From contig NZ_CP004353.1 in the NCBI RefSeq assembly GCF_000550805.1, positions 1,240,001 to 1,304,000 on the forward strand: a DNA stretch of 64,000 nt, read 5' to 3'. The first letter of the stretch is position 1. Each line of letters opens with the position of its first letter. The DNA comes from Corynebacterium vitaeruminis DSM 20294. GTDB lineage: Bacteria > Actinomycetota > Actinomycetes > Mycobacteriales > Mycobacteriaceae. A model generated the notes under the pieces. That model searched no databases. It was given only the letters and a program-made list of their open reading frames with translations, and was not told the DNA's origin. Shown here one piece after another: positions 1 to 64,000 of this stretch. Made by a program: the position numbers and the translations under genes.

Positions 1-27
1 GACGATTTCTTCGCTCTCGAGGCGTAG
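1..27 (+). CDS. lysA: C-terminal end of diaminopimelate decarboxylase (LysA), partial
   Basis: The first nine codons read DDFFALEA followed by TAG, in frame from base 1. In corynebacteria argS-lysA lies directly upstream of hom-thrB and LysA ends in a similar acidic tail, so this is probably the end of lysA, the last enzyme of lysine synthesis. Only eight residues are visible, so the identity rests mainly on context. Confidence 0.55.
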   Translation, partial: DDFFALEA

Positions 28-374
28 CGGCACGATTCTGCGAAGGTGCTTCCGGCGCCGGGATGCCTGCGAACACGCGGTGCCCCCGCCGAGAGCCCGA
101 CCCTTCCATAGGCCAAGCCGTGGGCTGGGGGTGCGGGGCGGGTGGGAAGCAGCAGGAGCCCGCACGTTGACATAGACTCGGGGAGTTAGAGTCTGCTCGC
201 CGGTGGTGCCGATGCGACGCGTCGGTGGCCCCGGCTGGCCCGGGCCTTGGGAGCTGGGCCACCCGGCATGGCTTGACGTCGAGCAGCAAGCCCCGGGACA
301 TACTCTGAATAAAACTGTTAGACCACATCAAGACGGCTTCGTGTAATCACTGGCGTCTACTAGACTGGAGCACC
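28..374. other. lysA-hom intergenic region
   Basis: No credible gene. A TTGACA at 167-172 is followed by an inverted repeat, AGACTC (174-179) and GAGTCT (189-194). Closer to hom, a perfect 11-bp palindrome GTCTACTAGAC (355-365) overlaps the likely -10 box. No T-run terminator for lysA is obvious. Confidence 0.6.
338..366 (+). promoter_or_regulatory. Candidate hom-thrB promoter with overlapping palindrome
   Basis: TTCGTG (338-343), a 17-bp spacer and TAGACT (361-366) fit a corynebacterial sigma-A promoter. The start codon follows the -10 by 8 bases, so the transcript would be leaderless or nearly so; the GGAG at 367-370 could act as a short ribosome site if transcription starts further upstream. 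The palindrome GTCTACTAGAC sits across the -10, a position suited to repression. Confidence 0.45.
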
Positions 375-1727
375 ATGACGAACGCAACGACCAATCCGGC
401 CACCACCTACAACTCAGGCAAGGGGGAGGGTGAGCCCGTGGGCATCGCCATCCTGGGTTACGGCACTGTCGGAAGCCAGGTCCTGCGCCTGATGCTCGAG
501 AACGCCGAAGCCTTCGAGCACCGCTCCGGCGGCCCGCTCGAGGTCAAGGGCGTGGCCGTGAGCTCCGTGGACAAGCACGCGGGCTCCCTCGCCGACCAGA
601 AGGGGCTGCTCACCACCGACGCCCGCGCGCTCATCGACCGCGACGACGTCGACATCGTGGTCGAGGTCATCGGCGGCATCGACTACCCGCGCGAGCTCGT
701 GCTGAACGCCCTGCGCAACGGCAAGTCCGTGGTCACCGCCAACAAGGCGCTGGTGGCCGCCCACTCCGCCGAGCTTGCCGAGGCTGCCGACGCCGCGGGG
801 GTCGACCTCTACTTCGAGGCCGCCGTCGCCGCCGCCATCCCGGTCGTGGGACCGCTGCGCCGCTCGCTGGCCGGCGACCAGGTCCAGTCCGTGGCGGGCA
901 TCGTCAACGGCACCACCAACTTCATCCTCGACGCCATGGACTCCACCGGCGCCTCCTACGACGACATGCTCGCCGAGGCCACCCGCCTGGGCTACGCCGA
1001 GGCCGACCCCACCGCCGACGTCGAGGGCTACGACGCCGCCTCCAAGGCCGCCATCCTCGCCTCCCTGGCCTTCCACACCCGCGTGACCGCCGACGACGTC
1101 CACCGCGAGGGCATCTCCTCGATCACCGCCGAGGACATCGAGGCCGCCAAGCAGTCCGGCAACACCATCAAGCTGCTGGCCATCTGCGAGCGGCTTGTCG
1201 ACGACCAAGGCAACGAATCCATCTCCGCCCGCGTGCACCCCACCCTGATCTCCCGCTCCCACCCGCTGGCCAGCGTGGACAAGTCCTTCAACGCCGTGTT
1301 CATCGAGGCCGAGGCTGCCGGCCGTCTCATGTTCTACGGCAACGGCGCGGGCGGCAACCCGACCGCCTCCGCCGTGCTCGGCGACATCGTGGGCGCCGCC
1401 CGCAACAAGGTCTTCGGCGGCCGCGCGCCGGGCGAGTCCACCTACGCGAACCTGCCCATCGCCGACTTCGGCGACGTGCCCACCCGCTACCACATCGACA
1501 TGGAGGTCGAGGACCGCATCGGCGTGCTGGCGCTGCTGACCCAGATCTTCGCCAACCACAGCATCTCCCTGCGCACCGTGCGCCAGGAGGAAAAGGACGG
1601 ACACGCCCGCCTCATCTTCGTCACCCACACCGCCCGCGAGCGCGACCTTGCGGCCACCGTGGAAGAGGTTAAGGGGCTGGTGCCGGTCAAGGCGATCAAG
1701 AGCGTCATCCGCCTGGCCGCGCAGTAA
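375..1727 (+). CDS. hom: Homoserine dehydrogenase
   Basis: Reduces aspartate semialdehyde to homoserine with NAD(P)H, the branch point to threonine, methionine and isoleucine; cytosolic. The 450-residue protein has an N-terminal Rossmann motif LGYGTVG (27-33), the family signature NGTTNFILD in the catalytic domain, and a C-terminal ACT domain from about residue 374 that in C. glutamicum mediates threonine feedback. It closely follows the known C. glutamicum Hom (445 residues). It lies 90 bp before thrB in an operon. The gap to thrB holds an 8-bp-stem hairpin (1757-1764 with 1780-1787) without a T-run. The ATG at 375 is preferred because it matches the family N-terminus; GTG 438 is an internal alternative. 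Confidence 0.97.
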   Translation: MTNATTNPATTYNSGKGEGEPVGIAILGYGTVGSQVLRLMLENAEAFEHRSGGPLEVKGVAVSSVDKHAGSLADQKGLLTTDARALIDRDDVDIVVEVIGGIDYPRELVLNALRNGKSVVTANKALVAAHSAELAEAADAAGVDLYFEAAVAAAIPVVGPLRRSLAGDQVQSVAGIVNGTTNFILDAMDSTGASYDDMLAEATRLGYAEADPTADVEGYDAASKAAILASLAFHTRVTADDVHREGISSITAEDIEAAKQSGNTIKLLAICERLVDDQGNESISARVHPTLISRSHPLASVDKSFNAVFIEAEAAGRLMFYGNGAGGNPTASAVLGDIVGAARNKVFGGRAPGESTYANLPIADFGDVPTRYHIDMEVEDRIGVLALLTQIFANHSISLRTVRQEEKDGHARLIFVTHTARERDLAATVEEVKGLVPVKAIKSVIRLAAQ

Positions 1728-1817
1728 GAGTCGGCACCCGAGCGAGAAACTCCTTCGCGGACGCGCGCTTTCACGGCGGGCGTCCGCACATCTTCAAGAA
1801 AGGTCTTTAGAACTTCC

Positions 1818-2741
1818 ATGGCAATCGAGATCCCGGTGGGGAAGAAGGTCACCGTCACCGTCCCGGCCTCGTCCGCGAACCTGGGTCCGGGCTTCGACAC
1901 CCTGGGCATGGCGCTGTCGCTCTTCGACACCGTCGAGGTCGAGGTCATCCCCGCGGGGCTCGAGGTCGAGGTCTTCGGTGAGGGCCAAGGCGAGCTGCCG
2001 CTGGACGGCTCCCACCTCGTGGTGAAGGCGATTCGCTCGGGGCTCAAGGCCTCCGATTGCGAGGTTCCGGGCCTGCGTGTGGTCTGCCACAACAACATTC
2101 CGCAGTCCCGTGGGCTCGGCTCCTCGGCGGCTGCCGCGGTCGCGGGCGTGAGCGCCGCCAACGGGCTGGCCGGTTTCCCGCTCACCGACGCCCAGGTGGT
2201 GCAGCTGTCCTCCTCCTTCGAGGGGCACCCGGACAACGCCGCGGCATCCGTGCTGGGCAAGGCCGTCGTGTCCTGGACAGAGATCCCGGTCGACGGTCGC
2301 ACCGAGCCGCAGTACAAGGCGGTGAGCATCCCGGTCCACGAGTCCATCCACGCCACCGCGCTGGTCCCGAGCTTCCACGCCTCCACCGAGGCCGTGCGCC
2401 GGGTGCTCCCGAGCGATGTCACCCACGTCGACGCCCGGTTTAACGTCTCCCGCGTGGCCGTCATGACCGTGGCCCTGCAGCAGCACCCGGAGCTTCTGTG
2501 GGAGGGCACCCGCGATCGCCTCCACCAGCCCTACCGCGCAGACGTGCTGCCGGTGACCGCGGAGTGGGTCAACCGCCTGCGCAATCGCGGGTACGCGGCC
2601 TACCTCTCGGGCGCCGGCCCGACCGTCATGGTCTTGTCCACCAAGCCGGTGGAGGAGAAGATCCTCGACCAAGCTCGCGACGAGGGGCTGCGGGTGCTGC
2701 AGCTCGAGGTCGCCGGGCCGGTCAAGGTCGAGGTGAAGTAG
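1818..2741 (+). CDS. thrB: Homoserine kinase
   Basis: Phosphorylates homoserine to O-phosphohomoserine with ATP, the second step of the threonine branch after Hom. The 307-residue protein is a GHMP kinase: the glycine-rich ATP loop [11 protein letters not shown] is at about 95-105 and the C-terminal GHMP motif contains LSGAGPTVM. Length matches the family. Second gene of the hom-thrB operon; an AAAGG about 12 bases before the ATG is the likely ribosome site. The operon ends at the hairpin at 2758. Confidence 0.97.
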
Positions 2742-2757
2742 GGGCGAAAAGCCACAA

Positions 2758-2790
2758 CCGCCGCGGACGTTTTCGTCCACGGCGGTTTTT
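2758..2790 (+). terminator. Rho-independent terminator of hom-thrB
   Basis: A 12-bp stem (2758-2769 with 2774-2785, one mismatch) closes a TTTT loop and is followed by five T residues (2786-2790). Confidence 0.9.
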
Positions 2791-2835
2791 CGATGTTTTA
2801 GGCGCAATGGCCTAGCTGGGGGGCGTGCGCTCCGG

Positions 2836-3555
2836 CTAGCTCGCAGCGGGCACGGCATCGGCGGCTGCGACGCCGGTGACCGCGATGGTGCAGCACCCGG
2901 GGGCGTCGAAGGGCTTGAGCTTGAGGTTGACCGAGTCATCGCCGACGAACTCGTTGAGCATACCCTGGTGGATCATGCACAGGAACATCGACGGCTTGTG
3001 GTTGGCTAGGACGAACGGGCACGAGTGCATGGTGACGTTGACCTCGCCCGCCTCCTCGGTGGCCTGGTCGACCGTGGGATCGAAGCCCATCTGGCGCAGG
3101 TGCTGGAAGAGGTTGGTGACCGCGGACTGCATGTCACGAGCGGAGTAGCCCTCCTGCTTCATGCGGGTGCCCCACATCCGGCCGACTGCGAGCGCTGTCT
3201 CCTTGGCTTCAGCCGAATCTTGGTCGGCCAGCTGGGCGGCGAAAACCTCGATGAGGGTGAGGTACTCCCGGGCCACGGCCCGGTTGTCGGGGATGCGCAC
3301 GGAGTAGATGAGCGAGGGGCGGCCCCGGCCGGTCGCTGCGGTGGGGACGGCCACCACGGCGTCGCGGTCGACGAGCTCGTCGAGGTGTCCGCGGGCGGTG
3401 TTGATGTGCATGCCGAGCGCCTTGGCGACGTCGCCGACCTTGGCGCCGTGGGAGAAGGTGCCCAGGGTGTCGAGCACTTGGCGCTGCTTCGGGCTGAGGT
3501 TCAAAGACTCCGGGAACAGCTCGGTGGCGGGGCGGGGAGCAACCTTCTTACTCAT
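2836..3555 (-). CDS. arnR: ArnR-like iron-sulfur transcriptional regulator
   Basis: A 239-residue regulator with an N-terminal winged helix-turn-helix (about 20-85) and a cysteine-bearing C-terminal domain: C179, C193 (spacing 13), then the pair C221-C222. This resembles Fe-S repressors of the SufR/ArnR type. In C. glutamicum arnR lies just after hom-thrB and represses the nitrate reductase operon and the NO-detoxifying flavohaemoglobin gene; the same position here supports the call. The ATG at 3553-3555 is chosen because AAGG lies 8 bases upstream and the protein then starts as MSKK; the longer reading frame runs through the AT-rich control region. It is divergent from the 3751 operon, so that operon is the likely target. 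Cluster type and NO response are inferred. Confidence 0.8.
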   Translation of the reverse strand: MSKKVAPRPATELFPESLNLSPKQRQVLDTLGTFSHGAKVGDVAKALGMHINTARGHLDELVDRDAVVAVPTAATGRGRPSLIYSVRIPDNRAVAREYLTLIEVFAAQLADQDSAEAKETALAVGRMWGTRMKQEGYSARDMQSAVTNLFQHLRQMGFDPTVDQATEEAGEVNVTMHSCPFVLANHKPSMFLCMIHQGMLNEFVGDDSVNLKLKPFDAPGCCTIAVTGVAAADAVPAAS

Positions 3556-3631
3556 GGGTGGGCCTTGTCTATGGTCGGTCTCGTTCGGGCGCACTGGCTG
3601 TGTGGGCCCGCGCTTATCCTCAACATTTTCT

Positions 3632-3644
3632 AAGATTCTATCTT
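3632..3644. promoter_or_regulatory. Candidate regulator operator in the divergent region
   Basis: A perfect inverted repeat AAGAT-TCT-ATCTT lies in the AT-rich stretch between the ArnR-like gene and the divergent membrane-protein operon. On the minus strand it contains TAGAAT, a plausible -10 box for the regulator gene, so it suits autoregulation. Assignment to ArnR is inference. Confidence 0.4.
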
Positions 3645-3685
3645 TTATTCGCAAAACCCGGGAAAATGCTACATGGGGGTGAAAA

Positions 3686-3711
3686 CCGTAGGCGTCGTCA
3701 AGCAAATGCAA
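3686..3711 (+). repeat. Dispersed 20-bp repeat, copy 1
   Basis: Reads GTAGGCGTCGTCAAGCAAAT, one of 13 relatives of the core GGCGTCGACAAGCGAAAGC. It lies inside the longer reading frame upstream of the 3751 gene, which supports this stretch being non-coding and the later start. Confidence 0.6.
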
Positions 3712-3737
3712 CCTTTTCTTTCTCAGCCTACATTAAC

Positions 3738-3743
3738 TACGAT
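3738..3743 (+). promoter_or_regulatory. -10 box for a leaderless transcript of the 3751 gene
   Basis: TACGAT ends 7 bases before the GTG at 3751, the distance expected if transcription starts at the start codon itself. The region around it is AT-rich compared with the gene body. Confidence 0.5.
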
Positions 3744-3750
3744 AAAAATC

Positions 3751-4848
3751 GTGAAAAAGATTCGCACGCCACTCGGACGGCTCGCGCTGCTGCTGGCGGC
3801 GGGGCTCGCGCTGCTCGGCGGGCTCTACGCCGCGACCGTGCTGCTTGGCTACAACGGGCATCGGCCGCTTTCGAGCCTCGCCTCGAGCCACGGCCCGCTC
3901 ATGGTCTTCGGATTCGTCGGCGGCGCCATCGCCCTCGAGCGCGCCGTGGCGATCCGCCGGTGGTGGGGGTGGGGCGCGCCCATCGCAAGCGCCATTGCCG
4001 TCGCCGCCGTCTTCCTGCACGCGCCGGTGTGGGTTCCCGGCGCGGCGTGGGCAGTCTCGTTTGCGGTGCTCACGGGCGTCTACGCCGAGGCTTATCGACG
4101 CCAAGGCTCCCTCGCGCTCATCATCCAGGCGGCCGGATCCGTGGCGGCCGTCTTCGCCGCGCTCCGGTGGGCCGAGGCCGGAGTGTTTACCGACGCGCTG
4201 GGGCTGGCGATGATGTTCACCGTCGCGACGATCATCGGCGAGCGGGTGGAGCTCGCGCGGCTCTCGTTCAGCAGGGGACACCGCGAGGAGACCATCACCG
4301 TCCTCATCCTCGCCCTGCTCGCGGCGGCGGTGGTGGCGCCCGTGGGTGCGCTGGCCACCTCGATCGAGCGGGTGTTCGGCCTGCTCCTGGTCGCCGTCGC
4401 CGTCGCCAGCCTGCGCGCGGACGTGGCGCGAAACCTCGTGCGCACCTCGAAGCTGCCGCGGTTTTCCGCCGCCTGCATGCTGCTCGGCTACGGGTGGCTC
4501 GTCGTCGCAGGGCTGGCGATCGCCTTCTTCGGCCTGAGGACCACCGGATTCGCCTACGACGCCTGCGTGCACGGGGTCTTCCTCGGGTTCGTCATCTCCA
4601 TGATCTTTGCGCACGCGCCAATCATCCTCGGGGCCGTTATCAGGAAGAATCTCCCGTACCACCCCATCCTGTACGCCCCGGTCGTGCTGCTGCACGGCGG
4701 GCTGCTCATTCGTCTCGGGGCGGGCGACCTGCTGCGGCACGACGGCATCTGGCGCGCGGGGGCGATCGTGACCATCGTCGCGGTGCTGGGCTTCATAGCG
4801 ACGGGGATCTTTAGCGGAATAAGTAATCGCGGGAAGGGGAAGCGATGA
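3751..4848 (+). CDS. NnrS-like polytopic membrane protein
   Basis: A 365-residue integral membrane protein with about 12 hydrophobic segments. Histidines sit in or next to several of them: SSHGPLM, CVHGVFLGF, FAHAPII, PYHPILY and LLHGGLL. Size, topology and histidine pattern resemble the NnrS family, haem- and copper-containing proteins tied to nitric oxide stress, but the match is by pattern only. The GTG at 3751 is preferred: TACGAT lies at leaderless distance, while earlier starts (ATG 3673, ATG 3706) have no ribosome site and would translate AT-rich DNA carrying dispersed repeat copy 1. It overlaps the next gene by 4 bases (ATGA), so the two are translationally coupled. Likely controlled by the divergent ArnR-like regulator. 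Confidence 0.7.
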   Translation: MKKIRTPLGRLALLLAAGLALLGGLYAATVLLGYNGHRPLSSLASSHGPLMVFGFVGGAIALERAVAIRRWWGWGAPIASAIAVAAVFLHAPVWVPGAAWAVSFAVLTGVYAEAYRRQGSLALIIQAAGSVAAVFAALRWAEAGVFTDALGLAMMFTVATIIGERVELARLSFSRGHREETITVLILALLAAAVVAPVGALATSIERVFGLLLVAVAVASLRADVARNLVRTSKLPRFSAACMLLGYGWLVVAGLAIAFFGLRTTGFAYDACVHGVFLGFVISMIFAHAPIILGAVIRKNLPYHPILYAPVVLLHGGLLIRLGAGDLLRHDGIWRAGAIVTIVAVLGFIATGIFSGISNRGKGKR

Positions 4849-6050
4849 GCACCCTCGATATTCGGGACCGATCGCTTGCCGCCCGCGGGTGGTGGCACAC
4901 CGCCGTTGCTCTCATCATGCTGGGCTGGCTCGCCGCCGGGATCGCCATCGCGGTCGCGCGCTGGCTCGGCGCGGATCTTTCCTGGTGGCTGGCCGTCCAC
5001 TCGTTCACCCTCGGTGTGGTGACGACGGCTCTTTTCACCTACATGACCCACTTCACCGAGGCGCTCACCCGCACCGCGAGCACCGGCTATGCGGGCGTGG
5101 CCGCGAGGGTGGTGCTCGTCCAACTCGGGTTGGCGGCACTCATCGCGGGTGGTGCCGGGAACACCTGGACGCCCACCGCCGACATCGGCGCGACCCTCGT
5201 GCTCGTGGCCACCGGCTCGCAGATCGTCGTCACGGTCGTGCGGCTGCGCGGCTCGCTCGCCGGGACCTTCGCGGTGACCGTGCCCTTCTACGTCGTGGGC
5301 GCGGGATTCATGGTCTGGGCGATCGGGCTCGCGATCGGCGCGAGCCACGGCGCGGGCAGCTACAACCTCGTCATCGCCGCGCACTCGCGGGCGATGATCT
5401 GGGGGCTCGTGCTGCTGGCGATGGAGGCCACCGTGGTCACCCTGCTGCCGACGCTCACGGGCACGCCGATCTCCGCGGCGGCGCGCTCGCGCTGCGGCAG
5501 GGCGCTGACCGTTCACGCGCTGGCCCTCGGCGCGGCCGAGATCGCGCTGCTGCTCGGGCAGCTCGCCCTCGCGGGCGCGGCGCTCCTGCTCGTGGCGGTC
5601 GCCGCGGCACAGCTCATCGTGCCCGTGTTGAGCCAGCTCATGGGCGGGCGCTCACGGCTTAGCTCGGCCCCGCTCGGGGTCATGGCGGGGTTGAGCTGGA
5701 TGCTGTCGCTGGTGGTGCTCGACGGCCTAGCCCTCGCCACCGGCTTCAACCCGCGGGCGGTGACCCTGCTCATCGCCCCCGCGCTGGTGGGCGGGGGACT
5801 CGTGCAGACGATCGTGAGCGTCCTGCAGTTCCTCACCCCGACGCTGGTCGGCCGCGGGCCGGCCGCGCGGGAACGGGCCCAGCGCACGGGCGCCGCGCGG
5901 TTGGTGCTGGTCAACTTGGGCGCGCTCACGAGCCTCGCCGCCCCCGACGGCGACCCGCGGGTCCTGGGGCTTGCCTGCATGGGGCTGGGCTTGGTGTGGA
6001 GCTTCGCCGCCGTGGCGCGGGCCGTGGCCACTCAATATCGATCGGCATAG
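4845..6050 (+). CDS. Polytopic membrane protein like the N-terminal domain of actinobacterial NirK
   Basis: A 401-residue protein of about 11-12 transmembrane segments. Histidines in the early segments (AVHSFTLG, TYMTHFTEAL) and later (IAAHSRAM) resemble the membrane domain that precedes the cupredoxin modules in long actinobacterial copper nitrite reductases. Here that domain stands alone as a separate protein. It starts inside the stop of the preceding gene and is followed 13 bp later by the cupredoxin gene, so the three form one operon. Haem or copper binding is an inference from the histidines. No enzyme active site is recognisable. Confidence 0.65.
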   Translation: MSTLDIRDRSLAARGWWHTAVALIMLGWLAAGIAIAVARWLGADLSWWLAVHSFTLGVVTTALFTYMTHFTEALTRTASTGYAGVAARVVLVQLGLAALIAGGAGNTWTPTADIGATLVLVATGSQIVVTVVRLRGSLAGTFAVTVPFYVVGAGFMVWAIGLAIGASHGAGSYNLVIAAHSRAMIWGLVLLAMEATVVTLLPTLTGTPISAAARSRCGRALTVHALALGAAEIALLLGQLALAGAALLLVAVAAAQLIVPVLSQLMGGRSRLSSAPLGVMAGLSWMLSLVVLDGLALATGFNPRAVTLLIAPALVGGGLVQTIVSVLQFLTPTLVGRGPAARERAQRTGAARLVLVNLGALTSLAAPDGDPRVLGLACMGLGLVWSFAAVARAVATQYRSA

Positions 6051-6063
6051 GAAGGACAAGGAC

Positions 6064-6567
6064 ATGACAATCCCCATCGGCCAGCCGCCGAAAACACCGA
6101 AGCCCTCGGCGGGCATCTCCCTGGGCGCGCAGGCGTCCCAGCCGCCCGAGACCCGTTCGCCGGAGTGGGCCGCGTGGGCGCTGGTGGGACTCGCGCTCGT
6201 GGCGGTCCTCGTCTTCGCCCTGCCGGGGCTGCGGGCGCTGAGCGCGCCGGGCGCCGCGGAGGGTGGCGCGTCCTCGGCCACGGCTGCTGTCTCGAGCACC
6301 GCCACCGTGTATCACATCGAGGCTTCCGACATGCGTTTCGTGCCGGATTCGATCACCGTTCCCGCAGGTCAGGAGGTGGCGCTCGAGATCACGAACGCCG
6401 ACGCCATGACCCACGACCTCGAGGTTGCTGGCAGAAACAGCGGGCGCATCGCGCCGGGGGACACCGTCACCCTCGAACTCGGCGTGGTTGATTCCGACCT
6501 CGAGGGCTGGTGTACCGTGGCGGGCCACCGGCAGGCGGGGATGACCTTCTCGGTCGCGGTGAGTTAG
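6064..6567 (+). CDS. Membrane-anchored type-1 copper (cupredoxin) protein
   Basis: A 167-residue protein with a proline-rich N-terminus, one transmembrane anchor (about 38-60) and an extracytoplasmic cupredoxin domain. Type-1 copper ligands are visible: the histidine of MTHDLEV and the C-x4-H-x4-M set in GWCTVAGHRQAGM. The wording, including GRIAPGDTV, is very like the first cupredoxin module of actinobacterial multicopper NirK proteins. The two NirK catalytic domains with type-2 copper histidines are absent, and a terminator follows at once. Probable role: electron carrier for the two membrane proteins upstream. GGAAGGA about 8 bases before the ATG is the ribosome site; the longer frame opens inside the previous gene. 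Confidence 0.8.
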   Translation: MTIPIGQPPKTPKPSAGISLGAQASQPPETRSPEWAAWALVGLALVAVLVFALPGLRALSAPGAAEGGASSATAAVSSTATVYHIEASDMRFVPDSITVPAGQEVALEITNADAMTHDLEVAGRNSGRIAPGDTVTLELGVVDSDLEGWCTVAGHRQAGMTFSVAVS

Positions 6568-6595
6568 CCGCGACCCCTTTTCGCGCAGCAAAAAA

Positions 6596-6645
6596 CGCCC
6601 GCCGGCCTGGGAACTCGGTGTTCACCGGCCGGAGGGCGCCGTTTT
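6596..6645. terminator. Bidirectional terminator between the cupredoxin and symporter genes
   Basis: A 12-bp GC-rich stem (6596-6607 with 6627-6638, one mismatch). TTTT follows on the plus strand, and a run of six A residues precedes it, giving U6 for the minus-strand transcript. Confidence 0.85.
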
Positions 6646-6661
6646 CTTGTGCGCGTCGCGG

Positions 6662-7993
6662 CTACTTCCGCTTGTACGCGCTGCCGTGGGGATTATCGAT
6701 CGTGGAGTGGGAGCGGCTGTCGTGGAGGAACGAGATGGCCACGAGGCCGATGGCCGCCATGATCGTCACGTAGGCCGGGAACAGGCTGGCGTGGCCGGCA
6801 TTCTTCAGCCCCAGCGCCACGTACTCGGCGGAGCCGCCGAAGAGCGAGTTGCCCACTGCGTAGGTGAAGCCGACGCCCAGGCCACGGATGTGGATGGGAA
6901 ACATCTCCGCCTTGAGGATGCCGGAGATCGACGTGTAGCAGGACTCGAAGGCGAGGATGACGATGATGATCGCCGCGGCCGAGACCAGCGAGGACTGGTG
7001 ACCCAGCAGCATGAACGCCGGGATCGTCGCAAAGAGGGAGAACACGCCGAAGACGATCATGATGTTCTTGCGGCCGACGCGGTCGGAGAAGGCGCCGACG
7101 ATGGGCTGCATGATCATGTAGATGAACAGGCAGATCGTCATCGTGCGGGCCACGTCGCCCTTGCTGAATCCGGCGGTGTTGATGAGGTACTTCTGCATGT
7201 AGGTCGTGTACGTGTAGAAGGTCAGCGAACCGACCGAGGTGATGCCCAACACGACCCAGAAGGAGCGCGGGTGGCGGAAGAGCTCGCGCAGGGAGCCCGC
7301 GCCCTCCACGCTGAGCTCCTGGTCGGATGCGGTTTCCTCCAGGCCGTTTCGCAGCCACAGGGAGACCACGGCGGCCAGGGCGCCGATGACGAAGGGCAGG
7401 CGCCACCAGCCGTTGGTGATGGCCTCGTCACCTAAGGCGGAGGTCATGATGACCGCAAGCAGGCTGGCCAGCAGCTGGCCTCCGATGAGCGTGACGTACT
7501 GGAAGGAGGAGTAGAACCCGCGTCGTCCGGTGGAGGCGATCTCGGACATGTAGGTGGCGGTGGAGCCGTACTCGCCGCCGACCGATAGGCCCTGGATGCA
7601 GCGCACGATGAGCATGAGCACGGGCGCGAGTGCGCCGACCGTGGCCGCGGTGGGCAGCGCCGCGAACATGAGGGAGCCCGCGCACATCATGGAGATGGCG
7701 ATGAGCATCGAGCGCTTGCGGCCGTAGCGGTCGGCGATGCGGCCGAAGAGCCAGCCGCCGATCGGGCGCATGAGGAATCCGACGAAGAACACGCCGGCCG
7801 ACTTCATGAGCGAGCCGGTCTGGCCGGTGCCGGTAAAGAACTGCTCGGCGAAGTAGACGCTGAAGAAGGCGTAGATGTAGAAATCAAACCACTCGACGAG
7901 GTTGCCGGAGGAGGCGGCGAAGATGGCCTTGACCGTGCGCCATTCGATGGGGGCCGCAGTCGGTGCTGGCCTGGTTGCGGTAGTCAAACTCAC
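6662..7993 (-). CDS. kgtP: 2-oxoglutarate:H+ symporter-like MFS transporter (KgtP family)
   Basis: A 443-residue, 12-segment transporter of the metabolite:H+ symporter branch of the major facilitator superfamily. It tracks E. coli KgtP along its length: GNLVEWFDFYIYAFFS at the first helix, LMRPIGGWLFGRIADRYGR (motif A), QGLSVGGEYG, the segment around SFQYVTLIGGQLL, and YTSISGILKAEMFP near the end. Imports 2-oxoglutarate or a related dicarboxylate; exact substrate unproven. Start GTG 7991-7993 has AAAGGTGG 7 bases upstream; longer frames run through the promoter. Its upstream region has TATCTT as a possible -10. It faces the cupredoxin operon convergently. Confidence 0.85.
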   Translation of the reverse strand: MSLTTATRPAPTAAPIEWRTVKAIFAASSGNLVEWFDFYIYAFFSVYFAEQFFTGTGQTGSLMKSAGVFFVGFLMRPIGGWLFGRIADRYGRKRSMLIAISMMCAGSLMFAALPTAATVGALAPVLMLIVRCIQGLSVGGEYGSTATYMSEIASTGRRGFYSSFQYVTLIGGQLLASLLAVIMTSALGDEAITNGWWRLPFVIGALAAVVSLWLRNGLEETASDQELSVEGAGSLRELFRHPRSFWVVLGITSVGSLTFYTYTTYMQKYLINTAGFSKGDVARTMTICLFIYMIMQPIVGAFSDRVGRKNIMIVFGVFSLFATIPAFMLLGHQSSLVSAAAIIIVILAFESCYTSISGILKAEMFPIHIRGLGVGFTYAVGNSLFGGSAEYVALGLKNAGHASLFPAYVTIMAAIGLVAISFLHDSRSHSTIDNPHGSAYKRK

Positions 7994-8238
7994 GGTGAGC
8001 CACCTTTCTGTTAACCGAAAGGTACATCGATTAAGATACAACATGTGTCGCGGGTTACAAAGACGCACATTGTGTGGGTGCGAACATGCACCAAAAGGTG
8101 GCCGATACCGCGAGACTCATCGAAGCGTGCGCAAGTCGCCGTGGGCGGCGTCGCGCGGAAGTGAGCCCCTCGCCGGTCGCGAAGGGGACGCGCCTAATTC
8201 TCGTTCTCGGCGGCAGGCGCCTCGCCCGGGTTCGCCGA

Positions 8239-9960
8239 CTACGAGCGGTGGCCCGGACCCTTGAGCGCGATGACCTTGAAGTCGCCGTCCTTGACGTGCT
8301 GGCGTAGGTCGATCTTGTCGAACTTGCCCACGCTGGTCTTGTCGATCGAGTCGACGAACGCCCAGTACTCCGGCAGCATCCAGCTCGGGAAGGTCTCGCG
8401 CAGCTTGTCGCGCAGGCGCTCGGCGGTCTCGCGGTTCGGCTCGATGCCCTCCGCCAGCACGGTGACGGCCAGCGGGCGCTCGCCCCACTTCTTGTCCGGG
8501 TAGCCGATGACCGCGCACTCGACCACGACGGCCGCCGCCATGACCTCGTTTTCCAGCAGCGTGGAGTAGATCCACTCGCCGCCGGAGCGGATGACGTCGC
8601 GGGCGCGGTCGTGAATCGTGAGGAAGCCGTCCGAGGTCACCGAGCCCACGTCGCCGGTGCGCAGCCAGCCGTCGGCGGTGAACTGGTCGGGGGCGTCGTC
8701 GACCTCCTTGTTGCGGAACGTCGAGGCGGCACCGGCGCCCTCCTCGGCAGGCGAATGGTAGTAATTCGCGGTGACCCAGTTGCCGCGCACCTGGATCTCG
8801 CCCTGATTGCGGTCGGTGGAGGCGACGACCTCGCCGTCGTTGACCACCCGGTACTCGAGCGAGGCGGGGAAGCGCCCCTGGGAGACGCGGTAGTTCTGGC
8901 GCGCCTCGCCGCTGGCACCCGACGGCGGGCGGGCCACGGTGCCGATCGACAGGGTCTCGGTCATGCCCCACACGTGGACGATATCGACGCCGTAGCGCTC
9001 CTCCCACAGCTTGATGAGCACCGGAGGCACCGCGGATCCGCCGACGAAGATCTCCTGGAGGCTCATGCGCTCCGGCGGGTTGTGGATGTAGTGCACCATG
9101 AGCTGAATCCAGATGGTGGGCACGCCGTTGGCCACGCGCGGGTGGGCGTGGGCGATGATGCTCGCCAGCGACTGCGGCGAGAGGTCCGAGCCGGGAAAGA
9201 CCAGGGGAGTGCCCGACATGAACGCCGCCACCGGCACGCACCAGGACAGGATGTGATAGATCGGCACGCAGCACAGGAACGTCTGGCCGTGCATGATGGC
9301 GAGCGAGTCGGTGGTGCGCAGGTTCATGCACTGCAGGTAGATCGAGCGGTGCGAGTAGACCACGCCCTTCGGCGCGCCCGTCGTTCCGGTGGAGTAGCAC
9401 AGCGCCGCGGCGTGGGTCTCGGGGATGACCGGCCACGGGAAATCGGTGGAGCGGCCGTCGAGAAGCGCCTCGTAGGAATAGCAGGCGATGCCGTCCGGGA
9501 TGTAGTTCGCGGCGGCGCCGATGTCGTTGCGGCCGATGAACACCACCGCCCGCACGCTGGGACACCCGCCCGAAAGGATCGCGCCCAGCTGCTTGGCCAG
9601 TCGCTGGTCGGCGATGATGACCTCGTCCTCGGCGTGGTTTATGATGTGCCGGATCTGGTCGTTCATCAGCTGCTTGTTGAGCGGATTGAACACCGCTCCC
9701 ATGCACGAGATCGCAAACAGCGCCTCGAGGTGCTCCGCGCAGTTGTGCATGAAGGTTCCCACCCGCTTATCGCCGACGATGCCGAGCTCGTCGCGCAGCG
9801 CGTGCGCTAGGGCAGCGGCGCGCGCGCCGATCTCGTGATAGGTGGTTTGCTGCTGCTCGTCGCCCTCCCACGTGGTGGTTTTCGTGTCCCCGTGGATGGA
9901 TGATCCGTATGTCAAGATTCGTGACACGTTCAGCGGGAGGTCCTGCATCGTCGAAAGCAT
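8239..9960 (-). CDS. AMP-binding acyl-CoA ligase (FadD-like)
   Basis: A 573-residue member of the ANL superfamily that activates a carboxylic acid as acyl-AMP and usually transfers it to CoA. Visible motifs: the ATP P-loop YSTGTTGAPKGV, the WGMTET signature, the hinge WLRTGDVG...DRARDVIRSGGEW, and the C-terminal lysine region KTSVGKFDK. This fits medium- or long-chain acyl-CoA ligases; the substrate cannot be read from sequence. The ATG at 9958-9960 is preceded by TAAGCT at a 7-base distance, so the mRNA may be leaderless; a second ATG lies four codons on. Separated by 245 bp from the downstream symporter gene, so probably an independent unit. Confidence 0.85.
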   Translation of the reverse strand: MLSTMQDLPLNVSRILTYGSSIHGDTKTTTWEGDEQQQTTYHEIGARAAALAHALRDELGIVGDKRVGTFMHNCAEHLEALFAISCMGAVFNPLNKQLMNDQIRHIINHAEDEVIIADQRLAKQLGAILSGGCPSVRAVVFIGRNDIGAAANYIPDGIACYSYEALLDGRSTDFPWPVIPETHAAALCYSTGTTGAPKGVVYSHRSIYLQCMNLRTTDSLAIMHGQTFLCCVPIYHILSWCVPVAAFMSGTPLVFPGSDLSPQSLASIIAHAHPRVANGVPTIWIQLMVHYIHNPPERMSLQEIFVGGSAVPPVLIKLWEERYGVDIVHVWGMTETLSIGTVARPPSGASGEARQNYRVSQGRFPASLEYRVVNDGEVVASTDRNQGEIQVRGNWVTANYYHSPAEEGAGAASTFRNKEVDDAPDQFTADGWLRTGDVGSVTSDGFLTIHDRARDVIRSGGEWIYSTLLENEVMAAAVVVECAVIGYPDKKWGERPLAVTVLAEGIEPNRETAERLRDKLRETFPSWMLPEYWAFVDSIDKTSVGKFDKIDLRQHVKDGDFKVIALKGPGHRS

Positions 9961-10448
9961 GACTTTGAGCTTAACCCAGTCTTCAGGCTTTTTTCGCTTG
10001 TCGACGCCTACGGCCCCGGCCGCAATCTACGCGAAAAATCGCGCCGAGTTACGACAATGGCGCGAAGGTGGTCTACACTTGGGGGCGAACATTCGTTTGC
10101 GCGTTTGTGGAGTGCCCGTCAGGATGCATGTCGCACCGGGCACGAGCCAAACGATGTGCCCCTGCCCCCGCCCCGCTCCCTTTAGTGTGAAGCGGCTGCC
10201 TGCGGGTAGGGCGAAGGTTCACATCACTAGCGCTCGCGCTGCTCATCAGCGCGCAAGCGGCGCGTGGTTGCCAACAAAAAATGACGTCGATTCCTCGACA
10301 CTTTTCCATAAGGATGCTGCCAAGCTAGACGCTTTCATTCCCTCGTCTACATTCCCGCTCCCTTCTTTCCTGGAGCGAAGACGACAACCGGGGTGCCCCA
10401 CTGCGTGCATTCCTGGGTCGCTTGGTGCAAGCACACGAAAGGACATCT
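9961..10448. other. fadD-rho divergent intergenic region with long rho leader
   Basis: Holds dispersed repeat copy 2 close to the fadD-like gene, a candidate rho promoter (TTACGA 10049-10054, TACACT 10074-10079) and about 363 bases of untranslated rho leader. The leader is rich in C and contains few stable hairpins. No conserved protein was seen in it. Confidence 0.6.
9989..10013 (-). repeat. Dispersed 20-bp repeat, copy 2
   Basis: On the minus strand reads TAGGCGTCGACAAGCGAAAA, upstream of the fadD-like start and in the same orientation as that gene. Confidence 0.65.
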
Positions 10449-12458
10449 GTGACTGATACAGATAACGGCGCACAGCGTAATCTCGCTGCAATGCGTCTCC
10501 CCGAGCTGCGTAAGATCGCCTCCGACATGGGCCTCAAGGGCACCTCGGCGCTGCGCAAGGGTGACCTGATTGCCGCCATCTCCGGCGCGCAGGGGGCAGG
10601 TCAGGCTGAGAAGCCGGCAAAGAAGGTCGCGGCTCCCGCCGAGCCCGCGCAGACCGCCGACGCTCAGGAGGCTACTGAGGCTCCTGTGGCTACCGAGGCC
10701 GCCCCGAAGCAGGTCGAGCAGGAAGAAAAGGCGGAGAAGGCCGACAAGACTGAGGCCCCCGCCCCCGAGCAGGCCCCCGCCGAGGACAAGCAGCAGGAGG
10801 AGAAGCCGCGCCGCCGCCGCGCCGTGCGCCACGAGTCCGCCGAGCTCGCCACCGCCACCCACGAGGAGACCGTAGAGGCCGCGCAGGCGCCCGCGGAGCC
10901 CACGTCCCAGGAGGAGCCCGCCAAGGAGGAACCGAAGCAGGCCGAGTCCGGCGATGAGGAGACCCGCTACGAGTCCCGCTCCGCCGCCCGCCGCGCGCGC
11001 CGCAACCGTGCCCGCCGCGAGCAGCGTGAGGGCCGCGACGGACGCGACAACCGCGAGGGCCGCGACAACCGCCGCGAGCGCACCAACGAGGCTCCCGCCG
11101 AGCAGGCGCAGGATTCCGCTTCCCAGCCTGCGGAAAACGTCGAAAAGCGAGAAGGCGGCGAGCGCGAAGAGCGCAACAATAACAACAACCGCGAGGAGCG
11201 CGGCGGCCGACGCAACCGGCGCAACCGCCGCGGGCGTGACCGCGACCGCGACAATAACAACAACGAGGGCGGCAACGAGCAGCGCGAGGACGAGGCGCTG
11301 CAGGACATCGCCGGCATCCTCGACGTCGTGGACAACAACGTGGCGTTCGTGCGCACCTCCGGCTACCACGCCGGCCCCGCCGACGTCTACGTCAACACCC
11401 AGATGCTGCGCCGCTTCGGCCTGCGCGCGGGTGACGCGATCACCGGCCAGGTCCGCATGCACGGCGAGGCGCACCACTCCGGCCGCGGCCGCAACCGCCA
11501 GAAGTACAACCCGCTCGTGCGCGTGGACTCCGTCAACGGCATGACCGTGGAGGAAGCGAAGGCGCGCCCCGAGTTCGCCAAGCTCACCCCGCTGTACCCG
11601 AACCAGCGCCTGCGCCTGGAGACGGATCCGAAGATCCTCACCACCCGCGTCATCGACCTCATCATGCCGATCGGCAAGGGACAGCGCGCACTCATCGTCT
11701 CCCCGCCGAAGGCCGGTAAGACGACCATCCTGCAGAACATCGCCAACGCGATTTCTACGAACAACCCGGAGTGCTACCTCATGGTCGTGCTTGTCGACGA
11801 GCGCCCCGAAGAGGTCACCGACATGCAGCGCAGCGTGAAGGGCGAGGTCATCGCCTCCACCTTCGACCGCCCGCCGGCAGAGCACACCGCCGTGGCGGAG
11901 CTGGCCATCGAGCGTGCCAAGCGCCTGGTGGAGCAGGGCCAGGACGTGGTGATCCTGCTCGACTCGATCACCCGCCTGGGCCGCGCGTACAACAACTCCT
12001 CCCCGGCGTCCGGCCGCATCCTCTCCGGTGGTGTGGACTCCAACGCCCTGTACCCGCCGAAGCGCTTCCTCGGCGCCGCCCGTAACATCGAAAACGGCGG
12101 CTCGCTGACGATCATCGCCACCGCGATGGTCGAGACCGGCTCCGCCGGCGACACCGTCATCTTCGAGGAGTTCAAGGGCACCGGTAACGCCGAGCTCAAG
12201 CTGGATCGCAAGATCTCCGAGCGCCGCGTGTTCCCGGCCGTGGACGTCAACCCGTCCGGCACCCGCAAGGACGAGCTGCTACTCGCCCCTGAGGAGGCCA
12301 AGATCATGCACAAGCTGCGTCGCATCCTCTCCGCGCTTGACCCGCAGCAGGCCATCGACCTGCTCATCAAGCAGCTGAAGAAGACGAAGAGCAACGGCGA
12401 GTTCCTCATGCAGATCGCCAGCTCCCAGACGATGGCAGCAGTGTCCGAGGAGGACTAA
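10449..12458 (+). CDS. rho: Transcription termination factor Rho
   Basis: Hexameric RNA helicase that ends transcription at Rho-dependent sites. The 669-residue protein starts with the Rho N-domain (RLPELRKIASDMGLKGTS), followed by an actinobacterial insertion of about 250 residues rich in E, A, R, N and Q, then the RNA-binding fold and ATPase core with PPKAGKTTILQNI (Walker A), DERPEEVTD and LLDSITRLGRAYN. GTG 10449 is chosen because AAAGGA lies 6-7 bases upstream and the protein then matches relatives; an ATG at 10422 would add nine residues. First gene of rho-prfA-prmC; 6 bp separate it from prfA. The insertion contains a sequence (11136-11155) like the dispersed repeat. Confidence 0.97.
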   Translation: MTDTDNGAQRNLAAMRLPELRKIASDMGLKGTSALRKGDLIAAISGAQGAGQAEKPAKKVAAPAEPAQTADAQEATEAPVATEAAPKQVEQEEKAEKADKTEAPAPEQAPAEDKQQEEKPRRRRAVRHESAELATATHEETVEAAQAPAEPTSQEEPAKEEPKQAESGDEETRYESRSAARRARRNRARREQREGRDGRDNREGRDNRRERTNEAPAEQAQDSASQPAENVEKREGGEREERNNNNNREERGGRRNRRNRRGRDRDRDNNNNEGGNEQREDEALQDIAGILDVVDNNVAFVRTSGYHAGPADVYVNTQMLRRFGLRAGDAITGQVRMHGEAHHSGRGRNRQKYNPLVRVDSVNGMTVEEAKARPEFAKLTPLYPNQRLRLETDPKILTTRVIDLIMPIGKGQRALIVSPPKAGKTTILQNIANAISTNNPECYLMVVLVDERPEEVTDMQRSVKGEVIASTFDRPPAEHTAVAELAIERAKRLVEQGQDVVILLDSITRLGRAYNNSSPASGRILSGGVDSNALYPPKRFLGAARNIENGGSLTIIATAMVETGSAGDTVIFEEFKGTGNAELKLDRKISERRVFPAVDVNPSGTRKDELLLAPEEAKIMHKLRRILSALDPQQAIDLLIKQLKKTKSNGEFLMQIASSQTMAAVSEED

Positions 12459-12464
12459 GTCTAG

Positions 12465-13535
12465 ATGTCACAAGTTTCCGCAGTAGACGACATCGTCTCC
12501 GAGTACCAGGGCATCGAGATGCAGATGGCCGACCCCGAGACCGTGGGCGACCAGGTGCTGTTCCGCAAGCTGTCCAAGCGCTACTCCGAGCTGCAGCCGA
12601 TCATCAACGTCAACAACGCGCTGGTGCAGGCGCGCGAGGACCTCGAGGTCGCCCGCGAGATGGCGCACGAGGACCACGACTTCCAGGACGAGGTCACCCG
12701 GCTTGAGGCCGAGGTGGTCGACAACGAGGAGAAGCTGGCCGACCTGCTGGCACCCCGCGACCCCCACGACGGCGACGACATCGTCATGGAGGTCAAGGCC
12801 GGTGCGGGCGGCGAGGAGGCGGCCCTGTTCGCCGGCGAGCTGGTGCGCATGTACCAGCGCTACGCCGATAAGCACGGCTTCGCCACCGAGGTGCTCGACG
12901 TCTCCGAGTCCGACCTGGGCGGCGTCAAGGACATGACGCTGACCATCCGCGCCAAGCAGCCGTCCCGCGACGGCGCGTGGAGCGTGTTCAAGTTCGAGGG
13001 CGGCGTGCACCGCGTCCAGCGCGTGCCCGTCACCGAGTCCCAGGGCCGCATCCAGACCTCCGCCGCCGGCGTGCTGGTCTACCCGGAGCCGGACGAGATC
13101 GGCGAGGTCGAGATCGACGAGAAGGACCTGCGCATCGACGTCTACCGTTCCTCCGGCAAGGGCGGCCAGGGCGTGAACACGACCGACTCGGCCGTGCGCA
13201 TCACCCACCTTCCGACCGGCCTCGTGGTGACCTGTCAGAAGGAACGCTCGCAGATCCAGAACAAGGCCCGCGCCATGCAGGTGCTGGCCGCGCGCCTGCA
13301 GGCGATGGCCGAGGAGGAGGCCAACGCTGAGGCCGCCGAGGGGCGCGCCGCGCAGATCCGCACCATGGACCGCTCCGAGCGCATCCGCACCTACAACTTC
13401 CCGGAGAACCGCATCACCGATCACCGCATCGGTTTCAAGGCCAACAACCTTGACTCCGTCCTGGGCGGCGACCTCGATGACCTTCTCACCGCCCTCCGCG
13501 CCGCTGAGCGCGCCGAGCGACTGGAAGCCGAGTAA
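12465..13535 (+). CDS. prfA: Peptide chain release factor 1
   Basis: Recognises UAA and UAG and triggers peptide release. The 356-residue protein has the catalytic GGQ in [17 protein letters not shown], the N-terminal helical domain and the RF1 codon-recognition region near [14 protein letters not shown]. Full family length. Six bases after rho and 73 bp before prmC, which encodes the methyltransferase that modifies the GGQ glutamine; the pairing is conserved widely. A strong hairpin follows the stop. Confidence 0.97.
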
Positions 13536-13548
13536 CGGCGTCCCACCC

Positions 13549-13596
13549 CGGCGGGGCGGCAAGCACGATCTTGCCGCCCCGCCGTTGTTCTTCTTT
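13549..13596 (+). terminator. Strong hairpin between prfA and prmC
   Basis: A perfect 15-bp GC-rich stem (13549-13563 with 13570-13584) with a six-base loop, followed by a T-rich but interrupted tail (TTGTTCTTCTTT). It lies inside a conserved gene pair and ends only a few bases before the prmC ribosome site, so it may attenuate rather than fully stop transcription. Confidence 0.7.
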
Positions 13597-13608
13597 AGGA
13601 GGAATTGC

Positions 13609-14430
13609 ATGACCGACACCGTGGGCCAGGCGCTCGCCGACGCCACGACCAGGCTCGCCGCCGCCGGGGTGGACAGCGCGGCGCACGACGCACGGGCGCT
13701 GGCCGCCTTCGCGCTTGGCTGCGAACCCCTCGAGGTGGGCCTGCGCCGCGGCGAGCCGATGCCGGAAACGTTTTCCGGGCTCGTAGCCCGTCGCGAGGCG
13801 CGGGAGCCACTCCAGCACATCCTGGGCAGTGCGTGGTTCGGCCCGCTGGAGCTAAAGGTGGGCCCGGGGGTGTTCATCCCGCGGCCGGAGACCGAGGTGC
13901 TCGCGGACTGGGCGGTTCGCACCGCGCCAGGCGGGAAAATCAAGGTTCTGGACCTGTGTTCCGGGTCCGGTGCGCTCGCCGCCTACGTCGCTCACTACCT
14001 CCCCGAGGCCGAGATCACCGCCGTGGAGCTGTCCTCCGGGGCGCTTGCGTTCACCCGCGCCAACCTCCCGGACCGCGTGCGTCTCCTCCAAGCCGACGCC
14101 GCCGACCCGACGCTGCTCGCCGGGGAGCGCTTCGACCTCGTCGTGAGCAACCCCCCGTACGTCCCCGAGAGCCCCGATCTTGCCCCCGAGGTGTACTTCG
14201 ACCCCCACGAGGCGGTCTTCTCCGGTGCCTCCGGCATGGAGCTTATCGACGCCATGGCGCCGAACCTCTTCCGCCTCCTCGCACCCGGCGGGTTGGTCGG
14301 CGTGGAGCACGACGACACCACCAGCGAGCTGGTGCAGGCCGCCCTGCGCGGGGCCGGGCTCACCGAGGTCCGCCCGATGGCGGATCTCACCGGCCGGGAC
14401 CGCTTCGTGATCGGGCGGCGGGCGCTATAG
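13609..14430 (+). CDS. prmC: Release factor glutamine methyltransferase
   Basis: Methylates the glutamine of the GGQ motif in release factors using S-adenosylmethionine. The 273-residue protein has an N-terminal helical substrate domain (QHILGSAWFGPLEL), SAM motif I VLDLCSGSGALA and the catalytic NPPY within VVSNPPYVPES. AGGAGG lies about 7 bases before ATG 13609, which settles the start. Cotranscribed with prfA unless the hairpin at 13549 stops transcription. Confidence 0.95.
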   Translation: MTDTVGQALADATTRLAAAGVDSAAHDARALAAFALGCEPLEVGLRRGEPMPETFSGLVARREAREPLQHILGSAWFGPLELKVGPGVFIPRPETEVLADWAVRTAPGGKIKVLDLCSGSGALAAYVAHYLPEAEITAVELSSGALAFTRANLPDRVRLLQADAADPTLLAGERFDLVVSNPPYVPESPDLAPEVYFDPHEAVFSGASGMELIDAMAPNLFRLLAPGGLVGVEHDDTTSELVQAALRGAGLTEVRPMADLTGRDRFVIGRRAL

Positions 14431-14449
14431 ACGTCGACAAGCGAAAGCG
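14431..14449 (+). repeat. Dispersed 20-bp repeat, copy 3
   Basis: ACGTCGACAAGCGAAAGCG begins at the base after the prmC stop codon and points toward the next gene. Confidence 0.65.
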
Positions 14450-14586
14450 ATGCGGAAACGGCGACGCATCGCGCGGAGGCCGGGGACCGGGGGAGTAGAA
14501 TGTGTGCGGGTGCGCCGAGAGCGCGCCGACATGATGTGAGCGCCGGGATGACCCGCGCTCGTGAACTTTATCTGTGGAAAGAGACG

Positions 14587-15237
14587 ATGAGCAGAATCTA
14601 TAACTGTGCAGATGCCGAGACTCGTGCAACCGCTATCGCGGCTGCCGTGGGGGCGGTCAAGAGCTGCAGGCTCGTCGTGATGCCGACGGACACCCTGTAC
14701 GGACTGGGCTGCGACGCCTTCGATAACGAGGCCGTTGCCAAGCTGCTGGCCACCAAGCACCGCGGCCCCGACATGCCGGTCCCGGTGCTCGTGGGTAGCT
14801 GGGACACCGCGCGCGGGCTCGTGGCCAACTACACCGAGCAGATGCGCACGCTCATCGAGGCCTTCTGGCCGGGCGGGCTCTCGCTCGTCGTTCCGCAGGC
14901 GCCGAGCCTGCAGTGGAACCTCGGCGACACCCGGGGCACCGTGATGCTGCGCATGCCGCTGCACCCGGTGGCCATCGAGCTCCTGCGTGAGACCGGTCCC
15001 ATGGCCGTGTCCAGCGCGAACATCTCTGGCCAGGCGCCGTCCACCACCGCCGTGGCGGCCAAGCAGCAGCTCGGCGCTGCGGTCAACGTCTACCTCGACG
15101 GCGGCGAGACCCCGGTGGGTGTCGCCTCCACGATCATCGACCTGTCCGGCTCACACCCGAAGATCCTGCGTGAGGGCGCGATCTCCGCCGAGCGCGTGGC
15201 CGAGGTGCTCGGCGTGGACCCGGAGAGCATCCGCTAG
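14587..15237 (+). CDS. sua5: L-threonylcarbamoyladenylate synthase (Sua5/YwlC family)
   Basis: Makes threonylcarbamoyl-AMP from threonine, bicarbonate and ATP for the t6A37 modification of ANN-decoding tRNAs. The 216-residue protein has the Sua5/YrdC fold with MPTDTLYGLGCDAF at the start, PGGLSLV, and SSANISGQAPSTT. It is the YrdC-sized form with little C-terminal extension. GAAAGAG lies 4-5 bases before ATG 14587; the longer frame has no similarity upstream. Its stop codon abuts the wecA start, showing coupling. Confidence 0.92.
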   Translation: MSRIYNCADAETRATAIAAAVGAVKSCRLVVMPTDTLYGLGCDAFDNEAVAKLLATKHRGPDMPVPVLVGSWDTARGLVANYTEQMRTLIEAFWPGGLSLVVPQAPSLQWNLGDTRGTVMLRMPLHPVAIELLRETGPMAVSSANISGQAPSTTAVAAKQQLGAAVNVYLDGGETPVGVASTIIDLSGSHPKILREGAISAERVAEVLGVDPESIR

Positions 15238-16416
15238 ATGGGTGCGGGTGTCGCTGGCGTGCCGATGCGAGAACTGGCCTTGGTCATTCTCGTCGCGGCC
15301 GCCTTCACCTACCTCACCACGGGCCTAGTGCGCTACTGGATGGTGCGCACGGGGCGAGTGGGGGAGATCCGCGAGCGCGACGCGCACACCCAACCCAAGC
15401 CGCGCCTGGGCGGGCTGGCCATGTTCGCCGGATTTCTCGCCGCGGTTTTCCTTGCGGGCCAGCTTCCAGCCTTGACTCGGGGCTTCCAGCCCATCACGCC
15501 GGAGATGAGCGCGGTGGTCGCCGGGGCGTTCGTCATCGTCGTCGTGGGAGTCATCGACGACCTCTGGGACCTCGACGCGATCACCAAGCTGATCGGGCAG
15601 ATCCTCGGCGCCGCCGTGATGAGCTTCCTCGGGCTGACGTGGACATTGCTCTTCGTCCCGTTCGGCGACGGCACGACCCTCCTCCTCGACCAGACGGTGT
15701 CCACCTTCGTCACCGTCATCTTCACCGTGACGCTCATCAACGCCATCAACTTCGTCGACGGCCTCGACGGGCTCGCGGCCGGCCTGGGCATGATCGCGGG
15801 GCTGGCGATCCTCATCTTCTCGCTCACCATCCTCCACGACCAGGGCGGCATGGTCTCCGCCTACCCGCCGGCCATCATCGCGGCCTCGCTCGTGGGGATC
15901 TGCGCGGGCTTCCTTCCGCACAACTTCGAGCCGTCGCGCATCTTCATGGGCGACTCCGGCTCGATGCTCATCGGCTTCCTGCTCGCCGCCGCGTCGACCT
16001 CGGCGAGCGGCAAGATCAACATGGGTCTCTACGGCACCGCGGACATGGTGGCGCTCATGTCGCCGATCATCGTGGTGGCCGCGGCGGTGTTCGTGCCGAT
16101 GCTGGACCTCGTCATGGCGATCGTGCGCCGCATGAGCAAGGGTATGTCGCCGTTCACGGCCGACAAGATGCACCTGCACCACCGGCTGCTTTCCCTCGGT
16201 CACACCCACCGCAGGGTGGCGTTGGTCCTCTACCTGTGGGTGTCCGTGGTCGCCTTCGGGGCGGTCGCGTTCTCCGTGGTGCCGCCGCTGGTGGCAACGA
16301 TCGGCATCCTTCTCGCGGCCGCGGTGGCGCTGCTGGCCACCCGGGGACCCGCGCGCCGCGCGCGGGAGCAGAGCGCCGCGACCACCCGGGTGGTCGCGGA
16401 AGAGCCTCCCCGCTAG
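15238..16416 (+). CDS. wecA: Decaprenyl-phosphate GlcNAc-1-phosphate transferase (WecA/Rfe)
   Basis: Polytopic membrane enzyme that moves GlcNAc-1-phosphate from UDP-GlcNAc to the polyprenyl carrier, the first step of the arabinogalactan linker unit in mycolate-containing bacteria. The 392-residue protein has about 11 helices and the family motifs VIDDLWDLDA, NFVDGLDGLAAG, MGDSGSMLIGF and the histidine-rich DKMHLHHRLLSLGH. The start codon directly follows the sua5 stop; ATG 15265 is an alternative. The last 20 or so residues are basic and cytosolic. Confidence 0.93.
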   Translation: MGAGVAGVPMRELALVILVAAAFTYLTTGLVRYWMVRTGRVGEIRERDAHTQPKPRLGGLAMFAGFLAAVFLAGQLPALTRGFQPITPEMSAVVAGAFVIVVVGVIDDLWDLDAITKLIGQILGAAVMSFLGLTWTLLFVPFGDGTTLLLDQTVSTFVTVIFTVTLINAINFVDGLDGLAAGLGMIAGLAILIFSLTILHDQGGMVSAYPPAIIAASLVGICAGFLPHNFEPSRIFMGDSGSMLIGFLLAAASTSASGKINMGLYGTADMVALMSPIIVVAAAVFVPMLDLVMAIVRRMSKGMSPFTADKMHLHHRLLSLGHTHRRVALVLYLWVSVVAFGAVAFSVVPPLVATIGILLAAAVALLATRGPARRAREQSAATTRVVAEEPPR

Positions 16417-16464
16417 CTCCTCGTGTTGCATGGGGTGCTGGTGGGGAAGGTAGGATGTCACTTC

Positions 16465-16893
16465 GTGAACGAAGCAAGCACTCAGCCGTCCAAGTACGAT
16501 GACCACCGCCTGCCACTCCAGAAGGCGCTCAAGGGGGGATCACTCGCGATTGTCGCGATCACCGTGGTCTCGCTCATCGCCTGGGGAGCGGCGAAGGGGA
16601 TGCCGGGGGTCTGGGGCGTGGTCATCGGTGCCCTCATCGGCGGCGGCTTCGTTCTCCTGACGGCCGTCAGCGTGCTTCTTACCTCCAACTCCGACGTCGC
16701 CACCACCGGCGCGGTGATCCTCGGCGGCTGGCTGGTGAAGCTGATTCTCCTCATCGTCGTCTTAGTCATCATCCGGCACATGGAGTTCTACGACCACGTG
16801 GCGTTCTTCGTGACCGTGATGCTCGCGCTCATCGCGGCGCTTTCCGCAGAGGTGTGGGCCATCGTAAGCAGTAAAGTCACCTACATCGGATAG
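16465..16893 (+). CDS. atpI: AtpI-like membrane protein preceding the ATP synthase operon
   Basis: A 142-residue protein with four hydrophobic segments, in the position held by AtpI-like proteins ahead of atpB in corynebacteria. AtpI proteins assist assembly of the c-ring, but the sequence is weakly conserved and the assignment leans on context. GTG 16465 is chosen because the product then begins VNEASTQPSKYDDHR with a polar N-terminus; AGGA lies about 10 bases upstream. A terminator follows, so this gene is probably transcribed with wecA and not with atpB. Confidence 0.7.
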   Translation: MNEASTQPSKYDDHRLPLQKALKGGSLAIVAITVVSLIAWGAAKGMPGVWGVVIGALIGGGFVLLTAVSVLLTSNSDVATTGAVILGGWLVKLILLIVVLVIIRHMEFYDHVAFFVTVMLALIAALSAEVWAIVSSKVTYIG

Positions 16894-16934
16894 TCGCGGG
16901 GGTAGTAGCTTCGGCGCGCGGCGCTAATAATTTG

Positions 16935-16970
16935 GCCGGTGTCATCCACGATGGATGGCGCCGGCTTTCT
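16935..16970 (+). terminator. Terminator after the AtpI-like gene
   Basis: A 14-bp stem (16935-16948 with 16952-16965, two G-U pairs) with a three-base loop, followed by TTTCTT. Confidence 0.8.
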
Positions 16971-17133
16971 TCATCGTTTCCGATCGGGCAGCGGGGCGAG
17001 GCCTTGATACGTGGGGAAAGGCGGCCATCTTCGCCTGCGGGCGGCACTGCTTCGAGATGGAAATAAATGCACGAACTTCATAATTTGTGCACTGTGTGCG
17101 GGGGACGCTGGGGGAGCGGCGCGCCGCGGGAAT

Positions 17134-17152
17134 GTTTGGAAATACTCCAAAC
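17134..17152. promoter_or_regulatory. Perfect palindrome upstream of atpB
   Basis: GTTTGGA-AATAC-TCCAAAC is a perfect 7-bp inverted repeat with a 5-bp centre, 45 bp upstream of the GlxR-like box. It looks like a dimeric regulator site; no known corynebacterial consensus was recognised. Confidence 0.4.
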
Positions 17153-17196
17153 GAAGGGGGTGCATAAAGGGGGTAATATTTGGGCCCGTTCTCGTT

Positions 17197-17212
17197 TGTG
17201 ACAGAGCTTACA
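17197..17212. promoter_or_regulatory. GlxR (CRP-type) binding site candidate upstream of atpB
   Basis: TGTGACAGAGCTTACA matches 9 of the 10 fixed bases of the GlxR consensus TGTGA-N6-TCACA. GlxR is the cAMP-dependent global regulator of corynebacteria and controls many respiratory genes. Confidence 0.65.
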
Positions 17213-17518
17213 ATGGTCTGTTTTCCCCGCTAGACGCCCATTGTTGGGAACCGAACTTGATGGGTAAGAAAAGGCCACTTCGGCATGACGGAATTTCTCA
17301 AAATCGCCTGATAATCTAAGCAACGGGTTGGCTGAAGTAGGCCTATTACTTATGGGTTTATTTCGGCACTTGGTCCCCTGTGAAGGTCGTGCTGATGTGC
17401 GACGGAATCCACGATTTTCGCAGAGAGTTTTTTTTAGACGTCCATCGCACCGCAACGGCTCCGAAAGAGTCGTGCGGCCCGAACACGGGAGAGAACGCTG
17501 AGCGTTACATTACTGTCC

Positions 17519-18304
17519 ATGAAGGGTGAGTTTCTCGCACCCAATTTGGACCACGAATTTTTCCCGGAACCCGTGTGGTTCGCCGATGTGGCGAACGGCT
17601 GGTTCACAATCGACCGTCTGATGTTCGTCCGCCTGCTTATGGCACTCGTCCTGGTGATTTTCTTCGCTGTGGCAATGCGCAACCCGAAGCTCGTTCCTTC
17701 GGGCGTGCAGAACGCCGCGGAGTACCTCCTCGACTTCGTCCGGATCCACATCGCTGAGGACATCCTCGGAAAGAAGGAAGGCAACCGGTTCCTGCCGGTC
17801 ATCGCTACCATCTTCTTCGTGGTGCTCTTCGGCAATCTGCCTTCGGTCATTCCGTTCCTGAATATCTCCCCGAACGCTCGCGTTGGTATGCCGATCGTTC
17901 TGGCTGTTTTCGGGTACATCGCATTCTTCTATGCAGGCGTGAAGCGTTACGGGCTCTTCAAGTACATGAAGTCCTCGGTGGTTATTCCTAACCTGCCGCC
18001 GGCCCTTCACATCCTTGTTGTGCCTTTGGAGTTCCTCTCCAACTTCATCCTGCGTCCGGTCACTCTGACTATCCGTCTTATGGCCAACATGCTCGCAGGC
18101 CACTTGATTCTGGTTCTTCTGTTCTCGGCTACCAACTTCTTCTTCTGGCAGCTGAATGGATGGACCGCGCTTTCTGCTGTGACGGTTGTCGCCGCAGTCG
18201 CGTTCTCGCTGTTCGAGCTACTGGTGATCTTCCTGCAGGCCTACATCTTCGCCCTGCTGTCCGCCGTGTACATCGAACTGTCGCTGCACGCCGACGAACA
18301 CTGA
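17519..18304 (+). CDS. atpB: ATP synthase Fo subunit a
   Basis: Membrane subunit that forms the proton half-channels against the c-ring. The 261-residue protein has five or six helices and the essential arginine in LRPVTLTIRLMANMLAGH, with the conserved C-terminal helix ELLVIFLQAYIFALLSAVY. The start MKGEFLAPNLDHEF suits the corynebacterial family although no clear ribosome site precedes it. First gene of atpBEFHAGDC. Codons here and through the operon favour T-ending Gly, Ala and Arg codons more than neighbouring genes do, as expected of strongly expressed genes. Confidence 0.96.
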   Translation: MKGEFLAPNLDHEFFPEPVWFADVANGWFTIDRLMFVRLLMALVLVIFFAVAMRNPKLVPSGVQNAAEYLLDFVRIHIAEDILGKKEGNRFLPVIATIFFVVLFGNLPSVIPFLNISPNARVGMPIVLAVFGYIAFFYAGVKRYGLFKYMKSSVVIPNLPPALHILVVPLEFLSNFILRPVTLTIRLMANMLAGHLILVLLFSATNFFFWQLNGWTALSAVTVVAAVAFSLFELLVIFLQAYIFALLSAVYIELSLHADEH

Positions 18305-18389
18305 CCCCGTTTGATACGCGGATCATAAGTTTCACATACATTCACATATCGCCCACGACGACAACGATTCTTCAATCGTGGGCATCTAG

Positions 18390-18647
<258 letters not shown>

Positions 18648-18677
18648 TAAACAACGACACACGAAAGTCGGTCAACA

Positions 18678-19247
18678 ATGACGAACGTCATCAACTTTTT
18701 GGCAGCGGGCGAGGAGACCTTGCCGCTCGAAGAGCACCCCAGCGTGCTGCTTCCCGCTGCGTATGACATCACTTGGTCGCTCGTCGTGCTCGTTGTCGTT
18801 CTGATTCTCTTCTGGAAGCTTGTCCTTCCGAAGTTCCAGGAAGTACTCGCAGAGCGCGAAGACCGCATCAAGGGTGGTATTCAGCGTGCTGAGGCCGCTC
18901 AGTCTGAGGCGAAGGCCGCGCTCGAGAAGTACAACGCTCAGCTTGCTGAGGCTCGTGCCGAGGCTGCGGAAATCCGCGAGGAGGCCCGCACCAAGGGTAA
19001 GCAGATTGAAGCTGATCTGAAGGCTAAGGCTCAGGAAGAGAGCAACCGCATTATCGAGTCCGGTGAGAAGCAGTTGGCAGCCCAGCGCGAGCAGGTCGTT
19101 GCCGAACTTCGCCGTGAGATGGGCCAGAACTCCATCAACCTTGCAGAGCGCCTGCTCGGAGACCAGCTCTCCGACGACGTCAAGCGCTCCGGCACGATTG
19201 ACAAGTTCCTGGCTGAACTCGACACCGTCACTCCCGCAGGAAAGTGA
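18678..19247 (+). CDS. atpF: ATP synthase Fo subunit b
   Basis: Stator stalk subunit linking Fo to F1. 189 residues: one N-terminal membrane helix (about 30-50) followed by a long charged coiled coil rich in A, E, K and R. There is an N-terminal stretch of about 25 residues before the helix, as in other actinobacterial b subunits. Ends just before atpH. Confidence 0.96.
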
Positions 19248-19252
19248 GCACA

Positions 19253-20071
19253 ATGCACGCAGCGAGCCGCGAAGCACTAGCGACTGTTTCGTCCAACCTC
19301 GATACCGCACTGTCTGAGGGGACGAACGCTGTAGCCGTTGGCGCACAGACTGGCACCGAGCTTTTCGACGTCGTCGACTCCCTCGACGGTGATCGTCAGC
19401 TGCGCATCGCGGTTGCGGATGCCTCCGCAGCCCCCGAGCAGCGTGCTGGCCTGGTGTCTGCTGTGTTTGGCAATAAGGTGTCTCAGTCCACGCTGGAGGT
19501 CATCATCTCCGCAGCGCGTCAGACCTGGTCGAGCCCGCGCGAGTTCCGCGCAGGCCTGATCGAGCTTGGCCGCCGCGCCCTGCTGCGCAGCGCAGAGAAC
19601 CAGGGTCAGCTTGCACAGGTGGAAGACGAGCTCTTCAGCCTGTCCCGCCTCCTTGAAAAGGAGCCAAGCTTGACTTTGCTTCTCGACGATCGCAGCACCG
19701 ATGGCAACCGCAAGCGCGAACTGCTGGCGAAGGTGCTGTACGGGAAGGTCACCTCGGTGACCGAAGCCCTTGCACTCCAGGTCATTGGCCGCCGCGAGAA
19801 GAACTCCATCGACGACATCAACGCCCTCTCCAAGCAGGCAGCTGCTCTGCAGGGTCGCGAGGTTGCCGAGGTCGTCTCCGCAGCGCAGCTGAATGACGGA
19901 CAGAAGCAGGCATTGGCACAGAAGCTAGAGCGAATTTATGGTCGCGAGATGAACATCCACTCTGAGGTTGATCCCAGCCTCCTCGGTGGCATGGTCATCC
20001 GTGTCGGCGATGAAGTTATCGACGGATCCACCTCGGGCAAGCTCGAGCGTCTCCGCACGACCCTCGTCTGA
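19253..20071 (+). CDS. atpH: ATP synthase F1 subunit delta
   Basis: Connects the stator stalk to the top of the F1 head. The 272-residue protein is longer than the E. coli subunit (about 177) and typical of corynebacteria. The conserved C-terminal part includes ERIYGREMNIHSEVDPSLLGGMVIRVGDEVIDGS (split here: GREMNIHSEVDP, then LLGGMVIRVGD). ATG 19253 is preferred because AGGAAAG lies 8 bases upstream; a GTG at 19244 overlapping the atpF stop would add three residues. Confidence 0.94.
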   Translation: MHAASREALATVSSNLDTALSEGTNAVAVGAQTGTELFDVVDSLDGDRQLRIAVADASAAPEQRAGLVSAVFGNKVSQSTLEVIISAARQTWSSPREFRAGLIELGRRALLRSAENQGQLAQVEDELFSLSRLLEKEPSLTLLLDDRSTDGNRKRELLAKVLYGKVTSVTEALALQVIGRREKNSIDDINALSKQAAALQGREVAEVVSAAQLNDGQKQALAQKLERIYGREMNIHSEVDPSLLGGMVIRVGDEVIDGSTSGKLERLRTTLV

Positions 20072-20130
20072 CGCGACAACAAGTGAAATATTAGAAATTG
20101 CTGGAAGAAACAACCGAGAGCAGGAAGAAC

Positions 20131-21759
20131 ATGGCGGAGCTTACGATCTCCTCCGATGAGATCCGTAGCGCGATTGCGAACTACACCTCGAGCTACTCCG
20201 CGGAGGCCTCCCGTGAGGAGGTCGGCGTGGTCATTTCGGCAGCTGACGGTATTGCCCAGGTCTCTGGACTGCCTTCAGTCATGGCGAATGAGCTCCTTGA
20301 GTTCCCAGGTGGCGTTATTGGCGTCGCACAGAACCTTGACACCGACCGCGTCGGCGTCGTGGTTCTGGGTAACTACGAGTCCCTCAAGGAGGGCGACGAA
20401 GTCAAGCGGACCGGTGAGGTCCTCTCTATCCCGGTCGGAGATAAATTCCTCGGCCGCGTTATCAATCCACTGGGCCAGCCAATCGATGGCCTGGGTGCTA
20501 TCGAGGCCGAGGTAGACCGCGTCCTCGAGCTGCAGGCACCATCCGTGCTGCAGCGTCAGCCAGTCGAGGAGCCGATGCAGACCGGCATCAAGGCTATCGA
20601 CGCAATGACCCCAATCGGCCGTGGTCAGCGCCAGCTGATCATTGGTGACCGCAAGACCGGTAAGACCGCGGTCTGCATCGACACCATCCTTAACCAGAAG
20701 GCTAACTGGGAGTCCGGCGACAAGAACAAGCAGGTTCGCTGCATCTACGTCGCCATCGGTCAGAAGGGCTCGACCATCGCAGCCGTTCGCAAGACCCTCG
20801 AGGAGCACGGCGCCCTCGAGTACACCACCATCGTCGCTGCTCCGGCATCCGACTCCGCCGGCTTCAAGTGGCTGGCACCGTTCGCCGGTGCTGCCCTTGG
20901 CCAGCACTGGATGTACCAGGGCGACCACGTCCTGGTCATCTACGATGATCTGACCAAGCAGGCCGAGGCCTACCGTGCGATCTCCCTGCTGCTTCGCCGC
21001 CCGCCGGGACGCGAGGCTTACCCGGGCGACGTCTTCTACCTGCACTCCCGTCTTCTGGAGCGTGCTGCAAAGCTCTCCGACGACATGGGCGCTGGCTCGC
21101 TGACCGCTCTGCCGATCATCGAGACCAAGGCTAACGACGTCTCCGCCTTCATCCCGACCAACGTTATTTCTATTACCGATGGTCAGGTCTTCCTCGAGTC
21201 CGACCTCTTCAACAAGGGTGTCCGCCCGGCTATCAACGTCGGTGTGTCCGTCTCCCGTGTTGGTGGTGCCGCTCAGACCAAGGGCATGAAGAAGGTTTCC
21301 GGCTCCCTGCGTCTGGACCTGGCTTCCTACCGCGACCTGGAGGCATTCGCTGCCTTCGCGTCCGACCTGGATGCCGCTTCCAAGGCTCAGCTTGAGCGCG
21401 GCGCTCGCCTCGTCGAGCTGCTGAAGCAGGCTGAGAACTCCCCGCAGTCCGTCGAGCACCAGATCGTCTCCATCTGGCTCGCAGGCAACGGCCATTTCGA
21501 CTCCGTTCCCGTCGTTGATATCCGTCGCTTCGAGTCCGAGCTGATCGAGAACCTGCGTTCCGGTCACCCGGAGGTGTTCGAGCAGATCGCTGGCGGCACC
21601 CCGCTGTCCGAGGAGTCCCAGAACACCCTGGTTTCCGCAACCGAGGCTTTCAAGCGCACCTTCCAGACCACCGATGGCACCCCCGTCATTAACGAGCCTG
21701 AGGTCGACGCGCTGGCAGCCGAAGAGGTCAAGAAGAACCAGCTGAAGGTCAAGAAGTAA
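20131..21759 (+). CDS. atpA: ATP synthase F1 subunit alpha
   Basis: Non-catalytic nucleotide-binding subunit of the F1 hexamer. 542 residues with Walker A GDRKTGKT near residue 170, the alpha signature [14 protein letters not shown] with the arginine finger, and a C-terminal extension rich in charged residues. ATG 20131 follows AGGAAG by about 5 bases; a frame open from 20098 is not supported by similarity. Confidence 0.97.
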
Positions 21760-21819
21760 AGCCAGCACAGGCTTTTCTAGATAACCCATCAACAGGAAAA
21801 GAAGGGAGGCGAAAGATCC

Positions 21820-22797
21820 ATGGCAAATCTTCGCGAATTGCGTGACCGCATCAAGTCGGTCAACTCAACCAAGAAGATCACAAAGGCCCAGGAGCTGATT
21901 GCGACTTCTCGCATCACCAAGGCCCAAGCCCGGGTCGAGGCTTCGCAGCCTTACGCCACCGAAATTCACAATGTGATGGAGCGTCTGGCCTCAGCTAGTT
22001 CCTTGGATCACCCGATGCTCCGCGAGCGTGAGGGCGCCAACCGCGCCGCCATTCTCGTCGTGTCGAGTGACCGAGGCATGGCCGGTGGTTACAACTACAA
22101 CGTCTTCAAGAAGGCAGCTGAGCTGCAGAAGCTTCTTGAGGAGTCCGGCTATGAGGTTGTACGCTACGTCACCGGAAACAAGGGTGTTGGCTACTACAAG
22201 TTCCGCGGCGAGAACGTCGCGGGCTCGTGGACTGGCTTTTCCCAGGATCCGACGTGGAAAACTACCCATGACGTTCGTCGTCACTTGCTTGACGGCTTCA
22301 ACGCCACTTCCGAAGGCACGACGAAGTGGCGTGAGGGTCTCAACTCCGAGGAGGGCCAGGGCGTTCAGGGCTTCGACCAGGTGCACGTCGTGTACACCGA
22401 GTTCGAGTCCATGCTCACCCAGACCCCGCGAGCATTCCAGCTGCTTCCGATCGAGCCGGTCATCGAGACCGTCGAGATCGAGAAGGGCCCGGATATCCTC
22501 ACCGATACCGGCTCGCCAGAGGCGGACGTGGAATTCGAGCCAGATGCGGATACCCTGCTGAGCGCGCTGCTCCCGCAGTACGTGTCCCGCAGCCTGTTCG
22601 CCATGTTCCTCGAGGCTTCCGCTTCGGAGTCCGCATCGCGTCGTAACGCGATGAAGTCTGCTACCGACAACGCTTCGGCGTTGGTCAAGGACCTGTCTCG
22701 CATCGCGAACCAGGCCCGCCAGGCGCAGATTACCCAGGAAATTACAGAGATCGTCGGTGGCGCTGGCGCGCTCGCCGAAAGCGCAGAAAGTGACTAG
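21820..22797 (+). CDS. atpG: ATP synthase F1 subunit gamma
   Basis: Central rotor shaft. 325 residues: N-terminal coiled-coil helix MANLRELRDRIKSVNSTKKI and C-terminal helix ending near RQAQITQEITEIVGGAGAL, with a Rossmann-like middle (VVSSDRGMAGGYN). It carries the actinobacterial insertion in the middle domain. GGGAGG lies 8-13 bases upstream. Three bases separate it from atpD. Confidence 0.97.
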   Translation: MANLRELRDRIKSVNSTKKITKAQELIATSRITKAQARVEASQPYATEIHNVMERLASASSLDHPMLREREGANRAAILVVSSDRGMAGGYNYNVFKKAAELQKLLEESGYEVVRYVTGNKGVGYYKFRGENVAGSWTGFSQDPTWKTTHDVRRHLLDGFNATSEGTTKWREGLNSEEGQGVQGFDQVHVVYTEFESMLTQTPRAFQLLPIEPVIETVEIEKGPDILTDTGSPEADVEFEPDADTLLSALLPQYVSRSLFAMFLEASASESASRRNAMKSATDNASALVKDLSRIANQARQAQITQEITEIVGGAGALAESAESD

Positions 22798-24246
<1,449 letters not shown>

Positions 24247-24259
24247 GGGAGGCACGAGC

Positions 24260-24631
24260 ATGGCTGACATCACCGTAGAACTCGTCTCCGTAGAGCGCAT
24301 GCTGTGGTCTGGACAGGCCAGCATGGTCACTGCGCAGACCACCGAAGGTGAGATCGGCGTGCTGCCCGGCCACGAGCCGGTTCTCGGCCAGCTGGTCGAG
24401 AACGGTGTCGTGACCATCCGTCCGGTCGACGGCGACAAGCTGGTCGCTGCCGTCCAGGGTGGCTTTTTCTCCGTCTCCAAGGAGAAGGTCTCCATCCTTG
24501 CAGAGTATGCAATCTGGTCCACGGAGGTTAACACCTCCGCGGCCGAGGCAGACCTGCAGGCAGAGGATGAAGTGTCGAAGGCACGTGCCGAGGCTGAGCT
24601 GAAAGCCGTGCGTCGTAGCGCCGAGAAGTAA
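24260..24631 (+). CDS. atpC: ATP synthase F1 subunit epsilon
   Basis: Rotor-stalk subunit that couples and inhibits F1. 123 residues with the beta-sandwich domain ([34 protein letters not shown]) and a short helical C-terminal tail (about 95-123), shorter than the two-helix hairpin in E. coli. Last gene of the operon; a strong terminator follows. Confidence 0.96.
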
Positions 24632-24665
24632 TTCTTCGGAGGCTACTGCACAATTTCAGTGTGAA

Positions 24666-24710
24666 GGGCGCCGCCGGATCGAGCAGATCCGGCGGCGCCC
24701 TTGTTCGTTT
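24666..24710 (+). terminator. Terminator of the ATP synthase operon
   Basis: A perfect 15-bp GC-rich stem (24666-24680 with 24686-24700), five-base loop, then TTGTTCGTTT. Confidence 0.9.
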
Positions 24711-24850
24711 GCATGCGCTCCTGGCGCGGGTTTTCTTTGGGTCAAGCTGAAATTTCTTTGAGCTAGCCGAGCGGGTATTATCTTTAAACAACAAAGCTTT
24801 TTGTTGATGAGGACCTATTCAACCTTGCGGTGCAAAGGACGTTGTTAGCG

Positions 24851-25303
24851 GTGGAGTACGTTGTTATTGCCTGTGGCGCGGTGATTGCGCTTGTCCTTGT
24901 TCTGGCCGCGTGGCGCTTCTTCACCCTCAGGTCCAACGGCACCCCTGTCATCCTGCGCCGCCTCCCAGCGGACGGCTCCCACGGCTGGCGTCACGGCGTG
25001 TTCCGCTACAACGGGGATGAGATCAAGTACTTCATGCTGCGCTCGCTTGCGCCCACCGCCGATCACGTCTTCCACCGCACCCTTGTCGAGCTTCGAGGTC
25101 ATCGCGACGTCACCAGTCGCGAGGCCTCTTTTTTGTCGTCGCCCAAGGCCCTCCGGTTCAGCTACGAGGGCGTGGACTACGAGCTGGTCTGCGGCGCGCA
25201 CGCAGAGATGGCCTTCACCGCGTGGGTGGAGGCCGCCCCGGACTCGCGGATGAAGCGCATCGATCCCAAGGAGCTGCGCCGCCGCATGCGCCGCGAACGC
25301 TAA
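24851..25303 (+). CDS. DUF2550 single-pass membrane protein
   Basis: A 150-residue protein with one N-terminal membrane helix (about 2-24) followed by a soluble domain containing [17 protein letters not shown]. This is the DUF2550 family found beside the atp operon and nucS throughout mycolate-containing actinobacteria; function unknown. The start is uncertain: GTG 24851 with AAGGA 11 bases upstream gives the usual length, while GTG 24830 and TTG 24842 would add residues. A GACCCTGCCC/GGGCAGGGTC hairpin follows. Confidence 0.85.
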
Positions 25304-25320
25304 GCCCACGCAATTACGCC

Positions 25321-25345
25321 GACCCTGCCCACCGCGGGCAGGGTC
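25321..25345 (+). terminator. Hairpin between the DUF2550 gene and nucS
   Basis: Perfect 10-bp stem (25321-25330 with 25336-25345) with a five-base loop. The downstream tail is only moderately T-rich (GAGTGCTTTCTG), so termination may be partial. Confidence 0.55.
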
Positions 25346-25386
25346 GAGTGCTTTCTGCGGGTGGGGATTCGGTTATGGTGGAGGGC

Positions 25387-26073
25387 ATGCGTCTTGTCAT
25401 TGCTCGCTGTAGCGTCGATTATGTTGGCCGCCTCGAGGCACACCTGCCGCTGGCGGACCGCCTCCTCATGATCAAGGCGGACGGCTCGGTGTCCATCCAC
25501 GCCGACGACCGGGCCTACAAGCCGCTCAACTGGATGACCCCGCCGTGCAGCCTCACCGAGGAGGCCCTAGAGGGCGAGAGCGGCGATCCCGTGGCCCTGT
25601 GGACCGTGGAGAACAAGAAGGGCGAGCAGCTGCGCATCACGCTCGACGCGATCCACAGCGACCTCTCCTACGAGCTGGGCGAGGACCCGGGCCTGGTCAA
25701 GGACGGCGTAGAGGCGCACCTCCAGGAGCTGCTAGCAGAGCACATTGAGACCCTAGGCGAAGGCCACGAGCTTATCCGCCGCGAGTACCCGACCCCGATC
25801 GGCCCCGTCGACATCCTGTGCAAGGACGCCGAGGGCGCGACCGTGGCCGTGGAGATCAAGCGCCGCGGCGGCATCGACGGCGTGGAGCAGCTCAGCCGCT
25901 ACCTCGACCTGCTCAACCGCGACCTTCTGCTCGCCCCGGTCCAAGGCGTGTTCGCCGCCCAGGAGATCAAGCCCCAGGCGCGCACGCTCGCCGAGGACCG
26001 CGGCATCCGCTGCGTGACCTTGGATTACGACGCCCTGCGCGGCATCGAGTCCACCGAGCTGCGCCTGTTCTAG
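25387..26073 (+). CDS. nucS: Mismatch-specific endonuclease NucS
   Basis: Core enzyme of the non-canonical mismatch repair of actinobacteria, which lack MutS/MutL; it cuts both strands at mismatches such as G-T, guided by the beta clamp. The 228-residue protein has an N-terminal DNA-binding domain ([17 protein letters not shown]) and a C-terminal RecB-like nuclease with PVDILCKD and [16 protein letters not shown] carrying the catalytic D and E-x-K. ATG 25387 gives the family N-terminus [20 protein letters not shown] and lies 7 bases after TATGGT, so the mRNA is probably leaderless; ATG 25375 is an in-frame alternative. Confidence 0.95.
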
Positions 26074-26098
26074 CGGCGGGGAGAGGAAGGAGAGCGCA

Positions 26099-26383
26099 GT
26101 GGGGCGCAAGAACCGGAGGCAGATGCCGAGCACGCACGCCCTGCCCAAGGACGGGGCGACCTTTTACGGCACGCAGGCCGTCGAGGGGCCTGGCTGGACC
26201 AACGGGGAGATCTTCCTCATGCGGCACATGGGCTCGCACGCGGCGGTGAAGTACTACATCTGCCCGGGCTGCAACCAGACCATCCCGCCGGGGATCGCGC
26301 ACATCGTGGCGTGGCCGCGGGACTACGGTCGCGAGGCCGAGGACCGGCGGCACTGGCATCGCTCGTGCTGGGAGCGCCGCTAG
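26099..26383 (+). CDS. Conserved small protein with CPGC zinc-like motif
   Basis: A 94-residue basic protein with CPGCNQTIPPG followed by a histidine (IAHIVAW) and HWHRSCWERR at the end, a pattern able to bind one zinc. Similar short proteins, sometimes labelled ATP/GTP-binding without good reason, occur next to nucS in actinobacteria. AGGAAGGAGA upstream of GTG 26099 is a strong ribosome site; nucS ends 25 bp before, so the two may be cotranscribed. Function unknown. Confidence 0.8.
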   Translation: MGRKNRRQMPSTHALPKDGATFYGTQAVEGPGWTNGEIFLMRHMGSHAAVKYYICPGCNQTIPPGIAHIVAWPRDYGREAEDRRHWHRSCWERR

Positions 26384-26410
26384 CCGTAGGCGTCGACAAG
26401 CGGGCAAAAG
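26384..26410 (+). repeat. Dispersed 20-bp repeat, copy 4
   Basis: Begins at the base after the stop of the CPGC gene: GTAGGCGTCGACAAGCGGGC followed by AAAAG. It directly precedes the minus-strand terminator of mce. Confidence 0.65.
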
Positions 26411-26414
26411 AAAA

Positions 26415-26432
26415 GCCGCACCGAGGTGCGGC
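26415..26432 (-). terminator. Terminator of mce (minus strand)
   Basis: A 7-bp stem GCCGCAC/GTGCGGC with a CGAG loop; on the minus strand it is followed by TTTTCTTTTGC. Confidence 0.75.
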
Positions 26433-26440
26433 CGTGAGAG

Positions 26441-26899
26441 TTACTTGACGGGCTGGGTGAGCTCGAGGAGAACTCCGCCCGCGTCCTTCGGGTGAACGAA
26501 GTTGATCTTTGCTCCGCCGGTGCCGACCTTCGGGGCGGGGTAGAGCAGGCGCACGCCCTGCTCGGTGAGGTGCTTGGACAGAGCCTCGATGTCGGAGGTG
26601 CGCAGGCACATCTGCTGCAGGCCGGGGCCCTTCTTGTCGATGAACTTGGCGATGGTGGAGTTCTCGTTCAGCGGGGCCAGCAGCTGGATCATGCCGTCGG
26701 TCTCCTTGAGATCCTTCGGGCCGATCATGGCCTCGGTCACGCCCTGCTCCTCGTTGGTCTCCTGGTGGTGGTTGACCCAGCCGAAAGCGGAGCGGTAGAA
26801 CTCAACCGCGGCGTCCAGGTTGGGCACCGCGATGCCGACGTGATCCAGGCAGATGACCAGCTCGTGGGGGATTTCGATGGAAGCAATGTCGTTACTCAT
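26441..26899 (-). CDS. mce: Methylmalonyl-CoA epimerase
   Basis: Interconverts the 2R and 2S forms of methylmalonyl-CoA in propionate/succinyl-CoA metabolism. 152 residues, vicinal-oxygen-chelate fold: LDHVGIAVPNLDAAVEFY at the start, HPKDAGGVLLELTQP at the end. Expected metal ligands H20, Q72 and E146 are present; the position of the fourth (His in the Propionibacterium enzyme) reads GPGLQQMCLR, so a glutamine replaces it. ATG 26897-26899 (MSNDIASIEIP) is chosen; the longer frame runs into promoter DNA. The sequence also resembles lactoylglutathione lyases, but the epimerase call fits better. Confidence 0.85.
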   Translation of the reverse strand: MSNDIASIEIPHELVICLDHVGIAVPNLDAAVEFYRSAFGWVNHHQETNEEQGVTEAMIGPKDLKETDGMIQLLAPLNENSTIAKFIDKKGPGLQQMCLRTSDIEALSKHLTEQGVRLLYPAPKVGTGGAKINFVHPKDAGGVLLELTQPVK

Positions 26900-26980
26900 G
26901 GTTCCAAAGTTTAGTCCTCCACCGCACATCGCGCAGATGAATGTGACCGATACTTCGCCCGAACAGAAGAAAACACACAC

Positions 26981-27003
26981 GCTTTTTTCGCTTTTCGACG
27001 TTC
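26981..27003 (-). repeat. Dispersed 20-bp repeat, copy 5
   Basis: Minus strand AACGTCGAAAAGCGAAAAAA: GTCGAA replaces GTCGAC. Lies between divergent mce and the 27042 gene, pointing toward mce. Confidence 0.5.
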
Positions 27004-27041
27004 ACCTCCGGCGGGCGGCCGCTCGGGCATAGACTGGGGCC

Positions 27042-27350
27042 ATGATTATCGCATTCTCCGTTGCCCCCACCGAGACCCCCAACGCGCAGGCCGAGATGGC
27101 CGACGCCGTGACCGAGGCCATCCGCGTGGTGCGCGAGTCGGGCCTGCCGAACGAGACCAACGCCATGTTCACCCTCGTCGAGGGCGAGTGGGACGAGGTC
27201 ATGGACGTGGTTAAGGGCGCCACCGACGCCGTGCTTGCCGTGTCCCCGCGGGTCTCGCTGGTGCTCAAGGCCGACATCCGGCCCGGCCACACCGGGCAGA
27301 TCACCTCGAAGGTCGAGGCGGTCGAGCGCCGGCTGGCGGCCTCCGAGTAA
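27042..27350 (+). CDS. MTH1187/YkoF-type thiamine-binding protein
   Basis: A 102-residue ferredoxin-like-fold protein of the MTH1187 family: IIAFSVAPTE at the start, then VVRESGLPNETNAMFTLVEGEWDEV. Relatives bind thiamine or its pyrimidine part, but the role is not settled. ATG 27042 lies 6 bases after TAGACT (27030-27035), so the transcript is predicted to be leaderless. Confidence 0.8.
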   Translation: MIIAFSVAPTETPNAQAEMADAVTEAIRVVRESGLPNETNAMFTLVEGEWDEVMDVVKGATDAVLAVSPRVSLVLKADIRPGHTGQITSKVEAVERRLAASE

Positions 27351-27429
27351 ACGCCGCGGAACAATAACGTCGCGTTGAGACGTTATACATAGTTGGAAAC
27401 TTGCACGCAGAGAAAGAGGATCGAGACCT

Positions 27430-28347
27430 GTGACCACACCGCACCGCTACGTATCCGGCGCCATCGACCTAAGCGAGGTCAAGGCGCGCGCCGAGGCCCG
27501 CGCGCAGGCCGGCTCCCAGCCCGCAGGAGGCGGGGGAGTGCCGGCGTCGCTGCAGCTGACGATGGACAACGTCGAGGCCGAGCTGATCAAGCGCTCGGCG
27601 CAGGTGCCGGTGATCGTGCTCATCGGCACCCCGCGCAGCCCCGACTCCGAACAGCTGAAGGCCGATCTCACGGGGCTCGCCGAGGCCTCAAACAAGGCCT
27701 TCGTCTTCCGCTACATCGACGCCGACACCACCCCTGAGGTGGCGCAGATGTTCGGCATCCAGGCGCTGCCGACCACTGTCGCCCTGGCCTCCGGCCAGCC
27801 GCTGGCCAACTTCGAGGGCGGCCAGCCGCTCGACGCCCTCCAGCAGTGGACGAACGCCGTGGTCAAGGCCGTGGCGGGCCAGCTGCCGGGCCTCGGCGAG
27901 GAAAACGCGGAGGAGGAGCCCGCCCAGGACCCCCGCTTCGAACCCGCCACCGACGCGCTCAACCGCGGCGACTTCGACGCGGCGATCGCGGTCTACGACT
28001 CCATCCTCGCCTCGGAGCCGAAGAACCAGATGGCCCTGCAGGCCCGAGACAACGCCCGCCTGCTCGGGCGGCTGAAGACGATGGGCACCGACCCCGCCTC
28101 GGCGGTGGACGCGGCCCAGGCCGACCCACTCAACCTCGAGGTAGTGGAGGCCGCGGCGGACGCCCACATCGCGCTGGGCCAGCCGGAGCAGGCCTTCGAC
28201 GCCCTCATCCACGTCATCGCGAACGCGGCCGACGCCAAGGAGAAGACCGCCGCTCGCGAGCGGCTGCTGGAGCTCTTCGCCCTCTTCGAGGCCGCCGACG
28301 CCCGCGTCATCGCGGCGCGCTCCAAGCTCGCCTCGGCGCTGTACTAG
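27430..28347 (+). CDS. Thioredoxin-fold/TPR co-chaperone-like protein (YbbN/CnoX type)
   Basis: A 305-residue cytosolic protein with a thioredoxin-like domain (about 40-150) followed by tetratricopeptide repeats (about 175-300). The active-site CxxC is missing: where thioredoxin has WCGPC this protein reads GTPRSPDS, so it cannot do dithiol exchange. IQALPTTVALASG keeps the cis-proline. The arrangement matches YbbN/CnoX holdases; chaperone function is inferred. GTG 27430 has GAAAGAGG about 10 bases upstream. Confidence 0.85.
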   Translation: MTTPHRYVSGAIDLSEVKARAEARAQAGSQPAGGGGVPASLQLTMDNVEAELIKRSAQVPVIVLIGTPRSPDSEQLKADLTGLAEASNKAFVFRYIDADTTPEVAQMFGIQALPTTVALASGQPLANFEGGQPLDALQQWTNAVVKAVAGQLPGLGEENAEEEPAQDPRFEPATDALNRGDFDAAIAVYDSILASEPKNQMALQARDNARLLGRLKTMGTDPASAVDAAQADPLNLEVVEAAADAHIALGQPEQAFDALIHVIANAADAKEKTAARERLLELFALFEAADARVIAARSKLASALY

Positions 28348-28357
28348 GGGTTTGTGC

Positions 28358-28410
28358 AAAAGGGTGCTGGCCACCGTCCTTAAAAAGGATCGGCGGCCAG
28401 CACCTTTTGT
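28358..28410. terminator. Bidirectional terminator between the TPR gene and glgB
   Basis: Perfect 10-bp stem GGTGCTGGCC/GGCCAGCACC (28363-28372 with 28395-28404) with TTTT after it on the plus strand and AAAA before it (U-run on the minus strand). The loop holds a smaller hairpin (TCCTT/AAGGA). Confidence 0.85.
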
Positions 28411-28420
28411 ACGAGGGGTT

Positions 28421-30616
28421 TTAGCCCACCCAGCGGTAGAACTGCGCGCTCATCGCGGGGATGTGCAGCGTCAGCGAGTGCGGGTAGCCGTCCCAGCCGG
28501 TGTCCCAGGCGGTGACGTACTCGTCGAGGGGGTTGTTCGCGCCCTCGTAGACGCCAGCGTCGGTGTTGAAGATGCACTGCCAGTTGCCGCCCTCGGGCAC
28601 GCCCAGCTTGTAGGAGGGCTGGCTGGTGCCGCCCAGGTTGAAGGTGCACAGGATCTTCTCGCCGTTGGTGCCGTAGCGCACGAAGGAGAGGACGTTGTTC
28701 GCGGCGTCGTCGGACTTGGTCCAGCTGAAGCCGTCCGGAGTGTTGTCCTGGGTGAACAGCGCGGGGGATGCGGAGTAGAGGGCGTTGAGGTCGCGGACCA
28801 TGTGCGCGAGCGCCTCGTGGTACTCGCCCTCCCAGCCGACGGTGTCGTCCCAGTCGAGGGAGCGGCCCTCGCTCCACTCCATGACCTGGCCGAACTCCTG
28901 GCCCTGGAAGAGCAGCTTCTTGCCCGGGTGCGCGTACATGTAGGCGTAGAGGGTGCGCAGGCCCGCGGCCTTGTTCCAGGTGTCGCCGGGCATGCGGTCC
29001 CACAGAGAGCCCTTGCCGTGGACGACCTCGTCGTGGCTGAACGGCAGGATGTAGTGCTCGGAGTAGGCGTAGACCATCGAGAAGGTGATCTCGTTGTGGT
29101 GGTAGCTGCGGTGAATCGGGTCGTGGGCGAAGTACTCCAGGGTGTCGTTCATCCAGCCCATGTTCCACTTCATGCTGAAGCCCAGGCCGCCGTGCTCAGT
29201 CATGGCGGTCACCCCCGGCCACGAGGTGGACTCCTCGGCGATGGTGAGGATGCCCGGGTGCGCCTTGTGCACCGTGGCGTTCATCTCCTGGAGGAACTGG
29301 ACGGCCTCGAGGTTCTCGCGCCCGCCGTACTGGTTGGGCGCCCACTCGCCGTCCTCGCGGGAGTAATCGAGGTAGAGCATAGAGGCCACGGCGTCGACGC
29401 GCAGGCCGTCGATGTGAAACTCCTCCAGCCAGTAGAGGGCGTTGGCCACGAGGAAGTTGCGGACCTCGTTGCGGCCGAAGTCGAAGACGTAGGTGCCCCA
29501 GTCGCGCTGCTCGCCGCGGCGCCAGTCGGGGTGCTCGTAGAGGGCCTGGCCGTCGAAGCGACCGAGTGCGAACTCGTCCTTGGGGAAGTGCGCCGGGACC
29601 CAGTCCATGATCACACCGATGCCGGCCTGGTGGAAGGCGTCGATGAGCTCACGCAGCTCGTCCGGGGTGCCCCAGCGCGCGGTGGGGGCGTAGTAGCCGG
29701 AGACCTGGTAGCCCCAGGACCCGCCGAAGGGGTGCTCGGCGACCGGCATGAACTCGACGTGGGTGTAGCCCAGGTCCTTGACGTAGTCGACCAGCTCGGT
29801 GGCTAGCTCCTTGTAGGTCCGGCCCATGCGCCAGGAGCCGAGGTGCACCTCGTAGACGCTCATAGCGGAATTGGCGTGGTCGACGCCCGCGCGCTCGGCG
29901 AGCCAGTCGGCATCCTTCCACGCGTACGTAGAGGAGGTGACCACGGAGCCGGTGGCCGGCGGGGCCTCGGTGGCGCGCGCCATCGGGTCGGCCTTATCCA
30001 GGCGGTAGCCCTCCTTGGTGTGGATGGCGAACTTGTACACCTCGCCCTCGCCGATGTTCGGGACGAACAGCTCCCAGATGCCGGAGGCACCGAGGGAGCG
30101 CATCGGGTACTGGTTGGGGTTCCAGCCGCAGAAGTCGCCGATGACGGCCACGCCCGCAGCGTTCGGGGCCCACACCGCGAAGCTCGTGCCGCCTACCTCG
30201 CCGAGCGCGGTCTTCATGGTGGTAAGGTGCGCGCCCAGGACCTCCCAGAGGCGCTCGTGGCGGCCCTCGCGGATCAAGTGAATGTCCAGCTCGCCGAGGG
30301 TAGGCAGGTAGTGGTACGGGTCGGCCGTGGTGGTCTCCTTGCCGCCGGGCCAGGTGACCTGGAAGCGGTAGTCAAAGGAGTCTCCGCGGTCGAGGACAAC
30401 GCCCCAGATGTCGTCTCCGAGCGGCTGCAGGTCGATGGATGCCCCCTCGGTCTCCAGAACGACTTTCTCCGCGCCGAGCTGGCGGGTGCGGATGAGGCTG
30501 TGCCCGTCGTCAATCTTGTGCCACCCGTAGAACGAGTGCGGATCGTGGTGCTGGCACTGGGTAAGCCGCGTGAGGTCATCGCTTGGGATGGTCAGCGGGC
30601 CAAAATTCTCAGACAT
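28421..30616 (-). CDS. glgB: 1,4-alpha-glucan branching enzyme
   Basis: Makes alpha-1,6 branches in glycogen. The 731-residue protein has an N-terminal extra domain, a CBM48 domain and a GH13 barrel. Catalytic residues are in [12 protein letters not shown] (nucleophile Asp), [14 protein letters not shown] (acid Glu) and [13 protein letters not shown] (third Asp). ATG 30614-30616 is chosen because AAAGGA lies 5-7 bases upstream; an ATG two codons earlier is too close to that site. It lies downstream of glgE, 185 bp apart, and probably works on the linear glucans GlgE extends. Confidence 0.97.
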
Positions 30617-30760
30617 GGACATCCTTTAATAGTTGTTCATCGCGGCCCCACCAGGGTGGGTGGCGCGGCGATACACGTTCCACTTCGACGGTACCGGAGG
30701 AACCGGCACGGGGCAGCGGATAAGCAAGTGAAATTAGGTACAGCGCATAGCGGGTGGTGG

Positions 30761-30784
30761 CTTTTCGCTTGTCGACGCCTTCGG
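30761..30784 (-). repeat. Dispersed 20-bp repeat, copy 6
   Basis: Minus strand AAGGCGTCGACAAGCGAAAA, in the glgE-glgB gap, same orientation as both genes. Confidence 0.65.
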
Positions 30785-30801
30785 CCACCGCCCCTCATCT
30801 T

Positions 30802-32832
30802 CTAGTTGGAGTAATCGACCTCGTTGCGTTGGTTGAGCTCCGCGCGCAGCTCCTCCGCGACCGCGGGCAGCGCCAGAATGTGGGCGACGTCGCGGTGCGG
30901 GTCGAGGCGAACGAAGTTGCGCTGGCCCCAGTTGAAATCCGCGCCGGTGACCATGTCGTGGGCGACGAATTCGGTGTCATCGCTCATGCCGAGCACCGCC
31001 ATGTCGAGGTTGACGGTGGTCTCCTGGGCGTACTCGGGATCCAGGTTGACGATGACCAGCACGGTGTCGCCGGTGATCGGGTCGGACTTGGAGTAGGCGA
31101 GGATCTTGTCGTTGCCGGTCTCGTGGAAGTGCAGGTTGCGCAGCTGCTGCAGGGCGGGGTGCTCGCGGCGGATCGAGTTGAGCAGGGTGATGAACGGCTC
31201 GAGGGAATCGCCGGAGGCCAGGGCGCCTGCGAAGTCGCGGGGGCGCAGCTCGTACTTCTCCGAGTTGAGGTACTCCTCGCTGCCGGGCTTGACGGCCTCG
31301 TGCTCGTAGAGCTCGTAGCCGGAGTAGACGCCCCACAGCGGGGACATCGTCGCGGCGAGGGCGGCGCGGATGGCGAACATCGCGCGTCCGCCGTACTGCA
31401 GGGAGGCGTGCAGGATGTCCGGGGTGTTGACGAACAGGTTGGGGCGGAAGACGTCCGCCATGGCGGCGATCTCCGTGGCGAACTCCTGCAGCTCGCTCTT
31501 GGAGGTCTTCCAGGTGAAGTAGGTGTAGGACTCGGTGAAGCCGACCTTGGCGAGGCCGTAGAGGCGCGCCGGGCGGGTGAAGGCCTCGGCGAGGAAGAGG
31601 ACCTCGGGGTGGGTCTCGTGGACCTTGGCGATGAGCCACTCCCAGAAGTTCGCTGGCTTGGTGTGCGGGTTGTCCACGCGGAAGGTGGTGATGCCCTTGT
31701 CCACCCAGAAGAGCACCACGCGCAGCAGCTCCTCGTAGATGGCGCGCGGGTTGTTGTCGAAGTTGAGCGGGTAGATGTCCTGGTACTTCTTCGGCGGGTT
31801 CTCCGCGTAGGCGATGGTGCCGTCGGCGAGCACGGTGAAGAACTCCTCGTGGGACTTCGCCCACGGGTGATCCGGTGCGGCCTGGAGAGCGAGGTCGAGG
31901 GCGATCTCGAGCCCGAGGGACTCGGCCTTGGCGACGAGCGCCTCGAAGTCGGCGAAGGTGCCTAGCCGCGGGTGGACGGCGTCGTGGCCGCCGTCCTTAG
32001 AACCGATCGCCCACGGCGAGCCGACGTCGGTGGGCTCCGGGGTCAGCGTGTTGTTGCGGCCCTTGCGGTTGACCTCGCCGATCGGGTGGATCGGCGGGAA
32101 GTAGACGGTGTCGAAGCCCATCGCGGCGACGCGGTCGAGGGCGTCGGCCGTGGTGGCGAAGGTGCCGTGGACCGGGTTGCCCTCGGCGTCCCAGCCGCCG
32201 GTGGAGCGGGGGAAGAGCTCGTACCAGGAGCTAAACAGCGCCTTCGCGCGGTCGACGCGGACCTTGTGCTCGTGGCCGCGGGTGAGCAGCTCGCGCAGGG
32301 GGGTCTCGGCCAGAATCGCGGTGATCTCGGAGGACAGGGCGGGCGCCACGCGGGTGCGCAGCGGCTCGTCGGTGCGCAGCGCGTCCGCGACGGTGAGCAG
32401 CGCTTGGCGGTCGTTGCCGCCCTTGACCCCGCTCGCGGCCTTCTCGAACAGCTGGGCGCCGTGCTCGAGGTCGTTGGCGAGCTCCTCGGAGGACTGGCCC
32501 GCCTCGATCTTGGTGGTCACGGCGTGCTTCCAGGTGGCGATGGGATCCGACCAGGCGTCCACCTGGAAGGTCCAGTCGCCGGGAACATCCGGCACGAAGG
32601 CGGAGTGCATCTTGTCCGGGTCCATCTCGTCGCGGGTCATGGTGATCCGCCGAGTGGTGGCGAACTCGGAGCCCTTCGGGCCTTGGACGTTAAGCGTGGC
32701 ATTGATGGCGTCGTGCCCCTCGCGCCACACCAGCGCGCTGACCGGAACGTATTCGCCGACGACGGCCTTGGAAGGGTACGTTCCCCCCGCTATGAGGGGA
32801 CGGACATCTTCAATAGCTAGTCTTCCGGTCAC
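30802..32832 (-). CDS. glgE: Alpha-1,4-glucan:maltose-1-phosphate maltosyltransferase
   Basis: Extends alpha-1,4-glucans by maltosyl units from maltose-1-phosphate. The 676-residue protein has the GH13_3 layout with catalytic residues in [11 protein letters not shown] (Asp), [11 protein letters not shown] (Glu) and NTPDILH (Asp), plus [16 protein letters not shown] 32830-32832 is chosen for its AGGAGAA 6 bases upstream. Neighbour of glgB, as in other actinobacteria; treS and the maltokinase gene are not in this window. Confidence 0.96.
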
Positions 32833-32954
32833 GGTAATTCTCCTGTGTATTAGGGGCGCGGGGATGGTCAAGGCAGGCGCTGGCCTACCCCACAAAGCCT
32901 AGTTCAGCTGTGTCACTTCCACATGCTAAGTGAGAAATCCGTCATGATGTTCTT

Positions 32955-33767
32955 ATGACTGCTCCCTCCGCTGAGATTCGCAACCCAGACCTGCTGGTTG
33001 ACTTCGAAAACGTCACCTTTGTTCGTGACGGAAAGACCCTCCTTGGCCCCATCACCTGGCAGGTGGAACTCGACGAACGCTGGGTCATCATCGGACCCAA
33101 TGGCGCGGGAAAGACCACGCTCATCAGGCTCGCGGCGGCGGAGGAGTTCCCGTCCTCGGGGCGCTCGTGGATCATGGGGGAGCGGGTCGGCAAGACCGAC
33201 ATGCGCGACCTGCGCACCATGATCGGCGTCTCCTCCTCCGCGCTGGGCAACCGCATCCCTCCGGAGGAGAAGGTGGGCGACCTCGTGGTGTCCGCGGGCT
33301 ACGCCATCCTCGGCCGCTGGCGCGAGGAATACGAGGAGCTCGACCTCGACCAGGCCACCGAGATCTTGGAGCAGGTCGGCGCCAACCACCTGGCCGACCG
33401 CACCTGGGGCACCCTCTCCGAGGGCGAGCGCAAGCGCGTGCTCGTCGCCCGCGCGCTCATGACCAACCCGGAGCTGCTGCTTCTCGACGAGCCCGGCGCC
33501 GGCATGGACCTGGGCGGGCGCGAGGACCTCGTGGGCTACCTGGGCGAGCTCGCCATGGACGCCGACGCGCCAGCGATCGTCATGATCACCCACCACGTCG
33601 AGGAGATCCCGGACGGGTTCACGCACGCGATGCTGCTCGATCAGGGCAAGGTGGTCGCGATGGGGCTCATCGACGACGTGCTCACCAGCGACAACCTCTC
33701 CGAGGCCTTCCACCAGGCGATCTGCATCGACAAGATCGACGGCCGCTACTTCGCGCGCCGCGCCTAG
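32955..33767 (+). CDS. ABC transporter ATP-binding protein
   Basis: A 270-residue ATPase with Walker A GPNGAGKTT, signature LSEGERKRVLVARA, Walker B LLLLDEPGAGMD and switch histidine in ITHHVEEIP. It resembles the stand-alone ATPases near glgE in corynebacteria (iron or molybdate-type ATPase lineage). No permease or binding protein is adjacent, so the partner is unknown. CATGAT (32943-32948) sits 6 bases before the ATG, possibly a leaderless promoter. Confidence 0.88.
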   Translation: MTAPSAEIRNPDLLVDFENVTFVRDGKTLLGPITWQVELDERWVIIGPNGAGKTTLIRLAAAEEFPSSGRSWIMGERVGKTDMRDLRTMIGVSSSALGNRIPPEEKVGDLVVSAGYAILGRWREEYEELDLDQATEILEQVGANHLADRTWGTLSEGERKRVLVARALMTNPELLLLDEPGAGMDLGGREDLVGYLGELAMDADAPAIVMITHHVEEIPDGFTHAMLLDQGKVVAMGLIDDVLTSDNLSEAFHQAICIDKIDGRYFARRA

Positions 33768-33843
33768 CGGCGACCCACGCCGGGGTGGGCGCGGGGCCCG
33801 ACCGGCTACACTGAGAGGGGCGCCCTTGGGCTGCCAGGGGTAC

Positions 33844-33867
33844 CCGTCGACAAGCGAATGCAAAAGG
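33844..33867 (+). repeat. Dispersed 20-bp repeat, copy 7
   Basis: CCGTCGACAAGCGAATGCAA; its A-rich tail runs into AAAAGGTGG, the ribosome site of the Nudix gene. Confidence 0.65.
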
Positions 33868-33879
33868 TGGTGAATCATA

Positions 33880-34677
33880 GTGCGACCTGCCGTTCACGGC
33901 ATGGGGGGACGCAAGCTCGCCGTCACGGTGCTCATGATTCGCGATACCCCGGCGGGGCTCGAGGTGTACGTGCAGGAGCGGGTGTCGTCGATGCCTACCT
34001 ATCCCAACGCGACGGTGTTTCCGGGCGGCGGCGTCGACCCGCGCGACCTCGAGGTACCCCAGGACCAGACCCACGACACGCTCGCGGGCTGGGACCTGGA
34101 GACCTGGGCGCAGCGGCTGCAGGTCGCTGAGAACACCGCCCGCGGGCTGCTGTTCGGCGCCGGCCGCGAGCTGTTCGAGGAGACCGGGACGCTGCTCGCC
34201 TCGCACCTCGACGGCGAGCTCGTCCAGGACGCGACCCCGTACCACGGGCAGCGCCTGGCGCTGGAAAGCCACCGGCTCTCGCTCTCTCAGGTGCTCGCCC
34301 GCAACGAGCTCGTCCTGCGCACGGACCTGCTGCGCCCCTTCGTGCGCTGGGTCTCGGACCCCAGCGAGAAGCACCAGTTCGACGTGTTCAGCTTCATCGC
34401 CATCGCCCCGAGCGGCCAGGAGCCCGACGGCAACACCCGCGAGGCCGCCTCCACCGGCTGGTTCCCGCCGTCGATCATCCTGGACGGCTGGCGGGCGGGG
34501 CTGCTGCGGCTGGTCGTGCCCACCTGGGTGCAGCTGTGGCACCTGTCCAAGTTCGGCTGCGTGGAGGACGTCCTCGAGTCCGTCCGCGGGCTCGTCCTCG
34601 AGCCGCAGCTCGGCGACCCCGTCGACGACCCGCGCTACCACGAGTTGTTCCACTTCACCCCGCCCAAGCGCTTCTAG
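33880..34677 (+). CDS. Nudix hydrolase family protein
   Basis: A 265-residue protein with a split Nudix box: FPGGGVDPRD, an insertion of about 40 residues, then RELFEETGTLL. The RE-x2-EE-x-G core needed for metal and pyrophosphate hydrolysis is intact. The long spacer resembles NUDT7/NUDT19-like members, some of which act on CoA derivatives; substrate unknown. GTG 33880 follows AAAAGGTGG by about 9 bases, in DNA provided by dispersed repeat copy 7. 28 bp before the methyltransferase-like gene. Confidence 0.85.
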   Translation: MRPAVHGMGGRKLAVTVLMIRDTPAGLEVYVQERVSSMPTYPNATVFPGGGVDPRDLEVPQDQTHDTLAGWDLETWAQRLQVAENTARGLLFGAGRELFEETGTLLASHLDGELVQDATPYHGQRLALESHRLSLSQVLARNELVLRTDLLRPFVRWVSDPSEKHQFDVFSFIAIAPSGQEPDGNTREAASTGWFPPSIILDGWRAGLLRLVVPTWVQLWHLSKFGCVEDVLESVRGLVLEPQLGDPVDDPRYHELFHFTPPKRF

Positions 34678-34705
34678 CCCTCATCCAAAGTCACAGAGCA
34701 CTTCC

Positions 34706-35947
34706 TTGTCCTTCAGCACCGACGAACTGTCCTTCTTCCGCGCCCACACCGATGAGGTCGGGGCCGTTTGCGCCCGCCTCGGGCTGACCAAAGCCACAGC
34801 GCTCGCCGACGCTGCCCTCGCCCGCGAGGAGTTCGGCGAGTACGGCCGCGCCGTCGTGGAGCTCGCGCACGCTAGGCGTTCGGCTCTGGGAAAGCTGCCC
34901 GGAAACTGGTGGGCATGCCACGAGTCCGCGCAGCAGGCCACCCCGATGATCGTGGCCCACCTGCGAGCCCGCCGCATCGCGCAGGCGGCTGCTGCGCTCG
35001 TCTTCGACGCGACCTGCTCGATCGGCACCGAGGGGCACGCGCTGCGCTCGCTCGGGATCCCGTACGCAGGCGGCGACCTCGACGCCTCGCGGCTTGCCAT
35101 GGCCAGGCACAACCTCGGCGATAACGCGTGGCTTCTGCGTGCCGACGCGCTGAAGCCTGCGATCGTAGGCTGCGACGTGCTCGTCGCGGATCCCGCCCGC
35201 CGCTCCGGCGGACGACGCATAGTCAAGCCGGAGGACCTGATTCCGCCGCTTCCCGACGTCATTGACGCGTGGGGCGCACGCTCGGAGCTGGCCATCAAGT
35301 GCGCGCCGGGGCTCGACTTTAGCGAGTGGGACGGGCTCGTGAGCCTCGTGAGCGTCGACGGGGGAGTCAAGGAGGCGTGCCTGTACAGCCCGGGGCTCGC
35401 CGGCGGTACGCGTCGAGAAGCGCTCATTGCCAAGCGCGTCGCCGAGGGCGAGGCAGGCGGCATCGACCAGCGCGCGATCGAGGTGCCGGGCATAGCCGAG
35501 CGCTACCTGGTGGACCGCATCGACGACCAACTGGACGACGACGTGGACGTCACCCCGCCGCGGCGCTACATCGTGGACCCGGACGGCGCCGTCGTGCGCG
35601 CCGGGCTCGTGCGGCACTACGCGCACCGCGAGGGGCTTTCGATGCTGGATCCGCACATCGCCTACCTCACCGGCGACCGCCTGCCGCAGGGGACGTCGGG
35701 ATTTCCATTCATCGAGATGGTCCCTGTGAAGAAGCTGAAGGCGGCGCTTCGGGCGCACGGGTGCGGAAGCCTCGAGATCCTCGTGCGCGGCGTCGACGTG
35801 GACCCCGACGCGCTGCGAAAGAAGCTGGGTCTCAAGGGGAAACGGCAGATGTCCGTGGTCATCGCGCGCATCGGCACGCAGGCGCAGGCGTTCATCTGCG
35901 GCAAGCGGGTCACAGCCAACGAGGCGCGCGAGGCGACAGCGGAGTAG
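34706..35947 (+). CDS. SAM-dependent methyltransferase-like protein with THUMP-like C-terminal domain
   Basis: A 413-residue conserved actinobacterial protein. A Rossmann core contains VFDATCSIGTEGHAL (SAM motif I), GGDLDASRLAMARHN (motif II) and VLVADPARRSGGRR in the place of the catalytic motif. The C-terminal 90 residues (SLEILVRGVDVDPDALRKKL) look like the THUMP-like domain of this family. RNA methylation is the obvious guess, but no target is known. The start is a TTG at 34706 with only a weak upstream site; it is 28 bp after the Nudix stop. Confidence 0.75.
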   Translation: MSFSTDELSFFRAHTDEVGAVCARLGLTKATALADAALAREEFGEYGRAVVELAHARRSALGKLPGNWWACHESAQQATPMIVAHLRARRIAQAAAALVFDATCSIGTEGHALRSLGIPYAGGDLDASRLAMARHNLGDNAWLLRADALKPAIVGCDVLVADPARRSGGRRIVKPEDLIPPLPDVIDAWGARSELAIKCAPGLDFSEWDGLVSLVSVDGGVKEACLYSPGLAGGTRREALIAKRVAEGEAGGIDQRAIEVPGIAERYLVDRIDDQLDDDVDVTPPRRYIVDPDGAVVRAGLVRHYAHREGLSMLDPHIAYLTGDRLPQGTSGFPFIEMVPVKKLKAALRAHGCGSLEILVRGVDVDPDALRKKLGLKGKRQMSVVIARIGTQAQAFICGKRVTANEAREATAE

Positions 35948-36091
35948 AAAAGCGGCCGCGACGTGCCCGGTGATGCGCTGGCGGGGGCGCGGGCGGCAGG
36001 CGGCGGCGCGCCGGCGATGCACTAAGATAGACCCACGAGCTCGCGGCCTGGCGCCGCCAATAGACAGATACGAAAGGTAAACGAACAGCAG

Positions 36092-36886
36092 ATGCCTGCA
36101 ATCGTGGTACTGGTCAAGAACGTGCCCGACACGTGGTCGACCCGAACGCTGAACCCGGATTTCACCCTCAACCGCGAGGGCGTCGATGAGGTCATCGACG
36201 AAATTAACGAATTCGCCGTCGAGCAGGCCCTCCGCCTCCGCGACGATAACCCCGACGCGGGTTACACGGTCGTCGCGCTGAGCGCCGGGCCGGCCTCGGC
36301 GGAGGAGGCGCTGCGCAAGGCGCTGGCCATGGGCGCGGACTCCGCGATCCTCCTCAACGACGACGCCCTGGCGGGCTCCGACCTGCTTGGCACCGCGTGG
36401 GCGCTGACCAACGCGCTCAATACGATCCCCGACGTCGCCATCGTCGTGGCGGGATCCGCCTCCTCCGACGGCGCGATGGGCGCGCTGCCGGGCATCCTCG
36501 CCGAGTACCGCCAGCAGCCGGCGCTGACCAACCTCAAGCAGGTCGCGCTCGAGGGCGGCGTGCTCAAGGCCGTGCGCGAGACCAACGACGGCGACTACGA
36601 GGTCGAGGCCCCGCTGCCCGCGGTCATCTCCGTCACCGACAAGTCCGAGAAGCCTCGCTTCCCCAACTTCAAGGGCCTCATGGCCGCGAAGAAGGCCGAG
36701 ATCGCGCGCCTGGACCTCGCCGCCATCGGCGTGGCCCCCGAGCAGGTCGGCCTGGCCAACGCCGTCACCGTGGTCACCGCCGCTGCCCCGCGCCCGGCCC
36801 GCACCGCTGGCGAGGTCATTCGTGGAAACGCCGCCGACGTCGCGGCGAAGATCGCCGACTTCCTGGCCGCCGAGAAGCTCATCTAG
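36092..36886 (+). CDS. etfB: Electron transfer flavoprotein subunit beta
   Basis: Forms with EtfA the FAD carrier that takes electrons from acyl-CoA dehydrogenases. 264 residues with the ETF-beta pattern IVVLVKNVPDTWS and DEINEFAVEQALRLRD, and an AMP-binding region around VALSAGPASAEEALRKALAMGAD. GAAAGG lies about 15 bases before the ATG, so the site is loosely spaced. 19 bp before etfA. Confidence 0.94.
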   Translation: MPAIVVLVKNVPDTWSTRTLNPDFTLNREGVDEVIDEINEFAVEQALRLRDDNPDAGYTVVALSAGPASAEEALRKALAMGADSAILLNDDALAGSDLLGTAWALTNALNTIPDVAIVVAGSASSDGAMGALPGILAEYRQQPALTNLKQVALEGGVLKAVRETNDGDYEVEAPLPAVISVTDKSEKPRFPNFKGLMAAKKAEIARLDLAAIGVAPEQVGLANAVTVVTAAAPRPARTAGEVIRGNAADVAAKIADFLAAEKLI

Positions 36887-36905
36887 AAGGATTAGGAATA
36901 AGAAA

Positions 36906-37859
36906 TTGTCTCACGCATACGTTCTGGTCGAGCACGCCAACGGCCGAGTCCTTCCTGCAACCGGTGAGCTGATCACCGCCGCCCGCGTCTTCGGTGACGT
37001 CATGGCCGTGGTCGTGGGCGCGCCCGGCGTCGAGGCGCCGCTCGCCCCGACCCTGGGCGAGCTGGGCGCGAGCGTCGTCTACGCCGCCACCGCCGCCGAC
37101 GCCGACAAGCGCGTCGTCCTCCCCGAGACCGACGCCCTCCACGCCGTTGCCGCGCAGAACCCGGCGCCGATCCTCATCGACGCGGGTGCCCACGGCAACG
37201 AGATCGCGGGCCGCCTCGCGGCACGTCTTTCCTCCGGCGTTCTCTGCGACGTCGTCGGCGTCAACGCCGATCGCAGCGCCCAGATGTCCATCTTCGGCGA
37301 CACCATCGAGGTCAGCGCCAGCGTCGGCGGCGCGAGCCCCATCTACACGCTGCGCCCGGGCGCGGTGGAGGCCACGCCGCAGCCGGTCACCCCGCAGGTG
37401 CTCGCCTTCGAGCTGCCCGCCGCCAGCGCCAAGGACGTCACCGTCACCTCCTTCACCCCTGCTGCAAAGGGCGATCGCCCGGACCTGGCGCAGGCGAAGG
37501 TCGTGGTCTCCGGTGGCCGCGGCGTGGAGAGCGCCGAGAACTTCGCCTCCGTGGTCGAGCCGCTTGCCGACGCCCTTGGCGGCGCGGTCGGCGCGACCCG
37601 CGACGCCGTGGATCTGGGATACTACGCCCCGCAGTTCCAGGTCGGACAGACCGGCGTGACCGTCTCCCCGGACCTCTACATCGGCCTGGGCATCTCTGGC
37701 GCCATCCAGCACATCTCGGGCATGCAGACCTCGAAGAAGATCGTCGTGATCAACAACGACGAGGACGCGCCGTTCTTCCAGATCGCCGACCTCGGCGTCG
37801 TGGGCGACCTCCACGAGATCGTCCCGCAGCTGGTCCAGGAGATCAACAACCGCAAGTAG
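36906..37859 (+). CDS. etfA: Electron transfer flavoprotein subunit alpha
   Basis: FAD-binding partner of EtfB. The 317-residue protein ends with the FAD domain: [46 protein letters not shown] and [22 protein letters not shown]. The start is a TTG at 36906 with AGGA about 8 bases upstream; it gives the family N-terminus [12 protein letters not shown] and the usual length. A strong terminator follows. Confidence 0.95.
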
Positions 37860-37875
37860 CCGTTGCTTGGTTAAA

Positions 37876-37920
37876 GGCGCCGCCGTCCCCAAACGCGTTG
37901 GGGCGGCGGCGCCGACGCTT
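37876..37920 (+). terminator. Terminator of etfBA
   Basis: Long GC-rich stem (37876-37892 with about 37897-37913) with one interior mismatch, followed by GACGCTTTT. Confidence 0.85.
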
Positions 37921-37980
37921 TTCCGTGCCCGGACTAGACTGTGAGCGCATCACCCAATCACCTTTTTCGGAGGCAGATCC

Positions 37981-39114
37981 TTGACGTCCTACTTCGACCA
38001 CGCCGCCACCTCGCCGATGCGGGACATCGCCCGCGCCGCGTGGCTCGAGGCCTCGGCCGCGCTCAACCCCGCCAGCCAGTATGCCTCAGGCCGGCGCTCC
38101 CGCTCGCTGCTCGACGCCGCCCGCGAGAAGGTCGCCCGGCTGATGGGCTGCGAGCCGATCGAGGTGGTCTTCACCTCCTCGGGCACCGAGGCCGACAACA
38201 TCGGGGTCTTCGGGCAGTGGCGGGCGCGCACCGGCGGCCGGGGCGGGCGCGTGGTGGTCAGCGCCATCGAGCACCCCGCGGTGGCCGAGTCGGCGCGGCT
38301 CGCGGGAGAGTTCGGGGCGGAGGTGGAGTACCTGCCCGTGGGGCCGGACGGGATCGTCTCCGACCTCAGCCTGCTCGACCGGCCCGCGAGCGTGGCCAGC
38401 TGCATGTGGGCGAACAACGAGACGGGCGCGATCCAGCCCATTGAGCAGGTCGTGGCCCGGGCGAAGGAGACGGGGACGCCGGTGCACGTTGACGCGGTCC
38501 AGGTCGTGGGCAAGCTGCCCATCGACTTCCAGGCCCTGGGAGCCACGACCCTGGCCGCCAGCGCGCACAAGTTCGGAGGCCCCCGGGGCACCGGATTCCT
38601 GCTGGCCAGGCGCTCGCCCGCGCCCGCGCCGGTCCTGGTCGGCGGAGGGCAGGAGCGCGGCATTCGCTCGGGAACGGTGGACACCGCGGGCGCTTGCGCG
38701 CTGGCGGTGGCGCTGGAGGAGTCCTGCACCGAGATGGCCGCGGAGTCCGCGCGGCTCGGCGGGCTCAAGGAGCAGCTGCGCGCCGGGATCCTCGGGACCA
38801 TCGACGACGTCGTGGTGCACACCCCGGAGAATTCGCTGCCCAGCCACCTTTACCTCTCCTTCCCAGGCGCTGAGGCGGACAGCCTCATCATGCTTCTCGA
38901 CAGCCTCGGCATCGAGGCCTCCGCGGGTTCGGCCTGCCACAACGGGGTCAATCGCGCGAGCGAGACGCTCATCGCCGCGGGAGTGGACGAGAAGACGGCG
39001 CGCTCTACCGTGAGGTTCACGATGGGGCACACGACCACCGAGGAAGACGTGGTCACCGTGCTGCGTACGATGCCGGACGTCGTCAAGCGGGCGCGAATGG
39101 CAGGCATGGCCTAG
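37981..39114 (+). CDS. Cysteine desulfurase (NifS/IscS-like)
   Basis: PLP enzyme that takes sulfur from cysteine for tRNA thiolation or Fe-S assembly. 377 residues, with the PLP lysine in ASAHKFGGPRGTG and the sulfur-accepting cysteine in ASAGSACHNGVNRASE. GSGTEADN-type phosphate binding appears as SSGTEADNIGVFG. TTG 37981 is chosen for GGAGG about 8 bases upstream. In C. glutamicum the same gene follows etfA, and mnmA, which needs persulfide sulfur, lies in the same neighbourhood (here 6.4 kb on), so supply to MnmA is the likely role. Confidence 0.92.
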   Translation: MTSYFDHAATSPMRDIARAAWLEASAALNPASQYASGRRSRSLLDAAREKVARLMGCEPIEVVFTSSGTEADNIGVFGQWRARTGGRGGRVVVSAIEHPAVAESARLAGEFGAEVEYLPVGPDGIVSDLSLLDRPASVASCMWANNETGAIQPIEQVVARAKETGTPVHVDAVQVVGKLPIDFQALGATTLAASAHKFGGPRGTGFLLARRSPAPAPVLVGGGQERGIRSGTVDTAGACALAVALEESCTEMAAESARLGGLKEQLRAGILGTIDDVVVHTPENSLPSHLYLSFPGAEADSLIMLLDSLGIEASAGSACHNGVNRASETLIAAGVDEKTARSTVRFTMGHTTTEEDVVTVLRTMPDVVKRARMAGMA

Positions 39115-39191
39115 GACGCCTGTGCGCTGCGGCGGGGCGGGCTCGAAACTGCAGGTGAACCTCAAATTCATCTTGCCGGTAAAATAGGGGT

Positions 39192-40487
39192 TTGCTCACA
39201 GTAAACCCACAGGTTGGCAGGTTAGCTTTGGACTTCGTGAACCTCATTCGAAGCATCCCACTGGTGGGAACCGTGCCAGTGTCGATCATGGTCGCCGTGC
39301 TCGTTATCGCAGCAATTGGCGCCTTCTTTTTTGGCACGCTCAAGCGGAACCTTGTCTCCGTCGCGCTGGCCGCCGCCATCACCGTCGTGGTGTGGCTCGT
39401 CCTTTCGAAGTGGTGGAAGCCCTTCCCTGACGCTATCCCGTTCTACATCTATTTGGGGGGCGGCGCGGCGATCTTCGTCCTCGTTCGCACGATCCTCAAC
39501 AAGGGGAAGCGGATCGCCTGGTTGGCCGTCTTCCTCGCTGCGGCGCTGTGCGCCGGCGGACTCGTCAACGTGCAGTTCAACGTCTACCGCACCGTCGGCG
39601 ACATCAGGCCGGTGCCGGTTACCGTGACCATGGACTACAACCAGCTCTCGCAGACGACGTCTGCGCCGCAGCTGAATGGTCGCGAGGTCGGCGCCGAGGT
39701 GACCATCCCGCTCGAGGCTACCAAGAGCGGCTTCCACCCGCGAGACGCGATCGCCTACGTCCCGCCCGCATACTGGACGAAGCCGGACATGAAGTTCCCC
39801 GTCATTGTCTTGCTGCCGGGTAACCCGGGCAGCCCCGACGACTGGTTCAAGACCCGCATCGTGCAGCAGATCGCCGACGAGTACCAGCAGGCACACGACG
39901 GGGTTAGCCCCATCGTGGTGAGCGCGGACGGCACGGGCGGGTACCTCGATAACCCCGCCTGCGTGGACGGCGCCCGCGGCAACGTCCAGACCTACCTCGC
40001 GGTGGACGTCCCCAACGCGCTTAAGGCCAAGCTCCGCGTCACCGACGACCAGAGCACCTGGACGATCGGCGGGCTGAGCTACGGCGGCACCTGTTCGCTG
40101 CAGGTGGTCACCAACGCCCCGCAGGCGTACGGCAACTTCCTCGACTTCTCCGGCCAGGCCGGGCCGACGCTCAACAACCACCAGGACACCGTGGACACGC
40201 TCTTCGGCGGCAGCGAGGACGCGTTCAACGCCATCGACCCTGCCCACATCCTCACGGCGGCGGCCGATAGCGGCGACTCGAAGTTCTCGAGCATCCAGGG
40301 CAAGTTCGTCGCCGGCACCCGTGACTCCGAGTCGCAGAAAACGCTGAGTAACCTCAACGATCTCGCCCAAAAGGCGGGCATGACTACCGACTACGGGACC
40401 GTATCCGGCGGGCACGACTTCGGCACCTGGCGCAAGGCCTTAGACGAGACCTTCGACTGGGCTGCGTCCCGGGGCGGGTTGGGCTAG
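39192..40487 (+). CDS. Membrane-anchored alpha/beta-hydrolase (esterase family)
   Basis: A 431-residue protein with four N-terminal membrane helices (about 20-135) and an extracytoplasmic hydrolase domain. The triad is readable: nucleophile Ser in IGGLSYGGTCS, Asp in VAGTRDSES and His in SGGHDFGTW. The domain resembles esterase D and antigen-85-type enzymes. The neighbouring DUF2156 gene suggests that it may hydrolyse aminoacyl-lipids, a pairing described in C. glutamicum to my knowledge. Start uncertain: TTG 39192, TTG 39228 (after GGCAGG) or GTG 39237. TAAAAT at 39180-39185 is a likely -10 box. Confidence 0.8.
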   Translation: MLTVNPQVGRLALDFVNLIRSIPLVGTVPVSIMVAVLVIAAIGAFFFGTLKRNLVSVALAAAITVVVWLVLSKWWKPFPDAIPFYIYLGGGAAIFVLVRTILNKGKRIAWLAVFLAAALCAGGLVNVQFNVYRTVGDIRPVPVTVTMDYNQLSQTTSAPQLNGREVGAEVTIPLEATKSGFHPRDAIAYVPPAYWTKPDMKFPVIVLLPGNPGSPDDWFKTRIVQQIADEYQQAHDGVSPIVVSADGTGGYLDNPACVDGARGNVQTYLAVDVPNALKAKLRVTDDQSTWTIGGLSYGGTCSLQVVTNAPQAYGNFLDFSGQAGPTLNNHQDTVDTLFGGSEDAFNAIDPAHILTAAADSGDSKFSSIQGKFVAGTRDSESQKTLSNLNDLAQKAGMTTDYGTVSGGHDFGTWRKALDETFDWAASRGGLG

Positions 40488-40582
40488 CCGCGAAAGGATT
40501 TGGGCCTACGCTGGGAGACATGGGAAGGCCCGCGAACGACGAGAATGCCCGCGACATTCACATCACGAGGTGACAATCAAGG

Positions 40583-43126
40583 ATGACTAACCAAGCTAAC
40601 GCCGTGGAGGAAAAGCGCCGCGTCGTGGTGCCGGAGAAACCGACGCCCGAGGAGATCGCAGAGTTTCGCAATCGGTGGATCGAGCCGGTGTGGGGGGTGG
40701 TTCGCCACGCCCCGGTGAGCTTCGCCCTCCTCGCGCTCATGTGGGTGCTCTTCGTCGTCGGCGGGGACAGCTACGAGGAGCGCCGCCAGGCATTCGGCCT
40801 CCACGGGCATAGCAATTTCTTCAGCCTCAAGCTCTTGGCCTCCGGCGCGACGGTGGGAAACCTCCGCGGGATGCTGCTGGCCAGCCTCGCGGTGGTGGCG
40901 CTCGCGGTCCCCGCCGAGCGGCTCATGGGCTCGCGCCGGTTCGGGGTGGTGGCGGTCGCCGCGCAGGTGATCGTCGCGCCGCTGGTGTTCGCCATCGCAA
41001 AGCTCATGGTGCTCCTGCCCATCCACCAATGGACGGACGAGCTGGCCAACGAGCGCTTCCTCAGCCCCGTCACCTGGATCGCCGCCACCCTGGCGTTTTC
41101 CTCGGCCTACGCGCCCCTGTTGTGGCGCCGCCGCATCCGGATCTTCCTCGTCAGCCTGTCGGTCACGCTGGTCGTGTACTCGGGCTCGCTGTCCGACGTC
41201 GCGTTCCTCACCGCGTCGATCCTCGGCGCCGTGAGCGGCTCGCTCATCCACTCCCGCGCAACGCTTTCGCCGCCAAAGACCTACTCGGTTCGCGAGGCGC
41301 GCGTTATCATCGCCATCATCGTGGGCGCGGTGGCGCTGGGCCCGATCATCGCGTTCATCAACCCGCACGCCGCGGGCCCGCTCTCGGGCATCTCTCGGCT
41401 CGTGTGGGAGCCGGCGATGAGCGCCCACGAGGTCGGCACGATCTGTCGCGTCGACCCAACCTCGGATTCCTGTCGCGAGGCGCTCGCGGTGTCCCGCCAG
41501 GACGGAATCGGGCCGTTCGTCGCTAACGCCATGCCGCTTGCGGTCCAGCTCGTCTTCCTGCTGGGCCTGGTTCGCGGCCGCCGGTTTGCGTGGGTGGGGT
41601 TGCTCGTCATTCAGTTCCTCACCGGCCTCGGGATCTGGCTGGAGGCGGACATTCTTCAGGACGAGTTCGGAACCTCCGTCACCGGTTCCATCTCGCTGAC
41701 CACGGCGGTGCTGCCGTGGCTGTTTACGATGGTGGTGCTGCTGTGGCATCGCAGGCGTTTCCAGGTGCGCATTTCCGCCGCGCGCGTGCGCCGCTTCTGG
41801 TTGCAGTCCGCCGGCGCGCTCGCGGTTACCGCGGCGCTGTGGATGCTCGGTGGTTACGCGCTGCGCAGTAGTTACTCGCCGCACCTCACGTGGTTTTTGC
41901 TTGCCGACGAGCTGCCCATGCGTTATCTGCCCCCGCCGCTGGCGGCCGCCGCCGGGGTGGAGTTCTTGCCCCGGACCTCGCTGGCCTGGATCCTCCTGGA
42001 GTGGCCGGGCTCGCTGTTCTGGATCTACGTGGTGTGGAAGCTGTGGAAGCTGCTCATGACCACCCCGGACGAGACCGCGCTGGCGCACCGGGAGAAGGCT
42101 CGCGAGCTGCTCAAGAAGGGCAGCGGCGACCACCTGTCGTGGATGAGCGTGTGGAACGGCAACCGCTACTGGTTCGACGAGGAGGCTCCGGGAAGCTACG
42201 TCGCCTATCGCGTGAAAAACGGCATCGCCCTGACCCTCGGCGGGCCGATCTGCGCTCCGGGGCACGCGCCGAGTGACATCGCCGATCGTTTCGAGCGCTT
42301 CGTCGATCACCAGGGCTGGCAGACGGCCTGGTACTCGGTCGACGAGGACTTCGCCGAGTCCCGCTGCGAGCGCGGCTGGCACAAGCAGCACGTCGCCGAG
42401 GAGTCGGTCCTCGACACCGCGCTGTGCGAGTTCAAGGGAAAGAAGTTCCAAAACGTCCGCACCGCGCGCAACCACGCAAAGAAGGAGGGCATCGAGGCGG
42501 TGTGGACCACCTGGCAGGAGGCCACCCCGGTGCTGCGCGAGAAGATGGTCATGCTGTCCGAGCAGTGGCTCAACGACAAGGCGCTGCCCGAAATGGGGTT
42601 CACCCTGGGGACGATCTCCGAGCTGAAGGACCGCGACACCCGCATCCTGCTCGCCCTCGACGCCGAGGGGCGGCTGCACGGCATGACCAGCTGGCTGCCC
42701 GCCTACAAGGACGGCCGCATCGACGGCCTCGTGCTCGACTTCATGCGCCGCGACTCGACGGGCTTCCGCCCGGTCATCGAGTTCCTTATCTCCGAGGGCA
42801 TGCTGGAGGCCAAGCGGCTCGGGTACGAGTGGATCTCGCTCTCGGGCGCCCCGCTGGCGCGCAGCGAGAACAACGAGCCCACGATCCTCGATAACGCGCT
42901 CGACAAGGTCGGCGAGCAGATGGAGCCGCTCTACGGCTTCCGCTCGCTGGCGGCGTCCAAGAACAAGTTCCAGCCCGTCCACCACGCCTGGTACATGTGC
43001 TACAAGGACGAGCTCGCGCTGCCCAGCATCGGGCTGGCGGTCTGCGGCTGCTACCTGCCGGAGCTGAGGCCCCGCGACGCGGTCAGTGTCGTGAGGACGT
43101 GGGCGAAGGCCCAGCAGGGCGAGTAA
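40583..43126 (+). CDS. DUF2156 aminoacyl-phosphatidylglycerol synthase-like membrane protein
   Basis: An 847-residue protein: about 13 membrane helices (45-480), then a soluble double-GNAT domain (about 490-830) with SWMSVWNGNRYWFDE, GGPICAPG, KFQNVRTARNHAKKEG and FMRRDSTGFRP. The layout is that of MprF/LysX-like enzymes that move an amino acid from tRNA to a lipid. In C. glutamicum the relative makes alanyl-phosphatidylglycerol. The first six helices look rhomboid-like in arrangement without a clear catalytic Ser/His pair. 95 bp after the esterase gene, same strand. AGGTGA lies about 10 bases before the ATG. Confidence 0.85.
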   Translation: MTNQANAVEEKRRVVVPEKPTPEEIAEFRNRWIEPVWGVVRHAPVSFALLALMWVLFVVGGDSYEERRQAFGLHGHSNFFSLKLLASGATVGNLRGMLLASLAVVALAVPAERLMGSRRFGVVAVAAQVIVAPLVFAIAKLMVLLPIHQWTDELANERFLSPVTWIAATLAFSSAYAPLLWRRRIRIFLVSLSVTLVVYSGSLSDVAFLTASILGAVSGSLIHSRATLSPPKTYSVREARVIIAIIVGAVALGPIIAFINPHAAGPLSGISRLVWEPAMSAHEVGTICRVDPTSDSCREALAVSRQDGIGPFVANAMPLAVQLVFLLGLVRGRRFAWVGLLVIQFLTGLGIWLEADILQDEFGTSVTGSISLTTAVLPWLFTMVVLLWHRRRFQVRISAARVRRFWLQSAGALAVTAALWMLGGYALRSSYSPHLTWFLLADELPMRYLPPPLAAAAGVEFLPRTSLAWILLEWPGSLFWIYVVWKLWKLLMTTPDETALAHREKARELLKKGSGDHLSWMSVWNGNRYWFDEEAPGSYVAYRVKNGIALTLGGPICAPGHAPSDIADRFERFVDHQGWQTAWYSVDEDFAESRCERGWHKQHVAEESVLDTALCEFKGKKFQNVRTARNHAKKEGIEAVWTTWQEATPVLREKMVMLSEQWLNDKALPEMGFTLGTISELKDRDTRILLALDAEGRLHGMTSWLPAYKDGRIDGLVLDFMRRDSTGFRPVIEFLISEGMLEAKRLGYEWISLSGAPLARSENNEPTILDNALDKVGEQMEPLYGFRSLAASKNKFQPVHHAWYMCYKDELALPSIGLAVCGCYLPELRPRDAVSVVRTWAKAQQGE

Positions 43127-43137
43127 ACGCAAACGAA

Positions 43138-43185
43138 AAGGCGCGGGGAGCGATCCGATGTGGATTCGCTCCCCGCGCCTTGCGT
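43138..43185. terminator. Bidirectional terminator between the DUF2156 and mycolyltransferase genes
   Basis: Perfect 16-bp stem (43138-43153 with 43166-43181) extended by AACGCAA upstream and TTGCGTTT downstream. Lies between convergent genes. Confidence 0.85.
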
Positions 43186-43202
43186 TTCAGGCAGGCTCCA
43201 GA

Positions 43203-44282
43203 CTAGATGCCCAGGCCAGCGGAGATGACCGGCCAGGAGTCCTTGAGGTCCTGCTCCCAGTAGGTCCAGGTGTGGACGCCGGTGTTGCGGAAGTTGAAGG
43301 TCGCCGGGATGCCGGAGCGGTCCAGCTTGGTCTGCAGGTCGTGGGTGCAGACGTTGGTCGCTCCCTCGATGAGGCCGCCCTCGACGGTGATGGTGGAGCT
43401 GCCGCCGAATGCGGTGAGACCGTCGACGTTGTTGTCGCGGGCGAGCTTGGAGGAGGTCTCCACGTCGGAGATGAGGCCGGAGCCGTTGGAGACGTAGATC
43501 GCCTTGTCACGAAGGCCTTCGGTGTTGATGAGGGCGTCGTTGTAGCGGTTGACCTCGCCGCCCATCGGGCCCCACATGGTCTCCGCGGTCTGGCCGCCGC
43601 GGTTGACGGTGATGCCGACGAAGCCCCAGGTGGCCGGGTCGGAGGTCGCGGCGCAGCCGGAGAAGGAGCCGACGGCGCTGTAGAGTTTACCGCTGTGCTC
43701 GGCGAGCAGCAGGGAGGAGGTCGCCGACATGGACATGCCCAGGATGGCGCGCTTGTCGTTGTTGGTGCCGATGTAGGACTCCAGCGGTGCCGGGAGCTCC
43801 TTGGTCAGGAAGGTCTCCCACTTCTGCGGGCCGTTGAGGTAGGTGCTCTGCACCGGGTCGTTGACCCAGTCGGTGTAGTAGGAGAAGGCGCCGCGCATCG
43901 GGATGACGACGTTGACGTTCTGCTGCAGGTAGAAGTCGATGGCGTCGGTCTGCTGGACCCAGTTCAGGTTCTGCTCGCCGCCGCCTGCGCCGTTGAGCAG
44001 GTAGATGGTCGGGCGGTTAGGATCGGCGGCCTTGACCACGACCAGCGGGATGTCGCGGTTCATGGACGGGGAATGCGCGGTGACCTCGGTGACGCGATCG
44101 GTGTTGTAGGAGGCGATCTTCTGGCGCCAGTCGTTGTCGTAGAAGGCCGCGGCAACCTTGTTGTTGGAGATGGTCGCCTGGGCGTCGGCCGCGACGGCGG
44201 GCTGGGCCATGACCACCGGTGCGATGGCTGCGGTGAAGCCGATGGCGGCTGCGAGTGCAATTCCCGCTGTGAACTTGCGCAT
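43203..44282 (-). CDS. Secreted mycolyltransferase (antigen 85/Cmt family)
   Basis: Transfers mycolic acid between trehalose monomycolate and trehalose or arabinogalactan in the outer envelope. 359 residues with a clear Sec signal peptide (RKFTAGIALAAAIGFTAAI, cleavage near AVA-AD), nucleophile Ser in LGMSMSATS and catalytic His in TGVHTWTYWEQ. Cysteines in FSGCAATS and NVCTHDL could pair. GGAGG lies 7 bases before ATG 44280-44282. The open frame extends upstream to 45449 but has no support there. Marks the organism as mycolate-producing. Confidence 0.93.
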   Translation of the reverse strand: MRKFTAGIALAAAIGFTAAIAPVVMAQPAVAADAQATISNNKVAAAFYDNDWRQKIASYNTDRVTEVTAHSPSMNRDIPLVVVKAADPNRPTIYLLNGAGGGEQNLNWVQQTDAIDFYLQQNVNVVIPMRGAFSYYTDWVNDPVQSTYLNGPQKWETFLTKELPAPLESYIGTNNDKRAILGMSMSATSSLLLAEHSGKLYSAVGSFSGCAATSDPATWGFVGITVNRGGQTAETMWGPMGGEVNRYNDALINTEGLRDKAIYVSNGSGLISDVETSSKLARDNNVDGLTAFGGSSTITVEGGLIEGATNVCTHDLQTKLDRSGIPATFNFRNTGVHTWTYWEQDLKDSWPVISAGLGI

Positions 44283-44476
44283 GTATTCCTCCGAGTTAGG
44301 AAAGTCTGTGTCTTCGCCGGTGACGGCCTTGCTGGTGCGAAGCACCCCAATATCCCAAAAAGTTGAGAACCAAGGCCAAACTCTATCAAAAGTTTCTGGG
44401 CGTCGCTTAAGTGATCGCTGGAACAGACCCATTCTGTTACATTCGCGGCTCACTGTAAAAAGGGCCACCCCTCCGC

Positions 44477-45373
44477 TTAGGGGGCCGGTTCGGTGCCGGA
44501 GGCGTCGTGAAGCGCGATGCCGGACGAGGAAAACGCCGCGACCCACGAACCCTCCTCGTAGTGCGCCGGCACCGCGCCGCCGAGCAGCTCGTGGCGGAGC
44601 CTGGCGGCGTCGTTGCCGGTGGGCAGGGGCGCGTTCGAGCCCAAGAGGATGATATTGCCGTAGCGGCGGCCCTTGAGCATCGCCGGGTCTGCAATGCAGG
44701 CAACATGCCCGAAGACCTCGCGCATTCCCGCGAGCTCGCTGCGGGCGAGCCGCAGGTCGGGGTGGTCGCCGCAGTTGGCCACGTAGAGCCCCGACCCCGA
44801 CAACGCCTCGGCGCAGCGGGCGAAGAACTCGACGGTAATGAGGGACGGCGGCGTGGTGGCCCCGGCGAAGACGTCGCGGATGATCACGTCGCGGCTGGCG
44901 GGCACGAAGGTGTCCGTCACCGCCCGTGCGTCGCCCTGGCGGATCTTCAGCCGGGGCGCCTTGGGGAGGTCGAACCAGGCGCGGGCGAGCTCGACGAGCG
45001 TGCCGTCCAGCTCGACCACCGTGTTGCGCGACTGCGGGTAGCGGGCGGCGAAGTAGCGCGCCAGCGTGCACGCCCCGCCGCCCAAGTGCGTGATCCGAAG
45101 CCGGGTGGGGTCGAGGCGGCCGGGCACGAAGGCCTCCACACTCAGGGCGATCCAGCGCATGTACTCGTAGGCGAGCTCCAGGGGGTCGGCCGCGATGTGG
45201 CTCGACGGGACGCCGTTGACGAAGACCTCGTGGCCGCCGGGGGAGTAGGGGTCCTGGCGCAGCTCCACCGAGCCGGTCGCGGTGGGGTAGAGGCCAACCT
45301 CCGGCGTTTTCGAGGCGGGAGACCCCGCCGTGCCCGCGCCTGCGCGATTCGATCCCCTGCGTTTCCTGCTCAT
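44477..45373 (-). CDS. Spermidine synthase-like SAM-binding protein
   Basis: A 298-residue protein with the Rossmann core of spermidine synthases: [15 protein letters not shown] (motif I), [16 protein letters not shown] (motif II) and a motif resembling the catalytic loop at [16 protein letters not shown]. The usual substrate-binding gatekeeper DSTDP-type sequence is not present, so polyamine synthesis is uncertain; many actinobacterial homologues are of unknown role. No ribosome site; TACCTT lies 8 bases before the ATG, suggesting a leaderless mRNA. Divergent from mnmA. Confidence 0.75.
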
Positions 45374-45465
45374 AAAAAGATAAGGTACCCCGCGTCATCA
45401 AGCGCGAAGGGAATAGGGAATACCGGCGGTCGCGTTGTAGTCTGGGCACGGCGATCGCCGGCGAA

Positions 45466-45484
45466 GCGTCGGCAAGCGAGAAAG
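45466..45484 (+). repeat. Dispersed 20-bp repeat, copy 8
   Basis: GCGTCGGCAAGCGAGAAAG, leading into the ribosome site GAGGGAAAG of mnmA. Confidence 0.5.
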
Positions 45485-45496
45485 AGGGAAAGTGTT

Positions 45497-46591
45497 ATGC
45501 GGGTCTTGGCGGCGATGAGCGGCGGGGTCGATTCGGCGGTGGCCGCGGCCCGCGCGGTCGAGGCGGGCCACGACGTGGTGGGCGTGCACCTGGCACTTAG
45601 CCAGGACCCTCAGGCGGTGCGCGAGTCCTCGCGCGGCTGCTGCTCGCTGGAGGACTCCGCCGACGCCCGCCGCGTCTGCGACAAGCTGGGCATTCCCTTC
45701 TACGTGTGGGACTTCTCCGACCGCTTCAAGGAGGACGTCATCGACGACTTCGTCGACTCCTACGCCCGCGGCGAGACCCCGAACCCCTGCCTGCGCTGCA
45801 ACGAGAAGATCAAGTTCGCGGCGCTGCTCGAGCGCGGCATCGCGCTCGGCTTCGACGCCGTGGTCACAGGCCACTACGCGCGGCTCACGCAGGAGGCGGA
45901 CGGCGGTGATGGCTACCTGCGCCGCGGCGTCGACCCGAACAAGGACCAGTCCTACGTCCTCGGCGTCCTCGGTGCGCACGAGATCGCGCACTGCATGTTC
46001 CCCGTCGGCGACACGGTCAAGCCGAAGATCCGCGAGGAGGCCGCCGCGCACGGGTTCTCCGTGGCGAAGAAGCCGGACTCCTACGACATCTGCTTCATCC
46101 CCGACGGCAACACGCAGGCCTTCCTGGGCGCGCGCATCGGGCTGCGCCCCGGCATGATCGTGGACACGGACGGCCACGAGCTCAAGGCGCACGACGGCGC
46201 GTGGAACTACACCATCGGTCAGCGCAAGGGCCTTGACATCAAGGAGCCCGCGGCCGACGGCAAGCCCCGCTACGTCACCGACATCGACGCTCGCACGGGA
46301 ACGATCACCGTCGGCTCCCGCGCCGACCTCAACGTCACCCGCATTACCGCCGACCGGCTCAAGTACCTCCACCCGGCGATGGACGGCACCTTCGAGGCGG
46401 AGGTCCAGGTCCGCGCGCACGGCTCGGTCGTGCCCTGCACCGTCACTGTCGACCGCGCGGCCGATCGGATGGAGCTCGAGCTCCACGAGGTCCTCAGCGG
46501 CGTCGCGCGCGGACAGGCAGCGGTCGTCTACCTGCCGGACGAGGGCGGGGATATCGTTGCAGGCTCCGGCACGATCTGCGCTACCGCCTAG
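45497..46591 (+). CDS. mnmA: tRNA 2-thiouridine(34) synthase MnmA
   Basis: Adds sulfur to U34 of tRNA-Lys, -Glu and -Gln using ATP. The 364-residue protein has PP-loop SGGVDS (8-13), the catalytic cysteines in NPCLRCNEK and YDICFIPDG, and the C-terminal beta-barrel. ATG 45497 follows GAGGGAAAG by 5 bases and gives the family start [13 protein letters not shown]; the frame is open far upstream but without similarity. Confidence 0.97.
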
Positions 46592-46616
46592 CGCTTTTCG
46601 CTTGTCGACGCGTACC
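46592..46616 (-). repeat. Dispersed 20-bp repeat, copy 9
   Basis: Minus strand ACGCGTCGACAAGCGAAAAG, starting at the base after the mnmA stop. It is opposite in orientation to both neighbouring genes. Confidence 0.65.
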
Positions 46617-46650
46617 GTTTTCGAGCCCCACACCCCGCGAAAGGAAGCCC

Positions 46651-47646
46651 GTGACCTGCTACAACCTCGGCGACCTGCCCGGCACCTCCCTGGCGGAGGC
46701 CGGCGACGTCATCGCCAGCGAGACCCCGCTGCGCACGATTCCGCGGCTACCGGCGCGCGGCCTCGGCTCCGACGCGGTGGGCGCCACGCTCGCGCTCATG
46801 CCGGAGCTTCCCATCGAGAAGGGGCCGCGCTCCTGGCGGCTGACCACCCGCCCCCAGATCCTCACGCGCCGGGTGTGGGACCGCACCGAGCGCGACCTCG
46901 ACCAGCTGGAGGAGCTGTGGGGCGAGGTAGAGGAGGTGCAGTTCGCGGTCATGGGGCCGTGGAGCCTGGCCACCCGTATCGAGCTGTCCGGGGGGCACCG
47001 CGTGCTCGCCGACTTCGGAGCGCTGCGCGACCTCACCGAGGTCTTTATCGGCGGGATGGGCCGCCACGCGCTAGAGCTTCACCGCCGCTTCGGCGCGCGG
47101 GTGTCGATCCTTATCGAGGAACCCGACCTCAACTCGCTAGCAGCTGGCACCGTCAAGGGCACGAGCGACTTCGACGTCATCCCCACGGTCTTCCCCAAGG
47201 CGCTCGGCGAGCGCCTGCACGCGGTGGTGGCGGGCCTTCGCGACGCGGGCATCGAAAGCGTCCGGCTCAACCAGCTGGGCAGACACCCCCGCGTGGACGT
47301 CGCCCGCATCTGCGCGGCCGACGGGGTGCTCGTTTCGCGTTCGGCCATCGCGGGCACGGCTATGCTGGACGAGGTGGGCCAGGCTCTCAGCCAGGGCATC
47401 ACGCTCGGCGTGGGAACGATCCGCGAGGGCGACTTCCTCGACGAGGATCGCGCCAACCCCCGCCGCCACGCGGTGGCCGTCGCCCGGCTCTTCGACGAGT
47501 TGGCCATCCCCCGCGAGCAGCTCACCCACGCCGAGATCGTCCCCGCGGCGCCGCTTAACGGGTCCACCCTCCTGCGCGCGGCCCGCGCGCTCGCCTGCGC
47601 CCGGGTGGCCAACGAGATGCTGGAGAAGGACGCGGGCGACCTCTAA
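46651..47646 (+). CDS. MetE-like (cobalamin-independent methionine synthase fold) protein
   Basis: A 331-residue protein like the C-terminal barrel of MetE, always found between mnmA and ligA in corynebacteria as far as I know. Readable pieces are PRLPARGLGSDAVG, QFAVMGPWSLATRIEL, LIEEPDLNSLA and LGVGTIREGDF. The zinc-binding His-x-Cys and the late Cys of true MetE are not seen, so methionine synthesis is unlikely; role unknown. GAAAGGA lies about 6 bases before GTG 46651. Confidence 0.75.
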   Translation: MTCYNLGDLPGTSLAEAGDVIASETPLRTIPRLPARGLGSDAVGATLALMPELPIEKGPRSWRLTTRPQILTRRVWDRTERDLDQLEELWGEVEEVQFAVMGPWSLATRIELSGGHRVLADFGALRDLTEVFIGGMGRHALELHRRFGARVSILIEEPDLNSLAAGTVKGTSDFDVIPTVFPKALGERLHAVVAGLRDAGIESVRLNQLGRHPRVDVARICAADGVLVSRSAIAGTAMLDEVGQALSQGITLGVGTIREGDFLDEDRANPRRHAVAVARLFDELAIPREQLTHAEIVPAAPLNGSTLLRAARALACARVANEMLEKDAGDL

Positions 47647-47653
47647 GCCGCCT

Positions 47654-48358
47654 CTAGGACCTGCTCTGCAGCGGCCACGAGGTGTTCACCGTGGAGGCGT
47701 CGCGCCCCTTGCCCTCGAGGTGCTTCTTAAAGCTCGACTGGAACTCGTAGTACTTGACGGCCTGGAACTCCATCAGCTCGTTGAGGCTTAAGTCCTCGAT
47801 GTCCGTCACGAAGCGCTTCTTCGCCTGCACCCACGCGATGCGGGCGGCCGCCAGCGCGTCCGAGGTGGCCTCGTGGGCGTTGTCGATGCGCACGCCGTAG
47901 TGCTCGCACTGGTCCGAGAGGGTGCGGCGGCCCTTGCGGTAGGGGTCGAGCGCCTTGTCGATGACGAAGGGGTCGTACACCGGCCCCGAGACGAGGAAAT
48001 CACCAGTGAGCTCGCGGAGGATGGTGAGGTCGTAGGCGGCGTTGAAGACGATGAGCGTGAGCCCGTCGTCCCAGGCCTTCTGGATGATCTTGATGGTCTC
48101 GGCGAGCACCTCGTCGTGCGGGCGCCCGTGCTCCCGGGCGTACTCGGTGGTGATCCCGTGGATCTTGGCGGCCTCCTCCGGGATCTCCACCCCCGGGTCG
48201 GCGAGCATCTCGTAGGGGTGTGCGCCGGTGGAGTCGATGCGCACGAGGGCGGAGGTGACGATCCGGGCGTTGAAGGGGTTCTTGTCGGTGGTCTCGAGGT
48301 CGAAGCTCAAGACCCCCTGCGGGTTGAATCGCTGGGTGTCCGGGGAAGAAGAGTTCAT
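47654..48358 (-). CDS. DnaQ-like 3'-5' exonuclease
   Basis: A 234-residue DEDDh exonuclease: Exo I SFDLETTDKNP, Exo II VFNAAYDLTIL and Exo III HEATSDALAAARI. Such stand-alone proteins resemble the epsilon subunit of DNA polymerase III and may proofread or trim DNA or RNA. ATG 48356-48358 is preferred for AGGGTG 8 bases upstream; an alternative start ten codons earlier is less likely. Converges with the MetE-like gene with 7 bp between stops. Confidence 0.88.
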   Translation of the reverse strand: MNSSSPDTQRFNPQGVLSFDLETTDKNPFNARIVTSALVRIDSTGAHPYEMLADPGVEIPEEAAKIHGITTEYAREHGRPHDEVLAETIKIIQKAWDDGLTLIVFNAAYDLTILRELTGDFLVSGPVYDPFVIDKALDPYRKGRRTLSDQCEHYGVRIDNAHEATSDALAAARIAWVQAKKRFVTDIEDLSLNELMEFQAVKYYEFQSSFKKHLEGKGRDASTVNTSWPLQSRS

Positions 48359-48364
48359 GACTAA

Positions 48365-50665
<2,301 letters not shown>

Positions 50666-50820
50666 AACTGCGCGAGAACATAGTCATGTGGGCTCGCGCA
50701 ACCTATATGGCATAAGTCACAATCGGGAAAGAAGCTGCTGGCAGGGGCCCCTAATGAGAAGTGGCGTGGAGGAGTACGTTTCGCTGGCAAACTACTTGTC
50801 TGATCCTCGAAGGACCTGCC

Positions 50821-51867
50821 ATGAACAAGAAACCCGTCTCCCTGTGCGTCCCGGCCGTGGCTGCCGGGCTGCTGCTCTCCCTGACGGCGTGTGGCTCGGA
50901 CAACTCGAGCCCCTCCTCGACTTCCACCTCGGCAGCGGCCGCCTCTTCGGCCTCCAGCACGGCGGCTGCCTCCTCCGCCGCTTCTTCCGGCACCGCCACC
51001 GCAGCTACGCTCGGCCAGGTCTCCAACTCGTTCGCGGAGGACTCCGCCTCGCTCATCTCGAGCACCACGGGCAAGTTCACGCAGGTGGAGTACCAGGACG
51101 CGGAGACGGGCAAGTCGATTACCTACAACATCTTCCTGCCCGCGAACTATGACTCCTCGAAGACCTACCCGATGGTGGTCTTCATCGCCGACGCGAGCAC
51201 CGTCGGCACTGACCCGACCGTGCCGCTGACCCAGGGGATCGGCGCGAACGTGTGGGCTAGCGATGCCTTCCAGCAGGCCTACCCCTCCATCGTCCTCGTC
51301 CCCAGCTACCCCGAGGTCATCCTCGATGACAACAGCGGTGGCCACGTCACCACCGACTACGTCGAGGCCACCCCGCGGCTTATCGACTCCGTCAGCCAGA
51401 AGTACTCGGTAGATAAGAACCGCATCTACGGCACCGGCCAGTCCATGGGCGCGATGACCTCGCTGCTGCTCGCCAGCGAGCACCCAGACCTCTACGCTGG
51501 CATCATACCGGTCGACGGCCAGTGGGACATCTCCACGCTCAAGGGCCTGGAGTCCCAGAACATGGTCTACTTCGCCGCCGAGGACGACGACAAGGCGTGG
51601 GCGGGCATGCAGGAGGTCATGGACATGTTCAAGTCCGACGGCGTGTCCTACTCCTACGCGCAGTGGGACGGAACGTGGACCCCTGACCAGCGCAGCGAAG
51701 CCGCCCAGCAGCTGTTCAGCCAGGGAAATAGGCTCAACCTGGTGTCCTGGAAGGCGGGCACGGTCGACACCAGCAGCGCGCAGAACAACAGCGCCCACAT
51801 GGCCAGCTTCGCCTACGGCTACCGCGCGATCGCCGCGATGGAGTGGCTCATGCAGCAGAGCAAGTAG
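50821..51867 (+). CDS. Secreted lipoprotein alpha/beta-hydrolase
   Basis: A 348-residue lipoprotein: signal peptide with lipobox LTACGS (cysteine about 24), a Ser/Ala-rich linker (25-60), then a hydrolase domain like the esterase/peptidase family with nucleophile Ser in GTGQSMGAMTSLLL and a late histidine in NNSAHMASF. Extracytoplasmic, membrane-tethered; substrate unknown. ATG 50821 follows GAAGGA by 7 bases and starts the signal peptide; the longer frame from 50761 is rejected. Confidence 0.85.
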   Translation: MNKKPVSLCVPAVAAGLLLSLTACGSDNSSPSSTSTSAAAASSASSTAAASSAASSGTATAATLGQVSNSFAEDSASLISSTTGKFTQVEYQDAETGKSITYNIFLPANYDSSKTYPMVVFIADASTVGTDPTVPLTQGIGANVWASDAFQQAYPSIVLVPSYPEVILDDNSGGHVTTDYVEATPRLIDSVSQKYSVDKNRIYGTGQSMGAMTSLLLASEHPDLYAGIIPVDGQWDISTLKGLESQNMVYFAAEDDDKAWAGMQEVMDMFKSDGVSYSYAQWDGTWTPDQRSEAAQQLFSQGNRLNLVSWKAGTVDTSSAQNNSAHMASFAYGYRAIAAMEWLMQQSK

Positions 51868-51879
51868 CGCTAGCTGTTC

Positions 51880-51930
51880 GACGCCGAAGGGCCGGTTCCC
51901 AAGTAGTGGAACCGGCCCTTTCGGGGCGTC
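51880..51930. terminator. Bidirectional terminator between the lipoprotein and ACT genes
   Basis: 14-bp stem (51886-51899 with 51908-51921) extended by GACGCC/GGCGTC at its base. Lies between convergent genes. Confidence 0.8.
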
Positions 51931-51938
51931 AATCGCCG

Positions 51939-52607
51939 CTATTTCCGCAGCAGCCTGCCCAGGATTGTGGCGAGGTTGCCGAAGTGCTGAACCTCGCTGG
52001 GCAGGTAGTCGGGGCCACCGACGCGCCCGAGCACGAGGATGAGCGAGCCGTCCTTCTCCAGGGGTGCGGCCGCCAGCGCCGTGTCGAGCAGGGCCCACGA
52101 CTCGGGGATCCACTCCTCGACATCGGGCCGCAGCACGCGCGCCTCGGGCAGGTCGAAGGCGTCCGGTGAGGTGCCGTCGTCCTCGGGGGCCGCGGGCGAG
52201 GCGGTGACCCGCTGCAGCTTCCCGCCGTCCACTCTGAGCAGGATCGCCCAGTTCGAGGTGAGCACGCGGGGGATGTTGTCGATGAGCTGCGCCAGCGAGG
52301 ACTTCTGGTTGCTGGCCGCCGCCAGCTCCGCCAGCATCTGGATCTGGCCGCGGCGGTCGACGGTGCCGCTGAACGGGCGAATCGAGTCCACCTCGACGCC
52401 CTCGACCTCGTGCGCGGCGGTGATGAGCGCGTCCGCCATCACCGTCGAGGGTAGGCTGACGACCATGTCATCCATGACGGTGCCATCGGGGAAAGCCTGG
52501 ACGACGTCGACGGATTGGATATCGCCGCCGGTGCTGCCGATGGCATCTGCTAAAAGTCCCAGGCTGCCGGGACGGTCGGGGAGCAGGATGCGGATTAGGT
52601 ACGCCAT
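51939..52607 (-). CDS. ACT domain protein
   Basis: A 222-residue protein with an N-terminal ACT domain (LIRILLPDRPGSLGLLADAIG, 1-75) and a C-terminal region (WAILLRVDGGKLQRV...) resembling a GAF-like fold. Conserved between ligA and gatC in corynebacteria; probably senses an amino acid, with an unknown output. ATG 52605-52607 is preferred for GAGGT 6 bases upstream over a start four codons earlier. Confidence 0.8.
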   Translation of the reverse strand: MAYLIRILLPDRPGSLGLLADAIGSTGGDIQSVDVVQAFPDGTVMDDMVVSLPSTVMADALITAAHEVEGVEVDSIRPFSGTVDRRGQIQMLAELAAASNQKSSLAQLIDNIPRVLTSNWAILLRVDGGKLQRVTASPAAPEDDGTSPDAFDLPEARVLRPDVEEWIPESWALLDTALAAAPLEKDGSLILVLGRVGGPDYLPSEVQHFGNLATILGRLLRK

Positions 52608-53007
52608 GGGAAACCTCAAGTTAAATCAGTATTTGGAAGAAATCTCTTTACCGCGCCATCATACGACCCCGCCGACCCCCGCGGAGCGAGGGGAGGGGGA
52701 GGATGAAAATAATTGGTGCACTCCTATTAACGCGCGCGGCGGCGATAAGTTCCCAGTGAAAGTAACTAGGGACACATTTATTCTTCGCCCTCAGCGCAGA
52801 TCACCTGTGTGTACCTGGGGCTTACTCCCGTGATTTATGGGCCTCGTACCGGCGCAGAGTCAGCGTGCCCCGTCGCGCCCGCACTCAGGACCGTGCAGTA
52901 CTATGTCCTCTAGTACCCGGCGAGACTCGTCGGGTGTGCGGCGGCGCCCGGAACGGGGAATGTCGCCCCACGTCAACGTTGCAACACACGTGTAAAGGAT
53001 CTATTAA
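52608..53007. other. ACT-gatC intergenic region
   Basis: 400 bp without a credible gene. TACTAT at 52899-52904 is a likely -10 box for gatC, which would give a leader of about 97 bases; AAAGGA 8 bases before the gatC GTG is its ribosome site. Confidence 0.5.
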
Positions 53008-53310
53008 GTGCCTGAGATTTCGCGCGATGAAGTCGCACACCTGGCCAAGCTGGCTCGCCTCGCGTTGTCGGATGAGGAGCTCGATCGTTTCGCAGAACAG
53101 ATCGACGGCATCATCGGCAACGTGAGCGCGGTTCAGAAGGTGGCCGCTGAAGGTGTGGAGCCGATGAGCCACCCACACTCCATCAAGACCACCATGCGTG
53201 AGGACGTCGTCGAGCAGCTCCTCACCCCGGAGCAGGCCCTCGACCAGGCACCTGCGGTCGAGGATCAGCGTTTCGTGGTTCCGCAGATTTTGGGAGAGGC
53301 ATCCGAGTAA
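53008..53310 (+). CDS. gatC: Asp/Glu-tRNA amidotransferase subunit C
   Basis: Small subunit that stabilises GatA in the GatCAB complex, which turns Glu-tRNA-Gln and Asp-tRNA-Asn into the amide forms. 100 residues with [24 protein letters not shown] start with AAAGGA 8 bases upstream. The gatA start directly follows its stop codon. Confidence 0.95.
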
Positions 53311-54795
53311 ATGAGCACCTACCTAGTTCCCGATTCCGGCCTCACCTCGCTGACCGCCGCCGAGCTGGCTGAGAAGATCCACTCCCGCGAGGTCTCCTCC
53401 CGCGAGGTCACCCAGGCGCACCTCGACCGCATCAACGAGGTCGACGGCGCCCTGCACGCCTTCCTGCACGTCGGCGCCGAGGAGGCCCTTGCCGCCGCCG
53501 ACGCCGTTGACCGCTCTCTGGACGCGGGCGAGGCCCCGGCGTCCGCACTTGCGGGCGTCCCGCTGGCGCTCAAGGACGTCTTCGTCACCACCGACGCGCC
53601 GACCACCTGCGCCTCGAAGATCCTCGAGGGGTATCGCGCGCCTTACGACGCCACGGTCACCACCCGCATCCGCAACGCGGGCATCCCGATCCTAGGCAAG
53701 ACCAACATGGACGAGTTCGCCATGGGCTCATCCACTGAGAACTCCGCCTTCGGCCCGACCCACAACCCGTGGGACGTCGAGCGCACCCCGGGTGGCTCCG
53801 GCGGCGGCACCTCGGCGGCGCTGGCCTCCGGCGAGGCACCGCTGGGCATCGGCACCGACACCGGCGGATCCATCCGCCAGCCCGCCGCTCTGACCAGCAC
53901 CGTGGGCGTGAAGCCCACCTACGGCACCGTCTCCCGCTACGGCCTGGTTGCCTGCGCTTCCTCCCTCGACCAGGGCGGCCCGACTGCCCGCACGGTCCTG
54001 GACACCGCGCTGCTGCACGAGGTGATCGCGGGCTACGACAAGTACGACGCCACCAGCGTCAACCGCCCGGTCGCCCCCGTCGTCGAGGCCGCCCGCGAGG
54101 GCGCCAACGGCGACCTCAAGGGCGTCAAGGTCGGCGTGGTTAAGCAGTTCGACCGCGAGGGCTACCAGCCCGGCGTGCTCGAGCAGTTCCACGCCTCCGT
54201 CGAGCAGCTGACCAGCCAGGGCGCCGAAATCGTCGAGGTCGACTGCCCGCACTTCGATGACGCGCTCGCCGCCTACTACCTCATCCTTCCGTGCGAGGTG
54301 TCCTCCAACCTCGCGCGTTTCGACGGCATGCGCTACGGCCTGCGCGTCGGCGACGACGGCACCCACTCCGCGGAAGAGGTCATGGCCCTCACCCGCGCGG
54401 CCGGCTTCGGCCCCGAGGTCAAGCGCCGCATCATCCTGGGCACCTACGCCCTGTCGGTGGGCTACTACGACGCCTACTACCTGCAGGCGCAGCGCGTTCG
54501 TACGCTGACCGCCCAGGACTTCGCCAAGGCTTACGAGAAGGCCGACGTCCTCATTTCCCCGACCACGCCGACCACGGCGTTCAAGCTGGGGGAGAAGGTC
54601 TCCGACCCGCTGGCGATGTACAACTTCGACCTGTGCACCCTGCCGCTGAACCTCGCCGGCCTCTGCGGCATGTCTCTGCCCGCTGGCCTGGCGCCGGACA
54701 CCCAGCTGCCGACTGGCCTGCAGATCATGGCCCCGGCCTTCCAGGACGACCGCCTGTACAAGGTGGGCGCTGCCTTCGAGGCTGGCCGCAAGTAG
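53311..54795 (+). CDS. gatA: Asp/Glu-tRNA amidotransferase subunit A
   Basis: Amidase subunit that frees ammonia from glutamine. The 494-residue protein has the Ser-cisSer-Lys triad: Lys in VPLALKDVF, serines in the glycine-rich [19 protein letters not shown] and [12 protein letters not shown]. Coupled to gatC. gatB lies 6.4 kb downstream with unrelated genes between. Confidence 0.96.
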
Positions 54796-54872
54796 ACGAT
54801 CCGTCCAAAACCGTTTCCCCCTTTCGCCCTCACCGGCGGCTGGGGGATTACTGTTTGCCTGGCGCCGCAACC

Positions 54873-54952
54873 CGACTTCACTCATTAGACTTCACTCCAA
54901 GAAATACCCTGGTGGGGTATGGATATTGGGTGAAGTCTAGCGACTGAAGTCG
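54873..54952. promoter_or_regulatory. 80-bp nested palindrome with CsoR-like centre
   Basis: Outer arms 54873-54898 and 54928-54952 are inverted copies with few mismatches. Each arm holds two GACTTCA (or TGAAGTC) heptamers 14 bp apart. The exact centre is ATACCC-TGGTG-GGGTAT (54904-54920), closely like the copper repressor CsoR operator ATACCCTACGGGGGTATGG of B. subtilis. Midpoints of inner and outer repeats agree to within a base. Likely a compound operator for the MFS gene; no regulator gene is adjacent. Confidence 0.6.
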
Positions 54953-55067
54953 AAGTTGGATTTGCGGGCAAAAAGGGCCGCCGGGCGAACCTTTGACATG
55001 TCACGCGGGTAGGCTGAACCGAGCACATAATGGCTGGATGCTCGCCCGCGGCTTCGCGGCCGAAGGT

Positions 55068-55090
55068 GGGCGTCGAAAAGCAAAAACGGG
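55068..55090 (+). repeat. Dispersed 20-bp repeat, copy 11
   Basis: GGGCGTCGAAAAGCAAAAAC, 13-35 bases upstream of the MFS start and in its orientation. Confidence 0.45.
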
Positions 55091-55102
55091 AAGAAGGGCT
55101 GA

Positions 55103-56542
55103 ATGGCGAAACGGGAACGGGTGCACGCGACCACCTTGCCGCTGCCGGAGGCGCAGGCGTGGCCAGCGCTCATCGCGCTGTGCGTGGGGTTCTTCATGAT
55201 TCTGCTGGATCAGACCATCGTTTCGGTGGCCACTCCCGCGCTGCAGACGGGGCTGGGGGCCAACTACAACGAGGTCGTGTGGGTGACGTCCGCGTACCTG
55301 CTTACCTTCGCCGTCCCGCTGCTCGTGACCGGGCGCTTGGGGGATCGATTCGGGCCGCGCAGCCTGTACCTCGGCGGCATGGTCGTCTTCACGCTCAGCT
55401 CGCTGGCGTGCGGCCTGTCGCCGTCGATGACGTGGCTCATCATCGCCCGCGCGGTGCAGGGCTTGGGTGCCGCGATGCTCACCCCGCAGACGATGAGCGT
55501 GATCAACCGCATCTTCGCCCGCGAGCGGCGGGGTGCGGCGCTGGGCGTGTGGGGCATGACCGCTGGCGTGGCCAACCTGACGGGGCCGGTGCTCGGCGGC
55601 ATCATCACCGAGTCGATCGGCTGGCAGTGGATCTTCTTCATCAACGTGCCCTTCGGCGTGCTCTCAGTGCTGCTCGTTTACCGCTACGTACCGGTGTTCC
55701 TCACAACCGAGCGCAAGGTGGACCCGGCGTCGATCGTGCTGTCGGTGCTGGCGGTGTTCCTCCTGGTCTTCGGATTGCAGCAGGGCGAGACCGAGGACTG
55801 GGCGCTGTGGATCTGGGTGTGCCTGCTCGCCGGTCTGGGCTTCGGCTGGCTGTTCGTGAGGCAGCAGTCGCGCGCCGAGCGCAAGGGCAACGACCCGCTC
55901 ATGCCGCTGAAGCTGTTTAGCTTCCACAACTTCTCCATGGGCAACGTGGCGATCTTCGCCATGGGTTTCGTCGTCGCGGGCACGCCGCTGCCGATCATGC
56001 TGTACCTGCAGCACGTCCACGGGATGAGCCCCTTGGCGGCGGGCTGCATGATGATCCCGCAGGCGTTTTCTTCGCTCACGCTGTCGCCGTATATTGGCCG
56101 GAAGTCCGACAGCTACTCGCCGAACAAGCTCGCGGCGATGGGATATGCGATCTCCGGGCTGGCCTACCTGGGCATGTTCGCGGTCATGCAGTTCTCGGCG
56201 CCGGTGTGGTGGGTGTTGGTGGTCACCTTGTTCATCGGTATCGGCAACTCCTTTGTCTGGTCGCCGAACTCCACCTCCACCATGCGCGACCTCAGCCCGC
56301 AGCTCATGGGTGTGGGTTCGGGCGTGTACAACACCACCCGACAGCTGGGCTCGGTCTTGGGCTCGGCGGCCATCGGCGCGGTCCTGCAGTGGCGTGTGAA
56401 CGTCACCGACCTCGGTGCGGCCTATGGCCAGTCCGTCGCGGTGGCCGCGCTGGCGCTCCTCGTGGGCATCTGGGCGGCGCTGGCGGCGAACAGCCGCGAA
56501 TTATCAATTGAAAAGCGCTCTCAACAGGCAGATTTCCAATAG
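55103..56542 (+). CDS. MFS drug:H+ antiporter (EmrB/QacA, DHA2 type)
   Basis: A 479-residue, 14-helix exporter. Motif D1 is LLDQTIVSVATPAL, motif A GRLGDRFGPR, motif C around ANLTGPVLGGIITESIGWQW. Members expel toxic or hydrophobic compounds; substrate unknown. GAAGAAGGG lies about 6-9 bases before the ATG. The gene and the following dehydrogenase interrupt the gatA-siderophore reductase order I recall from C. glutamicum. The upstream palindrome suggests that it is inducible. Confidence 0.88.
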   Translation: MAKRERVHATTLPLPEAQAWPALIALCVGFFMILLDQTIVSVATPALQTGLGANYNEVVWVTSAYLLTFAVPLLVTGRLGDRFGPRSLYLGGMVVFTLSSLACGLSPSMTWLIIARAVQGLGAAMLTPQTMSVINRIFARERRGAALGVWGMTAGVANLTGPVLGGIITESIGWQWIFFINVPFGVLSVLLVYRYVPVFLTTERKVDPASIVLSVLAVFLLVFGLQQGETEDWALWIWVCLLAGLGFGWLFVRQQSRAERKGNDPLMPLKLFSFHNFSMGNVAIFAMGFVVAGTPLPIMLYLQHVHGMSPLAAGCMMIPQAFSSLTLSPYIGRKSDSYSPNKLAAMGYAISGLAYLGMFAVMQFSAPVWWVLVVTLFIGIGNSFVWSPNSTSTMRDLSPQLMGVGSGVYNTTRQLGSVLGSAAIGAVLQWRVNVTDLGAAYGQSVAVAALALLVGIWAALAANSRELSIEKRSQQADFQ

Positions 56543-56560
56543 CGCGCGTAGATTGGGGCC

Positions 56561-57610
56561 ATGACTTTCAAGGTAAAGGCCCTTCAGAAGACCTCGCCGG
56601 AGGCACCGTTCCAGGTGACGGAGATCGAGCGCCGCGACCCCCGCGAGGATGACGTCGTCATCGACATCAAGGCCGCCGGCATCTGCCACTCCGACATTCA
56701 CACCATCCGCAACGAGTGGGGACAAGCCCACTTCCCGCTCACCGTGGGGCACGAGATCGCTGGCGTGGTCTCCGCCGTGGGCGACGCGGTGACTAAGTTC
56801 AAGGTCGGCGACCGCGTGGGCGTCGGTTGCCTCGTCAACTCCTGCGGCGAATGCGAGCAGTGCCGCAACCACCAGGAACAGGACTGCCTCAACCGCCCGG
56901 TGGGCACCTATGACTCGCTCGACGTGGACGGCACGATCACGCAGGGCGGCTACTCGCAGAAGGTCGTCGTCAACGAGCGCTTCGTGTGCACCATCCCGGA
57001 CGGTCTCGACTTCGACCACGCCGCGCCCCTGCTGTGCGCGGGCATCACCACCTACGCGCCGATCGCCCGCTGGAACATCAAGGAGGGCGACAAGGTCGCC
57101 ATCGTGGGGCTTGGCGGACTCGGCCACATGGGCGTGCAGATCGCGGCGGCGAAGGGTGCGGACGTCACCGTGCTCTCGCGCTCGCTGAAGAAGGCCGAGG
57201 CGGCCGCCGAGCTCGGCGCCCATCGCACCCTCGCCACCAGCGAGGAGGGCTTCTTTAAGGCCCACCGCGGCGAGTTCGACTTCATCCTGTCCACCATCTC
57301 CGCGTCCTACGACCTGCAGGATTACCTGCGCCTGCTCAAGCCGCACGGCGTCATGGCAGTGGTCGGCCTCCCGCCGGAGAAGATGAGCCTGGGGCTTGGC
57401 TCGCTCATCGGCGGCGGCAAGGTGCTCACCGGCTCGAACATCGGCGGCATCAAGGAGACCCAGGAGATGCTCGACTTCTGCGCCTCGAAGGGGATCGGCG
57501 CGGTCATCGAGAAGATCGGCGTCCACGACGTCGACGCGGCCTACGATCGCGTCGTCGCAGGGGATGTGAAGTTCCGCTTCGTCATCGACACCTCCACCTT
57601 CGAGGAGTAG
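56561..57610 (+). CDS. Zinc-dependent NAD(P) alcohol dehydrogenase (YahK/CAD-like)
   Basis: A 349-residue medium-chain dehydrogenase. Catalytic zinc ligands lie in GICHSDIH and VGHEIAG plus a later Cys (LLCAGITTY); structural zinc in CGECEQCRNHQEQDC; cofactor loop GLGGLGHMGVQ. Most like aldehyde reductases of the YahK/cinnamyl-alcohol group. TAGATT (56549-56554) is 6 bases before the ATG, so it probably has its own leaderless transcript despite lying 18 bp after the MFS gene. Confidence 0.9.
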   Translation: MTFKVKALQKTSPEAPFQVTEIERRDPREDDVVIDIKAAGICHSDIHTIRNEWGQAHFPLTVGHEIAGVVSAVGDAVTKFKVGDRVGVGCLVNSCGECEQCRNHQEQDCLNRPVGTYDSLDVDGTITQGGYSQKVVVNERFVCTIPDGLDFDHAAPLLCAGITTYAPIARWNIKEGDKVAIVGLGGLGHMGVQIAAAKGADVTVLSRSLKKAEAAAELGAHRTLATSEEGFFKAHRGEFDFILSTISASYDLQDYLRLLKPHGVMAVVGLPPEKMSLGLGSLIGGGKVLTGSNIGGIKETQEMLDFCASKGIGAVIEKIGVHDVDAAYDRVVAGDVKFRFVIDTSTFEE

Positions 57611-57639
57611 CAGGAACCTCACGCGGAGAAAACTCCATT

Positions 57640-57679
57640 GCGGGCGGGTGGCGTCCAAGGCGGGCGCCGCCCGCTTTCT
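57640..57679 (+). terminator. Terminator after the alcohol dehydrogenase gene
   Basis: 8-bp stem GCGGGCGG/CCGCCCGC (57640-57647 with 57667-57674) followed by TTTCT. Confidence 0.65.
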
Positions 57680-57724
57680 GTTGCGGTGTGCTCTTTCGTT
57701 CCCGCTTAGAAATCGAGCACACAT

Positions 57725-57743
57725 TTGTGATAGCCTAACCTAA
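57725..57743. promoter_or_regulatory. DtxR-type iron box
   Basis: TTGTGATAGCCTAACCTAA matches about 15 of 19 positions of the DtxR consensus TTAGGTTAGGCTAACCTAA. It lies 46 bp upstream of the siderophore reductase start and overlaps its likely promoter, so the gene should be repressed when iron is plentiful. Confidence 0.85.
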
Positions 57744-57789
57744 CTTTAATCGGGGTGTACGAACGCCTCCGGGTACGAGAGGGAGAGAA

Positions 57790-58710
57790 ATGGCGCGCAA
57801 CGAGCAGCAAACAGGCACTATGCAAGGCGGCGGGGCTCCGGAAGCGGGGCGAGGCCCCGGCAAGGGCCGGAAGATGGTGGCAAGGCCCGCCACCCTGCGT
57901 GCCCGCACCGAGATCGGAAAGAACATGGTGCGGCTGAGCTTCGACGCGCCCGCGATGGTGGGAACCGATCCGGTGTCCGAGGCCCCCACCGACCGGTACG
58001 TGAAGCTGCTGTTTATCCCGGAGGGCGCAGGCTACGAGTGGCCTTTCGACCTGCGGGAGATCAAGGAAGCCGTCCCCGGCGAGCTGCAGCCGGTGCGGCG
58101 AACCTACACCTTGCGCAACGTGGACCCGGCGGCAGGCACCTTTGACATCGACTTCTACCAGCACGGCGACACCGGGCTGGCCAGTCGTTGGGCAGCCACG
58201 GCGCGGATCGGCGAGACGATCGCCTACCTGGGCCCGGGTGGGGCCTGGCGCCCGGCGCCGGGGTACTCCCACTTCGTTCTCGCGGGCGACGAGTCGGCCG
58301 CGCCCGCCATCGCGGAGGCTATGACTCAGCTGCCAGCAGGCGCCAGCGCGCAGGTCTTCATCGAGATCGCCGATGCAGGTAGCCGCATTCGCTTGTCGAC
58401 GCCCAGCTGCGATCTGGAACAGCTCCCCGAGGGGGTGCAGCTCGAGTGGGTCGAGCGAGGCGATGCCGTGCCGGGTGCGAAGCTCGTGGAAAAGCTGCGC
58501 GGGTCCAGCTTCCCCGATGTTCCCACCAGCTGGTTCGTGCACGGTGTGGCGGAAATGGTCAAGGATGTCCGGCGCCTGTTGTTCGTGGAGCGATCGGTGG
58601 CGAAGCAGGACGCGTCGATCTCCGGCTACTGGCGGCTGGGCGCGACCGAGGACGTCTGGCAGGCCACCAAGCGGGAACTGCTTGCCGAGTGGGAGGCGCA
58701 GGAAAAATAA
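57790..58710 (+). CDS. Siderophore-interacting protein (ferric-siderophore reductase, ViuB-like)
   Basis: Cytosolic flavoprotein that reduces ferric siderophores to release iron. 306 residues: FAD-binding domain with RRTYTLRNVDP and FYQHGDTGLASRW, then an NAD(P)H domain with AGDESAAPAIAEAM and a C-terminal WRLGATEDVWQ helix. GAGGGAGAGA precedes the ATG. A DtxR box upstream ties it to iron starvation. Codons at 58385-58404 coincide with a copy of the dispersed repeat, encoding RIRLSTP in a surface-loop position. Confidence 0.92.
   Translation: MARNEQQTGTMQGGGAPEAGRGPGKGRKMVARPATLRARTEIGKNMVRLSFDAPAMVGTDPVSEAPTDRYVKLLFIPEGAGYEWPFDLREIKEAVPGELQPVRRTYTLRNVDPAAGTFDIDFYQHGDTGLASRWAATARIGETIAYLGPGGAWRPAPGYSHFVLAGDESAAPAIAEAMTQLPAGASAQVFIEIADAGSRIRLSTPSCDLEQLPEGVQLEWVERGDAVPGAKLVEKLRGSSFPDVPTSWFVHGVAEMVKDVRRLLFVERSVAKQDASISGYWRLGATEDVWQATKRELLAEWEAQEK
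58385..58404 (-). repeat. Dispersed 20-bp repeat, copy 12 (inside a coding sequence)
   Basis: GCATTCGCTTGTCGACGCCC on the plus strand. Its reverse complement shares 17 contiguous bases with copy 7. This is the only clear copy inside a conserved gene; it stays in frame. Confidence 0.6.
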
Positions 58711-58712
58711 CT

Positions 58713-58740
58713 GGGGCGCGCCGCTCAAGCGGCGAGCCCC
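58713..58740. terminator. Hairpin between siderophore reductase and small membrane protein genes
   Basis: GGGGC/GCCCC outer and GCCGCT/AGCGGC inner stems around a CA loop, between convergent genes. No T-run, so the terminator role is uncertain. Confidence 0.45.
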
Positions 58741-58752
58741 TGGGGGAAATAT

Positions 58753-59091
58753 CTAGTCGTTCTTCTTGATATCGGAGAGGACGCACGCCGCGCCGGAGCT
58801 CACCGCGGTGACGGCGAGGACGGACGGCCAAGCGCCGATCTTCTTGGCCAAGGGGTGGGAGGCGCCGAAGGCGCCGACGTACAAGGCGGCGAGGGCTGCG
58901 GTCGTGGCCGGGTTAGTCTTGGCCAGCCAGGAGCGGCCCGCCCACACACCCGCGGCGGCAAGTACCACGCCGCCGAGGGGGCGGATGCCGGTCTCGCGGG
59001 CGACCAGCCAGCCGCCGATGAGGCCGACTAGCTCGACGTTGGCGGTGCTGACGTCTTCTGGCTTCTTCAGGTTAAAAATCTTTGAGCTCAT
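58753..59091 (-). CDS. Small conserved membrane protein, unknown function
   Basis: 112 residues with three hydrophobic segments ([40 protein letters not shown], the last two close) and a weaker one near the end, then a charged tail SDIKKND. No recognised family beyond similar corynebacterial proteins next to pfkA. TACCAT lies 8 bases before the ATG. Confidence 0.65.
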
Positions 59092-59330
59092 ACCTTGCGA
59101 TGGTAGTCGCCACTATCGCGGAGGGGCCGGGATTGTGGCTGTGGACATTCTGGCGGACGGGTGGGAGTTTCCGGGGAGCCTCCGGGCGGGGGTGCCTACT
59201 CGGGTGCAAAAGCGGGCATGCGACGCCTTTTCGGCCCTTCCCGGGAGAGAGTCGGTGGCATTTGTCACTACTTGCAATCTCACAGTGCCCGAACGGGCAT
59301 GGGCGAAACTGGGGCGCTAAACTTGGCTTC

Positions 59331-60359
59331 ATGCGACTTGCAACTTTGACCTCTGGTGGTGACTGCCCAGGCCTCAACGCCGTTATCCGTGGCATCGTTC
59401 GTACGTGTTCCGAGTATGGCTCGACTGTCGTCGGCTACGAGGACGGCTGGGTCGGCCTCATGGAAGACAAGCGGATCCAGCTGTATGACGACGAGAACAT
59501 CGACCGCATCCTGCTGCGCGGCGGCACGATCCTCGGCACCGGTCGCCTGCACCCCGATAAGTTCAAGAGCGGCCTCGACCGGATCAAGGCCAACCTCGAG
59601 GACGCTGGCATCGACGCGCTCATCCCGATCGGCGGCGAGGGCACCCTGAAGGGCGCCCAGTGGCTCTCGGACAACGGCATCCCCGTCGTCGGCGTGCCTA
59701 AGACCATCGACAACGACGTCAACGGCACCGACTATACCTTTGGTTTCGACACCGCGGTCTCCGTGGCCACCGACGCCATCGACCGCCTCCACACCACGGC
59801 GGAGTCCCACAACCGCGTCATGATCGTCGAGGTCATGGGCCGCCACGTGGGCTGGATCGCCCTGCACGCCGGCATGGCTGGCGGCGCGCACTACATCGTC
59901 ATCCCGGAGCAGCCCTTCGACATCGCGGAGATCTGCAAGAAGATGGAGCGCCGCTTCCAGATGGGCGAGAAGTACGGCATCATCGTCGTCGCCGAGGGCG
60001 CGCTGCCCGAGGAGGGCACGATGGAGTTCGCCGAGGGCGGCGTGGACCAGTTCGGCCACCAGACCTTCAACGGCATCGGCCAGGTCATCGGCGACGAGAT
60101 CAAGAAGCGCCTCGGCCACGACGTGCGCACCTCGGTGCTCGGCCACATCCAGCGCGGCGGCACCCCGACCGCCTTCGACCGCGTGCTGGCCACCCGCTAC
60201 GGCGTTCACGCCGCGCGCGCCTGCCACACCGGCGACTTCGGCAAGATGGTCGCCCTCCACGGCGAGCACATCGAGCTCATCTCCTTGGAAGAGGCAGTCG
60301 GCTCGCTGAAGGTGGTCCCGGAGGGCCGCTACCGCACCGCACGTGCGCTGTTCGGCTAA
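59331..60359 (+). CDS. pfkA: 6-phosphofructokinase
   Basis: Phosphorylates fructose-6-phosphate in glycolysis. 342 residues with [46 protein letters not shown] and [13 protein letters not shown]. Glycine after GGE (GGEG) fits ATP-dependent members; pyrophosphate enzymes have Asp there. ATG 59331 gives the family N-terminus and lies 7 bases after TAAACT (59318-59323), so the mRNA is probably leaderless; the frame open from 59082 is rejected. Confidence 0.96.
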
Positions 60360-60373
60360 AGCCTGAGCTTTTT

Positions 60374-60982
60374 CTAGGCGCACGCCTGCTGGCATTCACC
60401 GGTGGGCGTGCGCCTTTGTGCTTCCACGGCCTCGATCTGCTCCGAGATGCAGCCAGCGAGATCGCTGGGGCGGAGGAACTCCTCGACGGGGTCGAGCCTT
60501 CGAAGCGCCTGAGCAATCGCGCCGTCGGCGCGGCGTGCCTCCATGTCGGTGAGCCCGTGCATCCGCGGGGCGACGGGGAAAAGCTTCTCGAACGCGAGCA
60601 AGCCTTCCTCTACCGCGTAGTCGGCGATCAGGGGGAAGCGCAGCAGCGCCTTGGCCACGAGGTAGTGCAGCTGCACGTACCCATCCAGGGGGTCGTCCAG
60701 GAGGATCGGACCGTCGTACTCCGGGCGCCCTTCGGCGGCGAGCCTTAGCCAATGGCGCCATTCCTGGCGATGGGACTCGCGCTCCTCGAGCCAGAGCCGG
60801 ACGTCGTCGGCGAGCTCGCCGTAGGCGCCGGGGAGCCCGGAATGGTCGAGCAACGCGCCGTTCATGAAGGCGGAGACGAGGCGCCGGACGAGCAGCTGCT
60901 CGCGGTAGGCGGCGGGGTAGCAGCCGCGCTCGGAGAGGAAGACGGTCAGCGGCGGGGTGGGCAGAAAGGACAGCGGGTACAC
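60374..60982 (-). CDS. Conserved hypothetical protein
   Basis: A 202-residue protein with no family that I recognise. Readable landmarks: YPLSFLPTPPLTVFLSERG, then DDVRLWLEERESHRQEWRHWL and a late DPVEEFLRPSDL. Soluble, acidic, few cysteines except near the end (GECQQACA). GTG 60980-60982 is chosen because AAGGAG lies 6 bases upstream. Its last codons form one arm of the hairpin behind pfkA. Confidence 0.6.
   Translation of the reverse strand: MYPLSFLPTPPLTVFLSERGCYPAAYREQLLVRRLVSAFMNGALLDHSGLPGAYGELADDVRLWLEERESHRQEWRHWLRLAAEGRPEYDGPILLDDPLDGYVQLHYLVAKALLRFPLIADYAVEEGLLAFEKLFPVAPRMHGLTDMEARRADGAIAQALRRLDPVEEFLRPSDLAGCISEQIEAVEAQRRTPTGECQQACA
60376..60418 (+). terminator. Hairpin downstream of pfkA
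   Basis: 11-bp perfect stem AGGCGCACGCC/GGCGTGCGCCT (60376-60386 with 60405-60415) followed by TTG. It overlaps the end of the convergent gene. A smaller AAAGC/GCTTTTT hairpin lies just before it (60358-60373). Confidence 0.6.
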
Positions 60983-61170
60983 GGTGACTCCTTGGTCGCT
61001 CGGTGGTGTGTTCCCCTCGCACGCTACGGCGGCATACGCGGCGTGTCTCGGCCGGGCGCGGGCAGGGCCCGAAATCTGTGGATGGTTCCACTGGGTGAGA
61101 CGGCAGGGGAGAGTTATCCACAGAAACCGGCCCGATTCCCCTTTTCCGCGGGCTCGCGGGATGGGTTTTT

Positions 61171-61193
61171 CGTCGATAAGCAAATGCGAAAGC
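61171..61193 (+). repeat. Dispersed 20-bp repeat, copy 13
   Basis: CGTCGATAAGCAAATGCGAA then AGC, upstream of gatB and in its orientation. Confidence 0.5.
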
Positions 61194-61245
61194 AGCCGAC
61201 GGGGTCTAGGCGACGGTGCAATCGGTGCATAGTAGTATTGTCCGC

Positions 61246-62751
61246 ATGACTAGCGCTATGTACGACCTGATGGACTACGACGAGGTCCTTGAGAAGTTCG
61301 ATCCGGTGATGGGCCTTGAGGTGCACGTCGAGTTGGCGACCGAGACCAAGATGTTCTCCGCGCCCTCCGCGCACTTCGGCGCAGCGCCCAACACCAACGT
61401 CGACCCCGTCTCCCTCGGCCTGCCTGGCGCGCTTCCCGTGGTCAACGCCAAGGGCGTGGAGTGGGCCATCAAGATCGGCCTGGCGCTCAACTGCAAGATT
61501 GCCGAGTCCTCGCGCTTCGCGCGCAAGAACTACTTCTACCCGGACCAGCCGAAGAACTACCAGATTTCCCAGTACGACGAGCCCATCGCCTACGACGGAT
61601 ACCTGGACGTCCTGCTGGACGACGGCACCCCGTGGCGCGTGGAGATCGAGCGCGCGCACATGGAGGAGGACACCGGCAAGCTCACCCACATCGGCGGCGC
61701 CGACGGCCGCATCCACGGCGCGACCACCTCGCTGGTCGACTGCAACCGCGCGGGCATCCCGCTCATCGAGATCGTGACCAAGCCGATCGAGGGCGCAGGC
61801 GAGCGCGCGCCCGAGGTGGCCCGCGCCTACGTCGGCGCGCTGCGCGACCTGGTCAAGGCGCTCGGCGTGTCCGACGCCCGCATGGACCAGGGCTCCATGC
61901 GCTGCGACGCCAACCTCTCCCTGCGGCCGATCGGCCAGAAGGAGTTCGGCACCCGCACCGAGACCAAGAACATCAACTCTTTGAAGTCCGTCGAGCAGGC
62001 CGTGCGCTTCGAGATGCAGCGCCAGGCGCAGGTGCTCGAGGACGGCGGCGAGATCGTGCAGGAGACCCGCCACTACCAGGAAACCGACGGCACCACCTCC
62101 AAGGGACGCCCGAAGGAGACCGCCGAGGACTACCGCTACTTCAACGACCCGGACCTGCCGCCGGTCATCGCGCCGAAGGAGTGGGTCGAGGAGATCCGCG
62201 CTACGCTGCCGGAGCTGCCGTGGGTGCGCCGCGCCCGCATCCAGAAGGAGTGGGGCCTGAAGGACGAGGAGATGCGCGACCTCGTCAACGCCGGCGCACT
62301 CGACCTCATCGTCGAGACCGTTGAGGCGGGCGCCGAGCCCACCGAGGCGCGCTCCTGGTGGGTCGCCTACCTCTCCCAGAAGGCCAACGAGGCGGGCGTC
62401 GAGCTCGACGCCCTGTCCATCGCCCCGGCGCAGGTGGCTCGCGTCATCGCGCTGGTTAAGGAGGGCAAGCTCACCAACAAGCTGGCCCGCCAGGCCGTCG
62501 ACGGCGTGCTCGCCGGTGAGGGCGACGTGGACGAGGTGGTCAAGGCACGCGGCCTCGAGGTCGTGCGCGACGACGGCGCCATCGAGAAGGCCGTCGACGA
62601 GGCGCTCGCCGCCAACCCGGACATCGTGGAGAAGTACAAGGCCGGAAACAAGAAGGTCACCGGCGCGATCGTGGGCGCGGTCATGAAGGCCACCCGCGGC
62701 AAGGCTGATCCGGCCCAGGTGAACAAGCTCATCGCCCAGAAGCTGAAGTAG
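61246..62751 (+). CDS. gatB: Asp/Glu-tRNA amidotransferase subunit B
   Basis: Kinase subunit of GatCAB that activates the tRNA-bound carboxylate with ATP. 501 residues with [53 protein letters not shown] and [10 protein letters not shown], and the C-terminal GatB/YqeY helical domain ([13 protein letters not shown] region). TAGTAT (61233-61238) is 7 bases before ATG 61246, suggesting a leaderless transcript separate from gatCA. Confidence 0.97.
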
Positions 62752-62776
62752 GAAGCAAGCCCTAGGACTCAAGCCT

Positions 62777-62816
62777 CAAGCCCCGTTGCAGCGCGCGCCG
62801 CGCCGAGCGGGGCTTG
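62777..62816 (+). terminator. Hairpin after gatB
   Basis: Perfect 9-bp stem CAAGCCCCG/CGGGGCTTG with a GC-rich loop. There is no T-run, so it may be a weak or Rho-assisted terminator. Confidence 0.6.
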
Positions 62817-62880
62817 CGTCGTCCCGGGGTCGCGGAAAAGTTGGTTAGCATACCCTGAATGAGGGGGCTTGAGGCGGGGG

Positions 62881-62910
62881 TTAGGTCGTGCGCCGCCGAG
62901 GCGCTAAAAT
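62881..62910 (+). promoter_or_regulatory. Candidate promoter of the substrate-binding protein gene
   Basis: TTAGGT (62881-62886), 18-bp spacer, TAAAAT (62905-62910). Transcription would start around 62917, at the edge of the palindrome. Confidence 0.45.
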
Positions 62911-62919
62911 GATAGAGGT

Positions 62920-62944
62920 TTTCAGTAGTGGGTTTCTACTGAAA
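62920..62944. promoter_or_regulatory. 25-bp palindrome upstream of the riboswitch
   Basis: TTTCAGTAG and CTACTGAAA, perfect 9-bp inverted repeats with a 7-base centre, right after the presumed transcription start. Fits a repressor operator or a 5' hairpin; no known regulator consensus recognised. Confidence 0.5.
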
Positions 62945-62952
62945 TTCACACG

Positions 62953-63101
62953 TCGTGCCTCGGTGACCCCGCTCCCGCGGGGCGTTTTGCGCGCTGGGGA
63001 ACGCGGTGCAAATCCGCGACGGTCCCGCCACTGTGAGCGACCCCGCACTCGGTCATCGAGGGGCGGGGCCGTGAGTCAGATCGCCGGTTACGCGAGGCGC
63101 T
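62953..63101 (+). ncRNA. Cobalamin riboswitch
   Basis: Conserved core elements are present in order: GGTGCAAATCC (63005-63015), CCCGCCACTGTGA (63024-63036) and the B12-box-like GAGTCAGAT (63073-63081). GCCTCG (62957-62962) and CGAGGC (63093-63098) can close the P1 stem. It lies 70 bases before the ATG of a substrate-binding protein gene, which it should switch off when adenosylcobalamin is abundant. A CTCCC-GGAA-GGGAG hairpin downstream could be part of the expression platform. Confidence 0.9.
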
Positions 63102-63169
63102 TTTGTCCTACACTTTCTCCCGGAAGGGAGTGCACGAGTGATGCCGAGGAGCATCGGAAAGAAGGCGAC

Positions 63170-64000
63170 ATGCGATTGAAGCGACTGGCGACGGTGCTTG
63201 TGGCATCGGCCATCGCGCTGGCTGGCTGCAGCGTGAGCGATTCCCAGGATCAGGGGGGCGCGGGGGAGAAGCACCTTAACGTCGAGACCGTCTACAAGGC
63301 GGACACGACCGACCCCCACACCGTGGGTAACCCCTACTTCTTAAGCTCGGGCGCGTTCGAGACGCTCACGAAGGTTTCCCAGGAGGGCACGCTCAAGCCG
63401 TGGCTTGCCGACAGCTGGGACTCCCAGGACATGATTCACTGGACCTTTGCCCTCCACGACGGCGTGAAGTTCCACAACGGCAAGGCCATGGATGCGGAGG
63501 CCGTGAAGAAGAGCATCGAGCACGCCATCCAGGTCAACCCGGCGATGGCCAAGAGCCTGCCCATCGAGTCGATGTCCGCCGACGGCAAAACCTTAAGCGT
63601 GGTCACGACGAAGCCGCTGGCGACCCTGCCCTCCGCCTTTGCACACTACAACGCCGTGATCACTGACGTCGATGACTCCGGCTCCGCCCCCGTGGGTACC
63701 GGCGCCTTCAAGTTCACCTCCCTCGACATCGCCCAGGCTGGCGAGCTCGAGGCCAACCCCGACTACTGGGACGGCAAGGCCAAGCTGGACACGGCGACGC
63801 TCACCGCCAATGAGGATGCGAACACCCGCATGATGGATCTCCAGTCCGGCCAGACGGACGTCATCTTCCGGCCCTCGCTGGAGAACCTCGACGCGCTGAA
63901 CTCCGACGACATCAAGGTGGAGACCGTGGCCTCCTCGCGCGTCTACGAGCTCATGTACAACTACGCTAACCCTGCGTCGGGTTCCCTGTGGTCGAACGAG
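63170..64000 (+). CDS. ABC transporter substrate-binding lipoprotein, family 5 (nickel/cobalt/peptide type), partial
   Basis: The first 277 codons are in the window; the gene runs off the end. Signal peptide with lipobox ALAGCS (cysteine about 20), then the SBP family 5 pattern: DTTDPHTVGNPYF, LADSWDSQDMIHWTFALHDGVKFHNGK, VGTGAFKF and NPDYWDGKAKLDTATL. This family binds peptides, nickel or metal-chelate complexes. Control by a cobalamin riboswitch favours cobalt uptake, with B12 precursors as an alternative. GGAAAGAAGG lies about 6 bases before the ATG. Confidence 0.88.
   Translation, partial: MRLKRLATVLVASAIALAGCSVSDSQDQGGAGEKHLNVETVYKADTTDPHTVGNPYFLSSGAFETLTKVSQEGTLKPWLADSWDSQDMIHWTFALHDGVKFHNGKAMDAEAVKKSIEHAIQVNPAMAKSLPIESMSADGKTLSVVTTKPLATLPSAFAHYNAVITDVDDSGSAPVGTGAFKFTSLDIAQAGELEANPDYWDGKAKLDTATLTANEDANTRMMDLQSGQTDVIFRPSLENLDALNSDDIKVETVASSRVYELMYNYANPASGSLWSNE

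Follow-up and report, generated by a model that had tools for sequence, protein, structure and literature searches.

The window, i.e., the whole stretch of 64,000 nucleotides analyzed here, held a dispersed repeat whose conserved core was the asymmetric 11-mer CGTCG(A/G)NAAGC (CGTCGRNAAGC). The core was found there in 25 exact copies, 14 of them counted within called genes (gene boundaries came from a custom codon-model caller, not from an annotation pipeline). Outside genes, CGTCGACAAGC occurred at 9996..10006 (- strand, with full flanks GCCGTAGG..GAAAAAAGC), 30767..30777 (-) and 33845..33855 (+), CGTCGAAAAGC at 26990..27000 (-) and 55071..55081 (+), CGTCGATAAGC at 61171..61181 (+), and CGTCGGCAAGC at 45467..45477 (+), 5' of the gene at 45497-46591. 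Three other CGTCGACAAGC copies were located next to gene ends: at 14432..14442 (+), immediately 3' of the stop at 14430; at 26391..26401 (+), in a convergent gap where the repeat, flanked by CCGTAGG, began past the stop at 26383; and at 46600..46610 (-), antisense and shortly past the stop at 46591. Two intergenic variants with one mismatch and a CCGTAGG flank were also present, CGTCGTCAAGC at 3693..3703 (+) and CGTTGGAAAGC at 48416..48426 (+).

Within genes, CGTCGACAAGC was found at 1193..1203 (-), 11789..11799 (-) and 58391..58401 (-, gene 57874-58710), CGTCGATAAGC at 4090..4100 (-) and 14241..14251 (-), and CGTCGAGAAGC at 9456..9466 (+), 19678..19688 (-), 33479..33489 (-) and 35411..35421 (+). 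Genes also held CGTCGAAAAGC at 11138..11148 (+, gene 10491-12458) and 19360..19370 (-), CGTCGGGAAGC at 35248..35258 (-), and CGTCGGCAAGC at 37562..37572 (-), 41899..41909 (-) and 50632..50642 (-, close to the 3' end of the gene at 48482-50665). All 13 places at which an earlier note had located the repeat did hold it, 11 as the exact core and two (3693 and 48416) one base off, and three of these repeats began right after a stop codon as described (at 14431, 26384 and 46592, behind gene ends at 14430, 26383 and 46591). Its count of 12 intergenic copies among the 13 partly reflected the choice of copies caught by eye, given the share of the 25 exact copies that lies in genes: the enrichment in gaps was borne out in a 464-kb sample (the window plus 20 stretches at even intervals), while an essentially extragenic location was not.

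CGTCGRNAAGC was the most over-represented word of this genome, with 1,305 copies against 40 for the reversed-word control, in line with the hundreds per genome that had been projected. Both strands were used evenly (668/637). The 15-mer CGTCGANAAGCRAAA had 190 exact matches in the genome (0 for its reversed control), the 19-mer with at most three mismatches matched nine times in the window (0.07 expected from shuffles), and the 464-kb sample contained 215 exact cores for 7.7 expected. With core, 15-mer and 19-mer counts all far above the reversed and shuffled controls, the repeat is a genuine dispersed family. Both outcomes named in the earlier note as refuting it thus failed to appear, since gaps were enriched as well. 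The word was sharply specific: CGTCGACAAGC alone occurred 89 times for 1.5 expected, and 27 of its 33 one-base variants had just 0-5 copies. Among aligned copies, the core GC was followed by R and then by A in 77 of 79. The conserved stretch covered about 11-20 bases, with CCGTAGG weakly shared; of the flanks proposed earlier, the A-rich tail was retained, the conserved part was shorter than thought and the left side was reduced to a weak TAG.

In the 464-kb sample, core density was 0.34/kb within genes, 1.03/kb in tandem gaps, 2.14/kb in convergent gaps and 0.98/kb in divergent ones, so that promoter-bearing divergent gaps were no richer than other gap types. Genes held 131 of the 215 exact copies, in all six orientation-phase classes. 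The proposal that orientation follows the downstream gene was not upheld in this sample, where 28 copies in tandem gaps pointed the same way as the genes and 21 the other way, and polarity relative to replication was absent (52/59 on one chromosome half, 57/47 on the other). Close pairs were mostly inverted (14 of 16), the CGTCG ends facing each other in 11.

For this genome (G000) and eight others, the sampled stretches were spaced at roughly regular intervals; densities for G026, G062 and G063 are not unbiased since their stretches were partly picked around known matches. Gap enrichment was not general: copies were denser in genes than in gaps in G016 (42 in 73 kb, 2 in 26 kb) and in G009 (27 in 77 kb, 6 in 24 kb). 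In 10 of the 12 genomes sampled, in-gene copies were more numerous than in any of 20 synonymous-codon shuffles, indicating a bias that acts on DNA and not on protein. Coding of a Walker-B-like peptide (LLLDEP) adds in-gene matches in some phases and was rejected as the cause, the excess surviving the synonymous-codon shuffle. Spacing, measured by 5-kb bins and spacing variation, was more even in G000 than in 300 of 300 random placements and than for 108 of 108 similarly frequent words. In the multi-genome comparison, from which L002 and L003 were excluded, G063 was even by spacing variation only, G062 was not significant and G026 was not even.

Copies within genes aligned without gaps in 335 of 406 pairs with homologs, these being BLAST matches from loci of other genomes (identity 35% or more), possibly including paralogs. 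Judging from these alignments, copies arise by substitution, not by insertion.

The prophage region of this genome held no copy in 60 kb for about 27 expected, and 15 prophage loci of 13 other genomes held seven for 68.2 expected, where expectations were computed from the mean density of each genome (its size rounded in some cases) and prophage edges were unmapped. This set comprised G000 and the 13 further tag-rich genomes whose portal match exceeded the family cut-off; G019 and G207 (tag-rich, portal below the cut-off) and tag-poor genomes stood outside it. In the 60-kb region of G000, families were sought only for ten open frames in its central 20 kb, and the portal was located in the first 20 kb. 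Codon-atypical genes were not tag-poor (the two most atypical sixths had 0.39 and 0.55/kb, the remaining four 0.26-0.31), so that depletion in foreign DNA found no backing in composition alone.

The repeat was not peculiar to this genome. Among 201 Corynebacterium genomes, 139 held 194-1,753 core copies, with strands balanced in sum (55,269 forward, 55,287 reverse); in the tag-rich G175 the count was 4.6 times the control, i.e., below fivefold. The core word did not stand out in 120 genomes beyond Corynebacterium. Related lineages favored variant words, or dialects, the words distinguished being CGTCGACAAGC, CGTCGAAAAGC, CGTCGATAAGC, CGTCGGCAAGC and GGTGGCGTCGRA. A further 55 of the 201 genomes had counts at or near background, and six of these clearly carried another word, GGTGGCGTCGRA; the search for other words covered G010 and G030 among low-count genomes, and G030 yielded no alternative.

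Competence genes were nearly universal: ComEC was found in 200 and DprA in all of the 201 genomes, a Tad-locus ATPase above the cut-off in 192, and ComEA and Tad minor-pilin-like proteins were present. As ComEC, DprA and the Tad ATPase were about equally common in the 55 low-count genomes and in the rest, loss of ComEC, TadA or DprA was uninformative as a cause of tag-poverty. The com and tad loci were alike in tag-rich and tag-poor genomes (six and five com loci, five and four tad loci, respectively), with no consistent gene difference, so no gene seen there tracks the tag, and no receptor candidate stood out at the loci compared. The sole genome without a ComEC match (G232, 90% complete) was tag-poor, as was G226, which had a stop within its ComEC match among the matches listed. 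Nothing was drawn from these two cases because three tag-rich genomes (G001, G144, G146) each had a pair of weaker ComEC matches, as a split gene might give; tags would persist beyond a recent loss of ComEC.

Taken together, the evidence points to tags for DNA uptake rather than to a regulatory or mobile repeat. We consider it probable, at roughly 65%, that CGTCGRNAAGC belongs to a DNA uptake sequence system similar to the DUS (DNA uptake sequence) of Neisseria and the USS (uptake signal sequence) of Haemophilus in its working and unrelated to them in sequence. Several traits of this functional class were observed here: an over-represented asymmetric word in both orientations without replication polarity, in genes and in gaps, with inverted pairs, dialects and scarcity in prophages. 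Recognition by the uptake machinery, a receptor and natural transformability of the cells are what we infer beyond these observations. A surface receptor, probably ComEA or a component of the Tad/Flp-type pilus, would bind tagged double-stranded DNA, ComEC would pass a single strand into the cell, and DprA and RecA would recombine it. Since uptake and recombination would favor tagged fragments, tags would build up by substitution on either strand wherever sequence constraint permits, up to a spacing at which most fragments of a few kilobases hold at least one. Phage DNA, entering by a different route, would stay tagless, and drift in receptor specificity would lead a lineage to rewrite its genome to a new dialect.

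To our knowledge, uptake words that tag self DNA have been reported so far in two Gram-negative families only; we know of no ComP, the DUS receptor, in Corynebacterium and of no uptake sequence in the actinobacterium Micrococcus luteus. The literature searched, outside which lay supplements, preprints and most subscription papers, contained no report of a corynebacterial uptake word or repeat and none of natural transformability of these corynebacteria; of 128 papers in which one of six 11-mers occurred, the 30 titles inspected seem to have no bearing on the subject. Like the word described here, the Neisseriaceae DUS is the top over-represented word, lies in gaps and genes, commonly forms inverted pairs (PMC3630211), has dialects and is reduced in islands, where its density is described as often falling drastically (PMC7371117). 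The inner cores reported for the DUS and the Pasteurellaceae USS are 5'-CTG-3' and 5'-GCGG-3', respectively (PMC12616744); by contrast, neither CGTCGRNAAGC nor its complement contains CTG, and the required GCGG is missing from the corynebacterial word. The USS resembles it in number, H. influenzae having about 1,300 (PMC5217627), and, as far as G000 is concerned, in spacing, the USS being described as abundant and relatively even (PMC7811141). The Apl-USS, ACAAGCGGT, shares seven of nine letters with ACAAGCG of the window dialect (PMC12616744), a likeness that is probably due to chance, because GCGG is missing and other Corynebacterium dialects fix CGTCG..AAGC. The DUS works with a type IVa pilus, whereas Corynebacterium is Gram-positive with a Tad-type pilus, for which an uptake role is proposed here; Pasteurellaceae likewise differ in phylum and pilus. 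A parallel in machinery is Micrococcus luteus, whose reported competence genes include, as in Corynebacterium, Tad ATPases and ComEA/ComEC (PMC6667448).

The main rival, possible but rather unlikely, is a site for a chromosome-organizing protein (nucleoid-associated or condensin-loading), with regularly spaced anchors and a drifting specificity that yields dialects. More than 1,000 evenly spaced copies in G000, lying in genes and gaps alike, would suit such a protein, and both the absence from recently arrived prophage DNA and the lineage dialects could also be produced if sites for any DNA-binding protein built up slowly while the protein evolved along with them. However, no replichore bias was found, and strongly asymmetric, strand-balanced sites are unusual for dimeric architectural proteins. 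A word near background in 55 of 201 species would also be odd for core chromosome biology, and coding changes at hundreds of places would be easier to reach by biased recombination.

A self mark read by a nuclease or defense system, either Chi-like protection (AdnAB/RecBCD-type) or a restriction-like device degrading untagged DNA, appears improbable. It would account for an abundant, genus-specific word nearly absent from prophages, and Chi and KOPS are likewise short, over-represented and species-specific. Yet Chi-type signals and KOPS are polar relative to replication, and the lack of polarity here (52/59, 57/47) ruled out identity with either; moreover, Chi words are shorter than the 11-base core, and prophages persist without the word.

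Very little speaks for a regulatory element of a large regulon, be it a promoter or regulator box or a piece of a 5' leader or terminator. Some copies do stand directly before ribosome sites or after stops, and inverted pairs could form stem-loops, but the word lay mostly in genes (131 of 215, all six classes) and ignored gene direction. Promoter, leader and terminator roles were ruled out by gap-type densities, orientation and in-gene copies, and a transcription factor regulon by the lack of promoter-region enrichment (0.98/kb in divergent gaps). Nor do we know of any corynebacterial regulator box that matches the core word, in agreement with the earlier note. A mobile or REP/MITE-like repeat can be practically discounted: its dispersal, gap enrichment, weak common CCGTAGG flanks and inverted pairs would fit, but only about 11-20 bases were conserved, most one-base variants were at background with no decay series, and the ungapped alignment of 335 of 406 in-gene homolog pairs ruled out transposition.

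Under the uptake-sequence reading, a somewhat bolder claim, which is still favored with slightly more reserve, is that this would be the third independently evolved uptake-sequence system and the first in a Gram-positive, actinobacterial lineage, working through Tad pili in most Corynebacterium, with dialects acting as barriers to recombination between species. If this is true, self-tagging of DNA evolved at least three times, once with a different pilus, and many corynebacteria would be naturally transformable now or would have been recently. An added tag would then offer a tool for their genetics, the word would help to mark out foreign DNA, and the dialects would forecast which species swap genes.

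The repeat that an earlier note had described from thirteen places in the window was present at all thirteen, and the 19-mer proposed there matched nine places in the window at three or fewer mismatches (0.07 expected from shuffles). The Corynebacterium vitaeruminis genome contained 190 exact copies of the 15-mer CGTCGANAAGCRAAA, 97 on one strand and 93 on the other, and none of its reversed control. Aligned into a profile, 79 copies carrying no more than one mismatch displayed a strict core, CGTCG(A)nAAGC, followed by R and AAA; the T-A/G-G at positions -4 to -2 was weak, and the right end was rich in A. In a 464-kb sample of this genome (G000; the window and 20 evenly spaced 20-kb stretches), CGTCGACAAGC had 89 copies where a third-order Markov model predicted 1.5. 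Six of its 33 one-base variants were also common, namely G at position 5 (25 copies), A, G and T at position 6 (23, 16 and 27) and C and G at position 7 (12 each; positions counted from 0), and the remaining 27 had 0 to 5 copies. The degenerate core CGTCGRNAAGC reached 215 copies in the sample (7.7 expected); across the whole genome it had 1,305, and the reversed pattern had 40. By enrichment score it was the top-ranked word, in gaps and overall, in samples of G000 and three other genomes (G026, G062, G063). The word CTGTGGATAAC, which we take to resemble a DnaA box, was also over-represented in G000 gaps.

An even draw from a larger group gave 201 Corynebacterium genomes. Of these, 139 were tag-rich, with at least 150 copies of the core (194 to 1,753, median 797); counts were intermediate in seven (68 to 107) and below 65 in 55. 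In every tag-rich genome except G175 (4.6 times) the count was fivefold or more that of the reversed control, and the 139 together carried 55,269 and 55,287 copies on the two strands (controls 4,060). None of 120 other genomes of the order (49 other genera, 14 genomes in the same family) reached five times its control, the highest ratios being about 2.4 as read by eye. The 15-mer was counted in the genomes of eight public loci, with 26 copies in Corynebacterium silvaticum and none in three of the eight. In searches of open-licence journal papers, no description of the core word was found among those listed.

The letters separating CGTCG from AAGC varied among 12 sampled genomes, and most of those with a listed dialect held several forms. 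The main letters were AC in G000, AA in G026 and G062, AA and AC in G063, GC in G188 (nearest to G000 in a 30-genome tree built from one gene, support 91/78), AT in G009 and G016, AT and AC in G197, and AG in G205, which also used CGTCGATGAG. G187 was weak for the core, with 13 copies in 100 kb of sample and 371 in the genome as a whole. In G010 the core was at background and GTGGCGTCG(A/G)A, purine-rich on its right side, occurred instead. Genome-wide, GGTGGCGTCGRA was high in six genomes, all within the 55 low-count ones (G015 145, G010 129, G167 125, G104 68, G033 45, G180 44; no control above 5; next highest G032, 31). G030 had neither the core nor GGTGGCGTCGRA, and no other strong word. 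Separate repeats were seen in the samples of G026 (L101-L120; an intergenic family, e.g. CTCCGCGCATG and GGAGGTAGTTC, with 12-13 gap copies over a 400-kb sample), G063 (L003, L121-L132; intergenic GTGTGCTGC, present 23 times in gaps totalling 38 kb) and G205 (L212-L216; TCCATAAGCG, 9 copies in 100 kb, 0.04 expected).

In the G000 sample, 131 of the 215 core copies lay in called genes (0.34/kb) and 80 between two called genes; the remaining four were not placed in such a gap. Density was 1.03/kb in tandem gaps (49 copies), 2.14/kb in convergent gaps (13) and 0.98/kb in divergent gaps (18). Tandem-gap copies ran along the gene direction 28 times and against it 21 times, and strand counts in the two chromosome halves were 52/59 and 57/47. 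Fourteen of 16 core pairs less than 120 bases apart were inverted, with the CGTCG ends facing in 11 of the 14. Among gap copies within one mismatch of the 15-mer that opposed both flanking genes, 10 of 16 ended 1-5 bases from the neighbour's stop. The gap preference is not general across genomes. It disappears in G009, whose gaps held 6 copies in 24 kb and whose genes held 27 in 77 kb, and it is inverted in G016, with 2 copies in 26 kb of gaps and 42 in 73 kb of genes.

In-gene copies in G000 occupied all six orientation-phase classes, chiefly antisense phase 2 (80) and sense phase 2 (26; other four together, 25). Because the core in some phases encodes Walker-B-like peptides, synonymous codons were exchanged across the genes of each sample in 20 shuffles, keeping proteins and codon usage. 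G000 held 131 in-gene copies against a shuffle mean of 16.7 (maximum 22), and excesses were also found in G026 (131 against 5.2), G063 (105, 3.4), G062 (36, 1.7), G016 (42, 3.2), G009 (27, 2.4), G188 (24, 2.1), G197 (22, 1.7), G205 (20, 1.8) and G187 (8, 1.1); samples of G030 and G010 had no in-gene copies. The in-gene copies are thus an excess at the DNA level. In G026, very long adjoining genes (L116, L117) shared the word at the same near-start place, encoding RRKAK/RRQAK, and core copies were therefore clustered in that genome.

The in-gene copies of eleven com loci and nine tad loci (L217-L236) numbered 79, and for 64 of them a homolog from another genome was alignable. For 59 of the 64, at least one alignment was gap-free across the copy and four residues on each side, and 335 of 406 homolog pairs were ungapped over the copies. 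An origin by insertion is disfavoured by these mostly ungapped alignments, which indicate that the copies originate by substitution.

Spacing in G000, with the prophage stretch excluded, was compared with 300 random placements of equal gene and gap copy numbers. The variance-to-mean ratio in 5-kb bins was 0.65 against 1.11 (sd 0.19), with no placement as low (2/300 in 2-kb bins and 1/300 in 4-kb bins). Spacings had a coefficient of variation of 0.84 (random 1.03), and seven core-free gaps exceeded 5 kb (random 14); short spacings were not avoided in G000. None of 108 8-mers of similar frequency was equally even. Spacing variation was as low in 1/300 placements for G063; evenness was not significant in G062 and absent in G026.

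One evenly spaced G000 stretch without a core copy (L086) encoded an antirepressor, a D5-type primase, a phage-type DNA polymerase and further phage-like proteins, with a portal gene about 2 kb before it. The 60 kb around it held no core copy (about 27 expected from the genome mean), and portal-centred stretches of 13 other tag-rich genomes (15 loci) held 7 against 68.2 expected. Codon-atypical genes in general were not depleted of the core. The prophage region, at 725-785 kb (L237, L086, L238) and beyond the window, also carried an S-adenosylmethionine synthetase adjoining a DNA methylase.

ComEC was found in 200 of the 201 Corynebacterium genomes, DprA in all 201 and the Tad-locus ATPase above cut-off in 192. 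Being near-universal, they permit an uptake reading without proving it and do not account for the low-count genomes. In G000, ComEA adjoins ComEC (L217), and the Tad locus (L228) encodes a CpaE/Ssd-like protein, TadA, two T2SSF proteins, a DUF4244 protein, an Rv3654c-type protein and a TadE-type minor pilin matching below the family cut-off. The G000 ComEC (L217:7502-8911) was called at 470 aa and matched chiefly the N-terminal/Competence part of family models. Corresponding competence genes are described for another actinobacterium, Micrococcus luteus, in the available part of PMC6667448.

As far as the available portions of the cited accounts go, the core resembles the DNA uptake sequence (DUS) of Neisseriaceae and the uptake signal sequence (USS) of Pasteurellaceae in most respects (PMC3630211, PMC7371117, PMC7811141, PMC12616744): it is asymmetric, neutral to strand and replication and independent of promoters, builds up through substitution within genes as well as gaps, has an even spacing in G000, forms inverted pairs, is nearly missing in prophage regions and has lineage dialects. 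The main rival, under which the same word would be the site of a chromosome-organising protein, is considered unlikely. The core word probably marks a system working like an uptake sequence, a reading to which we give a probability of roughly 0.65. Such tags are known only from Neisseriaceae and Pasteurellaceae, according to the part of PMC12616744 available, and the Corynebacterium core, lacking the required inner cores of DUS and USS, stands outside both sequence families.
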